Below are positions 1-64,000 of a stretch of 64,000 nucleotides of DNA, piece after piece. The position numbers and the translations under genes are program-made. The notes under the pieces were generated by a model. It did not search any database. It saw only the letters and a program-made list of their open reading frames with translations, and was not told the origin of the DNA. The stretch's first letter is position 1. The number at the start of each line of letters is the position of its first letter. The stretch spans positions 133,198,385 to 133,262,384 of the forward strand of contig NC_079487.1 in the NCBI RefSeq assembly GCF_020520425.1, read 5' to 3'. Source of the DNA: Spinacia oleracea. Lineage: Eukaryota > Streptophyta > Magnoliopsida > Caryophyllales > Amaranthaceae.

Positions 1-2088
1 AGAGATATCCATTTTCATGAGAAACATTTTCCTTTTCATCTCTATCTAAAACACAGCCTTTCACCTTCTCCCTATACTAATGCCATCTACTTACCTAGCT
101 TCATGTCACCTACAATTTTTGATCCACCTGATTTCACTTCTTCTGCAAACATCTTTCCACCTCACTCTTTGCCTGTACATTCACCACCACCCACAGAATC
201 AGCCACATCTACAGATTCTGTGCATACACAGTTCAATTCTTCTCCATCTCCAACACCACCTCCCTCCAACACCACTCAAACTCCTAATAACTCTAACTCT
301 TCTTCTGAATCCCACCCAAACACCACTCATTCCACAGATTCCACTTCCAGTTCCTCCAATTCATCTCTCCCTTATCCTATTATCAGACAATCTGCAAGAA
401 TACATAAACCACCAGGTTACTTAGATGCTTATGAGTGTTTTGCAGTTTCATCCACCAACACAGACACCCCTGTTGTCACCAAGCATTGGTGTAATCTAGT
501 TTCATATGTCACATTTCCAGATGAATTTCAAGCTTTTTTGTCTCAAGTTTGTACTATCACAGAACCAGTGTCCTATACTCAAGCTGCTAAACATCCATTA
601 TGGCTTGAAGCAATGAAGAAAGAACTGGAAGCCTTGGATAGAAACTACACTTGGGAATTAGTGGAATTACCAAAAGGAAAAAAGGCTATAGGGTGCAAGT
701 GGGTGTTCAAAGTGAAATTGAGATCCACAGGTGCACTGGAAAGGTGCAAAGCCAGATTAGTGGCTAAAGGGTACAACCAGAAGTATGGTATTGATTATGA
801 GGAAACTTTTAGCCCTGTTGTGAAGATGAGTACTATTAGATGCTTGCTAGCAGTTGCAGCTAGTAGAAAATGGCCCCTTTTTCAGCTAGATGTCAATAAT
901 GCTTTCCTACATGGGGATCTCAAAGAAGAAGTGTATATGCAGATGCCTGAAGGGGTAGACAATCCAACCAACAAAGTTTGCAGATTGGTTAAATCCATTT
1001 ATGGCTTAAAACAAGCATCAAGACAATGGCATGAGAAGTTGTTGACTGCTTTAGAGACACAAGGTTTCATACAATCCAAGTATGATTACAGTTTGTTCAT
1101 CAACAAACAAAATGGTCACATCAACATTGCAGCAGTTTATGTAGATGACATCATTTTGACAGGAACAGATGTTGATACACTGAAAGCATTAAAAGCATAT
1201 CTTCATCAAACATTCAGTATCAAGGATCTAGGGAGGTTAAACTATTTCCTTGGTATGGAGGTGGGCTATACTACAGATGGGATTATTCTGAGCCAGAAGA
1301 AGTTCACTAGAGAACTTATTGAATCTTGTGGTTTTGATACCACTAAGAGAGCAATCACTCCTTTGCCCATGACTGTTAAATTATCAAACACAGAAGGAGA
1401 GTTCTATTCTAATACTGAGAAATATAGGTCTTTAGTAGGAAAACTCAATTTCCTAACCCACACAAGACCTGACCTTTCTTATGCTGTCCAAACTCTCAGT
1501 CAATTTTTGAAGAATCCTAGAGAACACCATGTGGCAGCTCTGCACCACACTCTAAGATATCTAGCACACACTGAAGGTCAAGGGATATTGCTGAAAGCAT
1601 CAGATGCTGTTAGTTTACAAGCATTTTCTGACTCAGATTGGGCATCTTGTCCTGATACTAGAAGATCAGTCACAGGGTACATTTTATTGCTTGGTGGATC
1701 ACCAGTCTCATGGAAGTCTAAAAAGCAAGGGACAGTTTCTAAATCCTCTGCAGAAGCTGAATATAGAGCAATGGCAGCAGCTGCCTCAGAAGTTACTTGG
1801 ATTGTCAACCTGTTAGAGGACTTGGGAGTTCATCATTTGAAGCCAATCACACTACACTGTGATAATCAGTCAGCTCTCCACATTGCTAAAAATCCAGTGT
1901 TTCATGAACGCACTAAACACATAGAGATTGACTGTCACTTCACCAGAGATAAGGTTTTGGAAGGGCTACTGCATCTAAATTACTTGCCTACTCAGCAACA
2001 ATTAGCAGATATCTTCACTAAGCCATTGTGTTCTACACAATTTCAGACACTTCTTTCCAAGATTGGAGCTTGTGACGCCCCATCTTGA
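1..2088 (+). CDS. Ty1/copia retrotransposon polyprotein, 3' part (RT and RNase H), 5' end outside window
   Basis: The frame is open from base 1, so the gene starts upstream of the window; the first internal ATG at 103 is not a real start. The opening residues (RDIHFHEKHFPF) match the segment that follows integrase in copia polyproteins. A Ser/Thr/Pro-rich linker follows, then reverse transcriptase with GCKWVFKVK, RLVAKGY, QLDVNNAFLHG and the catalytic YVDD at 1138-1149, then the RNase H domain with SDSDWASC, SSAEAEYRA and HCDNQSALHIAKNP. The frame ends at TGA 2086-2088, right before the polypurine tract. Within what is visible there is no stop or frameshift, so this half could still be coding. 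The polyprotein would replicate the element through reverse transcription in cytoplasmic particles. Lineage within copia is not resolved. Confidence 0.95.
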   Translation, partial: RDIHFHEKHFPFHLYLKHSLSPSPYTNAIYLPSFMSPTIFDPPDFTSSANIFPPHSLPVHSPPPTESATSTDSVHTQFNSSPSPTPPPSNTTQTPNNSNSSSESHPNTTHSTDSTSSSSNSSLPYPIIRQSARIHKPPGYLDAYECFAVSSTNTDTPVVTKHWCNLVSYVTFPDEFQAFLSQVCTITEPVSYTQAAKHPLWLEAMKKELEALDRNYTWELVELPKGKKAIGCKWVFKVKLRSTGALERCKARLVAKGYNQKYGIDYEETFSPVVKMSTIRCLLAVAASRKWPLFQLDVNNAFLHGDLKEEVYMQMPEGVDNPTNKVCRLVKSIYGLKQASRQWHEKLLTALETQGFIQSKYDYSLFINKQNGHINIAAVYVDDIILTGTDVDTLKALKAYLHQTFSIKDLGRLNYFLGMEVGYTTDGIILSQKKFTRELIESCGFDTTKRAITPLPMTVKLSNTEGEFYSNTEKYRSLVGKLNFLTHTRPDLSYAVQTLSQFLKNPREHHVAALHHTLRYLAHTEGQGILLKASDAVSLQAFSDSDWASCPDTRRSVTGYILLLGGSPVSWKSKKQGTVSKSSAEAEYRAMAAAASEVTWIVNLLEDLGVHHLKPITLHCDNQSALHIAKNPVFHERTKHIEIDCHFTRDKVLEGLLHLNYLPTQQQLADIFTKPLCSTQFQTLLSKIGACDAPS

Positions 2089-2095
2089 GGGGGGA
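2087..2095 (+). other. Polypurine tract of the copia element
   Basis: A G-rich run (gaggggggat) lies between the polyprotein stop codon and the TGTTG that starts the 3' LTR. This is the usual priming site for plus-strand DNA synthesis. Confidence 0.7.
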
Positions 2096-2406
2096 TGTTG
2101 ATTATAGCATTATCATTCTATGCATACTAACAGTTTAGTGATGCTGCTTCCCTAATGTTGTAGTGTTGCTGCTGATGCTATGCTGTTGTTCTGCTGCTGA
2201 TGCTGCTTTGTCAGCATACAGTCAGCAAGTCAGTTATGAGTTTGTTATAACAAACTTTAGAACAATCTAGATCCCTAAGCTGTACTATATATACTTCATT
2301 GCTGTAATAATTATATTATCATAAAATACAGAAAATCAGAAACTGAATTCTGCTTTCTTCTTCTTCTCTCAATCAATACTTTTCTATTCTGTTTCGTTTT
2401 TCTTCA
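2096..2406 (+). repeat. 3' LTR of the copia element (right end approximate)
   Basis: The LTR opens with TGTTG immediately after the polypurine tract. It contains a TATA-like stretch (ctatatatac) near 2285 and a pyrimidine-rich end. The right end is uncertain because the matching 5' LTR is outside the window; a CA at about 2405 is one candidate end. Confidence 0.65.
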
Positions 2407-2964
2407 ATTCCGTATTACGTATCGATAAGGTTTTTGCTTCCCGGTTAATATTAAAGGTCTATGTATCTTGGTAATAGCCGTTTATGAGCTGTTTAAAAAC
2501 GTTTGGTACTCAAGACAGAATGAAATAGTTAGGAAACAACAAGATGTTACTTCCCAATAAATACCTACGTACTACATGTGAGGTGGATTGAAAAAAAGAG
2601 GATAGAAAATACCAATTTATAAAATTTAGGAGTGAACTGAAACTTATTCACCCGAAATTCGCCAAATTTGGATTAGCCTAAGGGTAAAGCGGGTGGTAAC
2701 GCCCAAAAAAAAAAAAGTTTATGAATTATTCCCACTGTTGCCAAATGATTTTAGTGTGAAACCTTTATTGGACTTATAAATGGACCGAACTCTCCCCCTA
2801 CTTATTAGGTTGCATTTTCCTAGGCCTGTTCATATTTCTCTGAAAGCTAACAATCATGTTAGCCAACCACTAGATATGATCTTTATTGCACATAAATACA
2901 TATAATTTGGAAGATCCAAAAGTATGATATACATCAAATTTTTACAAGTTATACAACACATATA
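2407..2964. other. Intergenic, no gene; includes a degenerate SINE 3' tail
   Basis: No coding frame is supported. Around 2640-2716 the sequence (ggattagcctaagggtaaa, then an A run) resembles the 3' tail of the SINE at 40411-40565, in the opposite orientation, so a truncated SINE copy is likely here. Confidence 0.45.
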
Positions 2965-3238
2965 TTACATCCATTTCATATAGATCTTTACGGTTACTAT
3001 TTGCACAAATATTAAGACAAAAGTAGAAATTTGTCTGAATATAATAAAATATGGCTAAAGTAATAGAAATATGTAAACATGTGTGTGAGTGTAAGAAAAA
3101 AATGAATAAAGTAATAGAAAATGCGTGAAAAATTATTAATATTGTGGGTAAGAATGGTAAGCTAGGTAGTAAATTTTTATGTCCATTATAAAACGAACTA
3201 TACCGAAAAATACAAAGGTCATTTTGAAACGGAGGTAG
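2965..3238. mobile_element. Stowaway-type MITE (274 bp)
   Basis: The ends are inverted (ttacatccatttc against gaaacggaggtag) and flanked by TA. This is the same end family as the elements at 11071, 43394 and 53570. It interrupts a locally duplicated segment: a sequence of about 57 bp at 2908-2963 recurs at 3243-3300. Confidence 0.65.
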
Positions 3239-3304
3239 TATAACTTGAAAGATCCAAGTGTATGATATACACCAAATTTTTACATATTACACACCACAAT
3301 TGTG

Positions 3305-3354
3305 ATTTTAAAAATAGTAACCTAGGGCATCACGCGCCCGGGTCCAAACACTAG
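3305..3354 (+). mobile_element. Helitron 3' terminus
   Basis: A hairpin (gggc...gccc) at about 3324-3341 is followed by a CTAG end at 3351-3354 and then a host T, the layout of Helitron 3' ends. The 5' end was not located. Confidence 0.5.
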
Positions 3355-3435
3355 TTAAAATTAAGAAAAGGGAACTTTGAGACGGCCTGATTTCCCAAAT
3401 TCCCCCTAACAGCTCAAGTGGCTTAATTAAAGGTG

Positions 3436-3443
3436 TATAAATA
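3436..3443 (+). promoter_or_regulatory. TATA box of small-protein gene A
   Basis: TATAAATA lies 94 bp upstream of the ATG. It sits in the context ggtgtataaatatgaac, which is shared with genes B, E and F of the same family. Confidence 0.7.
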
Positions 3444-3529
3444 TGAACACCAATACACAAGAATTATATATTATCCAAACTCACCAATTTATTATACACA
3501 CTAATTAATTACAAAAAGCTAATTAAGTT

Positions 3530-4075
3530 ATGTCAACCCCAGAGCCAGAGGCAGAGCCAGAGGCAGAGGCAGAGGCAGAGGTAGGTGATATCAGGTACAA
3601 AACATACGAACTCCCACCAAGTTTAGGCGAAAATCCCTCAGACGAAACCCTCAAGGCCTTATTTTCAAACTACGGGTGGGTTTGGTTATGCCAAATCACC
3701 AACAAAACCGGCCATAATATCAATTTCTACAACCCATATTACGGCGTAACCGGCTATATAACTCCCGGTGCAACAGAATCTTACAACAGCAAGGGCTATC
3801 TCCCTTATTGGAGCCATTCTAGAAGGTACGAAATCACGTACTACAATACGGCTTTCGAGGAGTCGAAAACGATGACTATTAAAGATCTTGATGGTAACTG
3901 GTTGTTGTCGTTTGAGCAACCTGGTGTTGATGAAGATATTCGTGAGGTTCGACCGGTTTTCGTGCTCGTGGCTGGGATTAACCTGACTATTAGTGATAGC
4001 GGGTATGAGATTTTTTCTGTTAGTAGGAATTGCATGCAATCACGCATATCTTGGCAGAAACCTATCAGGGAATGA
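3530..4075 (+). CDS. Small-protein family member A, unrecognised domain (181 aa)
   Basis: An uninterrupted ATG frame of 181 codons sits 94 bp downstream of a TATA box. Residues 4-18 are an acidic Pro/Glu/Ala repeat made by GAGGCA-like hexamers. The core, from about residue 50, follows the family pattern: NYGWVWLCQITN, FYNP, a G-x-I-x-P-G turn followed by ESYNSKGY, SRRYEITYYNTAFEE, MTIKDLDGNWLLS, DEDIREVRP and a C-terminal INLTISDSGYEIFS. No signal peptide or membrane segment is apparent, so a soluble cytosolic protein is likely. The alternation of hydrophobic and polar residues with many Gly, Asn and aromatic residues suggests an all-beta fold; this is inference. I do not recognise the domain and assign no function. 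Genes B, C, D, E, F and G in this window are its paralogues. Confidence 0.85.
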   Translation: MSTPEPEAEPEAEAEAEVGDIRYKTYELPPSLGENPSDETLKALFSNYGWVWLCQITNKTGHNINFYNPYYGVTGYITPGATESYNSKGYLPYWSHSRRYEITYYNTAFEESKTMTIKDLDGNWLLSFEQPGVDEDIREVRPVFVLVAGINLTISDSGYEIFSVSRNCMQSRISWQKPIRE

Positions 4076-5950
4076 ATTGAATGACTACGTACTGTTTGGT
4101 TTGCAAGATTGCGCGGTTTTTCTCTTAGGCTCTGTTTGGTATGACGAAAAATATTTTCGCCAAAAACAAAGAACAATGCCTAATTTAATTTGTTTTCATT
4201 TATGAAAGTTTGGTGTTTGTTTGGCTTGTAATCTTTTTTTTTATTTTTATGTTCTCGATTGTGTAATTTTGTAAGAAAGAAAATGAGCATTATGTTGTGT
4301 GGTCTCGTAACATTAATTCCAAACTACTATCTTTATTTTTGAGTTCGCAATGATATATATTTACCATTACTAGTTGCACATTGAAAAATATAAATATTAA
4401 TTCTATAATAGACTAAACAAGAAACTGTAAAGATCATTATAAAACATACTAAATTGGAAAGTGTAAAAATGGCGCGCTCTTTAAGCCTCTTCGATCGAAG
4501 ATCTTTGATTAGTGTATACTCTTTCCAATTAGGTCTTTTAGTTTGAGTCGATATCACATGCATTTAATTTGATTATTAGTGTCGATTAACCTTACGGTTT
4601 TTAGGGTTTATGAGGAGTTGACGGTGGCGGATCCTATTGTTCAATAACATAAACAAACGAAGTGTTCATGAACTTATAAGAAAGAGTATATGTATATTAT
4701 ATATTGTGTTCAATCTATTAATCAGCCTTCAAAAATTGTTCAATGTTATTGAAATTCTTTTCGTTGAAAGTTACTAGTACAAGATAATTTGAATCTAACA
4801 CATACGATTAAAATCAAACAAAAGCTTTCGATCTTTCATCAAAGAATTGATCGTTGCGTATCGAATAGTTTGTATATCTTCTTTCATAACCTTTTTGAAC
4901 GAGGGGTTTATGAACATGTTGTAGAAGTGAAAAAGATTCTCTGATTTGATCACCGAATTGCCGTCGAAAAATTACTCTTGCCAAGTAAACAACTAGACTT
5001 TTTCAAAGTGAGGATAAGGTTATATATCTCTTGAGAGTTGAGAGGTTGGAAAGTTGTTAATTAATTTGGTTTTTATTTTATTTAAATCCAAGAGATTATT
5101 TTATTTGGACTTGAAGTCGTTAATTTGAATTAAATTGGAAATTATTAGCGTGCAATCGGCCGGGCATCAAGTATCATATCGTGCTAGATACATGTCGACA
5201 ACTACACAAGAATATACGCGGGAATCTAGCATTAATTGTAATCTTTGTTACACCTTCTTAAAACTTTACCACATAAGTTAGTTGACATTCACGTACCGAA
5301 TTATCACAAATAATATTGATATGTTTTTGAACCACAAAAAAGCAATAATGTGGAACCCAAAATGTACCCAACACTAATATACGTAGTATTACTAGCTACA
5401 ATGCTTCCTCTGTTCTTTAACGTTCAACTCACTTACTGTAGATTTAGTAATCAATACAAGGAAAATGGAAGTACCATGTGGGTTGTTGTCAAAACAAAGA
5501 TGTGAATATGTAGTGTTGTTCATTTGCCATTGGCATGCGATCGTCTATCCCGACACGAGCCCTTCGTAAACCCGATATGGCACAAGAGTGAAGGCACGAG
5601 AATGGGCTATTATTTTAGAAATTTGGCACGAGCAAGACAGACCTAAGCCTAACCATGCATCATCCCACTTATTTTTAACCAGTTAAAAAAATCTTAAAAG
5701 TAGTAAGGGGGCCGTTGACGGAACATGTCCGGCACGACATTTAATTTGAACCTATCTCTCTCTTTCTCATGTATGACTTCTAAGAAGGTACTTAAAAAAA
5801 AAAAGTTCAAAGTAGTTACATTGTTTAATCATAAATGAACTCATAGAATGGTGTATAAATATAACCATGAATAAGCATTAAGGTAACATAATCCAAAGTA
5901 TTTGAATTTCCTCTTAATTAACCTTGCATTAATCAATTAAATTAAACATT
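4076..5950. other. Intergenic between genes A and B, no gene seen
   Basis: The DNA is AT-rich and no coding frame is supported. The stretch after 4075 is probably the 3' UTR of gene A. A region at about 5530-5760 carries repeated cacgag/ggcacgag words of unknown origin. Confidence 0.5.
5854..5861 (+). promoter_or_regulatory. TATA box of small-protein gene B
   Basis: TATAAATA lies 97 bp upstream of the gene B ATG in the same ggtgtataaatat context as gene A. Confidence 0.7.
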
Positions 5951-6385
5951 ATGTCAACCAATGAGGTGATGGATGATCCCTCTTCAGAAACATCCCTAAC
6001 TGATTTTGGTTCACTATACTTGTGCGAAATCACAAACAATTCTATCCACCATATCAAATTCTACAACCCATCAAACAACAAAACAGGCAGAATCAAACCA
6101 GGAGAAACAGAATCCATCGACAGCAAGGGCTATTTTCCACTATGGAGCCACCCTCGAAGGTACGAGATCACGTACTACATCGAAAATTACAAGGAGTGGA
6201 AGTCAATGACACTTAAGGATCTTAATGGGAACTCGTGGTTGTCGATTGAGCAACCCGGGATTGATGAAGATATTCGTACGATTTCTTCATCGATCAACCT
6301 TATTGTGAAAGATAATGGTTATGAAATTTTTAGTCCCGAATATAGTTGCACTCAAGCAGCTCTTATACTTCAACCAAGGTACTAA
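5951..6385 (+). CDS. Small-protein family member B, unrecognised domain (144 aa)
   Basis: This is the most compact apparently intact member: it starts with MSTN, has a short 17-residue lead, and goes almost straight into the core (SLYLCEITNNS). It keeps FYNP, the G-x-I-x-P-G turn, ESIDSKGY, the RRYEITYY strand, MTLKDLNGN, SWLSIEQPG and DEDIR, and ends with a strand containing DNGYEIFS. The segment after DEDIR is shorter than in A. The start is supported by the TATA box 97 bp upstream and by similarity of the MST start to genes A and E. No targeting signal or membrane span is visible. Function unknown. Confidence 0.82.
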   Translation: MSTNEVMDDPSSETSLTDFGSLYLCEITNNSIHHIKFYNPSNNKTGRIKPGETESIDSKGYFPLWSHPRRYEITYYIENYKEWKSMTLKDLNGNSWLSIEQPGIDEDIRTISSSINLIVKDNGYEIFSPEYSCTQAALILQPRY

Positions 6386-6735
6386 TTATTCATTCGGATA
6401 TCGCTTGGTTTTGATCATGTGTTTGTGCGCATGTTTGTTTTGTTGAATAAATTTAACTACCTTATTTTTCATCCTCGTATAGTCGTATACATATCATGTA
6501 AGGTATTGTTATTTGGTTTGTTTCTACGTACAGTTTAATACTTCATCCGTTCTTTTTCTATTGCATAAAATATTTAACTTTTTAATGTTGATTGTATCAC
6601 GTCATTTGACCATCTTAATGTAAAGAAAAAAACAAAGTCAAATAAGATCGATCTTATTAGATGTGTCTCGTGTGATTTATACGTACTTTTACAAATATAA
6701 ACTTTTTGTAATTTATTGCCAATATACAGCTATGT

Positions 6736-6761
6736 CCCCCCCCCCCCACACACACACACAA
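6736..6761. repeat. Microsatellite, C run followed by (CA)n
   Basis: A run of about 12 C is followed by about seven CA units. It lies between genes B and C, and nothing functional is implied. Confidence 0.85.
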
Positions 6762-6941
6762 AAACAAAATAAAAATTTGGCTACGGCAATTAATGATCAA
6801 AGCTAGTTATTGTAATAGACTAGTTAGTTAATTGAGCGGGCTAGTTTGTTGAGCGGACTATCTGTAGATATATCTCAAGCAAGTTTGTAATAATGGGAAC
6901 TGAAAAATTAATAAAACATTCTGAACCGGTAGATCAATATT

Positions 6942-7172
6942 AGACCTGGGCTGGTCGGGCCATAGTCGGGTCATGAAAGGTCGAAAATTGGACGGAACAA
7001 AATAATTAGCGGGATGATTATATTGTGGATGACCGGATGCATGGGTCATTAAACGAGAAAGAAAAATGAAAAAGGAGAGAGACAAAGGTGTAAACAAGTT
7101 ATTACGAAGCTATATATACATACGAAGTGTACGTTTTTGTATCATGATTATTTTACTTTTCAAAAGTATTCG
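6942..7172. mobile_element. Truncated hAT-like MITE related to the 14064-14455 element
   Basis: The segment opens with gacctgggctggtcggg and shares several blocks in order with the hAT element at 14064-14455: GGGTC-rich start, gggtcattaaacgag, gaaaaatgaaaaa, tacgaagctat, tttgtatcat. A matching right end was not found. Confidence 0.5.
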
Positions 7173-7651
7173 GGACGACCAAAGTTTTTTCAGTGGGTGC
7201 TATTTATGCTGCACCAATAGGATTTTAATCTAAAACATTCTTATATTATTAGTTATGTGATGTAAATTAATTGTGTGAAGTACACCTAATGCATGTGATT
7301 AGGTAATATATTACGAGCAAAATAATAAAAGTGAAACATAATATTATATGTTTAAATTTTTTACATTGGTACCATAATTTAGATTTTTCGTCATGTGAGG
7401 GCATGAGTATTATGGAGTACATAATTTTACTATTTATACGTTTGGTTGTTGAGATCGATAATGTCTGAATTTTCTTTACATGAACTTTGTGAATAGTTTT
7501 TCTTGCCTATTACTACCTCCGTTTCTAAATGATCTTCACACTTTCCGCCTTAGTTCGTTTCATAATTTTCTTTACACTTTACTTTGTGTAAATTTATCCA
7601 ATTCCGACTACATCAGGCTTGAACCGAGACAAAATAATCCGCCGACATAAA

Positions 7652-7953
7652 TCTATACTATATATTAAAAGGCGTTGATAAGCAAGTCTATGTGCCACTT
7701 GGCACTCACACTAATCTCATTCAATGTTCTATGTCATAGAAAATTATTTAAAAATGATAAATATGTATGATATAAGTCTGGAACCCATGACCACTAATTT
7801 GTAAACCAAACAATTAACCACTAATCCAAATCAAATTATATGTCATCTTTTCATAACAAAATATAATAAATGACAATTTAATAATTACGGAGTATTTATT
7901 CAAAAAATTTATCCGTGTATTAACCTGGGGCATCGCCCGGACCCGCATACTAG
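7652..7953 (+). mobile_element. Non-autonomous Helitron (302 bp)
   Basis: It starts with TCTATACTATATATTAAAAG after a host A. It ends with a hairpin-forming ggggcatcgccc stretch and CTAG, followed by a host T. The TC start, CTAG end, A/T insertion site and lack of terminal inverted repeats fit a Helitron. It has no coding capacity. Confidence 0.7.
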
Positions 7954-8127
7954 TTCGATAATTAAAACCCGATACCAAATAGAAAGGAGGATGCTTAAAA
8001 TTCATTGACACTTCTCATTAGAAGAAGAAACAATCACATAGTTATTAAACAGAGATGGCTTTTATTAGCTAGCACACGGACATACATGTAGCTAGCATCA
8101 TAGTAACAAAAGTTGAAGATGATGAAA

Positions 8128-8676
8128 TTACTTATTAGTCCATGTAAGACTTGCTATAACAGAGTTCCAAGTAGGATCATAAATTTCATAGCCATCATCA
8201 TTCACAACAAACTCAATTTTAGCCCAATCAGATAATGCTGCAGGATTAGGAGAAACTTCACGAACATCTTCATCAGGTTCATCAGTTTTAGAATCCCTAA
8301 CAGAAGAAGTAGACATCAACCAATCTCGTTCAATATCATTGATAACTAATTTTGTCCATTCGTCGAACATTGTGTTGTAGTACTTGATCTCGTACGTAAA
8401 CGAAGAGCCATCGTACGGGAGATAACCTACGCAGTTTTTAGACTCCGATTGCCCGCTTTCGATTTCGTCTTCTAGTCTTGCTTCGTATGGGTTCGTGAAT
8501 TCGAGTGTGTGGCTTGATTTGTTTGTGATCTTTTGTACTTTTATCCATCCGTAGTCCGACAACCAGCCCGTGATATTTTCTTCATCACCCTCCAATTGCC
8601 TTGGTGGCTGCCTACTTCCCTGCTCTTTCTTTGGCCTATAGTTGACCTTAATCTCATCGTTGTTGCTTCCCGCCAT
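8128..8676 (-). CDS. Small-protein family member C, unrecognised domain (182 aa), leader intron
   Basis: This is the only family member on the minus strand. After a charged lead rich in Lys, Arg, Gln and Glu, the core starts at about residue 40 (DYGWIKVQKITNKSS). It keeps FTNPYEA, SGQSES, CVGYLPYDGSS, YEIKYYNTMFDEW, a DIERDWLMS strand and DEDVREVSP, and ends with a strand containing DDGYEIYDPTWNS. A 3' splice site (ttttgcag at 8707-8714) lies 30 bp upstream of the ATG. A 5' splice site (GTAAGT at 9354-9359) and a TATA box at 9414-9421 lie further up, so a leader intron of about 653 nt is inferred. Gene D has the same arrangement. Function unknown. Confidence 0.83.
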   Translation of the reverse strand: MAGSNNDEIKVNYRPKKEQGSRQPPRQLEGDEENITGWLSDYGWIKVQKITNKSSHTLEFTNPYEARLEDEIESGQSESKNCVGYLPYDGSSFTYEIKYYNTMFDEWTKLVINDIERDWLMSTSSVRDSKTDEPDEDVREVSPNPAALSDWAKIEFVVNDDGYEIYDPTWNSVIASLTWTNK

Positions 8677-8706
8677 ATTGTTGATTGATTGATGGATTGA
8701 TTACAA

Positions 8707-9359
8707 CTGCAAAATCAATCAATTTTAACCAAGAAAATTAGCATTTTGTTAGTTGGAGTACTTAATTCAGTACACAATCAGTTCGATAATAAATATATAC
8801 TACTCCCTCCGTCTCCGTCCCTTGATGTTTGCCTCATGCACAGATATTTTTATGAGAAGTTGGGTAATTAAGTACGGATTATAATAGACCTTGTCATCTA
8901 TAGCTCGGCATGTTGGCCCGACCCTAAAAAGTACGCGCTTAGACAACCTCAAACACGCATTTTTGACCCAAACCCAACCCAGCCCGAAAAAGTGAGGGTT
9001 TAGACAATCTCAAATACGCATTTTAAGACCAAAACCCGACCTGGCCCCAAAGTACGGGTTTGTGCAATCTCAAATACGCATTTTTAGACCAAAACCCATC
9101 CTAGCCCGAAAAACACGTCTCGTCTTGAAAAGCCCGTACCAAATTTAGGGGTTTGGACAAGAGTTTGTGTGTTAAAGCCCGACCGGCCCGGATTTTGATC
9201 TCTAGAGCATTATTTAGAACAAATAAAGATGGTGACGCTAAACACATTTTATGTGAAAATAAAGTTTATTTTTAGTAAGTTGACAATCTTCTATAGACAT
9301 ATCAAAATGAAATATAGGATAAATAAAAAGAGGCAGAGGGAGAGAGAATATGTACTTAC
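8707..9359 (-). other. Inferred 5' UTR intron of gene C
   Basis: On the minus strand the segment begins GTAAGTACA and ends TTTTGCAG. It contains about three tandem copies of a unit of about 58 bp (8930-9120) built on gcccgaaaa...caatctcaaatacgc. Confidence 0.55.
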
Positions 9360-9413
9360 ATTATAGTTTTTGAGAGAAGTATTACATGCTCTCTAATACA
9401 AAGCGGGGGGTGT

Positions 9414-9421
9414 TATTTATA
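9414..9421 (-). promoter_or_regulatory. TATA box of gene C
   Basis: TATAAATA on the minus strand lies about 54 bp before the inferred exon 1 donor. Confidence 0.6.
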
Positions 9422-9557
9422 GTTCATCTTCCAGCCTCCCTTATTACGGAGTAAAAAGTAACAACCAATATGGTGTGCACAGTGCACTTGTGGCTAAGCT
9501 ATGCGTGTGAACGAGGAGACTATTTGCTCGGTCATTTAAAATAATTTTTGTGTGGTA

Positions 9558-9884
9558 CTCCCTCCGTCCCGGAATACTCGACCCGGTTTGACCGGCACAG
9601 AGTTTAAGGGACTTGAATTGACTTATTTAATTTATTATGTAGTAGTTGATAGTGGGGTATTATTTTAATGTAGTTAGTGGGAGGTGTGTTAAGAGGTGGG
9701 GTTGGGGAGAGTAGGGGTTGAATTTTTAATTATTTTTTGTATGGAGTAGGGGGTAGGTGGGTTAATAGGGGTGGAATGAGAAATAATATAATATTGTTAG
9801 AATATTTCCATTTTTAGAAACAGGTCAAGTATTAAGGGACGGCCCGATAAGGAAAACAGGTCAAGTATTCCGGGACGGAGGGAG
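9558..9884. mobile_element. Stowaway-type MITE (327 bp)
   Basis: Terminal inverted repeats of about 26 bp (ctccctccgtcccggaatac and its complement) agree except for about one base, and the element is flanked by TA on both sides. No coding frame. Confidence 0.9.
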
Positions 9885-11070
9885 TAGTTCACAATTTGTG
9901 TAAACTTTCACTATTAGTTTATATTAATGTAATTTTAAACACTTCATCCCTTTCGAAAATATCACACCATTTGTTTTTTACACTATACACACTACGAATT
10001 TGGCAATTTTTTGTTTCCTTTTTTATATCGATTACCTAATTTACATATTTTCATAGTAAAAATATTGCATTGATAGTAAAAATATTGCGATCACTAATAT
10101 CCTACGTGGCGGCTATATGTACCAATTAAACTCCGACACGAAAGATTGCGACAATTAAATATTGTCGCAACTTGCGACCTTTATCATCACCCAATTAAAT
10201 TTGTGTATTGGATGAAACTACCTAAACATATTGGATCGGGGTAAAATTTGGCGAAAATTAGATCAGATTGGACTTAATATAATATGTCATACGGAGTAAT
10301 TGAATTGTTTTAGATGGTAGTGTCTAGCATTCTTAAAACACAAATTCTTAATTACATCTGGTGTACAATAAATATTAGGGCGTAAAGTTACTCTAAAATG
10401 GATAAAAATATATCCAACATAATGTTAAAATTATTTATTTATTGGTTGTTTTTTCTTTTTAATAAATGTTATCTCTTTGAAATTATGCATTATATAAAAG
10501 TAACCATATCCATCAAAAATTACTTCATAATAAATAAAAGCTTAATCAAAATATGTACGACAGATATACCCCAATATATAATAAATTTATTGTACAACGA
10601 GATATACCCCAATATATAATAAACTTAATATACAACGAGCATAAGGCATCATTGATTAAAATATTCGAAGTGAAGTAATTTAAAATAGATTTATACGAAG
10701 AATTACGTTTCTTTGTCAACATATATATAATATTAATGGGTCGGCCAACTTTATACTTAATGAAAATCCTTTAAATAATGACAAATTGACAATAATAGTA
10801 ACACTAAATCCATGAGAGTTTGGTAGAGTGCCCGTATGTTTGTCATTTCTTGCAAATTTAAAATGACAATTGGCGCTAGTCAATCTCTTAATCAATAAAA
10901 TAAAACTTGAAAATGTTCGAAAATGCTATAAAGTCCAAATATGTCTTTTGAACTTTTGACAAACTTAACAGTGATGGGTAACCTAACAACAGAAGAGACT
11001 GACTAGGGTCTAGGGGTAGATTTAAAAATATACGCAATATTTTAAAATGACAATAGATACTTATATCTTA
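9885..11070. other. AT-rich intergenic DNA, no gene
   Basis: No supported frame. A 40-bp unit containing gatataccccaatatataat is tandemly duplicated at 10562-10638. Confidence 0.5.
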
Positions 11071-11321
11071 CTTCTTTTTTAAAAGTTCTTTACGCTTTGG
11101 AATATGTGTCGAAATTATGGAAACTTTGACTGTAAATTCTCATCATAATATACATCAAAACGTTACATGTAAGATCTTACTAGATCAGTCTCGGTATGTA
11201 GTTTTAGAATATCAACTTTTTATAATATTCTCACCTACGAAATTAGATATATTAGCAATTAAATAGTGCATTGGAGTCCGTGTAAATAGTAACTGTAAAG
11301 AACTTTCTGAAACGGAGGTAG
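11071..11321. mobile_element. Stowaway-type MITE (251 bp)
   Basis: The right end is gaactttctgaaacggaggtag, the left end is a degraded complement, and TA flanks both sides. The interior closely matches the element at 53570-54780, including ggagtccgtgtaaatag. Confidence 0.8.
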
Positions 11322-11481
11322 TAATTAATAAAACAAGTGTGTAACTAAACTCGAAATTAATGGTTAACCGAACACCAAGACCCCTAATCTTATTGCAATT
11401 TTATGAATTATTGCAATAAATCAAACATGTGGAGTATTGTCACGAACTAGAAGGTGTACCCGATTATATATAACACTATAT

Positions 11482-11545
11482 CACTACAAGAATTTGTATC
11501 TTTAACGACAACCTAATTACGACGGGTTAAAGGTACATTTTTACG
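11482..11545. mobile_element. Truncated CACTA-type end
   Basis: The segment cactacaagaatttgtatc, followed by cgacaacctaattacgacggg, matches the left end of the CACTA MITE at 13265. No opposite end was found. Confidence 0.55.
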
Positions 11546-11824
11546 ATTAAACAGTTTATACTTTACAATTTTTTTGTAAAATGTAAAAAGTACTCCCTAA
11601 CTCGTATCCCTTATCACAAAGACACAGAGTAATAGATTTATATAATTAATAAATAGACCCTGATGACCATAAGGTTAGCTAGAGATGCGTACTCTATATA
11701 TACATAATTGAAATATTCACAAGTATGCATTACTCCGTATAACAAAAGCTATAAACATCATAGAGTCAATTAGACAACAAACTTTCGAGCTAGTCCTAAG
11801 TTGCTAACCAGAGTTATCAATCAA

Positions 11825-12516
11825 GTAAGTTTTTTTGTACGTACGGTATGACGTTTCCTGTGTTTCTTTTGGTTCTTTTTGTTAGTTAAACTTTTTTTTT
11901 TTTATCTTTATCTTGGTAAAGTTTTCTCTTTATACCTCACACAATCCCAGTGTAACACTCTCTTTTCTACCAAGTTTTTTTCATATTACACAAACCTCGC
12001 TTGTTTTACCTTCTTACTTATTTTCTTTTCTTACACAAAACATTTTTGGACCGATCCCAGGTTACAATCCACGACTTCGTGCTCGTCTAGGGCCGAGTCA
12101 AGCCTTCGTGCCTATGCCCATTTTCACTAAATTTAACGTATCTTATCGTCTCGTGCTTAAGTGCTTTGTCATGCTTTTTCCAAACACATGCTGCTGAGTC
12201 CAGGTCACATCCCACGACTTCATTCTCGTGTCGGGCCTCTGCCGGCCAGGCCAAGAACCCAGGTCACAACCTATGACTTCGTGCTCGCGTCAGACCTAGT
12301 CGAGACTAAGTTTAACGTGCTTTATCGTGTCATGCGTCGAGAAAAAAACATGTGGTCGAGTCCAAGTCACGGCCCACAACTTCATTTTTGTGCCGGGCCT
12401 CTAGCCGGTTCGGCCCGCCCCGGCCCAGAGCTATCTCTAATCTACAACCGTAACCAACAGAAACAGAGAGTATACTTCCTATTCAATTAAATTGTGTTTT
12501 GTTTTTAGTTTTACAG
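11825..12516 (+). other. Inferred 5' UTR intron of gene D, with internal diverged repeats
   Basis: GTAAGT at 11825 and TTTTACAG ending at 12516 bracket 692 nt, ending 9 nt before the gene D ATG. Inside, a unit containing ccaggtcaca...cgacttcgtgctcg recurs at about 12056, 12199, 12257 and 12360. A second word (tttaacgt...ttatcgt) recurs at about 12131 and 12309. Confidence 0.55.
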
Positions 12517-12525
12517 AATCGAATC

Positions 12526-13047
12526 ATGGCAAGCAATAGCGATGAGAAAACCCAGAGTTTGGGTTTGCCGGAGCAGGCAGCTAACGAAGAGGCGGTAGGC
12601 TTGTTTGATTATGGTTGGATAAAAATAGTAAAAATAGTAAATAATACCAAAATCGATGTAACCTTTACCAACCCAAACGGGGACAAGACAGGAACCATCG
12701 AACCGGGTCAATCAGAGAGCACGGACTGTGTTGGTTGGGTGCCTTACTGGGATTCTTCAAAAAAGTACACCATCAAGTTTTTTAATGATGTTCATAACGA
12801 GTTTAAAGAAATTAGCATGGTCGATTTAAAAGGTGAATGGAAATTATCGTTGAAAATGCCAGAGGTTCAAGAAGATAAAAGGGTTGTTCGCCCAAAATGG
12901 GGTCCTAATAAGGAATCAGCCCTTCTTAAGATCACTGTTTTTAATAGGTATGATGGTTTTAGTATGAAATATTCTGGGTATACTCTTACAGATAATGATT
13001 CTAATTGGGAAATTGGCGAATTTTATGAATCTAAAAGGGATTGGTGA
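12526..13047 (+). CDS. Small-protein family member D, unrecognised domain (173 aa)
   Basis: The ATG at 12526 (MASNSDEK) is chosen because the frame upstream of it has no ATG and contains a splice acceptor. The core runs from about residue 28 (DYGWIKIVKIVNNT) through FTNPNGDKTG, IEPGQSES, CVGWVPYWDSSKKY, IKFFNDVHNEFKE and a KGEWKLSLKMPE strand, to a C-terminal half that diverges from the other members (DKRVVRPKWG, then a longer tail ending SKRDW). Together with C it forms a sub-group: CVG before the central strand and an inferred leader intron. No signal peptide or membrane span is seen. Function unknown. Confidence 0.82.
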   Translation: MASNSDEKTQSLGLPEQAANEEAVGLFDYGWIKIVKIVNNTKIDVTFTNPNGDKTGTIEPGQSESTDCVGWVPYWDSSKKYTIKFFNDVHNEFKEISMVDLKGEWKLSLKMPEVQEDKRVVRPKWGPNKESALLKITVFNRYDGFSMKYSGYTLTDNDSNWEIGEFYESKRDW

Positions 13048-13264
13048 ATGGTGAAACTCTCCTCAACTAGTCAACCATATGTATTTGGTCAAACTCTCCT
13101 CCGATAAACTTATCGTACGATTGTCCCTTTTTAATTTGAGTGTTAACCAATGCCTCCGATTTCTGGAGTATCAACAGAAACTGTTACGAGGTACTGGAGT
13201 AATGTATTTTTCAATTGTAATTTGTAAGCTTGAATAATTATCGTATTTTGCACGAAACTCGGAA

Positions 13265-13532
13265 CACTGCAAGAATTTGTATCTTTAGCGACAACCTAAT
13301 AACGACGGGTCAAAAATTCCGACGTAAAAACCTTTTGCGACAGGGATAACAACTAAACAAAAACGGGAACAACCGTCGCAAATATCTTTTACGACGGGTT
13401 ACAACTAGATTTTCCATTAACGACGTCCCCTTTTAGGACGGATTCGCGACAGAAAATCTCGTCGTTAATCAACGATTATTGACCTTTAGCGGACGGGATT
13501 TCCCGTCGTAATTGGTACAATTTCTTGTAGTG
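13265..13532. mobile_element. CACTA-type MITE (268 bp)
   Basis: The ends are CACTGCAAG and CTTGTAGTG with longer sub-terminal matches. Repeated cgacgg/cgtcg motifs fill the interior. The target duplication is gaa on both sides. Confidence 0.88.
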
Positions 13533-14063
13533 GAAGTTCCAATACTCAAACAAATGCACACACTTGGAAATCGATTCTATCATGTGTAAGTGTAAGTGAA
13601 GCTCCCTCAACCTGCTTTTTTTGTCTTACAGTAATGTCTTGGAGAATAATTATATGACTTGGGGATTAGTCATACTGTTATTAGCATTGAAACTAAAGTC
13701 AAACGGTCGCAAATAAAAGTCAAACCATCGCGTATAAAAATAAACAGAGAAATCTATGCAGAAAGGGAAATACCTAACTGGGAGAAATAATGTAACTAGT
13801 TCTGCAAAATTACATAAAACTCACAACTTTTACTACCTACCAAACAGGCTGCTATAATATCAAAGAGCAGCACCTGATGCTTAATACCAAGTATATATAC
13901 ACAACATATATAAACCGCATCTGACTGAACCATTTTCCTAGCAATCTCTAATTTAGTAGCAGGAACATTAAATTTTGTAACAGGGGTCCTATCTCCTAAA
14001 ACAAAAGATATCATTCATTATAAACATGCACTATATGTCTATATGCACTATATTACCTACCAT

Positions 14064-14455
14064 TAGGCCTGGTTATCGGGCGGGGCGGGTCAGGGTCGGT
14101 GCGGGTCAAAAGAGGGTCGGGTATTGAAAGGGTCATTTTTAGAGGGTCGATAATGGGCGGGTCAAAAGCGGGTCGCGGGTCAATAGCGGGTCATTATTGG
14201 GCGGGTCAATAAACGAGCAATGAAAAATGAAAAACAAAAGAGCCATGTGCAAGTACAAGTAAATACGAAGCTATGCATGTAATTTTTTGTATCATTACTA
14301 TTTTTATTTTCAAAATAATTGTAGTATAAGTTTGACCCTATAATGACACTGTCCAATAAAGGCCCTGTCCAATAAGAGCTCTGCCCAATAAAAGCCCTAT
14401 TAACTTGACCCTAACCCTATATCCATTGGACTACCCTGTCCAATAACCAGGTCTA
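14064..14455. mobile_element. Non-autonomous hAT element (392 bp) at the stop codon of F-box gene 1
   Basis: The ends taggcctggttat and ataaccaggtcta are inverted repeats with one mismatch. The flanks carry a perfect 8-bp duplication, cctaccat (14056-14063 and 14456-14463). The interior begins with GGGTC-rich simple repeats. The minus-strand TAG of its right end (14453-14455) now serves as the stop codon of the F-box gene. Confidence 0.9.
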
Positions 14456-15002
14456 CCTACCATTAGTATATTTCTTAGCAATGACAACCTTTGCCTTCTG
14501 TGAGGCCCTTGGTAATCCTGATAACTGTGAAATGAACTCTTTTTCCTCTGTTGAATAAAGTTTATCCTTGTTGTTGCAGACAATAAGTAATTTCTCCAAG
14601 ACGACTGCACTTTTGAGCACAAATTTCATCAGCTCAAGTAGAGCTTTACAAGGTTTCTCATATCCACGAATTATGACAGTTTTGAGTCGCCGCATCACAA
14701 TTGGAGAAGAAAGCTCATACAGAAGCATATTGCAGTCACACAAAAAATCCTGACAGTAGTTACATGCAAAATTCTCTGTTATATGAAAGGTATTGGCCAA
14801 CTTAAGTATTAGCTAGACAAACTTGATATACATATAGACTTACCACATCTGCAAATATAATAAGTTTCTTCAAGCGCCAAGAATTTCTCAGCAATCTACA
14901 AATGCCTAGCAGACAGCTTCCATGGCTTACAGGCCTCAAAGCTAAATCAGTCCATGGAGTTTCTCGAAAAGTCAGTTTCTCACTACCACATTTTCCCAGT
15001 TC
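14453..15002 (-). CDS. F-box/LRR/FBD gene 1, exons 2 and 3 (FBD domain)
   Basis: These are the distal exons of the gene whose exon 1 is at 38143-39039. Exon 2 is 14844-15002 (159 bp; acceptor TACTAG, donor GTAAGT). Exon 3 is 14453-14749 (acceptor ACTGTCAG) and encodes the FBD domain: LKTVIIRGYEKP, FVLKSAVVLEKLLIVC and LPRASQKAKVVI. Both exons start in phase 0, as in the intact paralogue at 49512-51420, which has the same exon lengths except for three extra codons here. The hAT element at 14064-14455 supplies the TAG stop; the pre-insertion sequence would have read TAA at the same codon. With exon 1 the gene encodes 450 residues. FBD-containing F-box proteins are presumed substrate receptors of SCF ubiquitin ligases; the substrate is unknown. 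Confidence 0.8.
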
Positions 15003-15538
15003 CTAGTAAGAAGGAAAGAACATTAGAATTATTCCACTTTAGTCAAATAATAGTATGAAAAAACTATAGCAATGAACACCCAACAACAGACAGATAGAAA
15101 GCACTACTTAGATGTTGAGGTTAACTTGCTTAAATCTATCTGAGAATACAACAGAGTAATTGATATCGATAATGAAACTTGGTAAAACATTGCTCTATTC
15201 GACTACATGACGTATGGTATCCTACATAAAATGCTTTACCACAAACCATGTAATAAGACACTGAGAGTCACATAGTATCAGCTGCTTCATCCCTCAAAAT
15301 GTAGCGAATTTCAGCTACTAGAAAGTGAAGAGCAATACTGTAAATTAACTACACTACCTTCTCCCTAATATCCAGAAATAAAACCTATGATTCACCCACA
15401 GTTTAACACCTTTTACAAACAAGTTGATTCACCCAGAGTAACTATCTTCTTCTTTTTTTTTTGAGAAAACAGAGAAACATCTTTTACCATACACTCTTCC
15501 ACAGTTTCACCCGCCTGAGATAAATTACATTTACTAAG

Positions 15539-16044
15539 TGTACGGGATCATATCCAGAGAGGGCAGAACATCAATGACAGAGCAAACCCTGACACCCAGG
15601 GCACACCCAAGTCAAAGAAAGACTCTAAACCCCAAGCCAAGTATATGCAGCCCAGGCAGATCAAACCTCCCCAGATCACGTGTAAAGACACAGAGCAGAG
15701 CTAGGCAAAGCTGCATCAGTCCAAGAAGGGACCTGCAGGCTAAACGACAACGACAAGGAATAAAGTACATCGCCGTCATACACGTGGCGGCATCTGAGTA
15801 GGCCAAAGTACAGAATAGTACGCCTATAAATAGCACCCACATCATTCATGATGGGACAGATTCTTACACACGGTACTTGCTCCACCTTCTCTCTATATCC
15901 CCTCTCTAAAGACTTCTTACCTATTTGCTGACTTAGGCATCGGAGGGGGTTTCCTCGGTTAAACCCCCGAGGTTAGCTCACGTTTGCTCTGCTTGACAGG
16001 GCCAAGGCACTCCGGAACGTCCTCCCAGTTCCACACCCGGAACA
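15539..16044 (+). repeat. 5' LTR of the gypsy element
   Basis: 506 bp, TG...CA. It contains a TATA-like cctataaatagc at about 15826. It is a near-identical copy of 37388-37893. Confidence 0.95.
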
Positions 16045-16046
16045 AG

Positions 16047-16064
16047 TGGCGCTAGAAGGAGGGG
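16047..16064 (+). other. Probable primer binding site of the gypsy element
   Basis: TGGCGCTAGAAGGAGG follows the 5' LTR after two bases, the usual position and TGG start for a tRNA primer site. I could not assign the tRNA. Confidence 0.6.
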
Positions 16065-16106
16065 ACTTCCCAGACCTTGCCTCTAAAAGACCTACCCTCC
16101 CACAAA

Positions 16107-19100
16107 ATGACTGAGTCAAGCGAACCGATAATCCAGCAGATAGAACCACCCACCTCTAGAAACAACCAGAGAATCACAAACGTACCTTTGTTCGGCATGC
16201 CTCAGAGTCTTGGTCCGCCAAGAGAGACACCACAACCCAGAGCTATGGCAACCCCCAGCCAGGGCCAGGGCATCCCAGTTCCAACCAGTGCCTCACTAGC
16301 ACGGTTGGGGGCACAGTTCTCACCCGACCAGATGCGCACAGCCATAGAAGTCCTGACCTTCCTTACCCAGACAACACCGCAAGCCCAGGTCGTGAGGACA
16401 GCCCCAGAGGTTGAGGTTGAGCAGAGGAGGAAACGTCCCAGACCCCAAAACAGTCCGAACGTCTGGAGGAGGAATCTGCAGCAGGAGATGGAAGGGGCTG
16501 ACAGCCAGGAATATGAGGCAGAAAGTATCACACCTAGCAGAGCTCAACCCAGAGCGAGAACCGAACAAGCACCCAGCCAGAGGCACCACTCCGGGTCAGG
16601 TATGCCAAATCCCACCCGAGCAATAGTTAAACCTGATAATTCCCCTTTCTGTGATGAGATACTCTCGGAAAAAATGGAAAAGATAAAAATGCCCACCTGC
16701 AAATATTCCGGAAAGTCAGACCCAACGAATCACCTCTCTGCCTTTGGAGGACACATGATGCTATATACCAACACAGACTCTATGTGGTGTAAGGTTTTCC
16801 CTTCCACTCTGGAGGGGATGGCACAGAGCTGGTTCGGTAAAATACCCAAGGGCACCATAACCTCTTTCCGGCAGTTAGCCATTTTGTTTCGCACCCAATA
16901 TGTGGCAAACATTGCCAGAGAAAGGATGACAGGGGAGCTGATGTCAGTCATCCAAGGACCTCAGGAATCTCTGAGGGAGTACATATCCAGATTCAATATG
17001 GAGGCATCGAATATACCCAAGTTACAGCAAGAGGTAGCAGTCCTGGCGATGATGACTGGTCTGCGGGATGGAGAATTCAAGAGTTATCTGGGCAGAAAGT
17101 CATTCACAACCCTGGCAGAGGTACTGGGGAAGGCAAATGAATTCATAAAAAGTGAAGAGATTGGCAGAGCAACCTCACGACGATATGTAGCAAGTGAGAA
17201 CAATTACGGTAGTCAGAGCAGAAAAGAGCCATACAAAAAAGAATACCCAGACAAAAGGGAAAATCAGCAGCCCAGAAAAGATTGGCACGGGCAGGTCAGA
17301 GGAAGGGGTAGTGAGTTCAAAACTGAAAAGCGAGGCAAATTCAACGAATACACTCCTCTAGTTGCATCCAGAACCCAGATTTTTGCTATCAGCAAGGAGG
17401 ATGAGAAATGGCAGAGACCACCGAAAATGTACAACAAATACAGGGACACGAAGAAGTACTGTGATTTTCACAAGGATCATGGTCATCTCACAGAGGAATG
17501 CACTCACCTGAAAGATAACATTGAGGACTTGATCCGAAGGGGGTACCTAACACAATTTAAGGCAAAGAGCTCATACAGCAGGACCTACGAAAACAGGGAT
17601 GATGAGGGTCGATTTGATAACAGGAAGACAGAGCAAAAACAGAACCACCCAGCAGAGCAGAAGAGGTCGAATGATATACTGGTCATAACAGGAGGACCAG
17701 TCTACGCTGGTACTACAGCCAGCGGTGCTAAGGCCAGTGTGAACGAATTCAAACACCAGGTTAATTACCACAACTCAGGAAAATGGCCTGCCCCTCCAAA
17801 AATCCCACAGTGCACTTTTACAGAAGATGATTGCAAGGGCATAATTTATCCCCATGATGACCCAATGGTGTTAGCTCTGGATGTGGCTAACAGAAAAGTC
17901 CATCGAATCCTGATAGACGGAGGAAGCTCTGCAAACATTCTATTCTGGCCAGCTTTCCAAGAGCTGCAGATTGAAGAGAAGCACGTAAAGCCAGTTAGCT
18001 ATCCAGTAATTGGTTTCACAGGAGCAACGGTGATACCAGAAGGAATAGTTAGCTTACCTGTCCAAATTGGGCAGGGGAAAGATATCAAGGATGTCATGGT
18101 TGATTTCATGATAGTCAAGGTACCCGCAGCGTACAATGCCATTCTGGGCAGACCATTCATTCATGATGCAGGAGCAGTGGTGTCTACTTATCACCTCACC
18201 ATGATGTACACAACGAATGATAACAGATCAGCTAAGGTCAGGGGAAACCAAGAGCAGGCTAAGAGATGCTACCACACAGCCCTGAAACAACCACCCAGAC
18301 CCCCGCCCCTGGCAGAGGCAGACATTCCCTTGTCCAGAAAGAGAAAGAGAGCAGAGCGTAAAAAAGACGCACTACTGGACATGGAGAATTTTGAGCATCG
18401 TGAAGAAGGACTGTTAAAACCAGCCCCAGCAGAAGAAACAGAGGAGATAGAGCTGGAAGAAGGAGTAGAGGACAGAACAGTCCGAATTGGCACAGATATA
18501 GACCTTTCCCTGAGGGTAAATATCATTGATCTGTTGCGAGAGCACGCAGACATATTTGCCTTCTCTGCTGACGAAATGCCAGGGATTGACCCCAACGTCA
18601 TGGTCCACAGGTTGAATGTTAACAGAGAAGTCAGACCGGTAAAACAGAAGAAGAGAACTTTTTCGACAGAGAAGAATGTAGCCATCCAGGAAGAGATCAG
18701 CAAACTGTTAGCAGCCAAATTCATAGAAGAGTGTGACTACCCGGAATGGTTGGCTAATGTCGTGATGGTAAAGAAAGCAAATGGTCAATGGAGGATGTGC
18801 GTAGACTTTACAGACCTAAACAGGGCTTGTCCAAAGGATTGTTACCCGCTGCCTAGAATAGACCAACTGGTGGATTCCACCAGCGGGCATGCCCTGCTGA
18901 GTTTCATGGATGCCTTTTCGGGCTATCACCAGATCAGTTTGTTAGAATCAGACCGGAAAAAAGCCGCCTTCATCACAGACGCCGGAGTTTACAACTACAG
19001 GGCTATGCCATTTGGCCTAAAGAACGCAGGGGCCACATACCAGAAACTGGTAGACAAAATATTTGCAGGACAAAAAGGCCGAAACGTGGAGGTGTATGTA

Positions 19101-21632
19101 GATGATTCCATAGTCAAGAGCAAAAAGGAGGGTGATCACATTAAGGATCTGAAGGAAACTTTTGCAACATTGAGGCAATTTGGTATGAAATTAAACCCAA
19201 AAAAATGCGTGTTCGGTGTTAAGTCTGGAAAATTTTTGGGATTCCTGGTCAGTCAAAGAGGAATTGATGCCAACCCAGAAAAAGTAGAGGCCATACTCAA
19301 CCTACCAGAACCAAGAAACATACGAGACATCCAGAGGTTGACTGGGAAAATGGCAGCACTCACCAGGTTCATCAGCAAGTCCGCAGACAAGTCTCTCCCC
19401 TTTTTCCAGGTGCTAAAGGGAAACAAAACATTTAAGTGGGGAGAGGAGCAAGAGAAAGCATTCAAGGAGGTGAAGAACCATTTGAAAAGCCTCCCAACCA
19501 TAGCCAGACCAGAAGTGGGGGACATATTACAGCTATACATCTCTGCCTCCAAGAAAACTGTAGCAGCAGCTCTGGTAGTCGAGAAGGATAAAATCCAGCA
19601 GCCAGTCTACTTTGTCAGCCACATCCTCAACCCAGCAGAACAGAGGTACCCCCTGATTGAAAAAATGGCCTTCGCCATCATGATAGCTGCCAGGAAATTG
19701 AAACCATACTTTGACGCGCATAAAGTGCAAGTGTTGACTAATCAGCCTTTAGAGAAGTCATTGCAGAGGCTAGATACCTCTGGTAGACTCCTGAAATGGG
19801 CAGTGGAACTCTCAGAATATGACATCGAGTACAAACCCAGAACCGCCATAAAAGCACAGGCACTGGCAGATTTCATTGCAGAGGCATCATACGAGGAGGA
19901 GGAAGAACCATTGGGGACTTGGCAGATCTCAGTAGACGGCTCCGCCGCAGTCACAGGGTCGGGCGCAGGTATCATAATGGTGTCACCAGAAGGCAACATT
20001 TTCGAATATGCTATAAAATTTAAATTCAAAGCTTCAAATAACGAAGCAGAGTATGAGGCGGCAATCGCAGGAATCCAGATGTGCAAAGCAGCAGATGCTA
20101 AGAAAATAGTGCTCAAAACCGATTCACAGCTGGTGGCCAGCCAATATAGAGGCGAATATGAAGCCAGAGAACCGTCTATGCAGAGGTACTTGGCCTTGAT
20201 GAAAGAAGCAGTAGCGCAGCTAGAAAGCTTTGAGATTCAACTGGTTCCCAGGGCAGAAAACAGTCAAGCAGACGCCCTATCTAAGTTAGCAAGTTCGACA
20301 TTACAGGACTTGGAAAGAACAGTGATGGTAGAGGTCCAGGAAGAAAAGAGCATTGACAAAAAGCCTGTAGTCAACTTCATTGACACTGAGCCACAGTGGT
20401 ATGACAGTATAGTCTCATACAAGCTGGGAAGGGGCCTTCCCACGGCAGAGCAAGAGCAGAAAAAAGTAAAACGAAATGAGCATTGGTTCGTCATTTACCA
20501 GGGTAAACTGTACAAGAAATCATTTTCGTTGCCACTGCTGAGATGCATATCAGCAGAGGAGTCGCAACGAGTCATTGAAGAAATACACGAGGGAATATGT
20601 GGAAACCACATAGGCGGCAGGACATTAGCCTTGAAAGCTCTCAGAGCAGGATATTATTGGCCAACCATGGTAAGTGACTCTCAAGCATATGTTAAAAAAA
20701 GCGACAAGTGCCAGAAATTCGCCTCAGTGATCAACCAACCCTCTAATGACTTACAGCCAATCATCAACCCCATACCATTCGCCCAGTGGGGAATGGATAT
20801 TCTGGGACCATTCACAGCAGCAAGCGGGGGAAGAAAATTTCTGATCGTGGCAGTTGACTATTTTACTAAGTGGATCGAGGCAGAGCCCACTAAAAGCATA
20901 ACAGCCAAACGGATGAAGGATTTCATCTGGAAGAACATTGTGACAAGGTTCGGCATCCCAGAAAGTTTGGTCTTCGATCATGGAACACAGTTCGACTGCA
21001 CTCCTATAAAGGATTATTGCGCTGAACTAAGAATAAAATTCGCATACGCATCTGTGTGCCATCCCCAGAGCAATGGTCAGGCAGAGGCAGCAAATAAACA
21101 AATCCTGGGAGCACTGCGAAAGAAGGTAGAAGATTTTAAGGGTGCATGGGCCGACCTTATTCCAGAGATCTTATGGTCCAACAGGACCACTGAAAAAGAA
21201 GCAACAGGAGAAAGTCCTTACAAACTAGCTTTTGGGGCTGAGGCGGTCCTGCCTGTCGAAGTGGGTCTACCTAGCTTTAGAGTGCAGTACTATGAGGAAG
21301 GCACTAATGAGCAGCGTATGAGGGAAGCGTTAGATCTCTTACCAGAAGTCAGGCTGCAAGCAGAACTCAAGTTGGCAGCAAACAAAGAAAAAATGAGCAG
21401 GGCATACAACAAGAGGGTAAAGCACAGACCTATGCAAGTGGGGGATCTGGTCCTCAGAAGAACAGCTGCCACTGGAAAGGGAAAGGCAGAAGGAAAATTC
21501 TCTGCCAATTGGGAAGGACCTTACCAGATCACAAAAGAGGTAGCCCCAGGCTCATACCATCTAATGACGATGGAAGGAAGAGAATTGAAGAATAGCTGGA
21601 ATGCCAACATGCTAAAGAAATACTATGTATAG
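16107..21632 (+). CDS. Ty3/gypsy gag-pol polyprotein (1841 aa), Tat-type with dual RNase H
   Basis: The frame is intact from ATG 16107 (MTESSEP) to the TAG at 21632. Approximate domain order: gag, residues 195-360 (KYSGKSDPTNHLSAF); a zinc-knuckle-like CDFHKDHGHLTEEC at about 452; aspartic protease LIDGGSSANIL at about 602; reverse transcriptase 840-1050 with FMDAFSGYHQI and the catalytic YVDD at 19095-19106; first RNase H 1110-1260; second, archaeal-type RNase H 1271-1398 (ISVDGSAA, NNEAEYEA, TDSQL, ENSQADALSKLA); integrase with its His/Cys domain (HIGGRTLALKALRAGYYWP, then CxxC partly altered to DKCQKFA) and catalytic core (GMDILGPF, FDHGTQF, NGQAEAANK). There is no chromodomain. Protease carries DGG where DTG or DSG is usual, and the last zinc-site position looks changed (KSDKCQKFA). 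The missing Cys could reduce integrase activity. Confidence 0.95.
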   Translation: MTESSEPIIQQIEPPTSRNNQRITNVPLFGMPQSLGPPRETPQPRAMATPSQGQGIPVPTSASLARLGAQFSPDQMRTAIEVLTFLTQTTPQAQVVRTAPEVEVEQRRKRPRPQNSPNVWRRNLQQEMEGADSQEYEAESITPSRAQPRARTEQAPSQRHHSGSGMPNPTRAIVKPDNSPFCDEILSEKMEKIKMPTCKYSGKSDPTNHLSAFGGHMMLYTNTDSMWCKVFPSTLEGMAQSWFGKIPKGTITSFRQLAILFRTQYVANIARERMTGELMSVIQGPQESLREYISRFNMEASNIPKLQQEVAVLAMMTGLRDGEFKSYLGRKSFTTLAEVLGKANEFIKSEEIGRATSRRYVASENNYGSQSRKEPYKKEYPDKRENQQPRKDWHGQVRGRGSEFKTEKRGKFNEYTPLVASRTQIFAISKEDEKWQRPPKMYNKYRDTKKYCDFHKDHGHLTEECTHLKDNIEDLIRRGYLTQFKAKSSYSRTYENRDDEGRFDNRKTEQKQNHPAEQKRSNDILVITGGPVYAGTTASGAKASVNEFKHQVNYHNSGKWPAPPKIPQCTFTEDDCKGIIYPHDDPMVLALDVANRKVHRILIDGGSSANILFWPAFQELQIEEKHVKPVSYPVIGFTGATVIPEGIVSLPVQIGQGKDIKDVMVDFMIVKVPAAYNAILGRPFIHDAGAVVSTYHLTMMYTTNDNRSAKVRGNQEQAKRCYHTALKQPPRPPPLAEADIPLSRKRKRAERKKDALLDMENFEHREEGLLKPAPAEETEEIELEEGVEDRTVRIGTDIDLSLRVNIIDLLREHADIFAFSADEMPGIDPNVMVHRLNVNREVRPVKQKKRTFSTEKNVAIQEEISKLLAAKFIEECDYPEWLANVVMVKKANGQWRMCVDFTDLNRACPKDCYPLPRIDQLVDSTSGHALLSFMDAFSGYHQISLLESDRKKAAFITDAGVYNYRAMPFGLKNAGATYQKLVDKIFAGQKGRNVEVYVDDSIVKSKKEGDHIKDLKETFATLRQFGMKLNPKKCVFGVKSGKFLGFLVSQRGIDANPEKVEAILNLPEPRNIRDIQRLTGKMAALTRFISKSADKSLPFFQVLKGNKTFKWGEEQEKAFKEVKNHLKSLPTIARPEVGDILQLYISASKKTVAAALVVEKDKIQQPVYFVSHILNPAEQRYPLIEKMAFAIMIAARKLKPYFDAHKVQVLTNQPLEKSLQRLDTSGRLLKWAVELSEYDIEYKPRTAIKAQALADFIAEASYEEEEEPLGTWQISVDGSAAVTGSGAGIIMVSPEGNIFEYAIKFKFKASNNEAEYEAAIAGIQMCKAADAKKIVLKTDSQLVASQYRGEYEAREPSMQRYLALMKEAVAQLESFEIQLVPRAENSQADALSKLASSTLQDLERTVMVEVQEEKSIDKKPVVNFIDTEPQWYDSIVSYKLGRGLPTAEQEQKKVKRNEHWFVIYQGKLYKKSFSLPLLRCISAEESQRVIEEIHEGICGNHIGGRTLALKALRAGYYWPTMVSDSQAYVKKSDKCQKFASVINQPSNDLQPIINPIPFAQWGMDILGPFTAASGGRKFLIVAVDYFTKWIEAEPTKSITAKRMKDFIWKNIVTRFGIPESLVFDHGTQFDCTPIKDYCAELRIKFAYASVCHPQSNGQAEAANKQILGALRKKVEDFKGAWADLIPEILWSNRTTEKEATGESPYKLAFGAEAVLPVEVGLPSFRVQYYEEGTNEQRMREALDLLPEVRLQAELKLAANKEKMSRAYNKRVKHRPMQVGDLVLRRTAATGKGKAEGKFSANWEGPYQITKEVAPGSYHLMTMEGRELKNSWNANMLKKYYV

Positions 21633-21903
21633 ACACAAGAAGTTAATACTATAACAAGGCAATAGAAGCCAGAGTAGTTCTTCACTTTTGTAATTTTCCA
21701 CGCTTACAAGCATAATGAAAATTGGCCCAGCTACCTTCGGTAAGAAGAAAGTGCGTCAGGTCTCTTGGAAAAGTAAAAGGTGAACGGCTAAAACTCGTAA
21801 AAAAAAAAAAAGGGGGGGGAAACGCTACCCACGAATAACTTGGTCTGATCAACCAAGTTATTGGGTAAGTTTTTTCTCAACGAGATTTAAGCAAAAACCT
21901 TTC

Positions 21904-22445
21904 GAGCTTTGTCCTGGCCAAAGCCAGGTCAATTCAATAATACGCAGCCAAAGTAGGCTGGAATAAATATGAAGATACTTTTTGAGCTTTGTCCTGGCCA
22001 AAGCCAGGACAATTCAATAATACGCAGCCAAAGTAGGCTGGAATAAATATGAAGATACTTTCTGAGCTTTGTCCTGGCCAAAGCCAGGACAATTCAATAA
22101 TACGCAGCCAAAGTAGGCTGGAATAAATATGAAAATACCTTTTGAGCTTTGTCCTGGCCAAAGCCAGGACAATTCAATCATACTCAGCCCAAAGTAGGCT
22201 GAAGTAAACACAAAAACACTTCTCGAGTTTTGTCCTGGCCAAAGCCAGGACAATTCAATAAGGCACAGCCAAAATAGACTGAAGCAAATGCGAAAACACT
22301 TCTCGGTTTTTGTCCCGGCCAAAGCCAGGACAACTCAACAATACACAGTCCAAAACAGGTCGAGGCGAATATAGAAATACTTTTTGAATTCGGCCCTGGC
22401 CAAAGCCAGGACAATCAAGCATGCAAAGTGGGTCAAATGGAAATA
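21904..22445. repeat. 80-bp tandem repeat array, seven copies, each with a perfect hairpin
   Basis: Copies begin at about 21904, 21984, 22064, 22144, 22225, 22305 and 22385. Most contain GTCCTGGCCAAAGCCAGGAC, an 8-bp stem with a 4-base loop, followed by aattcaataatacgcagcc and aaagtaggctg. The first four copies are nearly identical and the last three diverge. The array lies between the pol stop and the 3' end of the antisense gene. Confidence 0.92.
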
Positions 22446-22734
22446 TGGGGGAAACAAAACAATAAAAAAATAGCAAGCAAAAAACCACAAGGTAAAAGGC
22501 AGCATAAGCACGACGAGTTAACAAACAACGGGACCGGCGGCTATACCTCAAAAACTTATGCAATGTACAGCCCTACAAAAATGGCCACTGTTGATAAAAA
22601 CTAAAACCGATAAATATTATCCCCAGAAACAAATTCTTACTCTCCACGCAGGGAGGACAAAAACAACCAGAAAAAATAAACTACGCATTGGCTGAGGTAG
22701 TGCAAGATGAACATGGGGACAGCCGCCTGTGCCA

Positions 22735-24399
22735 TTATTGCCCAACATCATCTTCAGCATCAGACAGAGGCAATTCCCCAGGGTGAACATTTTCAACACA
22801 ATGATCAGGCACCCCATCATCTTCTGGCACCGCACCGCCCGCAGCTAGAGACGCTTGCTCGGCCTCCCTCTTCTTTCTCAAAAGCTCAACATGGAGCCCA
22901 GCCAACCAAGCAGCTTCGATTGGAGACCAGTCAAGATCAGGATGCTTCTCTTGCACTATTAGCGAAGCAGCCTTCCACCCACCATCATAGCTCTGAGTGC
23001 GTAGAGCATACTGCTCATCTGACCGACGGAAGTCGCGAACGGCAGCCACAAGCTGATCTTCGATGGAGTTCTGCAGTTGGGCCATCTCATTGTCATGAGA
23101 CTGCTCAACAGAGAGAAAGTCTTGCTGGAGAGCCTCAATTTTCTGCTGTCCGGTGACCAGATCAATTTGGGCCTGAGAAAAGCTAGCCTGCAGCTGATCA
23201 CGCTCTTCAGTAACAAGCTTCAATTGATCATTAGCCGAAGTAAGACAGGTTGAAGATAACTCCAGATCAGCAGTGAGCTCCTCAATTCTCTTCTTTTGGG
23301 CCTCTATGTGAGCAACGTTGGCAGCAAGTCGTTTCTGGTAAACTATGAAGACTTCTGTCAACTCACGAACAGCGTTGCCACACTAAGAACACAGAAAAAG
23401 AGACAAGCATTATAAGTTGGTGCATAACAAAAAAAAAAAAAAACAAACCAATGTACCAAAGGAGAAGAGAAGTAAACCAAGTATACCTCCATGACCTTCT
23501 GGCAGGCATTCGCCCCAGGAGTATACAAACGCTCTTTGGGCAGGTCGCTGGGCAACTGCAGACCTCTTAACATCCTCAGGGCAAGCGTCCCGCCTTTCTC
23601 AGGGTAGTTCCCATATAAGCTTTCTGATTCGGACACATCCCAGCGCGGGACAAAAGTACGATCCAAAGCAGCAGGACCAGAGAAGATAGCAGCCAGCTCA
23701 GGATCGGCCTGGGGACGAATGTCGAGAAATTCTTTCTCAACGAACTCCTTATGCCGACCCGTGATATGCAGGTCAAGATCATCAGCAGCCAGATCACTTC
23801 CTTGAAGCTCGTGCTCCAAAAACTGTCGAAGAGAGCTACCAGAAGTGTTGCTACGATGGGGATCAGCCGCAGAAGGGGAGGCTCGAAGTTGCTCAGCTCC
23901 GCTATCAAACCTAGGTTGTTTCCCAGGACGCTGAACAAAAGGCGGCTCCTCAGCTTCGATATCCACAGGTTCCGACGCAGAGCCCGAACAACCTGGCTGG
24001 TCACATACCTCACCAGCCACTTCCCCAAAATCATGGCCTGCACCCTCTGTCGGAGCTTCGAGCCCAGCCTCGAAATCGGCTCGGTCACGACGAGAGCCTG
24101 ACAGAGCACCACGATGGGAAGCTCCGCGAGAGGTCTGCCCTCGACGAATAGGAGTGCTCGCAGAACCAGTGTTTGTAGAGGAGACCACTCGAGACACTCT
24201 GGGAACGATCCCAGAACCGCCACCCCGACCAGAACGGCGTGTAGAACTTCTCCTGCTGCCCTCTATTTGGTCAGCCAAAATTTGATACCCATTCGCAGCA
24301 GGATCGGGGGGAGCAGCGCAGATGAAAGAACCATCAGCCCGAACACCCAATTCCTCAAGATTCAAGAATTGACGACCTAAAACAAAAAAAAAAGGAGTA

Positions 24400-24445
<46 letters not shown>

Positions 24446-25116
24446 GCACAAAGAGAAAAGAAAACATGAAGTGAAAAAATAACACAGAACTAACCTTGAG
24501 GGTGAGTAGAACAAAGAAACATAGCGGACATCACGTCATTCCGCAGAACATAACTTGAATGCGGAAGCCAAACACGAGGCAACCGCCCAACCTCTTTACC
24601 AGCAGCATTTAACTTGGGCTCAGATGAAAAATGCTCAAAAGCCCTCTCCTCCAAGACAGCACCATCCAAAATCTCGACTCCCTCTAGCCGAGTCCGAGGT
24701 CTAACAAAGCCCCGAGCAACAGGAAAGTCAGCAGGGACAGCGAGCCAGTAAAACCTATCCTTCCACTCCTTTTGGCCAGTAGGCATCCCATGGCAGGTCA
24801 ATCTTCCACGATTGCAATAGATGGAAAACCAGCCAATCTTGTTCCCAGTACCGCTGTTGCGCAGATGATGGACTCGCTTGCAGAGAGAAAGGGTCTCAGG
24901 AAACTCCAAAAACCGGCAGACCCAAATATAGCTGATCAAAGTACGAACAGCGAAGGGATGGAGCTGAGCTAAGCAAACGTTGAAGGCACGAAGAATCTTC
25001 ACCAGGGTAGGATCCAGAGGAAAGCGCGGACCAAAATCCAGACTATAGGCATAAACGCCTATGCACCCCTCTGGTGGATGCGTAATCCGAGCATCATCGT
25101 CTGGCACGATGAGTCG
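22735..25116 (-). CDS. Antisense gene of the Tat element: exon 1 distal part, exons 2 and 3 (transposase_28-like and coiled coil)
   Basis: This is the downstream part of a minus-strand gene starting at 36290. Exon 1 distal part is 24495-25116, ending CTCAAG before GTTAGT. Exon 2 is 23487-24376, after TTTTAG and before GTATAC. Exon 3 is 22735-23382, after TTCTTAG and ending in a stop. All phases agree (1 at the first junction, 0 at the second). The exon 1 part (GCIGVYAYSLDFG, LVKILRAFNVCLAQL, FYWLAVPADFPV) resembles the plant family annotated as putative gypsy-type transposon protein (Pfam Transposase_28). Exon 2 is Ser/Arg/Gly-rich and low-complexity. Exon 3 is a long coiled coil (KKRIEELTADLELSS, QKIEALQQDFLSVEQ). 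Its role in the element is unknown. The frame is broken between 25116 and 35549 by the copia element. Confidence 0.75.
24377..24494 (-). other. Intron 1 of the antisense gene, containing a long T run (A run on plus strand)
   Basis: GTTAGT donor and TTTTGTTTTAG acceptor bracket 118 nt. A run of about 40 A on the plus strand sits at about 24401-24440, so the transcript has a very long polypyrimidine tract. Confidence 0.65.
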
Positions 25117-25121
25117 ATAAC

Positions 25122-26463
25122 TGTTAGGTTATGATACATATGACATTTACATAGATCATGCGGAAACAACCATTAACCCAGGAAACATATTATTTACACA
25201 TAATCATATAGCATAATTAGATGCATACTCTTTGTTGCGTGCCTTCCCTAGCTGCGCCCGAACCGAACAAGAACAAGTCTTTTAGGACTCCAAGTGTCGT
25301 CCCTCCGTAGAAAGTCCACAGCACGTCCGGATCCGCCTTAAGATTGACCAACTAGAATCGCCCTTAAGGTACTCAGAAAATTCGGCACTTTTGGGGCAAG
25401 ATGGGTGTTTGAATTTTCTCTCAAAAACTCACTTTTGAATACTTTGAAACTTGTGTATAAATTATGACCCCTAGGCCTTTATTTATAGAGTTATGGGAAA
25501 AGGAATCGTAATCCTAGTAGGATGCGAATTAATTGGAATTAGAATTCTACATGAATTCTACTTAATCAATTTATCCAATAGGAATAGACATTTAATCATA
25601 CACTGACTCTTGCAGATTCAGGAATCTCGCATGAGCTCAAACTCACACACACACGGCAGCCACAAGGGCTGCCCACGCATGCGAGCAGCAGCCCACGCAG
25701 CGCGGCCCACGCATGCGCGGCCTTGTGCGCGCTGGGCTGTGGCGTGCGTGCTTGCTGGGCGATGGCCTGGCTTCGTGCTGGGCCTTCGTCCGGCAGGCCT
25801 CGTCCGATGCTAATTCGTACGATACGCTTCCGATTAAATTTCCATTTCCGGAATCTATTTCCGATACGAACAATATTTAATATTTCCGATTCCGGAATTA
25901 ATTTCCGTTTCGAACAAATATTTAATATTTCCGTTTCCGGAATTATTTTCCGATTCCGGTAATATTTCCGATTCTGACAATATTTCCGTTTCCGGTAATA
26001 TTTCCGATTCTGGTAATATTTCCATTTTCCAACAATATTTTCCGATACGTACCATGTTTCCGTTTCCGGCAACATCTACGACTTGGGTAATATTCATATT
26101 TCCGATACGATCCATATTTCCGTTTCCGGCAATATCATCGTTTCCGGAGTATTCATTTCTTGCCTGTGACGATCTTAGCTCCCACTGAAACCAAGATCCG
26201 TCGGTTCCGAATATTCATAGATGGAGTATTTAATGCTATTAAATACTTGATCCGTTTACGTACTATTTGTGTGACCCTACGGGTTCAGTCAAGAGTAAGC
26301 TGTGGATTAATATCATTAATTCCACTTGAACTGAAGCGGCCTCTAGCTAGGCATTCAGCTCACTTGATCTCACTGAATTATTAACTTGTTAATTAATACT
26401 GAACCGCATTTATTAGACTTTAACATAGAATGCATACTTGGACCAAGGGCATTATTTCCTTCA
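25122..26463 (-). repeat. 3' LTR of the nested copia element
   Basis: 1342 bp. On the element strand it begins TGAAGGAAATAATGCCC and ends CCTAACA. It contains a GC-rich island (about 25660-25810) and a tttccg-rich short-repeat zone (about 25845-26155). Apparent frames in it are repeat artefacts. Confidence 0.95.
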
Positions 26464-26476
26464 GTCTCCCACTTGT
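26464..26476 (-). other. Polypurine tract of the nested copia element
   Basis: ACAAGTGGGAGAC on the minus strand directly precedes the 3' LTR. Confidence 0.8.
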
Positions 26477-27327
26477 CCTTAGGGACAAGTGTGCATTTCC
26501 TAATTCCTTTGTCGCTCGATGCTTGCTCTTGAACATAAGGTAAGAGTTGTCATCCTTATTATGTCCAGAGGTGTTCCTCGGTTTCAGAGTTCAACTGATC
26601 AAATAAACAGATAATCATAGCCTATGATTCATCCGAGCACGGCCATGCATTTCACAGTTTCTAGCTCTCCGAGTGGCCTTGTACAACTTTTAAGCATCTC
26701 ATCCCGATTTATGGGAGGACAATCCCAATCTTGCGATCTTGAGATTAGACTTCGTTTGATAGGTGATTACCTGAGCGTTGCCTTTATAGCCTCCTTTTAC
26801 GGTGCGACGGTTGGTCAACGTCAAAGCAACCAGTTCTCAAACAAGTAATCTCAAATCACTCAGGTATTGAGGATTTAGTGTCTAATAATTTAATGAAATT
26901 TACTTATGACAGACTTTCATCTCTTACAGTAAAGTTTCATAGGTCTTGTCCGATACTAGTCTTCCCAAAGTAAGTATCTATGCAAATGATTATGACATTG
27001 CCATGTCCACATAGTTCAAGAAACAGAACTACTAGTCATCTTGCATTCTAATCGTCTAACGTTTTCTATGCGTCCAATTTTATAGAAAACTCCGACTAGG
27101 GACCATTTTCAACCTTTGACATTCAAGTTCACTTGATAGACATTTCTTAGTCACAGGACTGGTCCTGACAGTCTATCTTGAATATATCGTCAAGTTGAAG
27201 GGACTCATCATTTAATAAACCACAAATTAAATGGAAAAATGAATTCCTTTCATTTATTGTGAATGATTAACCAATAATGTTTTACAAAGATTTAAACTCT
27301 AAAACTTTAAAACATTAAACAGAGACA

Positions 27328-30300
27328 TCAAAGCCATTCTCCAATATGCTTGATTCCCATAGCTGCAGTGTGCGAGTTGTGCTTCGCTTGCGGCAGAGGT
27401 TTAGTTAATGGATCTGATATGTTGTCATCAGTTCCAATTTTGCTTATCTCGACTTCTTTTCTTTCAACGAACTCTCGTAGAAGGTGAAATCTACGAAGTA
27501 CATGCTTGACTATCTGGTGGTGTCTAGGCTCTTTTGCCTGTGCAATAGCTCCGTTATTATCACAATACAGGGCTATTGGTCCTTTAATGGAGGGGACTAC
27601 ACCAAGTTCTCCTATGAACTTCCTTAGCCATATAGCTTCCTTTGCTGCTTCATGTGCAGCAATGTACTCCGCTTCAGTTGTAGAATCCGCAATGGTGCTT
27701 TGCTTAGCACTTTTCCAGCTTACTGCTCCTCCGTTGAGGCAGAAGACAAACCCAGACTGTGATCTGAAATCATCTTTGTCGGTTTGGAAACTTGCGTCCG
27801 TATAGCCTTTAACAATTAATTCATCATCTCCACCATAGACCAGGAAGTCATCTTTGTGCCTTTTTAGGTACTTCAGAATGTTCTTGGCAGCAGTCCAATG
27901 CGCCTCTCCTGGGTCTGACTGGTATCTGCTCGTAGCACTGAGTGCGTACGCAACATCCGGGCGTGTACATATCATAGCATACATTATTGAACCAATCAAT
28001 GATGCATATGGAATCCCATTCATTCGTCTACGCTCATCAAGTGTTTTTGGGCACTGAGTCTTGCTTAGAGTCATTCCATGAGACATGGGTAGGTAGCCTC
28101 GCTTGGAGTCCGCCATCTTGAACCTATCAAGCACCTTATTGATATAAGTGCTTTGACTAAGTCCAATCATCTTTTTAGATCTATCTCTGTAAATCTTGAT
28201 GCCCAATATGTACTGTGCTTCCCCTAGATCCTTCATCGAAAAACATTTCCCAAGCCAAATCTTGACAGAGTTCAACATAGGAATGTCATTTCCGATAAGC
28301 AATATGTCGTCGACATATAATACTAGGAAAGCAATTTTGCTCCCACTGACCTTCTTGTATACACAAGATTCGTCCGCGTTCTTGATGAAACCAAAGTCAC
28401 TGACTGCTTCATCAAAACGTATATTCCAGCTCCTGGATGCCTGCTTCAATCCGTAGATTGACTTCTTTAGCTTGCATACCTTTTTAGCATTCTTTGGATC
28501 CTCAAAACCTTCAGGCTGTGTCATAAACACAGTTTATGTTAAAACGCCGTTTAAGAAAGCAGTTTTGACATCCATCTGCCATATTTCGTAATCGTAATAT
28601 GCAGCGATTGCTAACATTATTCGAATAGACTTTAGCATTGCAACTGGTGAAAAGGTTTCATCGTAATCCACACCGTGGACTTGCCTGTAACCTTTTGCAA
28701 CCAATCTAGCTTTGAAAACTTCAAGTTTCCCATCCTTGTCCTTTTTCAGTTTGAAAACCCATTTGCTTCCAATGGCTTGGTAGCCATCTGGCAAATCGAC
28801 CAAATCCCATACTTGGTTTTCAGACATGGAGTCTAATTCAGATTGCATGGCTTCTTGCCACTGCTTGGAGCTAGGGCTCGTCATAGCTTGCTTGTAAGTC
28901 GCAGGTTCATCACTTTCAAGTAATAGAACGTCATAGCTCTCGTTCGTCAAAATACCTAAGTACCTTTCCGGTTGAGATCTATATCTTTGCGATCTACGCG
29001 GGGTAACATTTCTAGATTGACCATGATTCTCACCAGATTCTTCTAAAGATCTCTGAGTTTCATCCTGAATGTCATCTTGAGCATTCTCTAGAGTTTGTTG
29101 TTCGACTCGAATTTCTTCGAGGTCTACTTTTCTCCCACTTGTCATTTTGGAAATGTGATCTTTCTCCAAAAAGACACCATCTCGAGCAACAAACACTTTG
29201 TTCTCAGATGTATTGTAGAAGTAATACCCCTTTGTTTCCTTTGGATAGCCCACAAGGATACATTTGTCAGATTTTGGATGAAGTTTGTCTGAAATTAATC
29301 GTTTGACGTATACTTCACATCCCCAAATCTTAAGAAAAGACACATTTGGAGGCTTTCCAAACCATAATTCGTATGGAGTCTTTTCGACAGCTTTAGACGG
29401 AGCTCTATTTATAGTGAGTGCAGCTGTATTTAGTGCATGTCCCCAAAATTCTAATGGAAGTTCGGCCTGACCCATCATTGACCTGACCATGTCTAGCAAG
29501 GTTCTGTTCCTCCGTTCTGACACACCGTTCCATTGTGGTGTTCCAGGAGGAGTCAATTCTGATAGAATTCCACATTCTTTCAGATGGTCATCAAATTCAT
29601 AGCTCAGATATTCACCGCCTCTATCAGACCGCAGTGCCTTGATCTTCTTGCCTAATTGATTCTCTACTTCACTCTGAAATTCCTTGAATTTGTCAAAGGA
29701 TTCAGACTTATGCTTCATTAGGTAGACATAACCATACCTACTGAAGTCATCAGTGAAAGTGATAAAGTAGCTGAAACCACCTCTAGCATTTGTACTCATT
29801 GGTCCACATACATCTGTATGGATTAAACCCAATAGTTCATTTGCTCTTTCTCCAACTTTAGAGAAAGGTTGCTTTGTCATTTTGCCAAGTAAACATGATT
29901 CGCATTTACCATAATCCTCTAAGTCAAATGGTTCTAGAATTCCTTCCCTTTGAAGTCTTTCTAAGCGTTTCAAGTTTATATGGCCTAATCGACAATGCCA
30001 CAGATAGGTGAGATCTGAATCATCCTTTTTGGCCTTTTTGGTATTTATGTTATATACTTGTTTGTCGTGATCTAATAAATAAAGTCCATTGACTAATCTA
30101 GCAGATCCATAAAACATCTCTTTAAAATAAAACGAACAACTATTGTCTTTTATTATAAAGGAAAATCCCTTAGCATCTAAGCAAGAAACTGAAATGATGT
30201 TTTTAGTAAGACTTGGAACATGGAAACATTCTTCCAGTTCCAAAACTAGCCCGGAGGGCAACGACAAATAGTAAGTTCCTACGGCTAATGCAGCAATCCG

Positions 30301-31314
30301 TGCTCCATTTCCCACTCGTAGGTCGACTTCTCCCTTGCTTAACTTTCTACTTCTTCTTAGTCCCTGTGGATTGGAACATAAGTGTGAGCCACAACCTGTA
30401 TCTAATACCCAAGAAGTTGAATTAGCAAGTATACAGTCTATAACGAAAATACCTGAAGATGGAACGACTGTTCCGTTCTTCTGATCTTCCTTTAGCTTTG
30501 GACATTCTCTTTTGTAATGGCCTATTCCATCACAATAAAGACAGCTTGATGTGGACTTGTCCTGCTTTGATTTAGCATTGCCCTTGGACTTTCCACCTTT
30601 CTTGAATGGTCTCTTTCTAGCCTTGAGTAAATCCTTGGCTTCACAGTCCAGTACTATTTCAGCCTTTCTGACAAGGTGAATAAATTCTGCAACTGTTTCT
30701 TCTCTTGGTTCACTTAGGTATTGTTGCTTGAAGCGACCAAACCCACTGTGTAGTGAATTGAGCAAGACAGAGACTGCCATCCTTTCGCTTATTGGTGTTC
30801 CTAGTAGACTTAGGCGATCAAAATATGAACACATAAGATCCACATGGAACCTCAGTGGGACGCCTACCCTCTGTTTAGTGCGAAGGAGCTGAACATGTGT
30901 TTCTTGGACCTCCATCCTATAACACCTGTTGGGAGAACTAACCTTTAGTCCAGACATTGATTCAATCAACTCATGGACGTTCAGGTCCCTGTCCTCCGTA
31001 CTTCCACGACAGATATCCCTCAGATTCTTGATGAGCGTAAAAGGTTCATAGGCTACAAACCTTCTAGCCCAATCATCAGGGATATTGTTCAGCATGAGAC
31101 TCATAACCTTTTTGAGATCCGCATCCCAGGCGTAAAATCTCTCAGGGGTCATGTCTCTGGCATAGTAGCTTGGCATGGGATGTGATAGTACATACTCAAG
31201 TCCATTGAGTTTGACTATTTCAACTAGCTTAGCTTCCCATTCAAGAAAATTTGTCAGGTTCAGCTTGACCATAAGCTCAGAACCCATGATGATGTTTTGA
31301 TTGTTGTTTGCCAT
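27328..31314 (-). pseudogene. Ty1/copia gag-pol polyprotein with one in-frame stop
   Basis: The frame begins at ATG 31314 (MANNNQN) and continues in one phase to 27328, except for a TAA at 28534-28536 inside reverse transcriptase. Domains in order: UBN2-type gag; zinc knuckle CLYCDGIGHYKREC; protease WVLDTGCGSHLC; GAG-pre-integrase LWHCRLGHINLKRLERL; integrase core (DVCGPMSTNARGG, FTDDFSRYGYVY, LRSDRGGEYLS, PPGTPQWNGVSERRNRTL); reverse transcriptase (IGSKWVFKLKKDKDGK, DVKTAFLNG, YVDD at 28306-28317); RNase H (YTDASFQTDKDD, STTEAEYIA, YCDNNGAIAQAKEP). As it stands, translation would end early in reverse transcriptase, giving Gag, protease and integrase but no active polymerase from this copy. 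It could be mobilised in trans. Confidence 0.93.
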
Positions 31315-34184
31315 ATTAAAAACTACAATTGAAAAGAATAAACAAATAAATAACCATTCACAGTTTCTCTTAATAAACTTAAATTCTAGCATTCATGCAT
31401 AATTCAATGTTTATTAAGCATTTTATTCAAGTTATGTGTTCCGGCAGGTGTGAATAAAATGATTCCAAGATCCTAAAATCATTGAAGAACTAAGCACAGT
31501 TTGTCGACTTAATCCTAGAACATCTTAGGTAAGCAAAAGCCTTTTGCTAATAGTCTAGAAACTATTCTTGGTTGATAGGTACGTCTAAGAACTTATTAGG
31601 TAAACCTATCGAATTTGCCACGACATAAAAGGACTCCTTACTTATATCGTTGAGTTTCACCAAAACTAACATGTACTCACAATTATTTGTGTACCTTGCC
31701 CCTTTAGGACCAATAAGTAACACCTCGCTGAGCGAAAACTATTACTAGATTGATGTAAAGGATATCCAAGCAAGTGTATATTTTGGCATGGCACCTTTTA
31801 ACTCAATTTTTAAGTTTGGAACTTAAGGCTCTTACTATGTTGGTTAGATTTTAAGTGAACTAAAATCCTTAATCATACAACATAATCAAGCTTTTGATCT
31901 CATGCATTTTAAGACATATTTAAAGCAATAAATAACTTAAAACATGCATAAGATATTTGTGATCTAGTATGGCCCGACTTCATCTTGAAGCTTTGACTTC
32001 AAAGTCCGTCTTGAAAATCTCCGTGGGAGGCACCATTTTCTTCAAATAGGATAAGTTATAACTAATTACAACTATTTGATGGTACGCAGACCATATTTGA
32101 ATTGAAAAACAACTTTGGTACTTTAGACCAATTACATTCAAATTAATGGTACGCAGACCATATTTTCTATCCTATTTGGGCCATACTAGTCACTTCATAA
32201 CCTGCAAAACAGTACATATACAATATATACCATTCACCCATTCATTATCATGAATGGCCCACATAGCTGGTTAGTTAAACACATTATGCATCACGTAAAC
32301 ATTTGCAGCAATTAATCAAGGGCACCAATAATCTACCAATTATTCAGTCCTTATTAATTCTAATCGAGTTGTTTTAACCTTAAGGATTTGTAGACCTAAT
32401 CAAGAGTTTATGACTAAAAAGCACTCCCACTCAAACCAATAAATTCATATGCTTTACTAATTTTAAACATAAAATTGTATTTCTAGTCTAACCGGAAACA
32501 TACAAATTTAATTAAAATTTAAAGCTCATATAAATTTATAATTGAATCCAAAAAATTTAATTTAATTTCAGTCGCATTTAAATTAATTCATGATTTTAAT
32601 TTTAGTAAAATAATTAGAATAAATTCCATTTATTATAATTATAATATTCAAAATTAAAATCCAAGAAATTAATTCAAATTATTAATTTTAAAATTAATTA
32701 AAATTACGTGAACTGAAATTTTCAAATTAAACATTCAAAAACGATCTAATCGAAACGCAAACACCCTACGCGTTGCACGCCCATGGGCCGTACGCACACA
32801 GCCATTGCTGGCCATGTGCGCGCAGCCCATGCGCTCGTCGCATAGCTGCTGCTGTCCTATCCGCAAGCCTCCGCACAGCGCCCACCGCACGCGAGCTATC
32901 GCTCGCAGCGCGCGCGCGTTACCGCGCTCGCTGGTGCGCGAGATCGCTCGCTGGTGCGCGCGAGCCATCGCTCGCTGGGGCGCTGCATCGCTCGCTGGTG
33001 CGCGCGAGCCATCGCTCGCTGGTGCGCGCGAGCCATCGCTCGCTGGCGCGCGAGATCGCTCGCTGCGCGCGCGCGAGCCATCGCTCGCTGGTGCGCGACA
33101 TCGCTCGCTGGGCGGGCGACGTCGCGCGCTGTGCGCGCGAGTGATGCTGTGCGCAGCGCTCGTGGCACGCGAGCTTGCGCTCGCTGCGCACGAGGTTGCG
33201 CGCTGTTGTGCGAGGCAGCGCGCGCTGTGGCGCAGCTCGCTTGCTGCCCACACGCGACTGCCTTGGCTCGCCTCTCGCCCATGCCCATCCGTTCATTGCT
33301 CGTGGCACACGACACAAGGCAGGGCTGCTGCCTTGTGCTCGTGCACTATGCCCTTGCTCATTGCATTCGTGCCGCACGGGCGACGAGCTCCCTTGCTCGT
33401 CGTCGCATGCCCGCATTATACAACACCCCTTAAGGGTAACACGAAGCGTCCATTGCTTCGTGCGTGCAAGTTATTTGAACGAATCGCATAAAAATTTAAA
33501 ATTTATATTTAAAATTAATGACAAATTAATAAATATTATTAATTTCATAATTTTAGGGCGAAAAATCGAAAATTTATTATCCAATTGATTTCCGATTGAT
33601 ATGGATTCAAGTCTAGGTCATAAAAATTTAAAATTTATCGTAAATTTACAATTTTTATGGTGGTTTTTAATCATAGGTTTCTAATTAAATTACAATTAAT
33701 TATGAAAATCAAATTAATTCTAAATTATTCTAATTTTCAACAAATTAATCATAATTACAAATTAGATTGCATAATTAACAAGACTAGGCATTCAAACTTG
33801 TTAAACATATGCAGTAGGTCAATCAAAAATTCAAGATTTATCAACAGGAATCGCAAATATTTAATTTAACATCTTAAATTTACGAAATTTTGCATCCGAA
33901 AAACTAAAACCTTCGAAAAGTCATAGTTAGGCTTCGAATTTGAGAATTCTGGGTTCGGCAGAAAAATACTATTTTTGTCAAAATTTTAGAATGCCTTTTA
34001 CATGCGGAATTGACACAAAAATCACTCAATTCGGATGAGTAATGAAGAAACTGCCGAAAAACTGCGTACATATAAACGCAATTTGCAATTAATTAACAAT
34101 TACGAAAATTAATCACCCCTTTTAATTCTTGCAAATTTGTAATATTTAACCATGTTCATGCAATTTAGATTATGAAAATAATAA
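31315..34184 (-). other. Long leader of the nested copia element, no gene
   Basis: About 2.9 kb between the primer site and the gag ATG. It is AT-rich apart from a strongly GC-rich repeat block at about 32750-33410. A segment containing ggtacgcagaccatatt occurs twice (about 32080 and 32149). No coding frame is supported. Confidence 0.7.
32860..33240. repeat. GC-rich minisatellite, units of about 24 bp
   Basis: Units built on gctggtgcgcgcgagccatc with gctc ends repeat with small length changes. Both strands show long but repetitive frames (for example ASDGSRAP repeats), which reflect the repeat rather than a gene. Confidence 0.85.
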
Positions 34185-34200
34185 GGGGCTCGTGATACCA
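34185..34200 (-). other. Primer binding site of the nested copia element (initiator Met tRNA type)
   Basis: TGGTATCACGAGCCCC on the minus strand lies one base after the 5' LTR and resembles the complement of the initiator methionine tRNA 3' end. Confidence 0.8.
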
Positions 34201-34201
34201 C

Positions 34202-35543
34202 TGTTAGGTTATGATACATATGACATTTACATAGATCATGCGGAAACAACCATTAACCCAGGAAACATATTATTTACACATAATCATATAGCATAATTAG
34301 ATGCATACTCTTTGTTGCGTGCCTTCCCTAGCTGCGCCCGAACCGAACAAGAACAAGTCTTTTAGGACTCCAAGTGTCGTCCCTCCGTAGAAAGTCCACA
34401 GCACGTCCGGATCCGCCTTAAGATTGACCAACTAGAATCGCCCTTAAGGTACTCAGAAAATTCGGCACTTTTGGGGCAAGATGGGTGTTTGAATTTTCTC
34501 TCAAAAACTCACTTTTGAATACTTTGAAACTTGTGTATAAATTATGACCCCTAGGCCTTTATTTATAGAGTTATGGGAAAAGGAATCGTAATCCTAGTAG
34601 GATGCGAATTAATTGGAATTAGAATTCTACATGAATTCTACTTAATCAATTTATCCAATAGGAATAGACATTTAATCATACACTGACTCTTGCAGATTCA
34701 GGAATCTCGCATGAGCTCAAACTCACACACACACGGCAGCCACAAGGGCTGCCCACGCATGCGAGCAGCAGCCCACGCAGCGCGGCCCACGCATGCGCGG
34801 CCTTGTGCGCGCTGGGCTGTGGCGTGCGTGCTTGCTGGGCGATGGCCTGGCTTCGTGCTGGGCCTTCGTCCGGCAGGCCTCGTCCGATGCTAATTCGTAC
34901 GATACGCTTCCGATTAAATTTCCATTTCCGGAATCTATTTCCGATACGAACAATATTTAATATTTCCGATTCCGGAATTAATTTCCGTTTCGAACAAATA
35001 TTTAATATTTCCGTTTCCGGAATTATTTTCCGATTCCGGTAATATTTCCGATTCTGACAATATTTCCGTTTCCGGTAATATTTCCGATTCTGGTAATATT
35101 TCCATTTTCCAACAATATTTTCCGATACGTACCATGTTTCCGTTTCCGGCAACATCTACGACTTGGGTAATATTCATATTTCCGATACGATCCATATTTC
35201 CGTTTCCGGCAATATCATCGTTTCCGGAGTATTCATTTCTTGCCTGTGACGATCTTAGCTCCCACTGAAACCAAGATCCGTCGGTTCCGAATATTCATAG
35301 ATGGAGTATTTAATGCTATTAAATACTTGATCCGTTTACGTACTATTTGTGTGACCCTACGGGTTCAGTCAAGAGTAAGCTGTGGATTAATATCATTAAT
35401 TCCACTTGAACTGAAGCGGCCTCTAGCTAGGCATTCAGCTCACTTGATCTCACTGAATTATTAACTTGTTAATTAATACTGAACCGCATTTATTAGACTT
35501 TAACATAGAATGCATACTTGGACCAAGGGCATTATTTCCTTCA
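34202..35543 (-). repeat. 5' LTR of the nested copia element
   Basis: 1342 bp, apparently identical to 25122-26463. The promoter of the element is expected here. Confidence 0.95.
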
Positions 35544-36290
35544 ATAACCATCAGGCAGACCATAAAACTCTTTACCAACAACAGCGTGATTCTCTTTTCG
35601 CGCATCATCAGTCCACTTAGTGTTCAGCTTCGCGTGTAAGGGACCAAAAGCAGAGGCTTCAGAAAGGTAGGGTGTCGAATCCCCAGGAACGACATTCTCT
35701 TCCACGTAGTTGGGAAAAGGCCTCATCTCATTCACCTGGGCCAAAATATCCTCCCCACCAGCTTGCCCACCCACGGAAATAGTGACATGGTTGGCCATCA
35801 TAGAACGAAAAATAGATTCCCGGCGTCTGTAAACACGCAAAGACAGTTCAGACTCATTAGCTCCAGCAAGCTGTTCAAAATCATCTAACCAGGCCTGTTC
35901 AGACAGAGGCTGAACATCAAGCCCTGGGGGGACATTGGACGGCGGATTTATCCTAACTATCCGCGACAGATAATCATGGCGCATCTCCCTAAGAGTTTGA
36001 CGTAAAGATGGGGACAGGTCGGCCGTAGAGTCAGGACACCCAGAATCACCCGCATCTGGGGGGGGCGGCTCCTCCCCAGAGGATTCATCGTCAGAGGACA
36101 AAGGAATCACAACAGGCACAGAGCGAGACAAAACATCATGCATTGATTTGGTTCTGTGCTCAGCAGAAGCCCGAGTCTCCTCATCAGAAGATAAAGAGAC
36201 AGAGGAGGGAGAAGAGGTAACATAAGAAGCAGAGGAAACGCTTTTAGCGCCCGAGCTACTAAGGTTTTGGCTATCAGATGCATCAGACAT
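35544..36290 (-). CDS. Antisense gene of the Tat element, exon 1 proximal part
   Basis: ATG 36290 (MSDASDSQ) opens 249 codons ending in the copia target duplication; the same frame resumes at 25116. The start is Ser/Glu/Asp-rich and probably disordered (residues 1-90). It is followed by a more ordered stretch (LRQTLREMRHDYLSRIVRI, LSEQAWLDDFEQLAG). Upstream on the minus strand a GTAAGT at about 36520 suggests a spliced leader starting near 36900, which would make this gene's promoter independent of the LTRs. With exons at 22735-25116 the uninterrupted reading frame would be 968 residues. No function is assigned. Confidence 0.7.
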
Positions 36291-37034
36291 TATGAACTGA
36301 AAGTCACAGGACAAGGGAAAAGGGCACAAAAGTAAATAACAAAAAAAAAAAAAAAAAAAAAAAGAAGGGGAAAAGCTACTCAACAATGGCGGAAGTTCAA
36401 AAACGACTTAACAATGGCGAAAAATACCAGAAATTGAAACCCCAAAGACACTAAAATCAAGCGAACAACAAACAAAGGTCATGCAAAAGAATCGAAAAAA
36501 CAGCAAAAAATAGAAACTTACCGGAAAAAGAAGATAGAGTTAGAATCAAAAGAAACACAGCAACGAAAACCTCCCTTCGCGAAATGGAAAACGAAAACAC
36601 GAGGGGCAAATGACCACCACAAGCAACAAGAACACTAGCAATCGACCGGAAAAGTGACGGCAAACACAAAAATGTGCGAAAGATCGAATTTTGAGAAGAC
36701 TTCTGCAAATAACAAGCAACGGAAAATGAGAGCACTCGAGTGTTTTTCTCAGAAACACCAAGGAGAGAGAAGGTAAGAAATGAAGATGAAGAAGGAAGGA
36801 AGTTACCTTTTCTCTTTAAAAGCCAAAGAAGAACGGCTGGGAAGCGAGCAACGATACAGTTGCACAAGCAGGATGAAGGACACGTGTAGACCTCAATACA
36901 ACCAAACTTAATCATGATGAAGGACGGTCCAGATTGAGCGACGATTCCAATCGACTCTTCGGATGGGCAACGCGTGGCACGAGGAAAAACCGGTTAAAAT
37001 CCCCAAAGATTTCTTACCATTCAGAAAGCCCGCC

Positions 37035-37078
<44 letters not shown>

Positions 37079-37159
37079 GATCTACTCTGGAGGGACTGGT
37101 AGGAAGAAAATACACAGCCAGGACAAAAGCAAAAAACCAACAAAACAAGCATTGCAGCC
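36291..37159. other. Internal gypsy region: leader of the antisense gene and poly(A) runs
   Basis: The segment holds A runs at about 36343-36363 and 37034-37076. A minus-strand frame at 36457-36915 is hydrophobic and low in complexity; I read it as untranslated leader. No other gene is seen. Confidence 0.5.
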
Positions 37160-37393
37160 CCAAAGAGTCCAGATCAAGGACAGAAGAGCAGACCTGACTT
37201 AAAAGGTCAGCTCTACTCTTGAGGGACTAGTTGTACGGGGTCATATCCAGATCAAGGACAGAAGAGCAGACCTGACTTAAAAGGTCAGCTCTACTCTTGA
37301 GGGACTAGTTGTACGGGGTCATATCCAGATCAAGGACAGAAGAGCAGACCTGACTTAAAAGGTCAGCTCTACTCTTGAGGGACTAGTTGTACG
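37160..37393 (+). repeat. 78-bp repeat, three copies, carrying PPT and U3-start sequence
   Basis: Each unit runs from atccagatcaaggacagaag to gagggactagt and is followed by tgtacgggg. The tgtacggg motif falls at 37232, 37310 and 37388, and only the last is the true LTR start. Each unit also contains gacctgacttaaaaggtc, a short inverted repeat. Confidence 0.9.
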
Positions 37394-37893
37394 GGATCAT
37401 ATCCAGAGAGGGCAGAACATCAATGACAGAGCAAACCCTGACACCCAGGGCACACCCAAGTCAAAGAAAGACTCTAAACCCCAAGCCAAGTATATGCAGC
37501 CCAGGCAGATCAAACCTCCCCAGATCACGTGTAAAGACACAGAGCAGAGCTAGGCAAAGCTGCATCAGTCCAAGAAGGGACCTGCAGGCTAAACGACAAC
37601 GACAAGGAATAAAGTACATCGCCGTCATACACGTGGCGGCATCTGAGTAGGCCAAAGTACAGAATAGTACGCCTATAAATAGCACCCACATCATTCATGA
37701 TGGGACAGATTCTTACACACGGTACTTGCTCCACCTTCTCTCTATATTCCCTCTCTAAAGACTTCTTACCTATTTGCTGACTTAGGCATCGGAGGGGGTT
37801 TCCTCGGTTAAACCCCCGAGGTTAGCTCACGTTTGCTCTGCTTGACAGGGCCAAGGCACTCCGGAACGTCCTCCCAGTTCCACACCCGGAACA
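37388..37893 (+). repeat. 3' LTR of the gypsy element
   Basis: 506 bp, differing from the 5' LTR at one position that I noticed. It is followed by the duplication ctaag. Confidence 0.95.
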
Positions 37894-38142
37894 CTAAGTT
37901 ACTAACATTCAAGATCGAATAACGATATAATTCAAACAACTAGATTTTTGTATCCTGCAAAAGATTATATACGATTGTAATTCAATAAATAATATAGGTA
38001 ACAGATATCTTTTCATCCTAACAGCGCGGTTAACTGTACAAGACACCAAGTTGGAAGTATGAGGCAATGAGGTACAAGGAAGTAGAAATAAACCAAAAGT
38101 ACAGGGTTCTTCACAAGATAGAACAAGGAAGCAGAAACTCAC

Positions 38143-39039
38143 CAAATAAGCTTTATCTCCCAATTGGAAAATCTTAGCATTTAGAAACTTCTCGAGCAAT
38201 ATTTTAAAATAATCAAAATTGTCGCGAGACAAACAACACTCGTTGATTTTTGCTTCACGAACAGATGAAACATCAATCACATCCAGAAGTTCCAAACATA
38301 CTTCATTGATATGCAATATCTTCAAGTTAGGGCAATTAAGCGAAAAACGTTCGTGGTAACGACTCCTATGCGAGCCATCCGGCATTTTTGTTTTCAAGCA
38401 AAGATCAAGCTCCAACTTCTCAATGCTCGGTGCATCAAAATCCAGGGCCTGTAACTCAAAAGGATACTTAATAACCAACTCCTGTAAACAAGGGATTCCA
38501 GATAACAGAGTTTTGATCCTCTCATTACTCTCACGCACAAAAGTAAGTTCCAATTTCTTAAGTGAACCCATATGAATCTGAGTACAATGAGTGATGCCGA
38601 GGAACACATTAGTAAGATGAAGCGAAACAATGAATTGATTTCTCCAAACAATACCAGGGACAGAAAAACTATAGTACCCATCATAATAATGAATACCCAA
38701 TACCTTGGTCTTTTTTTTTAAACGAAAAGTAATCAACTTCATCAACTCTTCTTCTAAAGGTCCAAATTTCTCCCTAATCACAACCTTATCAATTGTGGGA
38801 CTTTTGTGGTACTTCATCACCTTGTTGATAAACCGACCACCCAGTTTGAAATCATATTCAATATTATGAAGCAATGTCCAGAGTTTACCAAATCGGCGAA
38901 GTAAGACAGTTCTAACAGCATCTCTAATTGGCAAAAAAGATAGAATGTGGACAAGTAATTCATCTGGCAATTCACTTAACCTATCAATGCAATTGCCCTG
39001 TTTATCACAAATTCCATGCTTCTTTGACCTGAAATTCAT
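38143..39039 (-). CDS. F-box/LRR/FBD gene 1, exon 1 (F-box and leucine-rich region)
   Basis: ATG 39039 (MNFRSKKHG) opens 299 codons in phase 0, ending before GTGAGT at 38142. The F-box is at about residues 17-60 (DRLSELPDELLVHILSFLP, RDAVRTVLLRRFGKLW). Leucine-rich repeats follow (SLHLTNVFLGITH, LKKLELTFV, CLQELVIKYPFELQALDF, SIEKLELDLCL, CPNLKILHINEVCLELL). The paralogue at 50515-51420 has the same layout. Exons 2 and 3 lie at 14453-15002, beyond the gypsy element. All splice sites and phases match the paralogue, so I treat this as one gene of 450 residues with a 23,140-bp intron rather than a fragment. Predicted role: substrate receptor of an SCF E3 ligase. Whether the long intron is spliced efficiently cannot be seen. 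Confidence 0.82.
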
Positions 39040-39355
39040 GATTTTTCAAGTATAAATCTACCCAGAAATTGAATTGGAAACTTAAAATCAGCCTCAAATC
39101 ATATTGGGAGCAGTAATTGGATACGGAGTATATAAATTACTTCCAACAAATTGGAAAAGAAAAAGGGCGAGACTTACTTTGTAAATAAAGCGAAGTAAAA
39201 GGATTTTGGACTTTTGGGTAAATAAAGCGATCGGAACAAAGCTGCCGAGGTTTTTACTACTCCCTCCTTTTTAATGCTTGCAAGTTGCAACGTGTTAGAT
39301 CAAAATACTTGTCAAAGCAATTACTAGTTGACCGTAATTTTTTGTTTGGTTTTTT

Positions 39356-39870
39356 GGCAAATTTGTCAAAAATGACCTTTTATAACTCAAATTTTGCGAG
39401 AAAGTACCTTATATAATTTTTTTTGTGAAAACACACCTTAAAGTAATTTTTTTGTGAGAAAGGACCTAAGGGAAGTTTCCGGCATTGACTGAGCTTTTCC
39501 GGCCACTGACTTGCACGTGTGGCTTACCTTGGCTAAAGACACTGATTTTCCCGACTCTTGAATTTTCAAACTTGATTTTATTTCGGTTTTTTTTTTTTAA
39601 CTTTAGGTTTTAAAGCTTAGAATTTTAGAGGAAAATTTGGTGTTATTAGTAAAATAAAGTCACACGTGCTTCTCACGTGCAAGTCAATGGCCGGAAAAAC
39701 TTAGTCAATGCCGGAAATTTACTTTTGGTTGTTTTTCGCAAAAAAATATTACATTAATGTGTAATTTCACAAAAATAATTTTATATAAGGTGTTATTTTA
39801 CAAAAAAAATTATATTAGATCCTTCCTCGCAAAATTTGGGTTATAAAAGGTCATTTTTAACAAATTTGCC
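39356..39870. mobile_element. MULE-like non-autonomous element (about 515 bp)
   Basis: Long inverted ends start ggcaaatttgtcaaaaatga and match the reverse of the right end over about 50 bp or more with scattered differences. The internal part has ttgactgag...ttccggc blocks arranged as an inverted repeat. The target duplication is unclear. A second copy is at 52825-53568. Confidence 0.65.
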
Positions 39871-40410
39871 TTATTTTTTTAGTTTGGTCGTAACTATAAG
39901 CAATTAAATATTACTAAAAGTTTTAAAACAAATTAATCAGGTTGAATGAATCAATTTTGGATTGAATTTAGTTGGGATAAAACTTTACGGAGCAGTTCGA
40001 ATTATGAATTTATCGGGTCAAATCAGACCAAACACAAATTAAATTTTGGGATTATTTATATTAGTGTAGACCCTATATCAATAGTTTTTTCTAGCACCCT
40101 TTTTACAGACATAGAGACTTTTATTGCTCATATAGTACTATAATAAATTAAACACCAAAATTTTTAGACATATTAACCATTTTTAAATCATAGAATCCTT
40201 ATGTTTTTAAAAGTGAATTGGAATTTAAAATCACATTATGCAAGCATAAATTGTAACAAGGACACCAATTTGATATTTTTTTTCCATAATTATCCTAATA
40301 AACGTGGCAAAACAAATTAAAAATAAATTGTTGACCTTTTGTTAAGAATTATCCTAAATTTTGTGACTTATTCTGGCCAAAATCAATTGTCTCAAATCAT
40401 GTACTCTATA

Positions 40411-40565
40411 TATATTTTTTTTTACCCTTATGGCTAATCCGAATTCGGGGCGAGTTCTGGGTGGTTAGGTTTCAGTTCCCTCCCAATTGTTGTTGCGGGG
40501 GATCGAACACGGGTTCTCCCTACCAAGTTCAGCCCCAATCACCACTGAACCAACAAGCAATTGGT
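40411..40565 (-). mobile_element. tRNA-derived SINE (155 bp)
   Basis: On the minus strand the 5' part has a box A (TGGTTCAGTGG) and a box B (GTTCGATCCC). The 3' part ends in ggattagccataagggtaaa and a T/A-rich tail. A perfect 15-bp target duplication, atcatgtactctata, flanks it (40396-40410 and 40566-40580). Confidence 0.9.
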
Positions 40566-40845
40566 ATCATGTACTCTATAATGAGTTGTATCAAAGTCAT
40601 ACTCCGTATGTTTTATCAGGTTGAGTGATATCGATTCCGTGTTGACTTTAGGTGGAATAAAAATTTATTTCAAATTATGGATTTATCGGGTCAAAACATA
40701 CCAAACACAAATCTAATTTTGTGACTCTTTCAGTCTGGGTAGGTTTTTTACCTCTCTATTTTAACCGGAGGTTGGCTAAATTAAGATGAATATATAAGTA
40801 AAGAGCATATCCCTTTTAAAAGAAAAAAAAGTGAATTGACAAATA

Positions 40846-41095
40846 CTTCATCCGTTTTAAAATAGTTGCTAACACTTTTGTTATTCACATAATCTACTTT
40901 GTTTAATTTTGATGATCTATATATACTTTAGGAAAAAAGTATTCATGTGGGATCTTGTTAGATTCGTGTTAATGTATATTTTGTTAAAATCAATTTTTTA
41001 TAATTTTTACTTATCGATAATTAAAGATATTAATGGTTCAAGTTATGTATTGGCAAGCGTGAAAAGAAAAGTGTTGCAACTAAAAAGAAACGGAG
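40846..41095. mobile_element. Degenerate Stowaway-type MITE (250 bp)
   Basis: Ends cttcatccgtttt and aaaacggag-like are inverted and TA-flanked. The interior matches the element at 53253-53511 (attggcaagcgtgaaa near the right end). Confidence 0.65.
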
Positions 41096-41159
41096 TAAAT
41101 ATATTATTATTGTCAACCAAATATATTAAAATAGATAAGGTTTAGCTCAAGTTGCGCTG

Positions 41160-41167
41160 TATAAATA
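41160..41167 (+). promoter_or_regulatory. TATA box of gene E
   Basis: TATAAATA in the context gctgtataaatatgaa lies 136 bp upstream of the gene E ATG. Confidence 0.65.
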
Positions 41168-41295
41168 TGAAGATGGAAACGCATGAAAACATCATCCAAT
41201 CTCCACAAATCACTCCGATCCAATTTGCAAATTGAAAACATAACCATCTTCTTAAACTTTGTTATTCTCCAAACTTTCTTAATTAATTAGTCGTT

Positions 41296-42971
41296 ATGTC
41301 AACGGCCGATATTAGGTACGATGACCAAGAAGTGAGAAAAAGATTGGGCGAAAATCCCTCGGAGGAAGCCCTGAAAGCATATTATTTTGGAAAAATTACT
41401 TTAAATAATCCAACCTTTCGACGATTTTCCGTTAATAATCCAACTTTTGGATTATTATCTAATAATCCAACCTTTGCACCCCATTAACTTTTATTAAACC
41501 CGAGTGACCGAAAACCGGTAAAAAAGGTCAACTTTTTTTTTTCCAGTTTCTTTCCCTTACCTCCTTCCTCCTAACTCATCTGCCTTCATAGTTGTTTGCT
41601 GATATATCTTCTTCTTCCCTCCCAGCTACTGCCATAATACCAGCCCACCAAAAAATCAACCCCACTCAATAAATCATATACCCGTCTCCTTGAAACACCA
41701 ACCCACCCTCGAAATCCGACCTCTCTCCCCCGCCTTCATCTCATATGCGACCACCATCAACACCTTAATTAATACCATTCATGGACATCCTAACTCCACC
41801 TCCAACCAATCTCCCATCAAAACTGACTAAAAATATCGTCTCTGCCACCGCAACAAGCTGGAGAAGGCGGAGAGAGAAAATCGAAACTCCTCACACCCAA
41901 ACTACCACCGACGTTTCGACTCCCTGCGCACCAATCCTTTGTGCATCCCATGCAAATTAATTAATTATACGAGTATAAAATAATTTTGGCCTTTTTTATG
42001 TTTGTTTATACTTTTATACATGTAATATATGGTGCATGATTTGAATTCCACTTGAAATTTCATCTTTGTTGACTGTTAATTTGTAATGCTGAATTTGTAG
42101 ATATTTTTTTCTTACTTTTGTTTTTTGGATTGATTTTGTGTGGTTGGTTTTTGCTTTTTTTTCTTTTCAATTCAAAATTTGAAATGAAGTGGAATTAATT
42201 CGCGTAGATGAAAGAGAAAACATTGAAGATGATGTAGATACAAAGTGTTGTTTCCTTTGTTGGTGAGGAGGAAGTCAAGAGGAAGGAAATTAAAAAAAAC
42301 CCAGAAAGAAGACAGAAGGAAAACAAAAGAGAAAAAAAAAATAAAGAAATTATACATTTTCAAAATAAAAATAAATTATGACGAATAGTCGCATGACACG
42401 TGTACAAGTTACCTGTTGAATCGGGTTGGTGACCTGTTGGGTGCAATAAAAGTTAATGGGGTGCAAAGGTTGGATTATTAGATAATAATCCAAATGTTGG
42501 ATTATTAACGGAAAATCGTAGAAAGGTTGGATTATTTAAAATAATTTTTCCTATTATTTTAGCAAAGGATGGATAAAAGTATGCAAAATCATGAACGAAA
42601 CAAGCAACACCGTATCGTTCGACAATTGCGGGTATACGGGCGATATCGGCCCGGGTAAACAAGACTCCTATAATAGTGTTGGATACATACCGTATTCGGA
42701 CTCTACTAAGAAGTACACGGTCAAATACTATAACACATCTTTACAACAGTGGAACAACATGACTCTTACAGATCCTAATCGCGATTGGTTGTTGTCATTT
42801 AATCAACCTGGTGTTGATGTTGACGAGCGCGAGGTTCGTCCAGTTTCTGGTTTCTCATCTGAAATCACACTTATTATTAATGATTCGGGGTATAAGATTT
42901 ATAGTTGCAGTTTTGGAGACATTCAATCAAGCTTAAAAATTAGGTCAAAGTGGAGCCCAATCCCAGGCTAA
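41296..42971 (+). pseudogene. Small-protein family member E, broken by a MULE insertion
   Basis: The first part, 41296-41388 (MSTADIRYDD...GENPSEEALKA), is 31 codons matching the start of gene A. The rest, 42561-42971, carries the core from GWIKVCKI through GYTGDIGPGKQ, YNSVGYIPYSDS, KYTVKYYNT, DWLLSFNQPG, DEREVRP and SGYKIYS. Between them lies a 1163-bp MULE with a 9-bp target duplication. The two parts are in the same frame on either side of the insert plus one copy of the duplication, with no other lesion, so the insertion is the only break. As it stands a transcript would read into the element and stop. Reading could restart at the ATG at 42591, giving a core-only 126-residue product; that is speculative. 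Confidence 0.82.
41389..42551. mobile_element. Non-autonomous MULE (1163 bp) inside gene E
   Basis: Inverted ends of about 104 bp (41389-41492 and 42448-42551) start GGAAAAATTA and contain aataatccaacc repeats. The duplication tattatttt (9 bp) is perfect on both sides (41380-41388 and 42552-42560). The interior has a C-rich, low-complexity left half that may be captured host sequence. It has no transposase. Confidence 0.92.
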
Positions 42972-43393
42972 AGTTTGAAATGTCAAATTCTTGGCATAAA
43001 ATTCGAACCCGATACAATACACAAACTTTTCGCCTTAATACATACTCAGTATGTTTTAGCCTTGTTTGAAAAGAAAAAAAAAAAAAGAGTGTTTTGTCTT
43101 TTCTTTTTTTTTTTACTTTAAGAAATCAATAAATTGTAAGATAAGTGAGATTATATACGCATGTTGTAAGTTTATTTGGATTAATCTTATTCCCCGTTTT
43201 TCAAATTTGCACCGTTGTCCAGTTTTCAATTTTTTTTCAATTTTGATTTTGAAATTTATGTGATTTAAATTAATTCACGAACTAAAAAAATAGTTGAACC
43301 CAGGTTGATTTTGCATTTGAAAATCGACAACAACAAAACAAAAAAAAAAAAAAAAAATATTTTTGTGATTTTCGTTTGATTTTTAGTTTTATA

Positions 43394-43560
43394 CTATATC
43401 CATTTCACGATGATCTTTATGGGGGTAATAGGGTAAGAACCGTAAGATGATACTACGTACATTTTCAGACTAAAAAATACGAAGTGGTATAAAACACAAT
43501 GTATATAACATTAAACAGACTAAAATAAAAATCGTAAAGATTATTTTGAAACGAAGGTAG
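43394..43560. mobile_element. Stowaway-type MITE (167 bp)
   Basis: Ends ctatatccatttcac and gaaacgaaggtag are imperfect inverted repeats, TA-flanked, with gatcttta/taaagatta sub-terminal matches. Confidence 0.65.
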
Positions 43561-44540
43561 TAGAAAACCTTTAAAACAAAATCGATTCCGAACAAGCCAT
43601 CAATTGTTTGGAACTAGTTTGTTGTTGGGTTTCAATTCCACATATTTATTGTGTTACGTTCATCGATTACGTTAATTTATTGAACTAATGATGTGTTGGC
43701 CAAGTAGTTAATTAATATTAAGTGTTTGTGTTGAATAAGTTACAAGTTCGACTCTCCACTCCCCCGACCCATTGATAATGTGTATTGTCATTGTGGCTCA
43801 TTTGCGCCCAAAAAATTATGTTCATCGTAAAAAGTCATAGTAATTTAACCTAAGATTGACATTAATCACCACTCTGTGGCGATTGTTTCTGCAAAAGAAA
43901 TATAAATTTATCTACAAATTTTTATATAAGGCGGTCTTACACAAAAGACTGCATTAGTGTCATATAAGTTAAGCATTGGAACCAAATAGTTAAACTATGG
44001 AACTAACTAGTTAAGCACTGAAACCAATTAGTTAAACAATGAAACTAATTAGTTAAGCAAATAAATCAATTAGCTAAACAATCAAAGTGATCTTTCCGAT
44101 AATGCGATCTTACACAAAAGTTAGCCGAAATTTATCAAATATTGTACATACAAGTTGAATCAAATAAGTATATTGTTCAGGCTTCATAAATACTGCGATC
44201 GCTGAAAAAATCGCTAGAATTAGAATATACAACCTTTTCAAAGATTAATCGTGAGGGTGATTTAATTTCCATATGATTTATCATCCGATTGTATTGAACG
44301 ATCGATAACTATTACAATCCCATTAATTACTTACTACGTAGCATCAATTAATACTCCAATTTTACTTCACAAATCACAATACTAATAAACTAAACTCGGA
44401 AAAGTCAACTACGATTTAACCTACCATAGGAGAAGTGAACACTATGATTTAACGGAATATGCCAAATAATCCAAATACATATCTAATACTTCGATTCAGA
44501 ACTGATGAATGATTGTGTACATATCTAATAATATCTTTTA
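43561..44540. other. Intergenic, no gene
   Basis: AT-rich. A short word (aactaattagttaa and variants) recurs about five times at 43985-44075. No frame is supported. Confidence 0.5.
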
Positions 44541-44559
44541 TTCCCTTCGTTTCTTTTTA

Positions 44560-44776
44560 GGCTGCGTTCTATTCACCTGATTTTCACTTATTTTTTCTGA
44601 ATTTATCTTATCTGAACTTATCTGAACTTAACTGAACTTATCAAAACTTATTTTAGTTATAAATTGTACTTGGTCAACCCTTATTTTTCCTGAACTTATC
44701 TTATCTGAAGATAACTAAACTTATCTAGACTTATTTTTCCTGAAATAAGTGGAAATGAGGTGAACAGAAATCCGTA
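44560..44776. mobile_element. hAT-type MITE (217 bp)
   Basis: The left end (gttctattcacctgattttc) is an imperfect inverse of the right end, and ctgaacttatc words repeat inside. The 8-bp duplication tcttttta is present on both sides (44552-44559 and 44777-44784). Confidence 0.7.
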
Positions 44777-44817
44777 TCTTTTTACGTTTGATATCATTCA
44801 CGATCAACAAATAACTA

Positions 44818-45195
44818 CTCTTCCGTCTCTTTTCGTTCTTTACGTTTTCCTTTTTGGTTGTCTCAAAATGTTCTTTACATTTTCTTTTATATTATCACAT
44901 ACTACGTTTTCCTTTTTGGTTGTTCCAAAATGCTTTAATATTTTATCAAATGTGTTCAATGATTATTATAACAATTAAATTCATTGGGTCATTTAATCTC
45001 TCATATTTTTTCATCGTGACATTAAATTTTTCTCATTTTTTCAATATTAGAATTTTGATAATAATCAAAACATTATGAATAAACATAATTTGCCTTATTT
45101 AAATAAATAAAATAGAGGAATCTCAATGCACATTAATTAGTCGTTAAAAGGCGTGCAAAATACTAAAGGTATGGAACAAAAAGAGGCAGAGGGAG
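44818..45195. mobile_element. Stowaway-type MITE (378 bp)
   Basis: Ends ctcttccgtctcttttcgttc and gaacaaaaagaggcagaggg are imperfect inverted repeats, TA-flanked. Confidence 0.65.
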
Positions 45196-46397
45196 TAACA
45201 GGGCTAAAGATTCTTTTTATTTTTTACTTAAACAATGCAAATTACGAATAATGTTTTTCTTTTTTTTATCAAAAACCTGACATTGGAAAAGTGAGAGATT
45301 TAATACCCAAATAGGTCGAAAAATGTGAGATTTAATGTTCAATGAACTTGATTGGTTAAAATAATCACTTGACACAAATTTTGACAGAATATCGGGAACA
45401 TTTATGTTACAATACAAAAGAAAATATTCTAAACGTAAAATTAAATGGGACATCCAAATTGGTATACATAAATAATAAAAGAGACGAAGGGAGTAGCATC
45501 AAAAATATTATTCACGGCCGTAAATATTGTACATTATATAAGTGGTAAATTAGTGATGATCTTATTCACGATCATAAATTAACAAGTTTGTTCAAAAATA
45601 TAAATAAACGAGTTATTAATGAACTTATTTCAATGAGTAAACCCATAAAACTCAATATTCAAGCTAGCTCATGCATTCATTAAATAGGCTTGATTTTTTT
45701 ATTGTTTTTCCCAGAGTGTCCACTCATTTGGATGCCTATCCAAAACTTATTTATCTCTAATTGACGGTTTCGAGCGATTTAGTCTTCTATAAATAAAATA
45801 ACTGAGAGTTAAGATTTGGTCCATAAATACATGTCGTTGACATTAAAGTCATACGTATTATTTTATGTAACCTTGCATCATACATGAATTATGAAAGCTT
45901 CGCTTATGTTAAAATATGATGACTTTGAAGTTTAGTCTGCTATTATATATTTTTGAGATGTTGGATATTAATTGATTAATCTGTTCGGTTTTTTTTTTGG
46001 TCTGAATAAGTCACAAAGACGTGTAAACTGTGAAGGGGTTGGATATCGATCAGGTCATGTTAACAACTACTCCGTACTTCGTACTATGTACGCGGGAATA
46101 TAACCAATCAAAGTCTACCTCTAGTTGTCATTTTTTTATGTGAAATTCAAATTAGTCTGTTCACAAATATTGATGTGAGTAATTTTAGATTGAAAAAATC
46201 ATGAGTAAACACAATTATAACTATAAAATTCTTTAACAACTGGACTTGTCAAAAATCGACTCGATTTAAAATCAGATATAATATCGACTCGAAAATACTG
46301 GATCTTAACAATTTTGTGACCCGGGCCATATCACCTTTTGTTTTCTCTTTTTTGTATTTTTATATGTGTCAAGATAGAGTTTTAACGAGATAGATCA

Positions 46398-47440
46398 ATG
46401 TGTAGGGTGTCAAATCGGATCAACGGATTGGGTTTGGGTCGGACTCATCGAATTCGGGTTGAAACAAATTCATTTGGCTAACGGGTCAGATCGGATCGGA
46501 TTTAAAACTTAACGGATCGGACCGGGTCGAATTTTTTATGCACAGGTTCATATCGGATCGGGTTGTAAACAGGTCGCATTGTAGTCGGATCGGGTCGGAT
46601 CGGATCGTATTGGAACATGACGGATTATTAACGGGTTTAGACGGATTATAACGGCTTCGGGTTCATATCGGGTCGGATTTATATCGGATCGGATTAATCG
46701 GGTAGCGGACTAAAACGAGTTTAGCCGGGTTACGTACATCAGATTCAGTTTCATATCGGTTCGGGTTATTATCGAATCAAGTTTACAGGTAGCGACTTGG
46801 AATCTGGATCGGGTCCATTCGGTTCCAAATAATATAATTATAATATCGATGACTTAATTATGGGGACAAAAATGATAACTAACTTTTAAAAGTATTAAGA
46901 ATTTAATATCAAATAGTGTTTTACAAATATTTACATAACAAGAGTGCACATCAATTACAAGTTTCATTTGAGCAAAGTATATAAAGGAAGACATGAATTA
47001 CAACTAATAGTCATACACTTAATTGATAGTGCGGCATAATTAATGTTCTCTTACGGGTCGTGAACGGTTCAGGTTAAACGGGTTCAGATTGAAATTGGTT
47101 CGATTAAACGGGTCATGGGTTGAAACGGTTCTAATTAAACGGGTCATGGATTGCAAACGGATCGGATGAAACGGATTTTTCTCGGGTTGGAACGGATTCA
47201 GATTCAAATGGATCGGATCATTAACGGGTTTCAGCTCGTTTCAGTTCGGATTAAACGGATTCGATTGTCACGGATCGGAATATTGATCTTAATCGGATTA
47301 ACATTAACGGGTTGGGTCGGATTCTGGTTGAACGTAATCGGATCAGATAGGATTTTGAATTTTAGCTCGCAGATTCTAGCAGTTCGGATTTTAAACGGTC
47401 GGACAAATTCATCGGGTCCACTAGGTCGGATTAAGAATAT
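46398..47440. repeat. Degenerate array of GGATCGGGT/GGGTCGGAT words
   Basis: Two blocks (about 46400-46830 and 47050-47440), each filled with variants of cggatcgggtcgg and aacgggtc, flank an AT-rich core of about 200 bp. No coding frame is credible. Similar words occur in the hAT elements at 6942 and 14064, so a transposon origin is likely. Confidence 0.6.
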
Positions 47441-47577
47441 CAATATGCGAATGTTACCACGTAGGGAGTAAAAATGAAATTCATCCAAACTTGTATTTAA
47501 ATAGGACCCACTTACGAAAATAATGATACGTAGTCAATTGTTATAGCAACTCAATTAAAGAAAAACATGGATCGGTG

Positions 47578-47585
47578 TATAAATA
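47578..47585 (+). promoter_or_regulatory. TATA box of gene F
   Basis: TATAAATA in the context ggtgtataaatatgaac lies 145 bp upstream of the gene F ATG, almost identical to gene A. Confidence 0.65.
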
Positions 47586-47722
47586 TGAACGAACATGAAT
47601 ATATAACAGTCACACAAGCACAAAATTAAAGCATCATTCACTCCAAAACCAAATTAATTAAAGCTTCATTATCCAGCTTAATTGCAATTAATTACAAACA
47701 TCCTCTTAAATCTTAATTAACA

Positions 47723-48240
47723 ATGTCAAGCAGCAGCCTAGAGGTGGCTGATACCAGGTACCAATCAGAAGAACACCCAATCCCAGCCCAGCCCAGCCCA
47801 TTTGGGCGAAAACCCGACAGAGGAAGCCCTAAAGTCATGGTATTCCAACTTGGGGGTGGGTGTGGTTATGCCAAATCACAAACAGCTCTAGCAATACCGT
47901 CAAATTCTACAACCCATGGTACGAAACAAGCGGCGATATAGCTACTGGAAAAACAGAGTCTTATAACAGCAAAGGTTACATACCCCTTTGGAGCTACTCT
48001 AGCAGGTACGAGATCACACATACAGCTTTCGATACGTCGAGGAAGATGACTATTAAAGATCTTGATGGTAATTGGTGGTTGTCCTTTGAACACGATGGTG
48101 TTGATGAAGATATCCGTGCCGTTCGCCCGCCGTTTATTGTGACGATTTCAGGCATCAACCTTACTATTACTGATACTGGGTATGAGATTTATAGTGTTAG
48201 TTGGAGTGCCCTTAACTCACGCCTTTCATTTCAAAGGTGA
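47723..48240 (+). pseudogene. Small-protein family member F with two frameshifts
   Basis: Starting at ATG 47723 the frame encodes MSSSSLEVADTRYQ, as in gene A. It then shifts at about 47785-47802, where CCCAG is repeated, into the frame reading LGENPTEEALK. It shifts again at the G run near 47851-47860 into the frame reading WVWLCQITNSS, which stays open to the TGA at 48240 with the complete core (FYNPWYETSG, YNSKGYIPLWS, MTIKDLDGNWWLS, DEDIRAVRP, INLTITDTGYEIYS). Two codons are missing after YEIT relative to gene A. Translation from the first ATG would end at about 47941. Promoter and core are otherwise well kept, so the lesions may be recent or assembly errors in short repeats. Confidence 0.75.
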
Positions 48241-49511
48241 TTATTATGAATCAGGAATTGGCCCAATTTAAAATGAGTAATTTTATTGGTTTTCAAGTGT
48301 GGGTTTTTATTTGCATTAAGCCAAGTTTGTATGTTTGTAAGGGAGACAATGTGCATGTCCTCATCATCATGCATGTAGGGTTGTATTAATATTCTTGTTT
48401 GGTTAATTTTCTAAGCGTATTGTTTTTTGTTTTATTTTCCCTGGTGATTTGAGTTTTTTTATCCTAAAACAAATCACAACATCACAACAAATCCAGCCGG
48501 TGGATTTTTAATTCATGTATCCCCACCGGCTAGAGACTTTTTTATGATCAAATCAAAATTATCTCTAATTTCCTAAACACATTAGAACCCTAGATATACC
48601 ATAACTCTAACACGTCACATATTCACATGATATCATAATTATTAATTTCTTCTGTTTTACTCCGTAGTAAGTAAGTAGGCAAATCAAACATAAGCAGGCA
48701 AATCAAACATGAAAGGGAAGAAGCAAAAACAAGGAAGGCAAGAACTTTTGTGGGAACCCCGACTTCTGAGAAAACCCACCAATTCACTATGTAAAAAATA
48801 CACATAGATGATGAATCACAATTCACAAGCCCCACAAACATTAAATAATATAAAAAAATACCCCACATACTCACATTGAAAGATAGAGAGAGCATTTTAT
48901 CATCCTCATATACAGTGAAAGTCAACTAATTAATTTAGTTGGAAAAGTCTGAAAGGTGGTACCCCAAGAAGTGAGATTATCTCGTCTACCCCTTTGTAAC
49001 TCTCTTTTCACAACCAAAAAAAAAAAATTCTTGTAGGTTAATAAGCACACAAAGATGTTGTTATTGCATTACTATGTTATAATAAGCATATGCATTATGA
49101 AGGAGCATATTGATGAAACGGTGGTTACAGAGGATGGAAGAGACGCTTACTTAAGGAACTACTAAAATCACATAAAACTCATTACTTTAACTACCTAACA
49201 AACAGGCTGCTATAATATCAAAGAGCAGCATCTGATGCTTAATATTATATACATGATACACCAATTAATTCTATGACAAAATCATGTCCATAACATTGAG
49301 CTCATGGCATCTAGCAACAACATATACAAACCGCATCTGACTACAAATTGAAGAACCAAAATCACTATAACTGAACAATTTTCCTAGCAATCTCTGACAT
49401 TAACACTAGTTCAATACCAGTAGCAACAACACTGAATTTTGCAACAGGGGTCCCTATCTCCTAAACAAAAGATATCATTCATTATAAACATGCACTATAT
49501 TATATGCACTA
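48241..49511. other. Intergenic, no gene; 3' flank of F-box gene 2
   Basis: The part from about 49190 to 49500 matches 13800-14063 downstream of F-box gene 1 (aacaggctgctataatatcaa) and is presumed 3' UTR or flank. No other feature is supported. Confidence 0.55.
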
Positions 49512-51420
49512 CTATTGTTTCTTATCAATGACGTATACCTTTGCCTTCTGTGAGACCCTTGGCAATCCTGATAACTGCAAAATGAAATCTTTTTCTTCTG
49601 TTGACTGAAGTTCATCCTTCTTTTTGCAGACAATAACAAATCTTTCCAAGATGACTGCACTTTTGAGCACAAATTTTATCAGCTGAAGAAGAACTTGACA
49701 AGGTTTCTCATATTCACGAATTTTGACAGTTTTGAGTTGCTGCATCACACATGGAGAAGAAAGCTCATCCAGAAGCATATTGCAGTCACAGAAAAATTCC
49801 TGTTACATGAAATTTTCTCTGTTAAATCAAGGTTTTGGCCAAAATATTAGCTACATAAACTTGATTTACAGATAGACTTACCACATGTGCATATATAATA
49901 AGTTCCTTCAAGCACTGTGAGTTTATCAGCGATCTACAGATGCCTAGCAGACAGCTTCCATGGCTTACAGGCCTCAAAGCTAAACGAGTCCACTGATTTT
50001 CTCGAAAAGCCAGTTTCTCACTACCACATTTTCCCAGTTCCTAGTAAGAAAGAAAGAACATTAGAAATATTCCACTTTTGTCAAATAATAGTGTGAAAAA
50101 CTAAGCAATGAACACCCAATAACAGACAGATAGAAAGCATTGGTAAACATTGTTCTATTCGACTACATGACTCATTGCTTCATTGCTTCATCCCTCAAAA
50201 TGTAGCGAATTTCAGCTACTAGAAAGTGAAGAACAATACTGTAACTTAACTACATTACCTTCTCCCTAATATCCAGAAATAAAACCTATGATTCACCCAC
50301 ACAGTAACATCTTTTACCATACAGTTTCACCCGTCTGAGATAAATTACATTTTCAAGAATAACTATATAATTCAAACAACTAGGTTTTTGTATCCCACAA
50401 AAGAGCACAAAGATTATATACGATTGTACAAGACAATAGACATGATTTTGGAAGTAGAAATAATCCAAAAGTGCAAGGTTCTTCACAAGAAAGAACAAGG
50501 AAGCAGAAACTCACCAAATAAGCTGTATTTCCCAATTGGATAATCTTAGCATTTCGAAACTTCTTGCGCAATTTTCTAAAATAATCAACATAGTCGCGAG
50601 ACAAACAGCACTCTTTGATTTTGGCTTCACGAACAGATGAAACATCAATCAAATCCAGAAGTTCCAAACATACTTCATTGATATGCAATACCTTCAAGTT
50701 AGGGCAATTAAGCGAGAAACGTTCGTCGTAACGACTCCTACCCGAGCCATCGGGCATTCTTATTTTCAAGCAAAGATCAAGCTCCAACTTCTCAATGTTC
50801 GGAGCATCAAAATCCAGTGCTTGTAACTCAGAAGGATACTTAATAACCAACTCTTGTAAACAAGGGAATTCAGATAACAGATTTTTGATCCTCGCATTAC
50901 TCACACGCACAAAATTAAGTTCCAATTTCTTGAGTGATACCATATCAATCTGATTATAACGAGTGAAGCCGAGGTACACATTAGTAAGATGAAGTGAAAC
51001 AATGAATTGATTTCTCCAAACAACACGGGGGGGAACAGAAAAACTATAGTGAAGCCGAGGCTCATAATAATGAATACCCAATACCTTGGTCTTTTTTTTA
51101 AAACCAAAACTAATCAACTCCATCAACTCTTCTTTCATTGGTCCACATTTATCCCGAATTTCAAGCTTGTCAATTGTGCGACTTTTGTGGTACTTCATCA
51201 CCATCCACATAAACAGACCGCCAAGTTTGAAATCATATTCAATAGTACGAACCAATGTCCAGAGGTTACCAAATCGGCGAAGTAAGACAGTTCTAACAGC
51301 ATCTTTAATTGGCAAAAAAGATAGAATGTCGACAAGTAATTCATCTGGAAGTTCACTTAACCTATCTTTGCAATTGCCTTGTTTATCACAATTTTGGTGT
51401 TTCTTTGAATTGGAATTCAT
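49512..51420 (-). CDS. F-box/LRR/FBD gene 2, complete, three exons (450 aa)
   Basis: Exon 1 is 50515-51420 (302 codons, ATG 51420), exon 2 is 49882-50040 (53 codons), exon 3 is 49512-49799 (95 codons plus TAG). Junctions are GTGAGT...TACTAG and GTAAGT...GTAACAG, all phase 0. Domains: F-box at about residues 17-60 (DRLSELPDELLVDILSFLP), leucine-rich repeats to about 290 (LKKLELNFV, CLQELVIKYPSELQALDF, CPNLKVLHINEVCLELL), and the C-terminal FBD domain (LKTVKIREYEKP, LPRVSQKAKVYV). Length and layout are normal for the plant F-box/FBD/LRR class. The predicted role is substrate recognition in an SCF ubiquitin ligase. It is the close paralogue of gene 1, with an intron 1 of only 474 bp, and is probably functional. 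Confidence 0.88.
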
Positions 51421-52313
51421 GATTTTTCGAGTATAAATCTACCCAGAAGTTGAATTGGAAACTTAAAATCAGTCTCAACCAACAAATTGGAGGGAAAGAA
51501 AAAAGGAAGTGGCGAGACTTACTTTGTAAAGAACAAAAGATTGAGCGAGTTCATTCAAGAAATGAAGAGTTTTGATAGTGATTAGCTGCCTGAGAATGAA
51601 GGAAGACGGTTTTGGACTTTTGAGTAAACAAAGCGCTCTGAACAAAGCTGTCCGAGGATTTTACTACTCCGTGAAAACTGAAAAGAGAAGTAGATTCGGA
51701 TCGGGTGATGGTGTGGAATTTCACCCGCAGTCGCAATTCGATTTAATGGGTCGGGCTGGGGGTTTAGTTTCGGTTCGATTTCGGATTGTGTTAAAAATAT
51801 TAGAAATATTGTAAATAATAATATTACAACAAAATATGATAAATTGGTCAAACTAGTTGATTTCAGGTCATCCAGGTTCGGTTCGGTTCAGGTCATGTTC
51901 AGGTTTCTCTCAGTAATTTCAGGTCGGTTATTGGGTCGGGTCAGGGATTACCAGCCCTACTAGCCGCATCCGTACACTTATCAATCTATTCCACTGCATC
52001 TATATGTGACTCGCTTAACTCATCACCCGCATCTATCCTCATTCGTGGATAAAACGTGTAGATTGAATTGGGTGATTAATGGATAGATCAAATTGATAAA
52101 ATGATAGATGCAAGTAAAGCTTTACCTAATCTAAATCCAATCTATTGTCAATTTGTCATTCACTCATTCCTAGTGAGAAATGGAGTGGAGTGGGTTACTA
52201 GCAATTTTTCTCACTTCTTTGACCGGCTATATACAAAAATATACTTTGTGTTTATAAGTAGAATCATCCTTTGACATTATTCATTCATTTTTTTTCCCAA
52301 GTCATTTTTTATA

Positions 52314-52633
52314 CTCCCTCCGTCTCAGAATAGTTGTTACACTCTCTTAGGCACATAATTTAATGCGATAAGTAGTAGTGTGGTTATCAATTATTATTTT
52401 ATTGAAAAAGTAGATGTGATAGGAGTTAGTGGGTATTTTTTTTAATTGAATGAGAGAGGGTGTCGGAACAAAAACAATTTAGTGGGAAGAGAGAGACAAT
52501 ATAATAATTGTGGGGTCATTCCTTATTTAGAAGTGTAACAACTAATCTGGGACGGACGAAAAAGAAAAGTGTAACACCTAATCTGAGACGGACGAAAAAG
52601 GAAAGTGTAACAACTAATTTGGGACGGAGGGAG
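52314..52633. mobile_element. Stowaway-type MITE (320 bp) with a triplicated right end
   Basis: Ends ctccctccgtctcagaatag and its near complement, TA-flanked. The right terminal unit of about 36 bp (agtgtaacaactaatctggg) occurs three times at 52531-52633. Same family as 62465-62754. Confidence 0.88.
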
Positions 52634-52824
52634 TACTTTATATTCCTATTGGGCATAAGCCCATATTTTGTCTTTATAATTTGGAAAATTTGTCAAAAAA
52701 ATAACTTTTTATAACTCAAATTTTCAACACAGTATTTCTCTCACTGTAGCACAACAATTTCTATTCATTACAAATCTTGTTCCACTACTTTGCCTTTATA
52801 ACCAATATTTTGTCTTTATAATTT

Positions 52825-53568
52825 GGCAAATTTGTCAAAAAATAACATTTTATAACTCAAATTTTGCGAAATATGATCTTATATAATTTTTTTTTGTTAA
52901 ATCACACCTTAATGTTTTTTTTGCGAAAGACAACCTAAGGGAAGTTTCCAGCGTTGACTGAGTTTTTCCGGCTATTGACTTGCACGTGAGCAACACGTGT
53001 GGCTTAAGTTGGCTAAAGACACTGATTTTCCCGAGTCTTGAATTTTCAAACCTGATTTCTTTCAAAAAAAAATTCCATCTTTAGGTTTTAAAGCTTAGAA
53101 TTTTGAAGGAAAATTGGGTGCAGTTAGCAAAATAAAGCCACACGTGCAAGTCAATGGCCGGAAAAACTCAGTCAATGCCGGAAAATTCCTTTCGGTTGTC
53201 TTTCGCACACAAAAAAAAATTACATCCAGGTGTGATTTCACAAAAAAATATACTTCCTCCGTCTTTTAATACTCGCAACGTTTGGACTTTTGCCACTATT
53301 CATATAATCTACTTTGACTATTCTTAGTGCTTTTTATATAATATAAAACATAGTCTTGTGGGATCTTGTTAGATTCGTCTCAATGTGTATTTTCAAAATA
53401 TCAACTTTTTATAATTTTTGCATAAAGAGAATTTAAGATATAAATGATCAAAGTTTTGCATTGGCATGCGTGAAACTAAGGAACGTTGCGAGTATTAAAA
53501 GACGGAGGAAGTATTATTTAAGGTCATTTCTAGCAAATTTGAAGTTATAAAAGGCCTTTTTAACAAAT
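52825..53568. mobile_element. MULE-like element, second copy, interrupted by a MITE
   Basis: It matches the element at 39356-39870 along its length (ggcaaatttgtcaaaaaata start, ttgcacgtg centre, aacaaat end) and is split by the MITE at 53253-53511. A fragment of the left end is also duplicated at about 52670-52725. Confidence 0.65.
53253..53511. mobile_element. Stowaway-type MITE (259 bp) with perfect 30-bp ends
   Basis: The inverted ends, starting cttcctccgtcttttaatac, match perfectly over about 30 bp, with TA on both sides. It is inserted in the MULE-like element. Confidence 0.92.
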
Positions 53569-54240
53569 ACTACATCCGTTTCAGAAAGTTCTTTACGCTT
53601 TGAAAAATGTGTCCAAATTATAAAAACTTTGACCGTAAATTCTCACCATACATCAAAACGTTACATGTAAGATCTTGTTAGATTGGCCTCGGAATATATT
53701 TTCAGAATATAAAATTTTTATAATTTTTTCACATACGAAATTGAATATATTAGTAGTTAAATATTGCATTGGAGCAGGGCCGGTCCTGACTTTTTTGTGG
53801 CCTATGGGCGAAATAAAAATCGGGCCCTATATATTTAAAGGTTTACAATAAAAAAAAAATTGTTAACAGGGTATGTTTTTTATTAAAAAAGTGATAAGAT
53901 ACTACTTTCAAACAACTTTTTTTTTTCCTCTTTTTTCACTTTTGAACTCTATTAAAAACATAAGTAGTATAAGGTTTGAAAACATTCGATCTTTTATTAT
54001 TGAACATGAATTACAATATCTCAAACATTAATTATCACACTAACATCAAAAACATAACAAGTTAACAATGAAACATCTACATATCGCAAAGTACGTTGGA
54101 TGAAAGAAATGTATTAAAAAAAGAATTATGTTCGTATTGTACAAATTTTTTAGCAAGTGTATGCAAATTTGTGAGCTATACGTTAAATGAATTTGATTAC
54201 ATATACTGTGACTTAAAATTCAATTCTTTTTCCTAAATCC

Positions 54241-54525
54241 TAAAATTATAATAGGAAGTGTAATTAAATAAACAAAAGAAAAAAAAAACCTAATTATAAT
54301 AGGAAGTGTAATTAAATAAACAAAAGAAAAAAAAACCTAATTATAATAGGAAGTGTAATTAAATAAACAAAAGAAAAAAATAACCTAATTATAATCGGAA
54401 GTGTAATTAAATAAACAAAAGAAAAAAATAACCTAATTATAATCGGAAGTGTAATTAAATAAACAAAAGAAAAAAATAACCTAACTATAATAGGAAGTGT
54501 AATTAAATAAACACGAAAATAACCT
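54241..54525. repeat. Minisatellite of about 48 bp, six copies, inside the hAT element
   Basis: The unit contains cctaattataataggaag and tgtaattaaataaacaaaag. Copies 4 and 5 share a t-to-c-type change (ataatcggaag), which shows the order of duplication. Confidence 0.9.
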
Positions 54526-54534
54526 AGATTGTGT

Positions 54535-54602
54535 TGCTGGGAGTCGAACCCGCGTGCCCTGCAGTATGTGAAATCCAATCACTTGAACCAGTGAGCCACG
54601 CA
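54535..54602 (-). other. tRNA-like sequence with pol III boxes A and B inside the hAT element
   Basis: On the minus strand it reads TGGCTCACTGG (box A) and GGTTCGACTCC (box B) with tRNA-like spacing. A D-stem of CACT/AGTG pairs. The acceptor ends pair at about five of seven positions and no clean anticodon stem is seen, so it is not a normal tRNA gene. Confidence 0.6.
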
Positions 54603-55159
54603 TTGGAATTTGTTTTATTTTCATCAGAATATTATATTATTATAACTTGTAGATTGCGTGAAGTTCGGCCCTTTTCCGTTGGGCCTAGGGCGGTTGCCCC
54701 TTATGCCCTGCCCAAGGGCCGGCCCTGCATTGGAGTCCGTGTAAATAGTAACTGTAAAGATTTTTTTGAAACGGAGGTAGTATACCTTATGATTTTGCAG
54801 GTAACAAATTGCACTCATCTAGTTATTTAGAATTAAAGGAAATGCACCAGTTCCTGATGTCTGCTCTACTTATTTAAAAATTTATTTTGACATGTGTAAC
54901 ACATGATTAACACATACGGAGTAATTAACATATCTATGTCTATATAGCACATAATTAAGCTACAACTAATATGGCCAAATATTGTCACAACTCACATGGC
55001 AAAAGAATCGTAAGTGCCTCCTTTATGCGCGACCACCTAAATCTAGTGCTTTAATTTAATAATTAGTGGCACTAAATCTAATGTTCTAATTTGTTAATTA
55101 TATTTCTATGTTTATTGACACGTGATTATTTCATCAATTTAGCTACGGTTATTTAAGCA

Positions 55160-55567
55160 ATGGATTGTGTTAATCACATCACCAAAATGAGTTCAATATT
55201 TCTCCCACAATTTGCAATTACTACAATTGTAATCGTGCTTATTGTTCTCTACAAGTCTATCATATCAAAATTTCTTACAAAAAATGGTCAACTCACAGGG
55301 CCCTTATTTCGTATCATCAAGAAGGGTGAAATTGTCAAGGACATGTTTGATGATCCGCACATAAGTGGCAAAAAAATTATCGAAGAAGAAATTTCTAGCA
55401 AGATTAATGGTCTCATGTTAGCCGGATTTTTCCCTCCTAACACAACTACGGCTTTTATGATCAACATTCTCGTGAAACATAACAATTTTTATGGAATGGT
55501 TTTTCAAGGTAGTTTAGCCCTATTATTGTTCATTAGTTTATCGATTTATATCGGTTTTTTTTGTTAA
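55160..55567 (+). CDS. Hypothetical membrane-protein ORF (135 aa)
   Basis: An ATG frame with two hydrophobic segments, at about residues 14-32 (FAITTIVIVLIVLYKSIIS) and 113-133 (GSLALLLFISLSIYIGFF), and a hydrophilic middle (KKGEIVKDMFDDPHISGKK). A further hydrophobic frame at 55695-55916 ends IKGKKK. It could be a second exon, but I could not find GT-AG sites that join the two in a consistent phase. The family is not recognised. It may be a small gene, a gene remnant or chance. Confidence 0.35.
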   Translation: MDCVNHITKMSSIFLPQFAITTIVIVLIVLYKSIISKFLTKNGQLTGPLFRIIKKGEIVKDMFDDPHISGKKIIEEEISSKINGLMLAGFFPPNTTTAFMINILVKHNNFYGMVFQGSLALLLFISLSIYIGFFC

Positions 55568-55955
55568 TGCAGTCAATAATTAATGTTATTACTCTTTTTT
55601 TAGTCATATTTGACTTTAACACCGTCTTTAATGTAATTTGTAAATGTAAATGTTTGCAAAGATTAAAAAAAAATTGATATTGTGAATCTATAGATTGAGA
55701 ACAATTTTGATTTTTGTTAGTGTAAAATTTATTGTTTTTCCAACTACGAGATTGTTATTTACTAACTCTACTAATTATCCAATTTTAATATTATTCAGTT
55801 ATTCGGGTTTAGGTCTGATTTTGATTGTAGTTGAATATTTCCATAATGTTTACTACCCGAAATCTACGGCTGACTTTATTTCTGCATGGGTGAAAATAAA
55901 GGGAAAGAAAAAATGAAAAAGTCAAATATTTATCAAAGACTCGGCCCAATGTCAA

Positions 55956-56049
55956 CCACATTGTGCCGCTGTCATTCGACAATCTGTTTCATAAATTGGG
56001 CCAACTATAAAATGATAATAGATTGTCGAATGACAGCGGCCCAATGTGG
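55956..56049. repeat. Inverted repeat, 30-bp arms with 34-bp loop
   Basis: The arm starting ccacattgtgccgctgtcat (55956-55985) matches the complement of 56020-56049 with one mismatch. Transcribed from either strand it would form a strong hairpin. Confidence 0.9.
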
Positions 56050-56605
56050 AGTAAAAGTCAAATTGTCGCAAATAAAAGTCAAATAATTACTTCTACATAT
56101 AAAGTACAAATTATATATTTTCTCCGTTCCTTAAATATCGCATCATGATTGAATTTTAATATCTCAAATTGTGGGTAAGTATAAATTATAAAAAATTAAT
56201 ATTTAGAAAATATATATCGATACGAATCTAACATGACTTACATGATTATAATTTTCTTATGTTTGAATCACATAAAATAGTGCGATATTTATAAAACGGT
56301 GAAAATACGTAAGAATTGACTCAGTTGAGTGACTATATATTTTCTCCCTCTTATTACCATTTCATCCTTTATAGGCAAAGTCTAAAATCCTTATTTTTAT
56401 GACCTGTACCTTACTAGGATACACTATAATTTGATGTAATGCATGTTTAGCCAATATAATAACGTCGTTAACTTAACAATCAAGTAATTAAATTAATATT
56501 CCAAGTTTCAAACATATATACGTGCCATTCAATTTTGCAACATCAAAACTTCACAAATTCTTTCTATTTCCTAGCAATTATTTCAAATTATTTATTATAA
56601 TTATT

Positions 56606-57109
56606 ATGTCAATAGTTGATCACAACGATAATGTTTGGAACGAACATAAACTAGACATGTATTGGAAACACCATGACTCCGTCGGCGCAACCGGCCGCCG
56701 TCCGTACAGGACGGAAATTTCCAACTACGGCTACATTTGGCTTAACAAAATCATCAACAATACAAGCCACGAATTAAGCTTCTACAATCCATGGAAGGAT
56801 GACTATGGCGACATAGCGGCCGGCCACTCGGAATCTAACACGTGCAGGGGATATATACCCTTGCAGGAAAGTTGTTCGAGGCGGTACGAGATTAAGTATT
56901 GTAATGAAGTGTTTAAAGAGAAAAACATGGAAATTATGGATAATTCTAATGGAGATAATTGGTTGCTTTGTGTTCAAGAAGCTAATAATGGGATAAATAG
57001 ACGTAATTGGGATGTTTGCCCACCTGAGGAACGAGCGTTTTCTGAGGTTGAGATTACTATTTTTAATTCTGGTTATGAGATTTTTAGTGTTTATGGTAAC
57101 TCATTTTAA
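56606..57109 (+). CDS. Small-protein family member G, divergent (167 aa)
   Basis: The ATG at 56606 (MSIVDHND) is the first in the frame; the frame upstream of it has no ATG. The core from about residue 42 reads NYGYIWLNKIINNTSHELSFYNP, kept in parts: GDIAAGHSES, CRGYIPL, RRYEIKYCNEVFKE, NWLLCVQEA and a final SGYEIFS. The DED-R-V-P motif is replaced by a different loop with RRNWDVCPPEE. It has more cysteines than the others (CRGY, YCNE, LLCV, DVCP). It keeps the core order and the C-terminal strand, so membership is secure although identity is lower. No targeting signal. Function unknown. Confidence 0.78.
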   Translation: MSIVDHNDNVWNEHKLDMYWKHHDSVGATGRRPYRTEISNYGYIWLNKIINNTSHELSFYNPWKDDYGDIAAGHSESNTCRGYIPLQESCSRRYEIKYCNEVFKEKNMEIMDNSNGDNWLLCVQEANNGINRRNWDVCPPEERAFSEVEITIFNSGYEIFSVYGNSF

Positions 57110-59623
57110 ATTCATGAAAGAAAAATATGTTATACTCCCTTCGTTTCTTATTGATTTTTCTGCATGTTTTGATTGTGCATATTTATCGAGATACGTACAT
57201 TTGACCATCAACATGATAAGACATACACTTTTGTTGGACAAATTAATTTGTTGTTGTTAATTTTATTTTATTCTAATACTAATATAATTTTTCAATTATA
57301 TGTTGTGAGTGTTTATGATTAAATCAAATCAAATCAAAGGAGAGTTAATATTTCATGTTTGCAATGGGTTATATTGTAACTCATGAGTTCTAGCCAAATT
57401 CCGAAATAGGCAGAATAATTTAGTGCTTTTTATAAGGTAATATGAAGAGTCTTACTGAATCGAAATCCCACACGAGTCAACCTGACCACGACCTTATGAT
57501 TCGAAATACTGAAGTATGTAGTACTCCATATAATAAGACTAATATTTTGTATTACTGTATAACATTCAAAAGGTATCATTATCCGAACAGGCGCGAACCA
57601 CTGTGCTAGTATGTCACTCACCTATTCTCCCAAGTTCTTTTTTCTCACAAGTTATTGTGTATGTGTGTTAGGCCCGTGAAATGCATACGCTAAACACGTA
57701 CTACGTATTTTATGTATTAAAGTGGAATGAATTGAATTGAATTGAACTAAATTGAATTGAACTAAACAGAGCTGAAATTATGGAAAAAATGTCCAAAATA
57801 ACAAAGCCCTAAAATGAAATACCTAATCTTTACTTGAATAGAAAAAACTCGATCTAATCCGATGTGAACCAATTCGGTACAACTAACTCAATATTGACCA
57901 ATACCATATTTGAGAGTACATAGTAGGACGTCCTGAATTGACCTTAACCAAATTTACCAATCAAAACAATGCTTTTGCCAAGTTTAGTACGAAGGTGCAA
58001 CAATAATTGAAGATCTCCAAGGCTGTGATTGGTTTAAATAATTTGACTGAAATTAATTAACTCATTTAAACTTATTTTTTATGAAAGTAACTTATTCGTG
58101 TCCTGAAGTGTGATTTTTTTTTTCTTCTTTTCTTTACTTATCTGACTTATATTAACTTATTTCTGCTCAAAATAAGTCCAAAATGGTTAAAATAAATTGA
58201 AATAAACGGACTCCTACGGCCCAAAACTTTCTTTATTATTTTCTATTATTTTCTAAGCCATCTTCTATCCTAATCAAAATTTGTTAATTAGCGGACATTT
58301 TCTCTTAGGGAAAAACCGGCATATAGAGGAGCTAGTTAACCACTTAACCATTGTTTGGATTATTACTCAAAAAAAAAAAAAAAAATTGATTCAGTGGCGG
58401 AGCCACGGTCCTCTTAGGGGGGTCCTTGCCCCCACTTGATTTTTTTTTTCTTTTTTTATAGTTAAATTTTCAAAAAAAATTTAAAAAAATACATAATTTT
58501 AATGAAAATCTTATCAGTTTTTAAATAGTGACCCCACTATCTTGAATTTCTGGATCCGCTACTGTTTTGATTAGATACACCCCGTGGAATACCTCATTAG
58601 AGGGAAGTAATCTTGCTGCATTAAAGCTGGGCCAACGTTAGACCCATTGGCCCATTATACTCCGCAACTCCAAAAGGGGAAAGTGCAATTATAACTCAAT
58701 CGTAACTCAAAGTATCAATTGAATAAGTTGTACTTTTTTTTTTTTGTAAGTATCATTTGAATAATGTTGTACTCATTAGGCTAAATTAATATTTGATAAT
58801 ATTACACTTTGAAAGTTATACTTCTCTCGTATTTGCAGTTTCCATTGTATTTTAACTTCAGAGAATTTAGCATAGGAGGTTAACATTCGAGAATGAGAAA
58901 TTCTACTTACCTAAGGGTGACTACGCACGTCATTCCCCCCATTTTGGAAAAAGTAATCAAGTAGAACTTTCTAGAAAGTTTTACTTCCTAATCTAATATC
59001 AACCAAACGATCATTTACTCTTTACATTCTAGGAAATGAGACTTTTCATGCAATATACAGAAATACAGAATGTCAACCAACACTTATGCTACAACGGTGT
59101 CAAGGTTGTCAACCACATCCCCTCAAAAACAAAAAATGTAAATACTACATTGAATGGATGGCAATACATCGACGTAATAGAGTATTATCTCTATGTCGTG
59201 GCACCACTCTAAGTTTTAAAGACAAGATAGCAAGACCACGTCTTTTTCGATGAAGTATTTTCGAATATCTGATATGTGCTTGCAAATGCATATCACAGTA
59301 AAAGATAAAATAGGAAAAAAGACAAAAAAAATAAAAATGAAATAGTACTTTTTTAACAAAATTAAATTTTTTTTAACATAAATGGTACTTCTTTTTTTGT
59401 CTTTTAGTTTTTTAGTTGATATGTATCTGATATCTGAAAAAACGACCCTGTCTTTCCCCCCTTTGCCCGGTTTGCCTTGTTAAAGGTCCTTTACTATGCT
59501 AATTTAGTTTTGTTTTGGCGGAATTAATAATTAATGATAGAGAAAATGGTTAGATATAGTTTTCAATGTACGTAGACACGTGTAGTAGTACAATAATAGT
59601 ATCACTAATGCCTTTAACTCTTC
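57110..59623. other. Intergenic between gene G and the P450, repeat-derived
   Basis: No gene is supported. Possible MITE at about 58021-58220 (ggctgtgattgg...cctacggccc). An hAT-type MITE lies at 58392-58564. Confidence 0.5.
58392..58564. mobile_element. hAT-type MITE (173 bp)
   Basis: Ends cagtggcggagccac and ggatccgctactg are imperfect inverted repeats. The flanks (aattgatt and ttttgatt) agree at six of eight positions. Confidence 0.65.
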
Positions 59624-59630
59624 TATAAAG
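59624..59630 (+). promoter_or_regulatory. TATA box of the P450 gene
   Basis: TATAAAG lies 73 bp upstream of the ATG, at a spacing that fits a short 5' UTR. Confidence 0.6.
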
Positions 59631-59696
59631 AGATCGGACTAAGCTAGCGCTTTAATTACTCACTCCATAATCTCACTATTACATTTGCCAACAACA

Positions 59697-61205
59697 ATGG
59701 AGTATATTGATATCTTTATACTCCTCCTCTCTCTTCTTCTCCTTCTTCTCTTTTGCTACTTCTTTCGTAGCAAAAACGGGCTCCCGACAAACTGGCCTTT
59801 TCTAGGGATGCTTCCTGCACTCCTTAAAAACGTCCAAAGAATTCACGATTTTGCCACTGAACTGATGGACAATTCTCATATGACTTTCCCTTTTAAGGGT
59901 CCTTGGTTTACCAACATGTACTTGTTGGTTACCGTTCATCCCGCCAACGTGCACCATGTGATGAGCAAGAACTTTGGAAACTATCCCAAAGGTTCAAAAT
60001 TCAATGAAATCTTCGATGTACTAGGAGATGGAATCTTTAATACAGATTCCTTCGTGTGGAAATACCATCGAAAAATGGCTCAATCTTTCCTTACCCACCC
60101 AAAATTCCACCCTTTTTTGGTTAACAAAACATGGGATAAAGTTGAGGATGGACTCATCCCTGTCCTTAACCATTTCTCTGATAATCATTCAAATTCTAAC
60201 GAAGTTGTTGACTTGCAAGATTTATTTGCAAGATTCACTTTTGATACGATATGTATCATTTCTATGGATTACGATCCCAAATCTCTATCAATCAATTTGC
60301 CTTATAATCCATCGTCTAAGGCCTTAGACGACGTCGAAGAAGTGATCTTCTATCGCCATTCAGTGCCATCTTTTGTTTGGAAGTTCCAAAGGTGGTTAGA
60401 TATTGGAGAAGAGAACAAGTATAGAAAAGCTTGGGAAACGCTTGATAGTTTCATCTACAAATGCATAGATATGAAGAGATCACAAGAAGAACCAATCAAT
60501 GAGTTGTTGAACGTCGATCTACTCACTTTATACATGAAACAAGATGAAAATGGTAAGATTGTTAATCAAGGTGATAATAATAAGTTTTTAAGGGATACAA
60601 TTCTAAATATTTTTGTAGCAGGACGTGACACAACTAGTGCTACGTTATCCTGGTTTTTTTACCTACTTTCTAAGAACCCACAAGTCGTTTCCAACATTAA
60701 AAAAGAGCTAGATAATAATGCGACGATATGTAGGGAGAATTTTAAAGAGGTGAGTAACAAGTTAGTGTATCTTCATGGTGCTTTATGTGAGACTTTACGA
60801 TTATACCCTCCAGTTGCATTTGAGGCTAAGTCTCCTGTTGAGCCGGATATATTGCCAAGTGGCCACCACGTGAATAAAAATATGCAGATTATATTCAGTA
60901 TGTATGCGATGGGGAGGATGAAATCTATATGGGGAGACGATTGTTACGAGTTTAAGCCGGAAAGATGGAAATCGGAACAAGGAAATATTAGACATGAGCC
61001 ATCATACAAGTTTTTAGCTTTTAACGCGGGTCCAAGAACTTGCCTAGGAAAAGAAATGGCCTTCACACAAATGAAGATTATTGCCACAACCATAATTCAA
61101 AACTATGTGATTGAACCAGTTGAAGAACATCCAGTTGTTCCTAATATCTCTATAATCCTTCACATGAAGTATGGGTTTAAAGTTAGAATACGTCGTTCTC
61201 GATGA
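59697..61205 (+). CDS. Cytochrome P450, CYP96A-like (clan 86), intronless (502 aa)
   Basis: ATG 59697 (MEYIDIF) is the first ATG of the frame. An N-terminal Leu-rich membrane anchor (about residues 4-24) is followed by NGLPTNWPFLGMLPALL. Catalytic landmarks are all present: I-helix AGRDTTS at about 308-314, ExxR as ETLR at about 365-368, PERW at about 421, and the haem loop FNAGPRTCLG with the thiolate Cys at about 449. The sequence pattern (FKGPWF, HPANVHHVMSKNFGNYPKG, LGDGIFN, WKYHRK) is that of the CYP96A family. CYP96A and related clan 86 enzymes hydroxylate very-long-chain alkanes or fatty acids at the ER; Arabidopsis CYP96A15 is a mid-chain alkane hydroxylase of cuticular wax. Lack of introns is usual for the family. 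The exact substrate is not inferable. The frame is intact, so it is probably functional. Confidence 0.92.
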   Translation: MEYIDIFILLLSLLLLLLFCYFFRSKNGLPTNWPFLGMLPALLKNVQRIHDFATELMDNSHMTFPFKGPWFTNMYLLVTVHPANVHHVMSKNFGNYPKGSKFNEIFDVLGDGIFNTDSFVWKYHRKMAQSFLTHPKFHPFLVNKTWDKVEDGLIPVLNHFSDNHSNSNEVVDLQDLFARFTFDTICIISMDYDPKSLSINLPYNPSSKALDDVEEVIFYRHSVPSFVWKFQRWLDIGEENKYRKAWETLDSFIYKCIDMKRSQEEPINELLNVDLLTLYMKQDENGKIVNQGDNNKFLRDTILNIFVAGRDTTSATLSWFFYLLSKNPQVVSNIKKELDNNATICRENFKEVSNKLVYLHGALCETLRLYPPVAFEAKSPVEPDILPSGHHVNKNMQIIFSMYAMGRMKSIWGDDCYEFKPERWKSEQGNIRHEPSYKFLAFNAGPRTCLGKEMAFTQMKIIATTIIQNYVIEPVEEHPVVPNISIILHMKYGFKVRIRRSR

Positions 61206-62464
61206 TCGATTAATGATCTAGACATATAATTATAATTGTGCAGTTTGCGTAGGGTTTCCTAAGTATATTTTTCTTATTTTTTAAAAAATTATATAATTGT
61301 GTAGCTTTGCGTAGTTAATACTTATCTCTGTTTTCGGAATTGTTGTTACGTAATTGATCACCCAAATCGGTTGCCTGTTTCATTCTAAAGTAACACGTAC
61401 TAAATGTAAATGTGTGGGTCTTCTCCTTTATAACCACATAATTCTTATCTTTGTTTTTTTGAGAAAATTTAAGCTAGTTTAGTAATCAACATACAACTTG
61501 CCCATAAGTTCTTGCGGTAATGACATTTCAATAATTGTACCGATAAGTGTGGTAATAAGTGTCGAACCTTGTATCCTTACAGTTTTAATACATATTGCTT
61601 ATTTTTTTTTTCCCTTTAACCACTAGAATAAGGGAAATTGATAGTTTGTCCTTACAGTTGTTAATACATATTGCTTTTTTTTTTTTTTACTTTGGGGGGG
61701 GCGCCCCCCTACCCGCCCCCTGTCTCTGCCTCTGTTGGTACTGATATACTCTTTGTAAAAAATGTTGTATTTGGTAATTTGTTTTCAATTTGATTACAAA
61801 CTACTTGAGGTTTATAAAATCTCTCATTTTACCTCTGCAAGCATGCCCTTAAATTTATGATAAAGAAAGGCATTACGATTTTTACAGATTTGGTACACCT
61901 TAACCTGAAATTCACATTGATATATTGCATTACCTAACCATCATATTCTTTGTAGGTTAGATATAATAGTTTTGTATAAAAAACACGGTCGAAACTGGCC
62001 CAACTACAAATAGAAACCCATCAATGACATAAACATGATGAAATCAACCCAAATACAACTTAATAGAATCAATTGGTGATATTATCCAATAATATTGTGC
62101 TGGTTTATAAGCCTTATTAAAGGCTATAAACTATACAGCCCAATTAGCCAAGCTTACACATTAGTTGCAATTGGGTAGTTTTAAGTGAGTTGGGCCCATA
62201 ATAGTGTAAAACCCACTAACTTCAAGTCTTCCACTAAACTATGTATTCAAACTTCTAATTACCCAAAACATTAATGGCAAACAAGCAAAGTTGCAAACAG
62301 CCAAACACCACTCCAATAGGACCAATATGCACCACTCACTATAGACACCTGTCACACCTCTCAAGCACAGTCAAGTCCATCACACTATTACAGAGTACGG
62401 ACTAGTATGATATCTCCTACGTTGTACGTGGTACACTACCAAGTCCATACTCCGTAAAAGATTA
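61206..62464. other. Intergenic downstream of the P450, no gene
   Basis: AT-rich, with a G/C homopolymer patch (ggggggggcgccccccc) at about 61694. No frame or clear element is supported. Confidence 0.5.
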
Positions 62465-62754
62465 CTCCCTACGTCCCAAATTACTCGTTATACTTATTTT
62501 TACATAAAGTTTCAGATGATAAATGATTATTTGGTTATCAATTGTTATTTTATTAAAAAGGTAATATGATACTAGGAGTTAGTGTGATATTTTTTAAATT
62601 GAATGACCTGAGAGAGGGTGTAGGGACAAAAAAAATTAGTGGGAAAAGAAAGACAATATAATAATTGTAGAGTCATTTTTAATTTAGAAGTGTAATAAGT
62701 AATCTATGACGAACGAAAAAGGAAAGTGTATCAAGTAATCTGGGATGGAGGGAG
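62465..62754. mobile_element. Stowaway-type MITE (290 bp)
   Basis: Ends ctccctacgtcccaaattac and its near complement (ctgggatggagggag), TA-flanked. The interior matches 52314-52633, with one extra copy of the right end unit. Confidence 0.85.
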
Positions 62755-64000
62755 TACAAAAGAAAGGAAAGATCTTATTAAATTGAATCCTCTCGTAAAT
62801 AAATCGATTCAGCTACATAAGAAAAGAAAAATGACCGTATTGAATTGAAATCTCTCGCAGGTAAATCAGTTCAGTTAAAGATGGCACTTGGTTGGGCCAA
62901 ACACAAGCAGAAACCCGTTGGTCGGATCTAGGCGTCACTTTATTTTAAAAAGCACGAGAAGATACAATATAATAGTAAAATTAGGCATAAGTACGACAAC
63001 CCGACCTGACAAGAAGGCACTTATTCCTAGGCCACATTTTTTTATTTTTCAGTCTTGTCCGACATGTAACAAGTGGGTTTGGTATGGGTTGGGCTCGTCC
63101 AAGCCCATGTACCGTGGGCTCAACCAAAAACCTGGCTTGGCCCGGCCCATCTTTAGGTTCAGCTACAAAAGTCAGAGCCCACAGGCTCTTTGGGGAATAC
63201 GGAGAAGAAAATAAGGAAATGTTAACCCAAAAAACCGCACCTGATAAGTGATTACATGTCATCATAAGGTAAAAAAATCCGTAACAACTACATAGAGTAC
63301 AAGATTGAGGAGTTTTTTATGAGATTTCTTCAAGTGTTGCACACAATAATCAATAGTACAAATGTGAATGAAGGCGCAGAAACATGATGGGTGATTATGA
63401 TGTTTGTAGGAATAAGGCATATATATATCATCAAATAATAACGTAGAGAACGTAACCATGGTTTCATGTCGTGCATGTATTGAGAATGAGTAACATCATC
63501 ATCATACATTTGATCATTTTACATTTGGCATGTCATTTCATTATATCATATGTTACCTAAAGCGTGCCACACATGAAACCCCAAAATTAAATTAAATTAA
63601 ATTAAAAGCACTAATCTTCTTTTTACCTTAATTAAGTACTCCTATATATTAGTACGACTATTAAACAGGTTGATTTCTGCTTGGATTTTGTGTAAATGAT
63701 GGGTTACAAAAATTAATGGTACTAACTACGACATTGCATGCTTGCTAATATGACTAATTCACACGTCATATTTTTTTTAAAAATAAGAATATTATATGGT
63801 TTCAACCTCTCACACTACCCATTGGTGATTTACTGATTACTACCCTTCGTAATAGTTGTCGGAATAAGTTTAATTAGAACCTCGATCTTTTACTCATCTT
63901 ATTTACACATATTTATGAGAAAATAAGTTCATATAAGAAAAATTCAAGAAAAATAAGAGCTTTTAAGTTCAGTTTACAATTACGGATAAATTAAATTAAA
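62755..64000. other. Intergenic to window end, no gene seen
   Basis: A segment at about 62890-63200 with gttgggcc and ggcccggccc words resembles the GGGCC-rich repeat elements elsewhere in the window. The frames there are not credible genes. Confidence 0.5.

Follow-up and report, generated by a model that had tools for sequence, protein, structure and literature searches.

Plant introns that harbor complete retrotransposons have been described in several systems, of which those closest to the present locus are summarized here and below. In grapevine, introns of 3-100 kb house LTR elements that are complete and very young; in the genes which that study compared, the LTR-filled large introns are mostly 5' introns, and annotation is documented to have broken single genes into several at very long introns (PMC3058033). 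In rice, the intronic retrotransposon is promoter-proximal, and failure of IBM2 leads to premature polyadenylation from intronic TEs (PMC7145194). No F-box gene with an intron containing nested retrotransposons was found in the open-access papers searched, where a general survey of pseudogenes was the one match.

The locus analyzed here, gene A, lies on the minus strand of a 64,000-nucleotide stretch of the spinach genome (hereafter, the window). Its first intron resembles the large introns of grapevine in size and in its complete, very young LTR elements. However, the grapevine introns are EST-supported, whereas the splicing of gene A is predicted, and in gene A one of two elements sits inside the other (PMC3058033). 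With the heterochromatic introns of rice and Arabidopsis, i.e., those of IBM2-dependent genes and of RPP7, it shares an intronic retrotransposon and the attendant risk of premature polyadenylation; those introns are documented by RNA and methylation data, whereas gene A is known from its sequence (PMC7145194, PMC4417168). Intragenic TEs in Arabidopsis are mostly short (PMC4417168), whereas the insert in gene A is 22 kb long and young. The process is a known one, and gene A is a neat if ordinary instance of it. Its merit is that of a clean, datable case: a fresh nested double insertion is present in gene A and absent from its tandem paralogue, while further paralogues supply the pre-insertion intron. 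It therefore offers a good natural test of how quickly a plant gene is silenced or truncated by a complete insertion of 22 kb.

The original prediction placed the exons of gene A correctly. Exon 1 (39039-38143, 897 bp) carries the start codon, a putative F-box at residues 21-44 and an LRR-like region; exon 2 (15002-14844) has 159 bp, and exon 3 (14749-14453, 297 bp) encodes the FBD domain and ends in a TAG stop codon at 14455-14453. Concatenated, the three exons yield 1353 bp, i.e., 450 codons plus the stop, with no internal stop codon; translation of the spliced exons thus confirms an intact coding sequence with as many residues as in the paralogue. Intron 1 (15003..38142, minus strand) spans 23,140 bp between a GTGAGT donor and an ACTAG acceptor, and intron 2 is bounded by GTAAGT..CAG. 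The Pfam F-box model scores 21.1 bits on exon 1 of gene A alone (cut-off 20.5), and 19.8 and 19.9 bits, just below that cut-off, on the spliced proteins of gene A and paralogue B. The FBD model (cut-off 22) scores 28.7 bits on exon 3 of gene A alone, and the C-terminal FBD is present in both spliced proteins (A, 26.2 bits; B, 31.9 bits). Read unspliced, the frame of exon 1 continues to 37909 and ends before the gypsy element. An Rfam search of the window gave 0 matches.

Gene A belongs to a small cluster of F-box/FBD genes, with several paralogues on the same contig within ~0.25 Mb. Paralogue B (51420-49512, minus strand) also encodes 450 residues, in exons at 51420-50515 (906 bp), 50040-49882 (159 bp) and 49799-49512 (288 bp). 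Its splice sites read the same as those of gene A, and its intron 1 measures 474 bp, against 23,140 bp in gene A. The exons of the two genes had been held to match in length, phase and splice sites; order, phase and splice sites do agree, but exons 1 and 3 each differ by 9 bp in length. A tandem cluster, relaxed dN/dS and stop-free frames are features that A and B share with lineage-specific F-box genes under genomic drift (PMC3030570).

When the host flanks on either side of the insertion are joined, an intron of ~780 bp results, which aligns over its full length with the 785-bp intron of gene C. As the original prediction had claimed, the flanks align with the paralogous intron, namely with those of both B and C. 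Intron 1 measures 711-785 bp in three other paralogues; compared with these, the 474-bp intron of paralogue B is a shortened version, as judged from the alignments. The host insertion site is empty in gene C. Together with the 5-bp target duplications of both elements, this bears out the earlier proposal that a gypsy element landed in intron 1 and that a further retrotransposon lies inside it. That is, a Retand-like gypsy element integrated very recently into a ~780-bp intron 1, and a copia element then integrated into the gypsy.

The outer Ty3/gypsy element (15539..37893, plus strand) is bounded by LTRs of 506 bp each, at 15539-16044 and 37388-37893. With the LTR ends placed at TGTACGGG and CCGGAACA, the 5 bp on either side of the element (15534-15538 and 37894-37898) form a perfect duplication, CTAAG. 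A gag-pol frame at 16056-21632 runs antisense to gene A. Matches above the Pfam cut-offs were obtained for gag, RVT_1, RNase H and Integrase_H2C2, in the order typical of gypsy; rve scored 24.4 bits, under its cut-off of 32.6, and no protease match was found in the pieces scanned. As in the Retand lineage, pol is separated from the 3' LTR by a long stretch (~5.3 kb without the copia, by subtraction), and there are frames antisense to gag-pol, tandem arrays (21893-22415 and 37168-37407) and a possible trace of Transposase_28; in contrast to Retand, the Transposase_28 match, which lies in one of the antisense frames, stays below the Pfam cut-off (16.9 bits against 26.2, E 0.0074), and the copia interrupts those frames (PMC11963269). 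A TATA-like box lies on the plus strand inside the gypsy LTR. The LTR has at least 40 full-length matches with 98-100% identity, its own two included; judging by these near-identical copies among the matches listed, the family is recently active.

The nested Ty1/copia element (25122..35543, minus strand) is in the sense orientation relative to gene A. Its LTRs, at 25122-26463 and 34202-35543, are 1342 bp long and identical, and it is flanked by the duplication ATAAC at 25117-25121 and 35544-35548. The pol frame contains an in-frame stop codon at 28534-28536, inside RT, which the original prediction had missed. By plain count, with no chance comparison, all ten sense AATAAA motifs of intron 1 fall within the copia.

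Other gypsy-family copies have the copia site empty. Among the matches listed, 4 of 16 gypsy LTR pairs have spans of 21.5-22.4 kb, the present one included. Six stretches from the 3 other long pairs were compared: in L060, L061, L062 and L064 the copia site is empty and the 5 bp are present once, L063 has a near-identical copia copy at a different place, and L059 has no match to any query piece. L061 and L062 fall within one LTR pair, so that more than one gypsy copy lies there (pairs were taken irrespective of strand). The idea that gypsy and copia spread as one 22-kb unit was rejected, with 4 of 6 stretches empty at the copia site.

The LTRs differ at 1 of 506 positions in the gypsy and 0 of 1342 in the copia. 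Set against a dS of ~0.14 between A and B, of which A's own branch accounts for 0.055 per site, this would place the insertion within roughly the final 2% of that branch, or up to ~10% at the upper bound. From the LTR divergence, ~1.3 exon substitutions are expected since the insertion, of which 0.06 would be nonsense. In simulations without selection, which considered substitutions only, the frame stays open with a probability of 0.95-0.97 after 1 substitution and of 0.67-0.77 after 7, approximately the upper 95% bound. Had the gene died when the insertion occurred, it would thus usually still look intact; because the coding sequence is expected to be intact even without selection, intactness is no evidence of function, and the weight that had been placed on the open frame as a sign of a working gene is unsupported. 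The trap is a general one: if an insertion is too recent for a dead gene to have decayed since, finding the frame open across a huge TE-filled intron reveals little about function.

The dN/dS of the gene pair, a check raised in the original prediction, is 0.66 on the branch of A and 0.94 on that of B; neither is distinguishable from neutral, although both frames are stop-free. The branches were polarized without gene E, whose frame is broken, and the C4 exon 1 fragment G entered the second tree only. A does not look more relaxed than B (P 0.42). The 148 coding differences between A and B include 0 stops, where 4.4-6.5 would be expected in the absence of constraint (P 0.0005-0.0085), and each of the four coding gaps has a length divisible by three. 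Thus, prior to the insertion, both frames had been kept open.

What has become of gene A since the insertion admits several readings. We consider it reasonably probable that, after a recent nested insertion, many of its transcripts end in the intron and a minority may be spliced; gene A is thus more likely to be reduced or dying than normally active. Of the transcripts made, many would end inside intron 1, most likely in the sense-oriented copia, and these would encode a truncated F-box protein that lacks the FBD and has at most 376 residues. Splicing across the 23 kb may yield a full-length mRNA from a minority of transcripts, and the 3' LTR of the gypsy, which points outward, may drive antisense transcription of exon 1 and attract silencing. 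Counted in favor of a reduced gene were the youth of the LTRs, the low number of nonsense changes expected since the insertion, the recent activity of the gypsy family, the empty sites, the weak constraint seen in the branch dN/dS, the AATAAA motifs in the copia, the extension of the exon 1 frame to 37909, the TATA-like box and the premature polyadenylation from intronic TEs upon IBM2 failure in rice (PMC7145194); counted against it were the intact splice sites, the finding that A does not look more relaxed than B, the stop-free differences and in-frame gaps between them, and the report that young intronic LTR elements are often removed whole by splicing (PMC12112155). An unlikely alternative is a gene A that works normally: polymerase II would cross the intron, helped by an IBM2/EDM2/AIPP1-type complex, exons 1 and 2 would be joined across 23 kb, and the 450-residue protein would be made. 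Grapevine offers a precedent, since ESTs support 2,697 of its introns in the 3-100 kb range and 591 complete LTR elements lie in them (PMC3058033), as does Arabidopsis in transcribed genes with intact intronic elements of ~5 kb (PMC4417168). The frame and splice sites of gene A are intact, but at the insertion's age this is uninformative; moreover, a sense-oriented copia lies within the inserted 22 kb, constraint was already weak, and the grapevine large-intron genes are richer in EST singletons, which is read as lower expression (PMC3058033).

It is slightly less likely still that the locus is already silent, with neither half transcribed owing to spreading methylation or a weak promoter. The start, frame and splice sites of gene A are free of decay, which argues against silence; consistent with it are the patchy upstream similarity to B (220 aligned sites, 30% different, in an alignment with visible slippage), a MITE-like inverted repeat at 39353-39870, and the frequently weak or absent expression of lineage-specific F-box genes (PMC3030570). 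We also consider it doubtful that the nested pair is already co-opted, such that gene A still produces full-length mRNA and copia polyadenylation versus 23-kb splicing decides epigenetically, in the manner of a switch, whether a truncated F-box or a full F-box/FBD protein is made, with a MITE providing stop codon and 3' UTR; if true, an RPP7-like arrangement would have been caught in its first few hundred thousand years. The most improbable reading by far is that the two halves derive from separate gene copies, through recombination between elements or misassembly. The nearby paralogues and near-identical gypsy copies elsewhere would provide the material, but the CTAAG duplications match at both outer ends, the intron flanks meet against gene C without overlap or large gap, and the exons on both sides are almost equally diverged from B (10.6%, 10.7% and 11.9% for exons 1, 2 and 3), which fits one gene copy. 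On these grounds a chimera was rejected.

Intron-less copies, which would prove past splicing, were also sought: among 34 matches (E 1e-10, 94 of 177 candidates scored), none continues across the exon 1-exon 2 junction, and the exon 2 matches of genes A, B and C carry intron bases ahead of exon 2.

A further insertion, missed by the original prediction, lies exactly at the 3' end of the coding sequence. It is a hAT-like MITE of 392 bp (14064..14455) with terminal inverted repeats (TAGGCCTGGTTAT / TAGACCTGGTTAT) and the duplication CCTACCAT at 14056-14063 and 14456-14463. An initial reading of this duplication as 13 bp was replaced by 8 bp after comparison with 4 other copies; the 8-bp duplication is found in 5 of 5 copies examined, its own included, and from its length we take the MITE to belong to hAT. 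Among the matches listed, 38 of 40 genomic copies, again counting its own, cover all 387 query bases. The stop codon of gene A is the terminal TAG of this MITE, a small curiosity of transposon ends turning into gene parts.

The F-box/FBD gene under study (gene A, minus strand) consists of three exons, at 39039-38143, 15002-14844 and 14749-14453. When all three exons were translated, no internal stop codon was found in the joined frame, which encodes 450 residues followed by a TAG stop; the originally predicted exon coordinates and uninterrupted frame are thus confirmed. Its tandem paralogue B (minus strand, 51420-49512), with exons of 906, 159 and 288 bp, likewise encodes 450 residues, and the two proteins are identical at 347 residues (77.8%) over 446 aligned codons. 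FBD is above the Pfam cut-off in both proteins. The F-box is a borderline match, above the cut-off with exon 1 of gene A alone and slightly below it for spliced A and B. Three relatives, genes C, D and F, also have three exons each and lie on the same contig about 0.2 Mb away; their borders were placed by similarity. The proteins of C, D and F have FA as their last residues before the stop (stretches L039 and L040), and A and B continue for several further residues; from these sequences, the old stop seems to have been lost in the A-B ancestor. An exon 1 fragment on another contig, C4 (L041, C4:13204001-13209000, positions 1795-3205, minus strand) is 86% identical to B across 115 residues, and runs into unrelated sequence after the matching part.

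Intron 1 is 23,140 bp long in gene A, versus 474 bp in B; in genes C, D and F it measures 785, 763 and 711 bp, respectively. The outer Ty3/gypsy element (15539-37893, plus strand) is flanked by a perfect target duplication, CTAAG. Joining the host flanks with a single CTAAG copy yields a 780-bp intron, alignable with that of C throughout its length. Judged from this alignment, therefore, intron 1 of gene A was of ordinary size before the insertion, and that of B is a shortened version. The duplication and the alignment also bear out the proposal that the gypsy element landed in this intron.

The gypsy LTRs, of 506 bp each, differ at one site. The gag-pol frame occupies 16056-21632 (plus strand, antisense to gene A); gag, RT, RNase H and the integrase zinc finger exceed the Pfam cut-off, and rve is below it. 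The stretch from pol to the 3' LTR has frames on the minus strand, of which one matches Transposase_28 below threshold, and tandem arrays with units of 80 bp and 78 bp. A survey (PMC11963269) lists antisense frames, Transposase_28 and tandem arrays as Retand traits, and by these features the element resembles that lineage. Because the genome contains at least 40 full-length LTR matches with 98-100% identity (40 scored of 364 candidates, the window's two included), this family is, by sequence, recently active. The listed matches form 16 pairs, 12 of which span 11.75-11.96 kb.

Nested within the gypsy element is a Ty1/copia element of 10,422 bp (25122-35543), on the same strand as gene A, with identical LTRs of 1342 bp, an ATAAC duplication and an in-frame stop in RT at 28534-28536. 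Its site is unoccupied in four of six stretches taken from three other long gypsy LTR pairs; in the other two the site is not visible, and one of these carries a near-identical copia at another position. Nesting and empty sites indicate that copia is the younger element; LTR difference counts by themselves do not separate the two ages. Both families look recently active, with repeated nesting. The near-identical copia just mentioned (stretch L063, C2:110504800-110507800) lies inside another long gypsy pair and is 99.9% identical to the window's over 1000 internal bases.

The LTR divergence of 1/506 corresponds to about 0.001 substitutions per site per line after insertion. Since the gene A branch measures 0.055 per site from the A-B split, the insertion falls within approximately the last 2% of that branch (10% at the upper bound). 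Assumed yearly rates of 7e-9 and 1.3e-8 substitutions per site put the gypsy insertion at 0.08-0.14 million years, at most 0.4-0.8. Over this time the 1353-bp coding sequence would be expected to acquire about 1.3 substitutions, including 0.06 nonsense changes (upper 95% bound, 7.5 and 0.32). In simulations without selection, with substitutions only and no frameshifts, the probability that the frame survives is 0.95-0.97 at one substitution and 0.67-0.77 at seven. The intact frame is the main support for reading gene A as functional; at such an age it is uninformative, and that reading is unproven.

The dN/dS, stop and gap tests cover the time before insertion only. The dN/dS comparison of A and B, proposed with the original prediction, gives 0.79 (bootstrap 0.54-1.20), or 0.79-0.97 across four methods; compared with D and F, A and B have values of 0.47-0.57. 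Exon divergence is about equal to that of intron and flanks. With C as outgroup (439 codons, 13 differences left unassigned), 39 nonsynonymous and 16 synonymous changes fall on the A branch (dN/dS 0.66; P 0.11 versus neutrality), and 59 and 17 on the B branch (0.94; P 0.46). The two branches do not differ significantly (P 0.42), and neither is distinct from neutral. The 148 A-B coding differences, however, include no stops, against 4.4-6.5 expected (P 0.0005-0.0085; 0.03-0.10 for half of them, as on a single line), and each of the four coding gaps has a length divisible by three. A fair reading of these sequences is that the frames were kept open under loose constraint, as described for lineage-specific F-box genes (PMC3030570).

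A probable, inferred scheme of present transcription at gene A is as follows. Pol II arriving from upstream of exon 1 would traverse the gypsy 3' LTR antisense and then copia in the sense direction. All 10 sense AATAAA motifs of intron 1 lie within copia, a raw count with no chance expectation; AATAAA is a weak signal in plants. Termination there would yield a protein of at most 376 residues lacking FBD, because the exon 1 frame stops at 37909, within the old intron. Splicing across the whole intron may also occur, since the splice sites are intact, new ONSEN insertions are frequently removed whole by splicing (PMC12112155), and 2,697 grapevine introns of 3-100 kb are recorded with EST support (PMC3058033). 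Rice has heterochromatic introns in more than 10% of genes, and OsIBM2 loss leads to premature polyadenylation within them (PMC7145194). The gypsy 3' LTR could in addition drive antisense transcription of exon 1, because the LTR has a plus-strand TATA-like box. The promoter of gene A is uncertain, as upstream similarity to B is patchy.

A third insertion, a MITE of 392 bp at 14064-14455, was delimited by genome copies and target duplications. Of 40 copies listed, 38 span the entire 387-bp query, and perfect 8-bp duplications flank the ends TAGG / TCTA in five of five copies examined, the window's own being counted in both cases. The stop codon of gene A (14453-14455) is the terminal TAG of the MITE, its first bases on the gene strand, in frame. 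The empty site reads AGG TAA, and TAA would have been the stop without the MITE; the protein is unaffected, and the post-stop sequence is now MITE. This MITE-derived stop is an unexpected detail of the locus. Two other MITE-like repeats, 39353-39870 and 52822-53249, are related to each other; the former, which lies upstream of gene A, carries arms of about 100 bp in inverted orientation (39356-39457 / 39767-39870, 86.5%).

Five open frames form a small-protein family, at 3530-4072 (+), 5957-6382 (+), 8131-8700 (-), 12526-13044 (+) and 56606-57106 (+), with 31-52% identity to the first; partial copies lie at 42567-42953, 47821-48237 and 41302-41454 (all +). Solved structures gave no match up to E 1; the Pfam hits were weak and scattered, every one confined to a single member of the five. 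An inverted pair of 113 bp (41389-41501 / 42439-42551, 95.6% identity) lies beside fragments of this family. A cytochrome P450 frame without introns is found at 59700-61202 (+; Pfam p450, E 5.1e-63).
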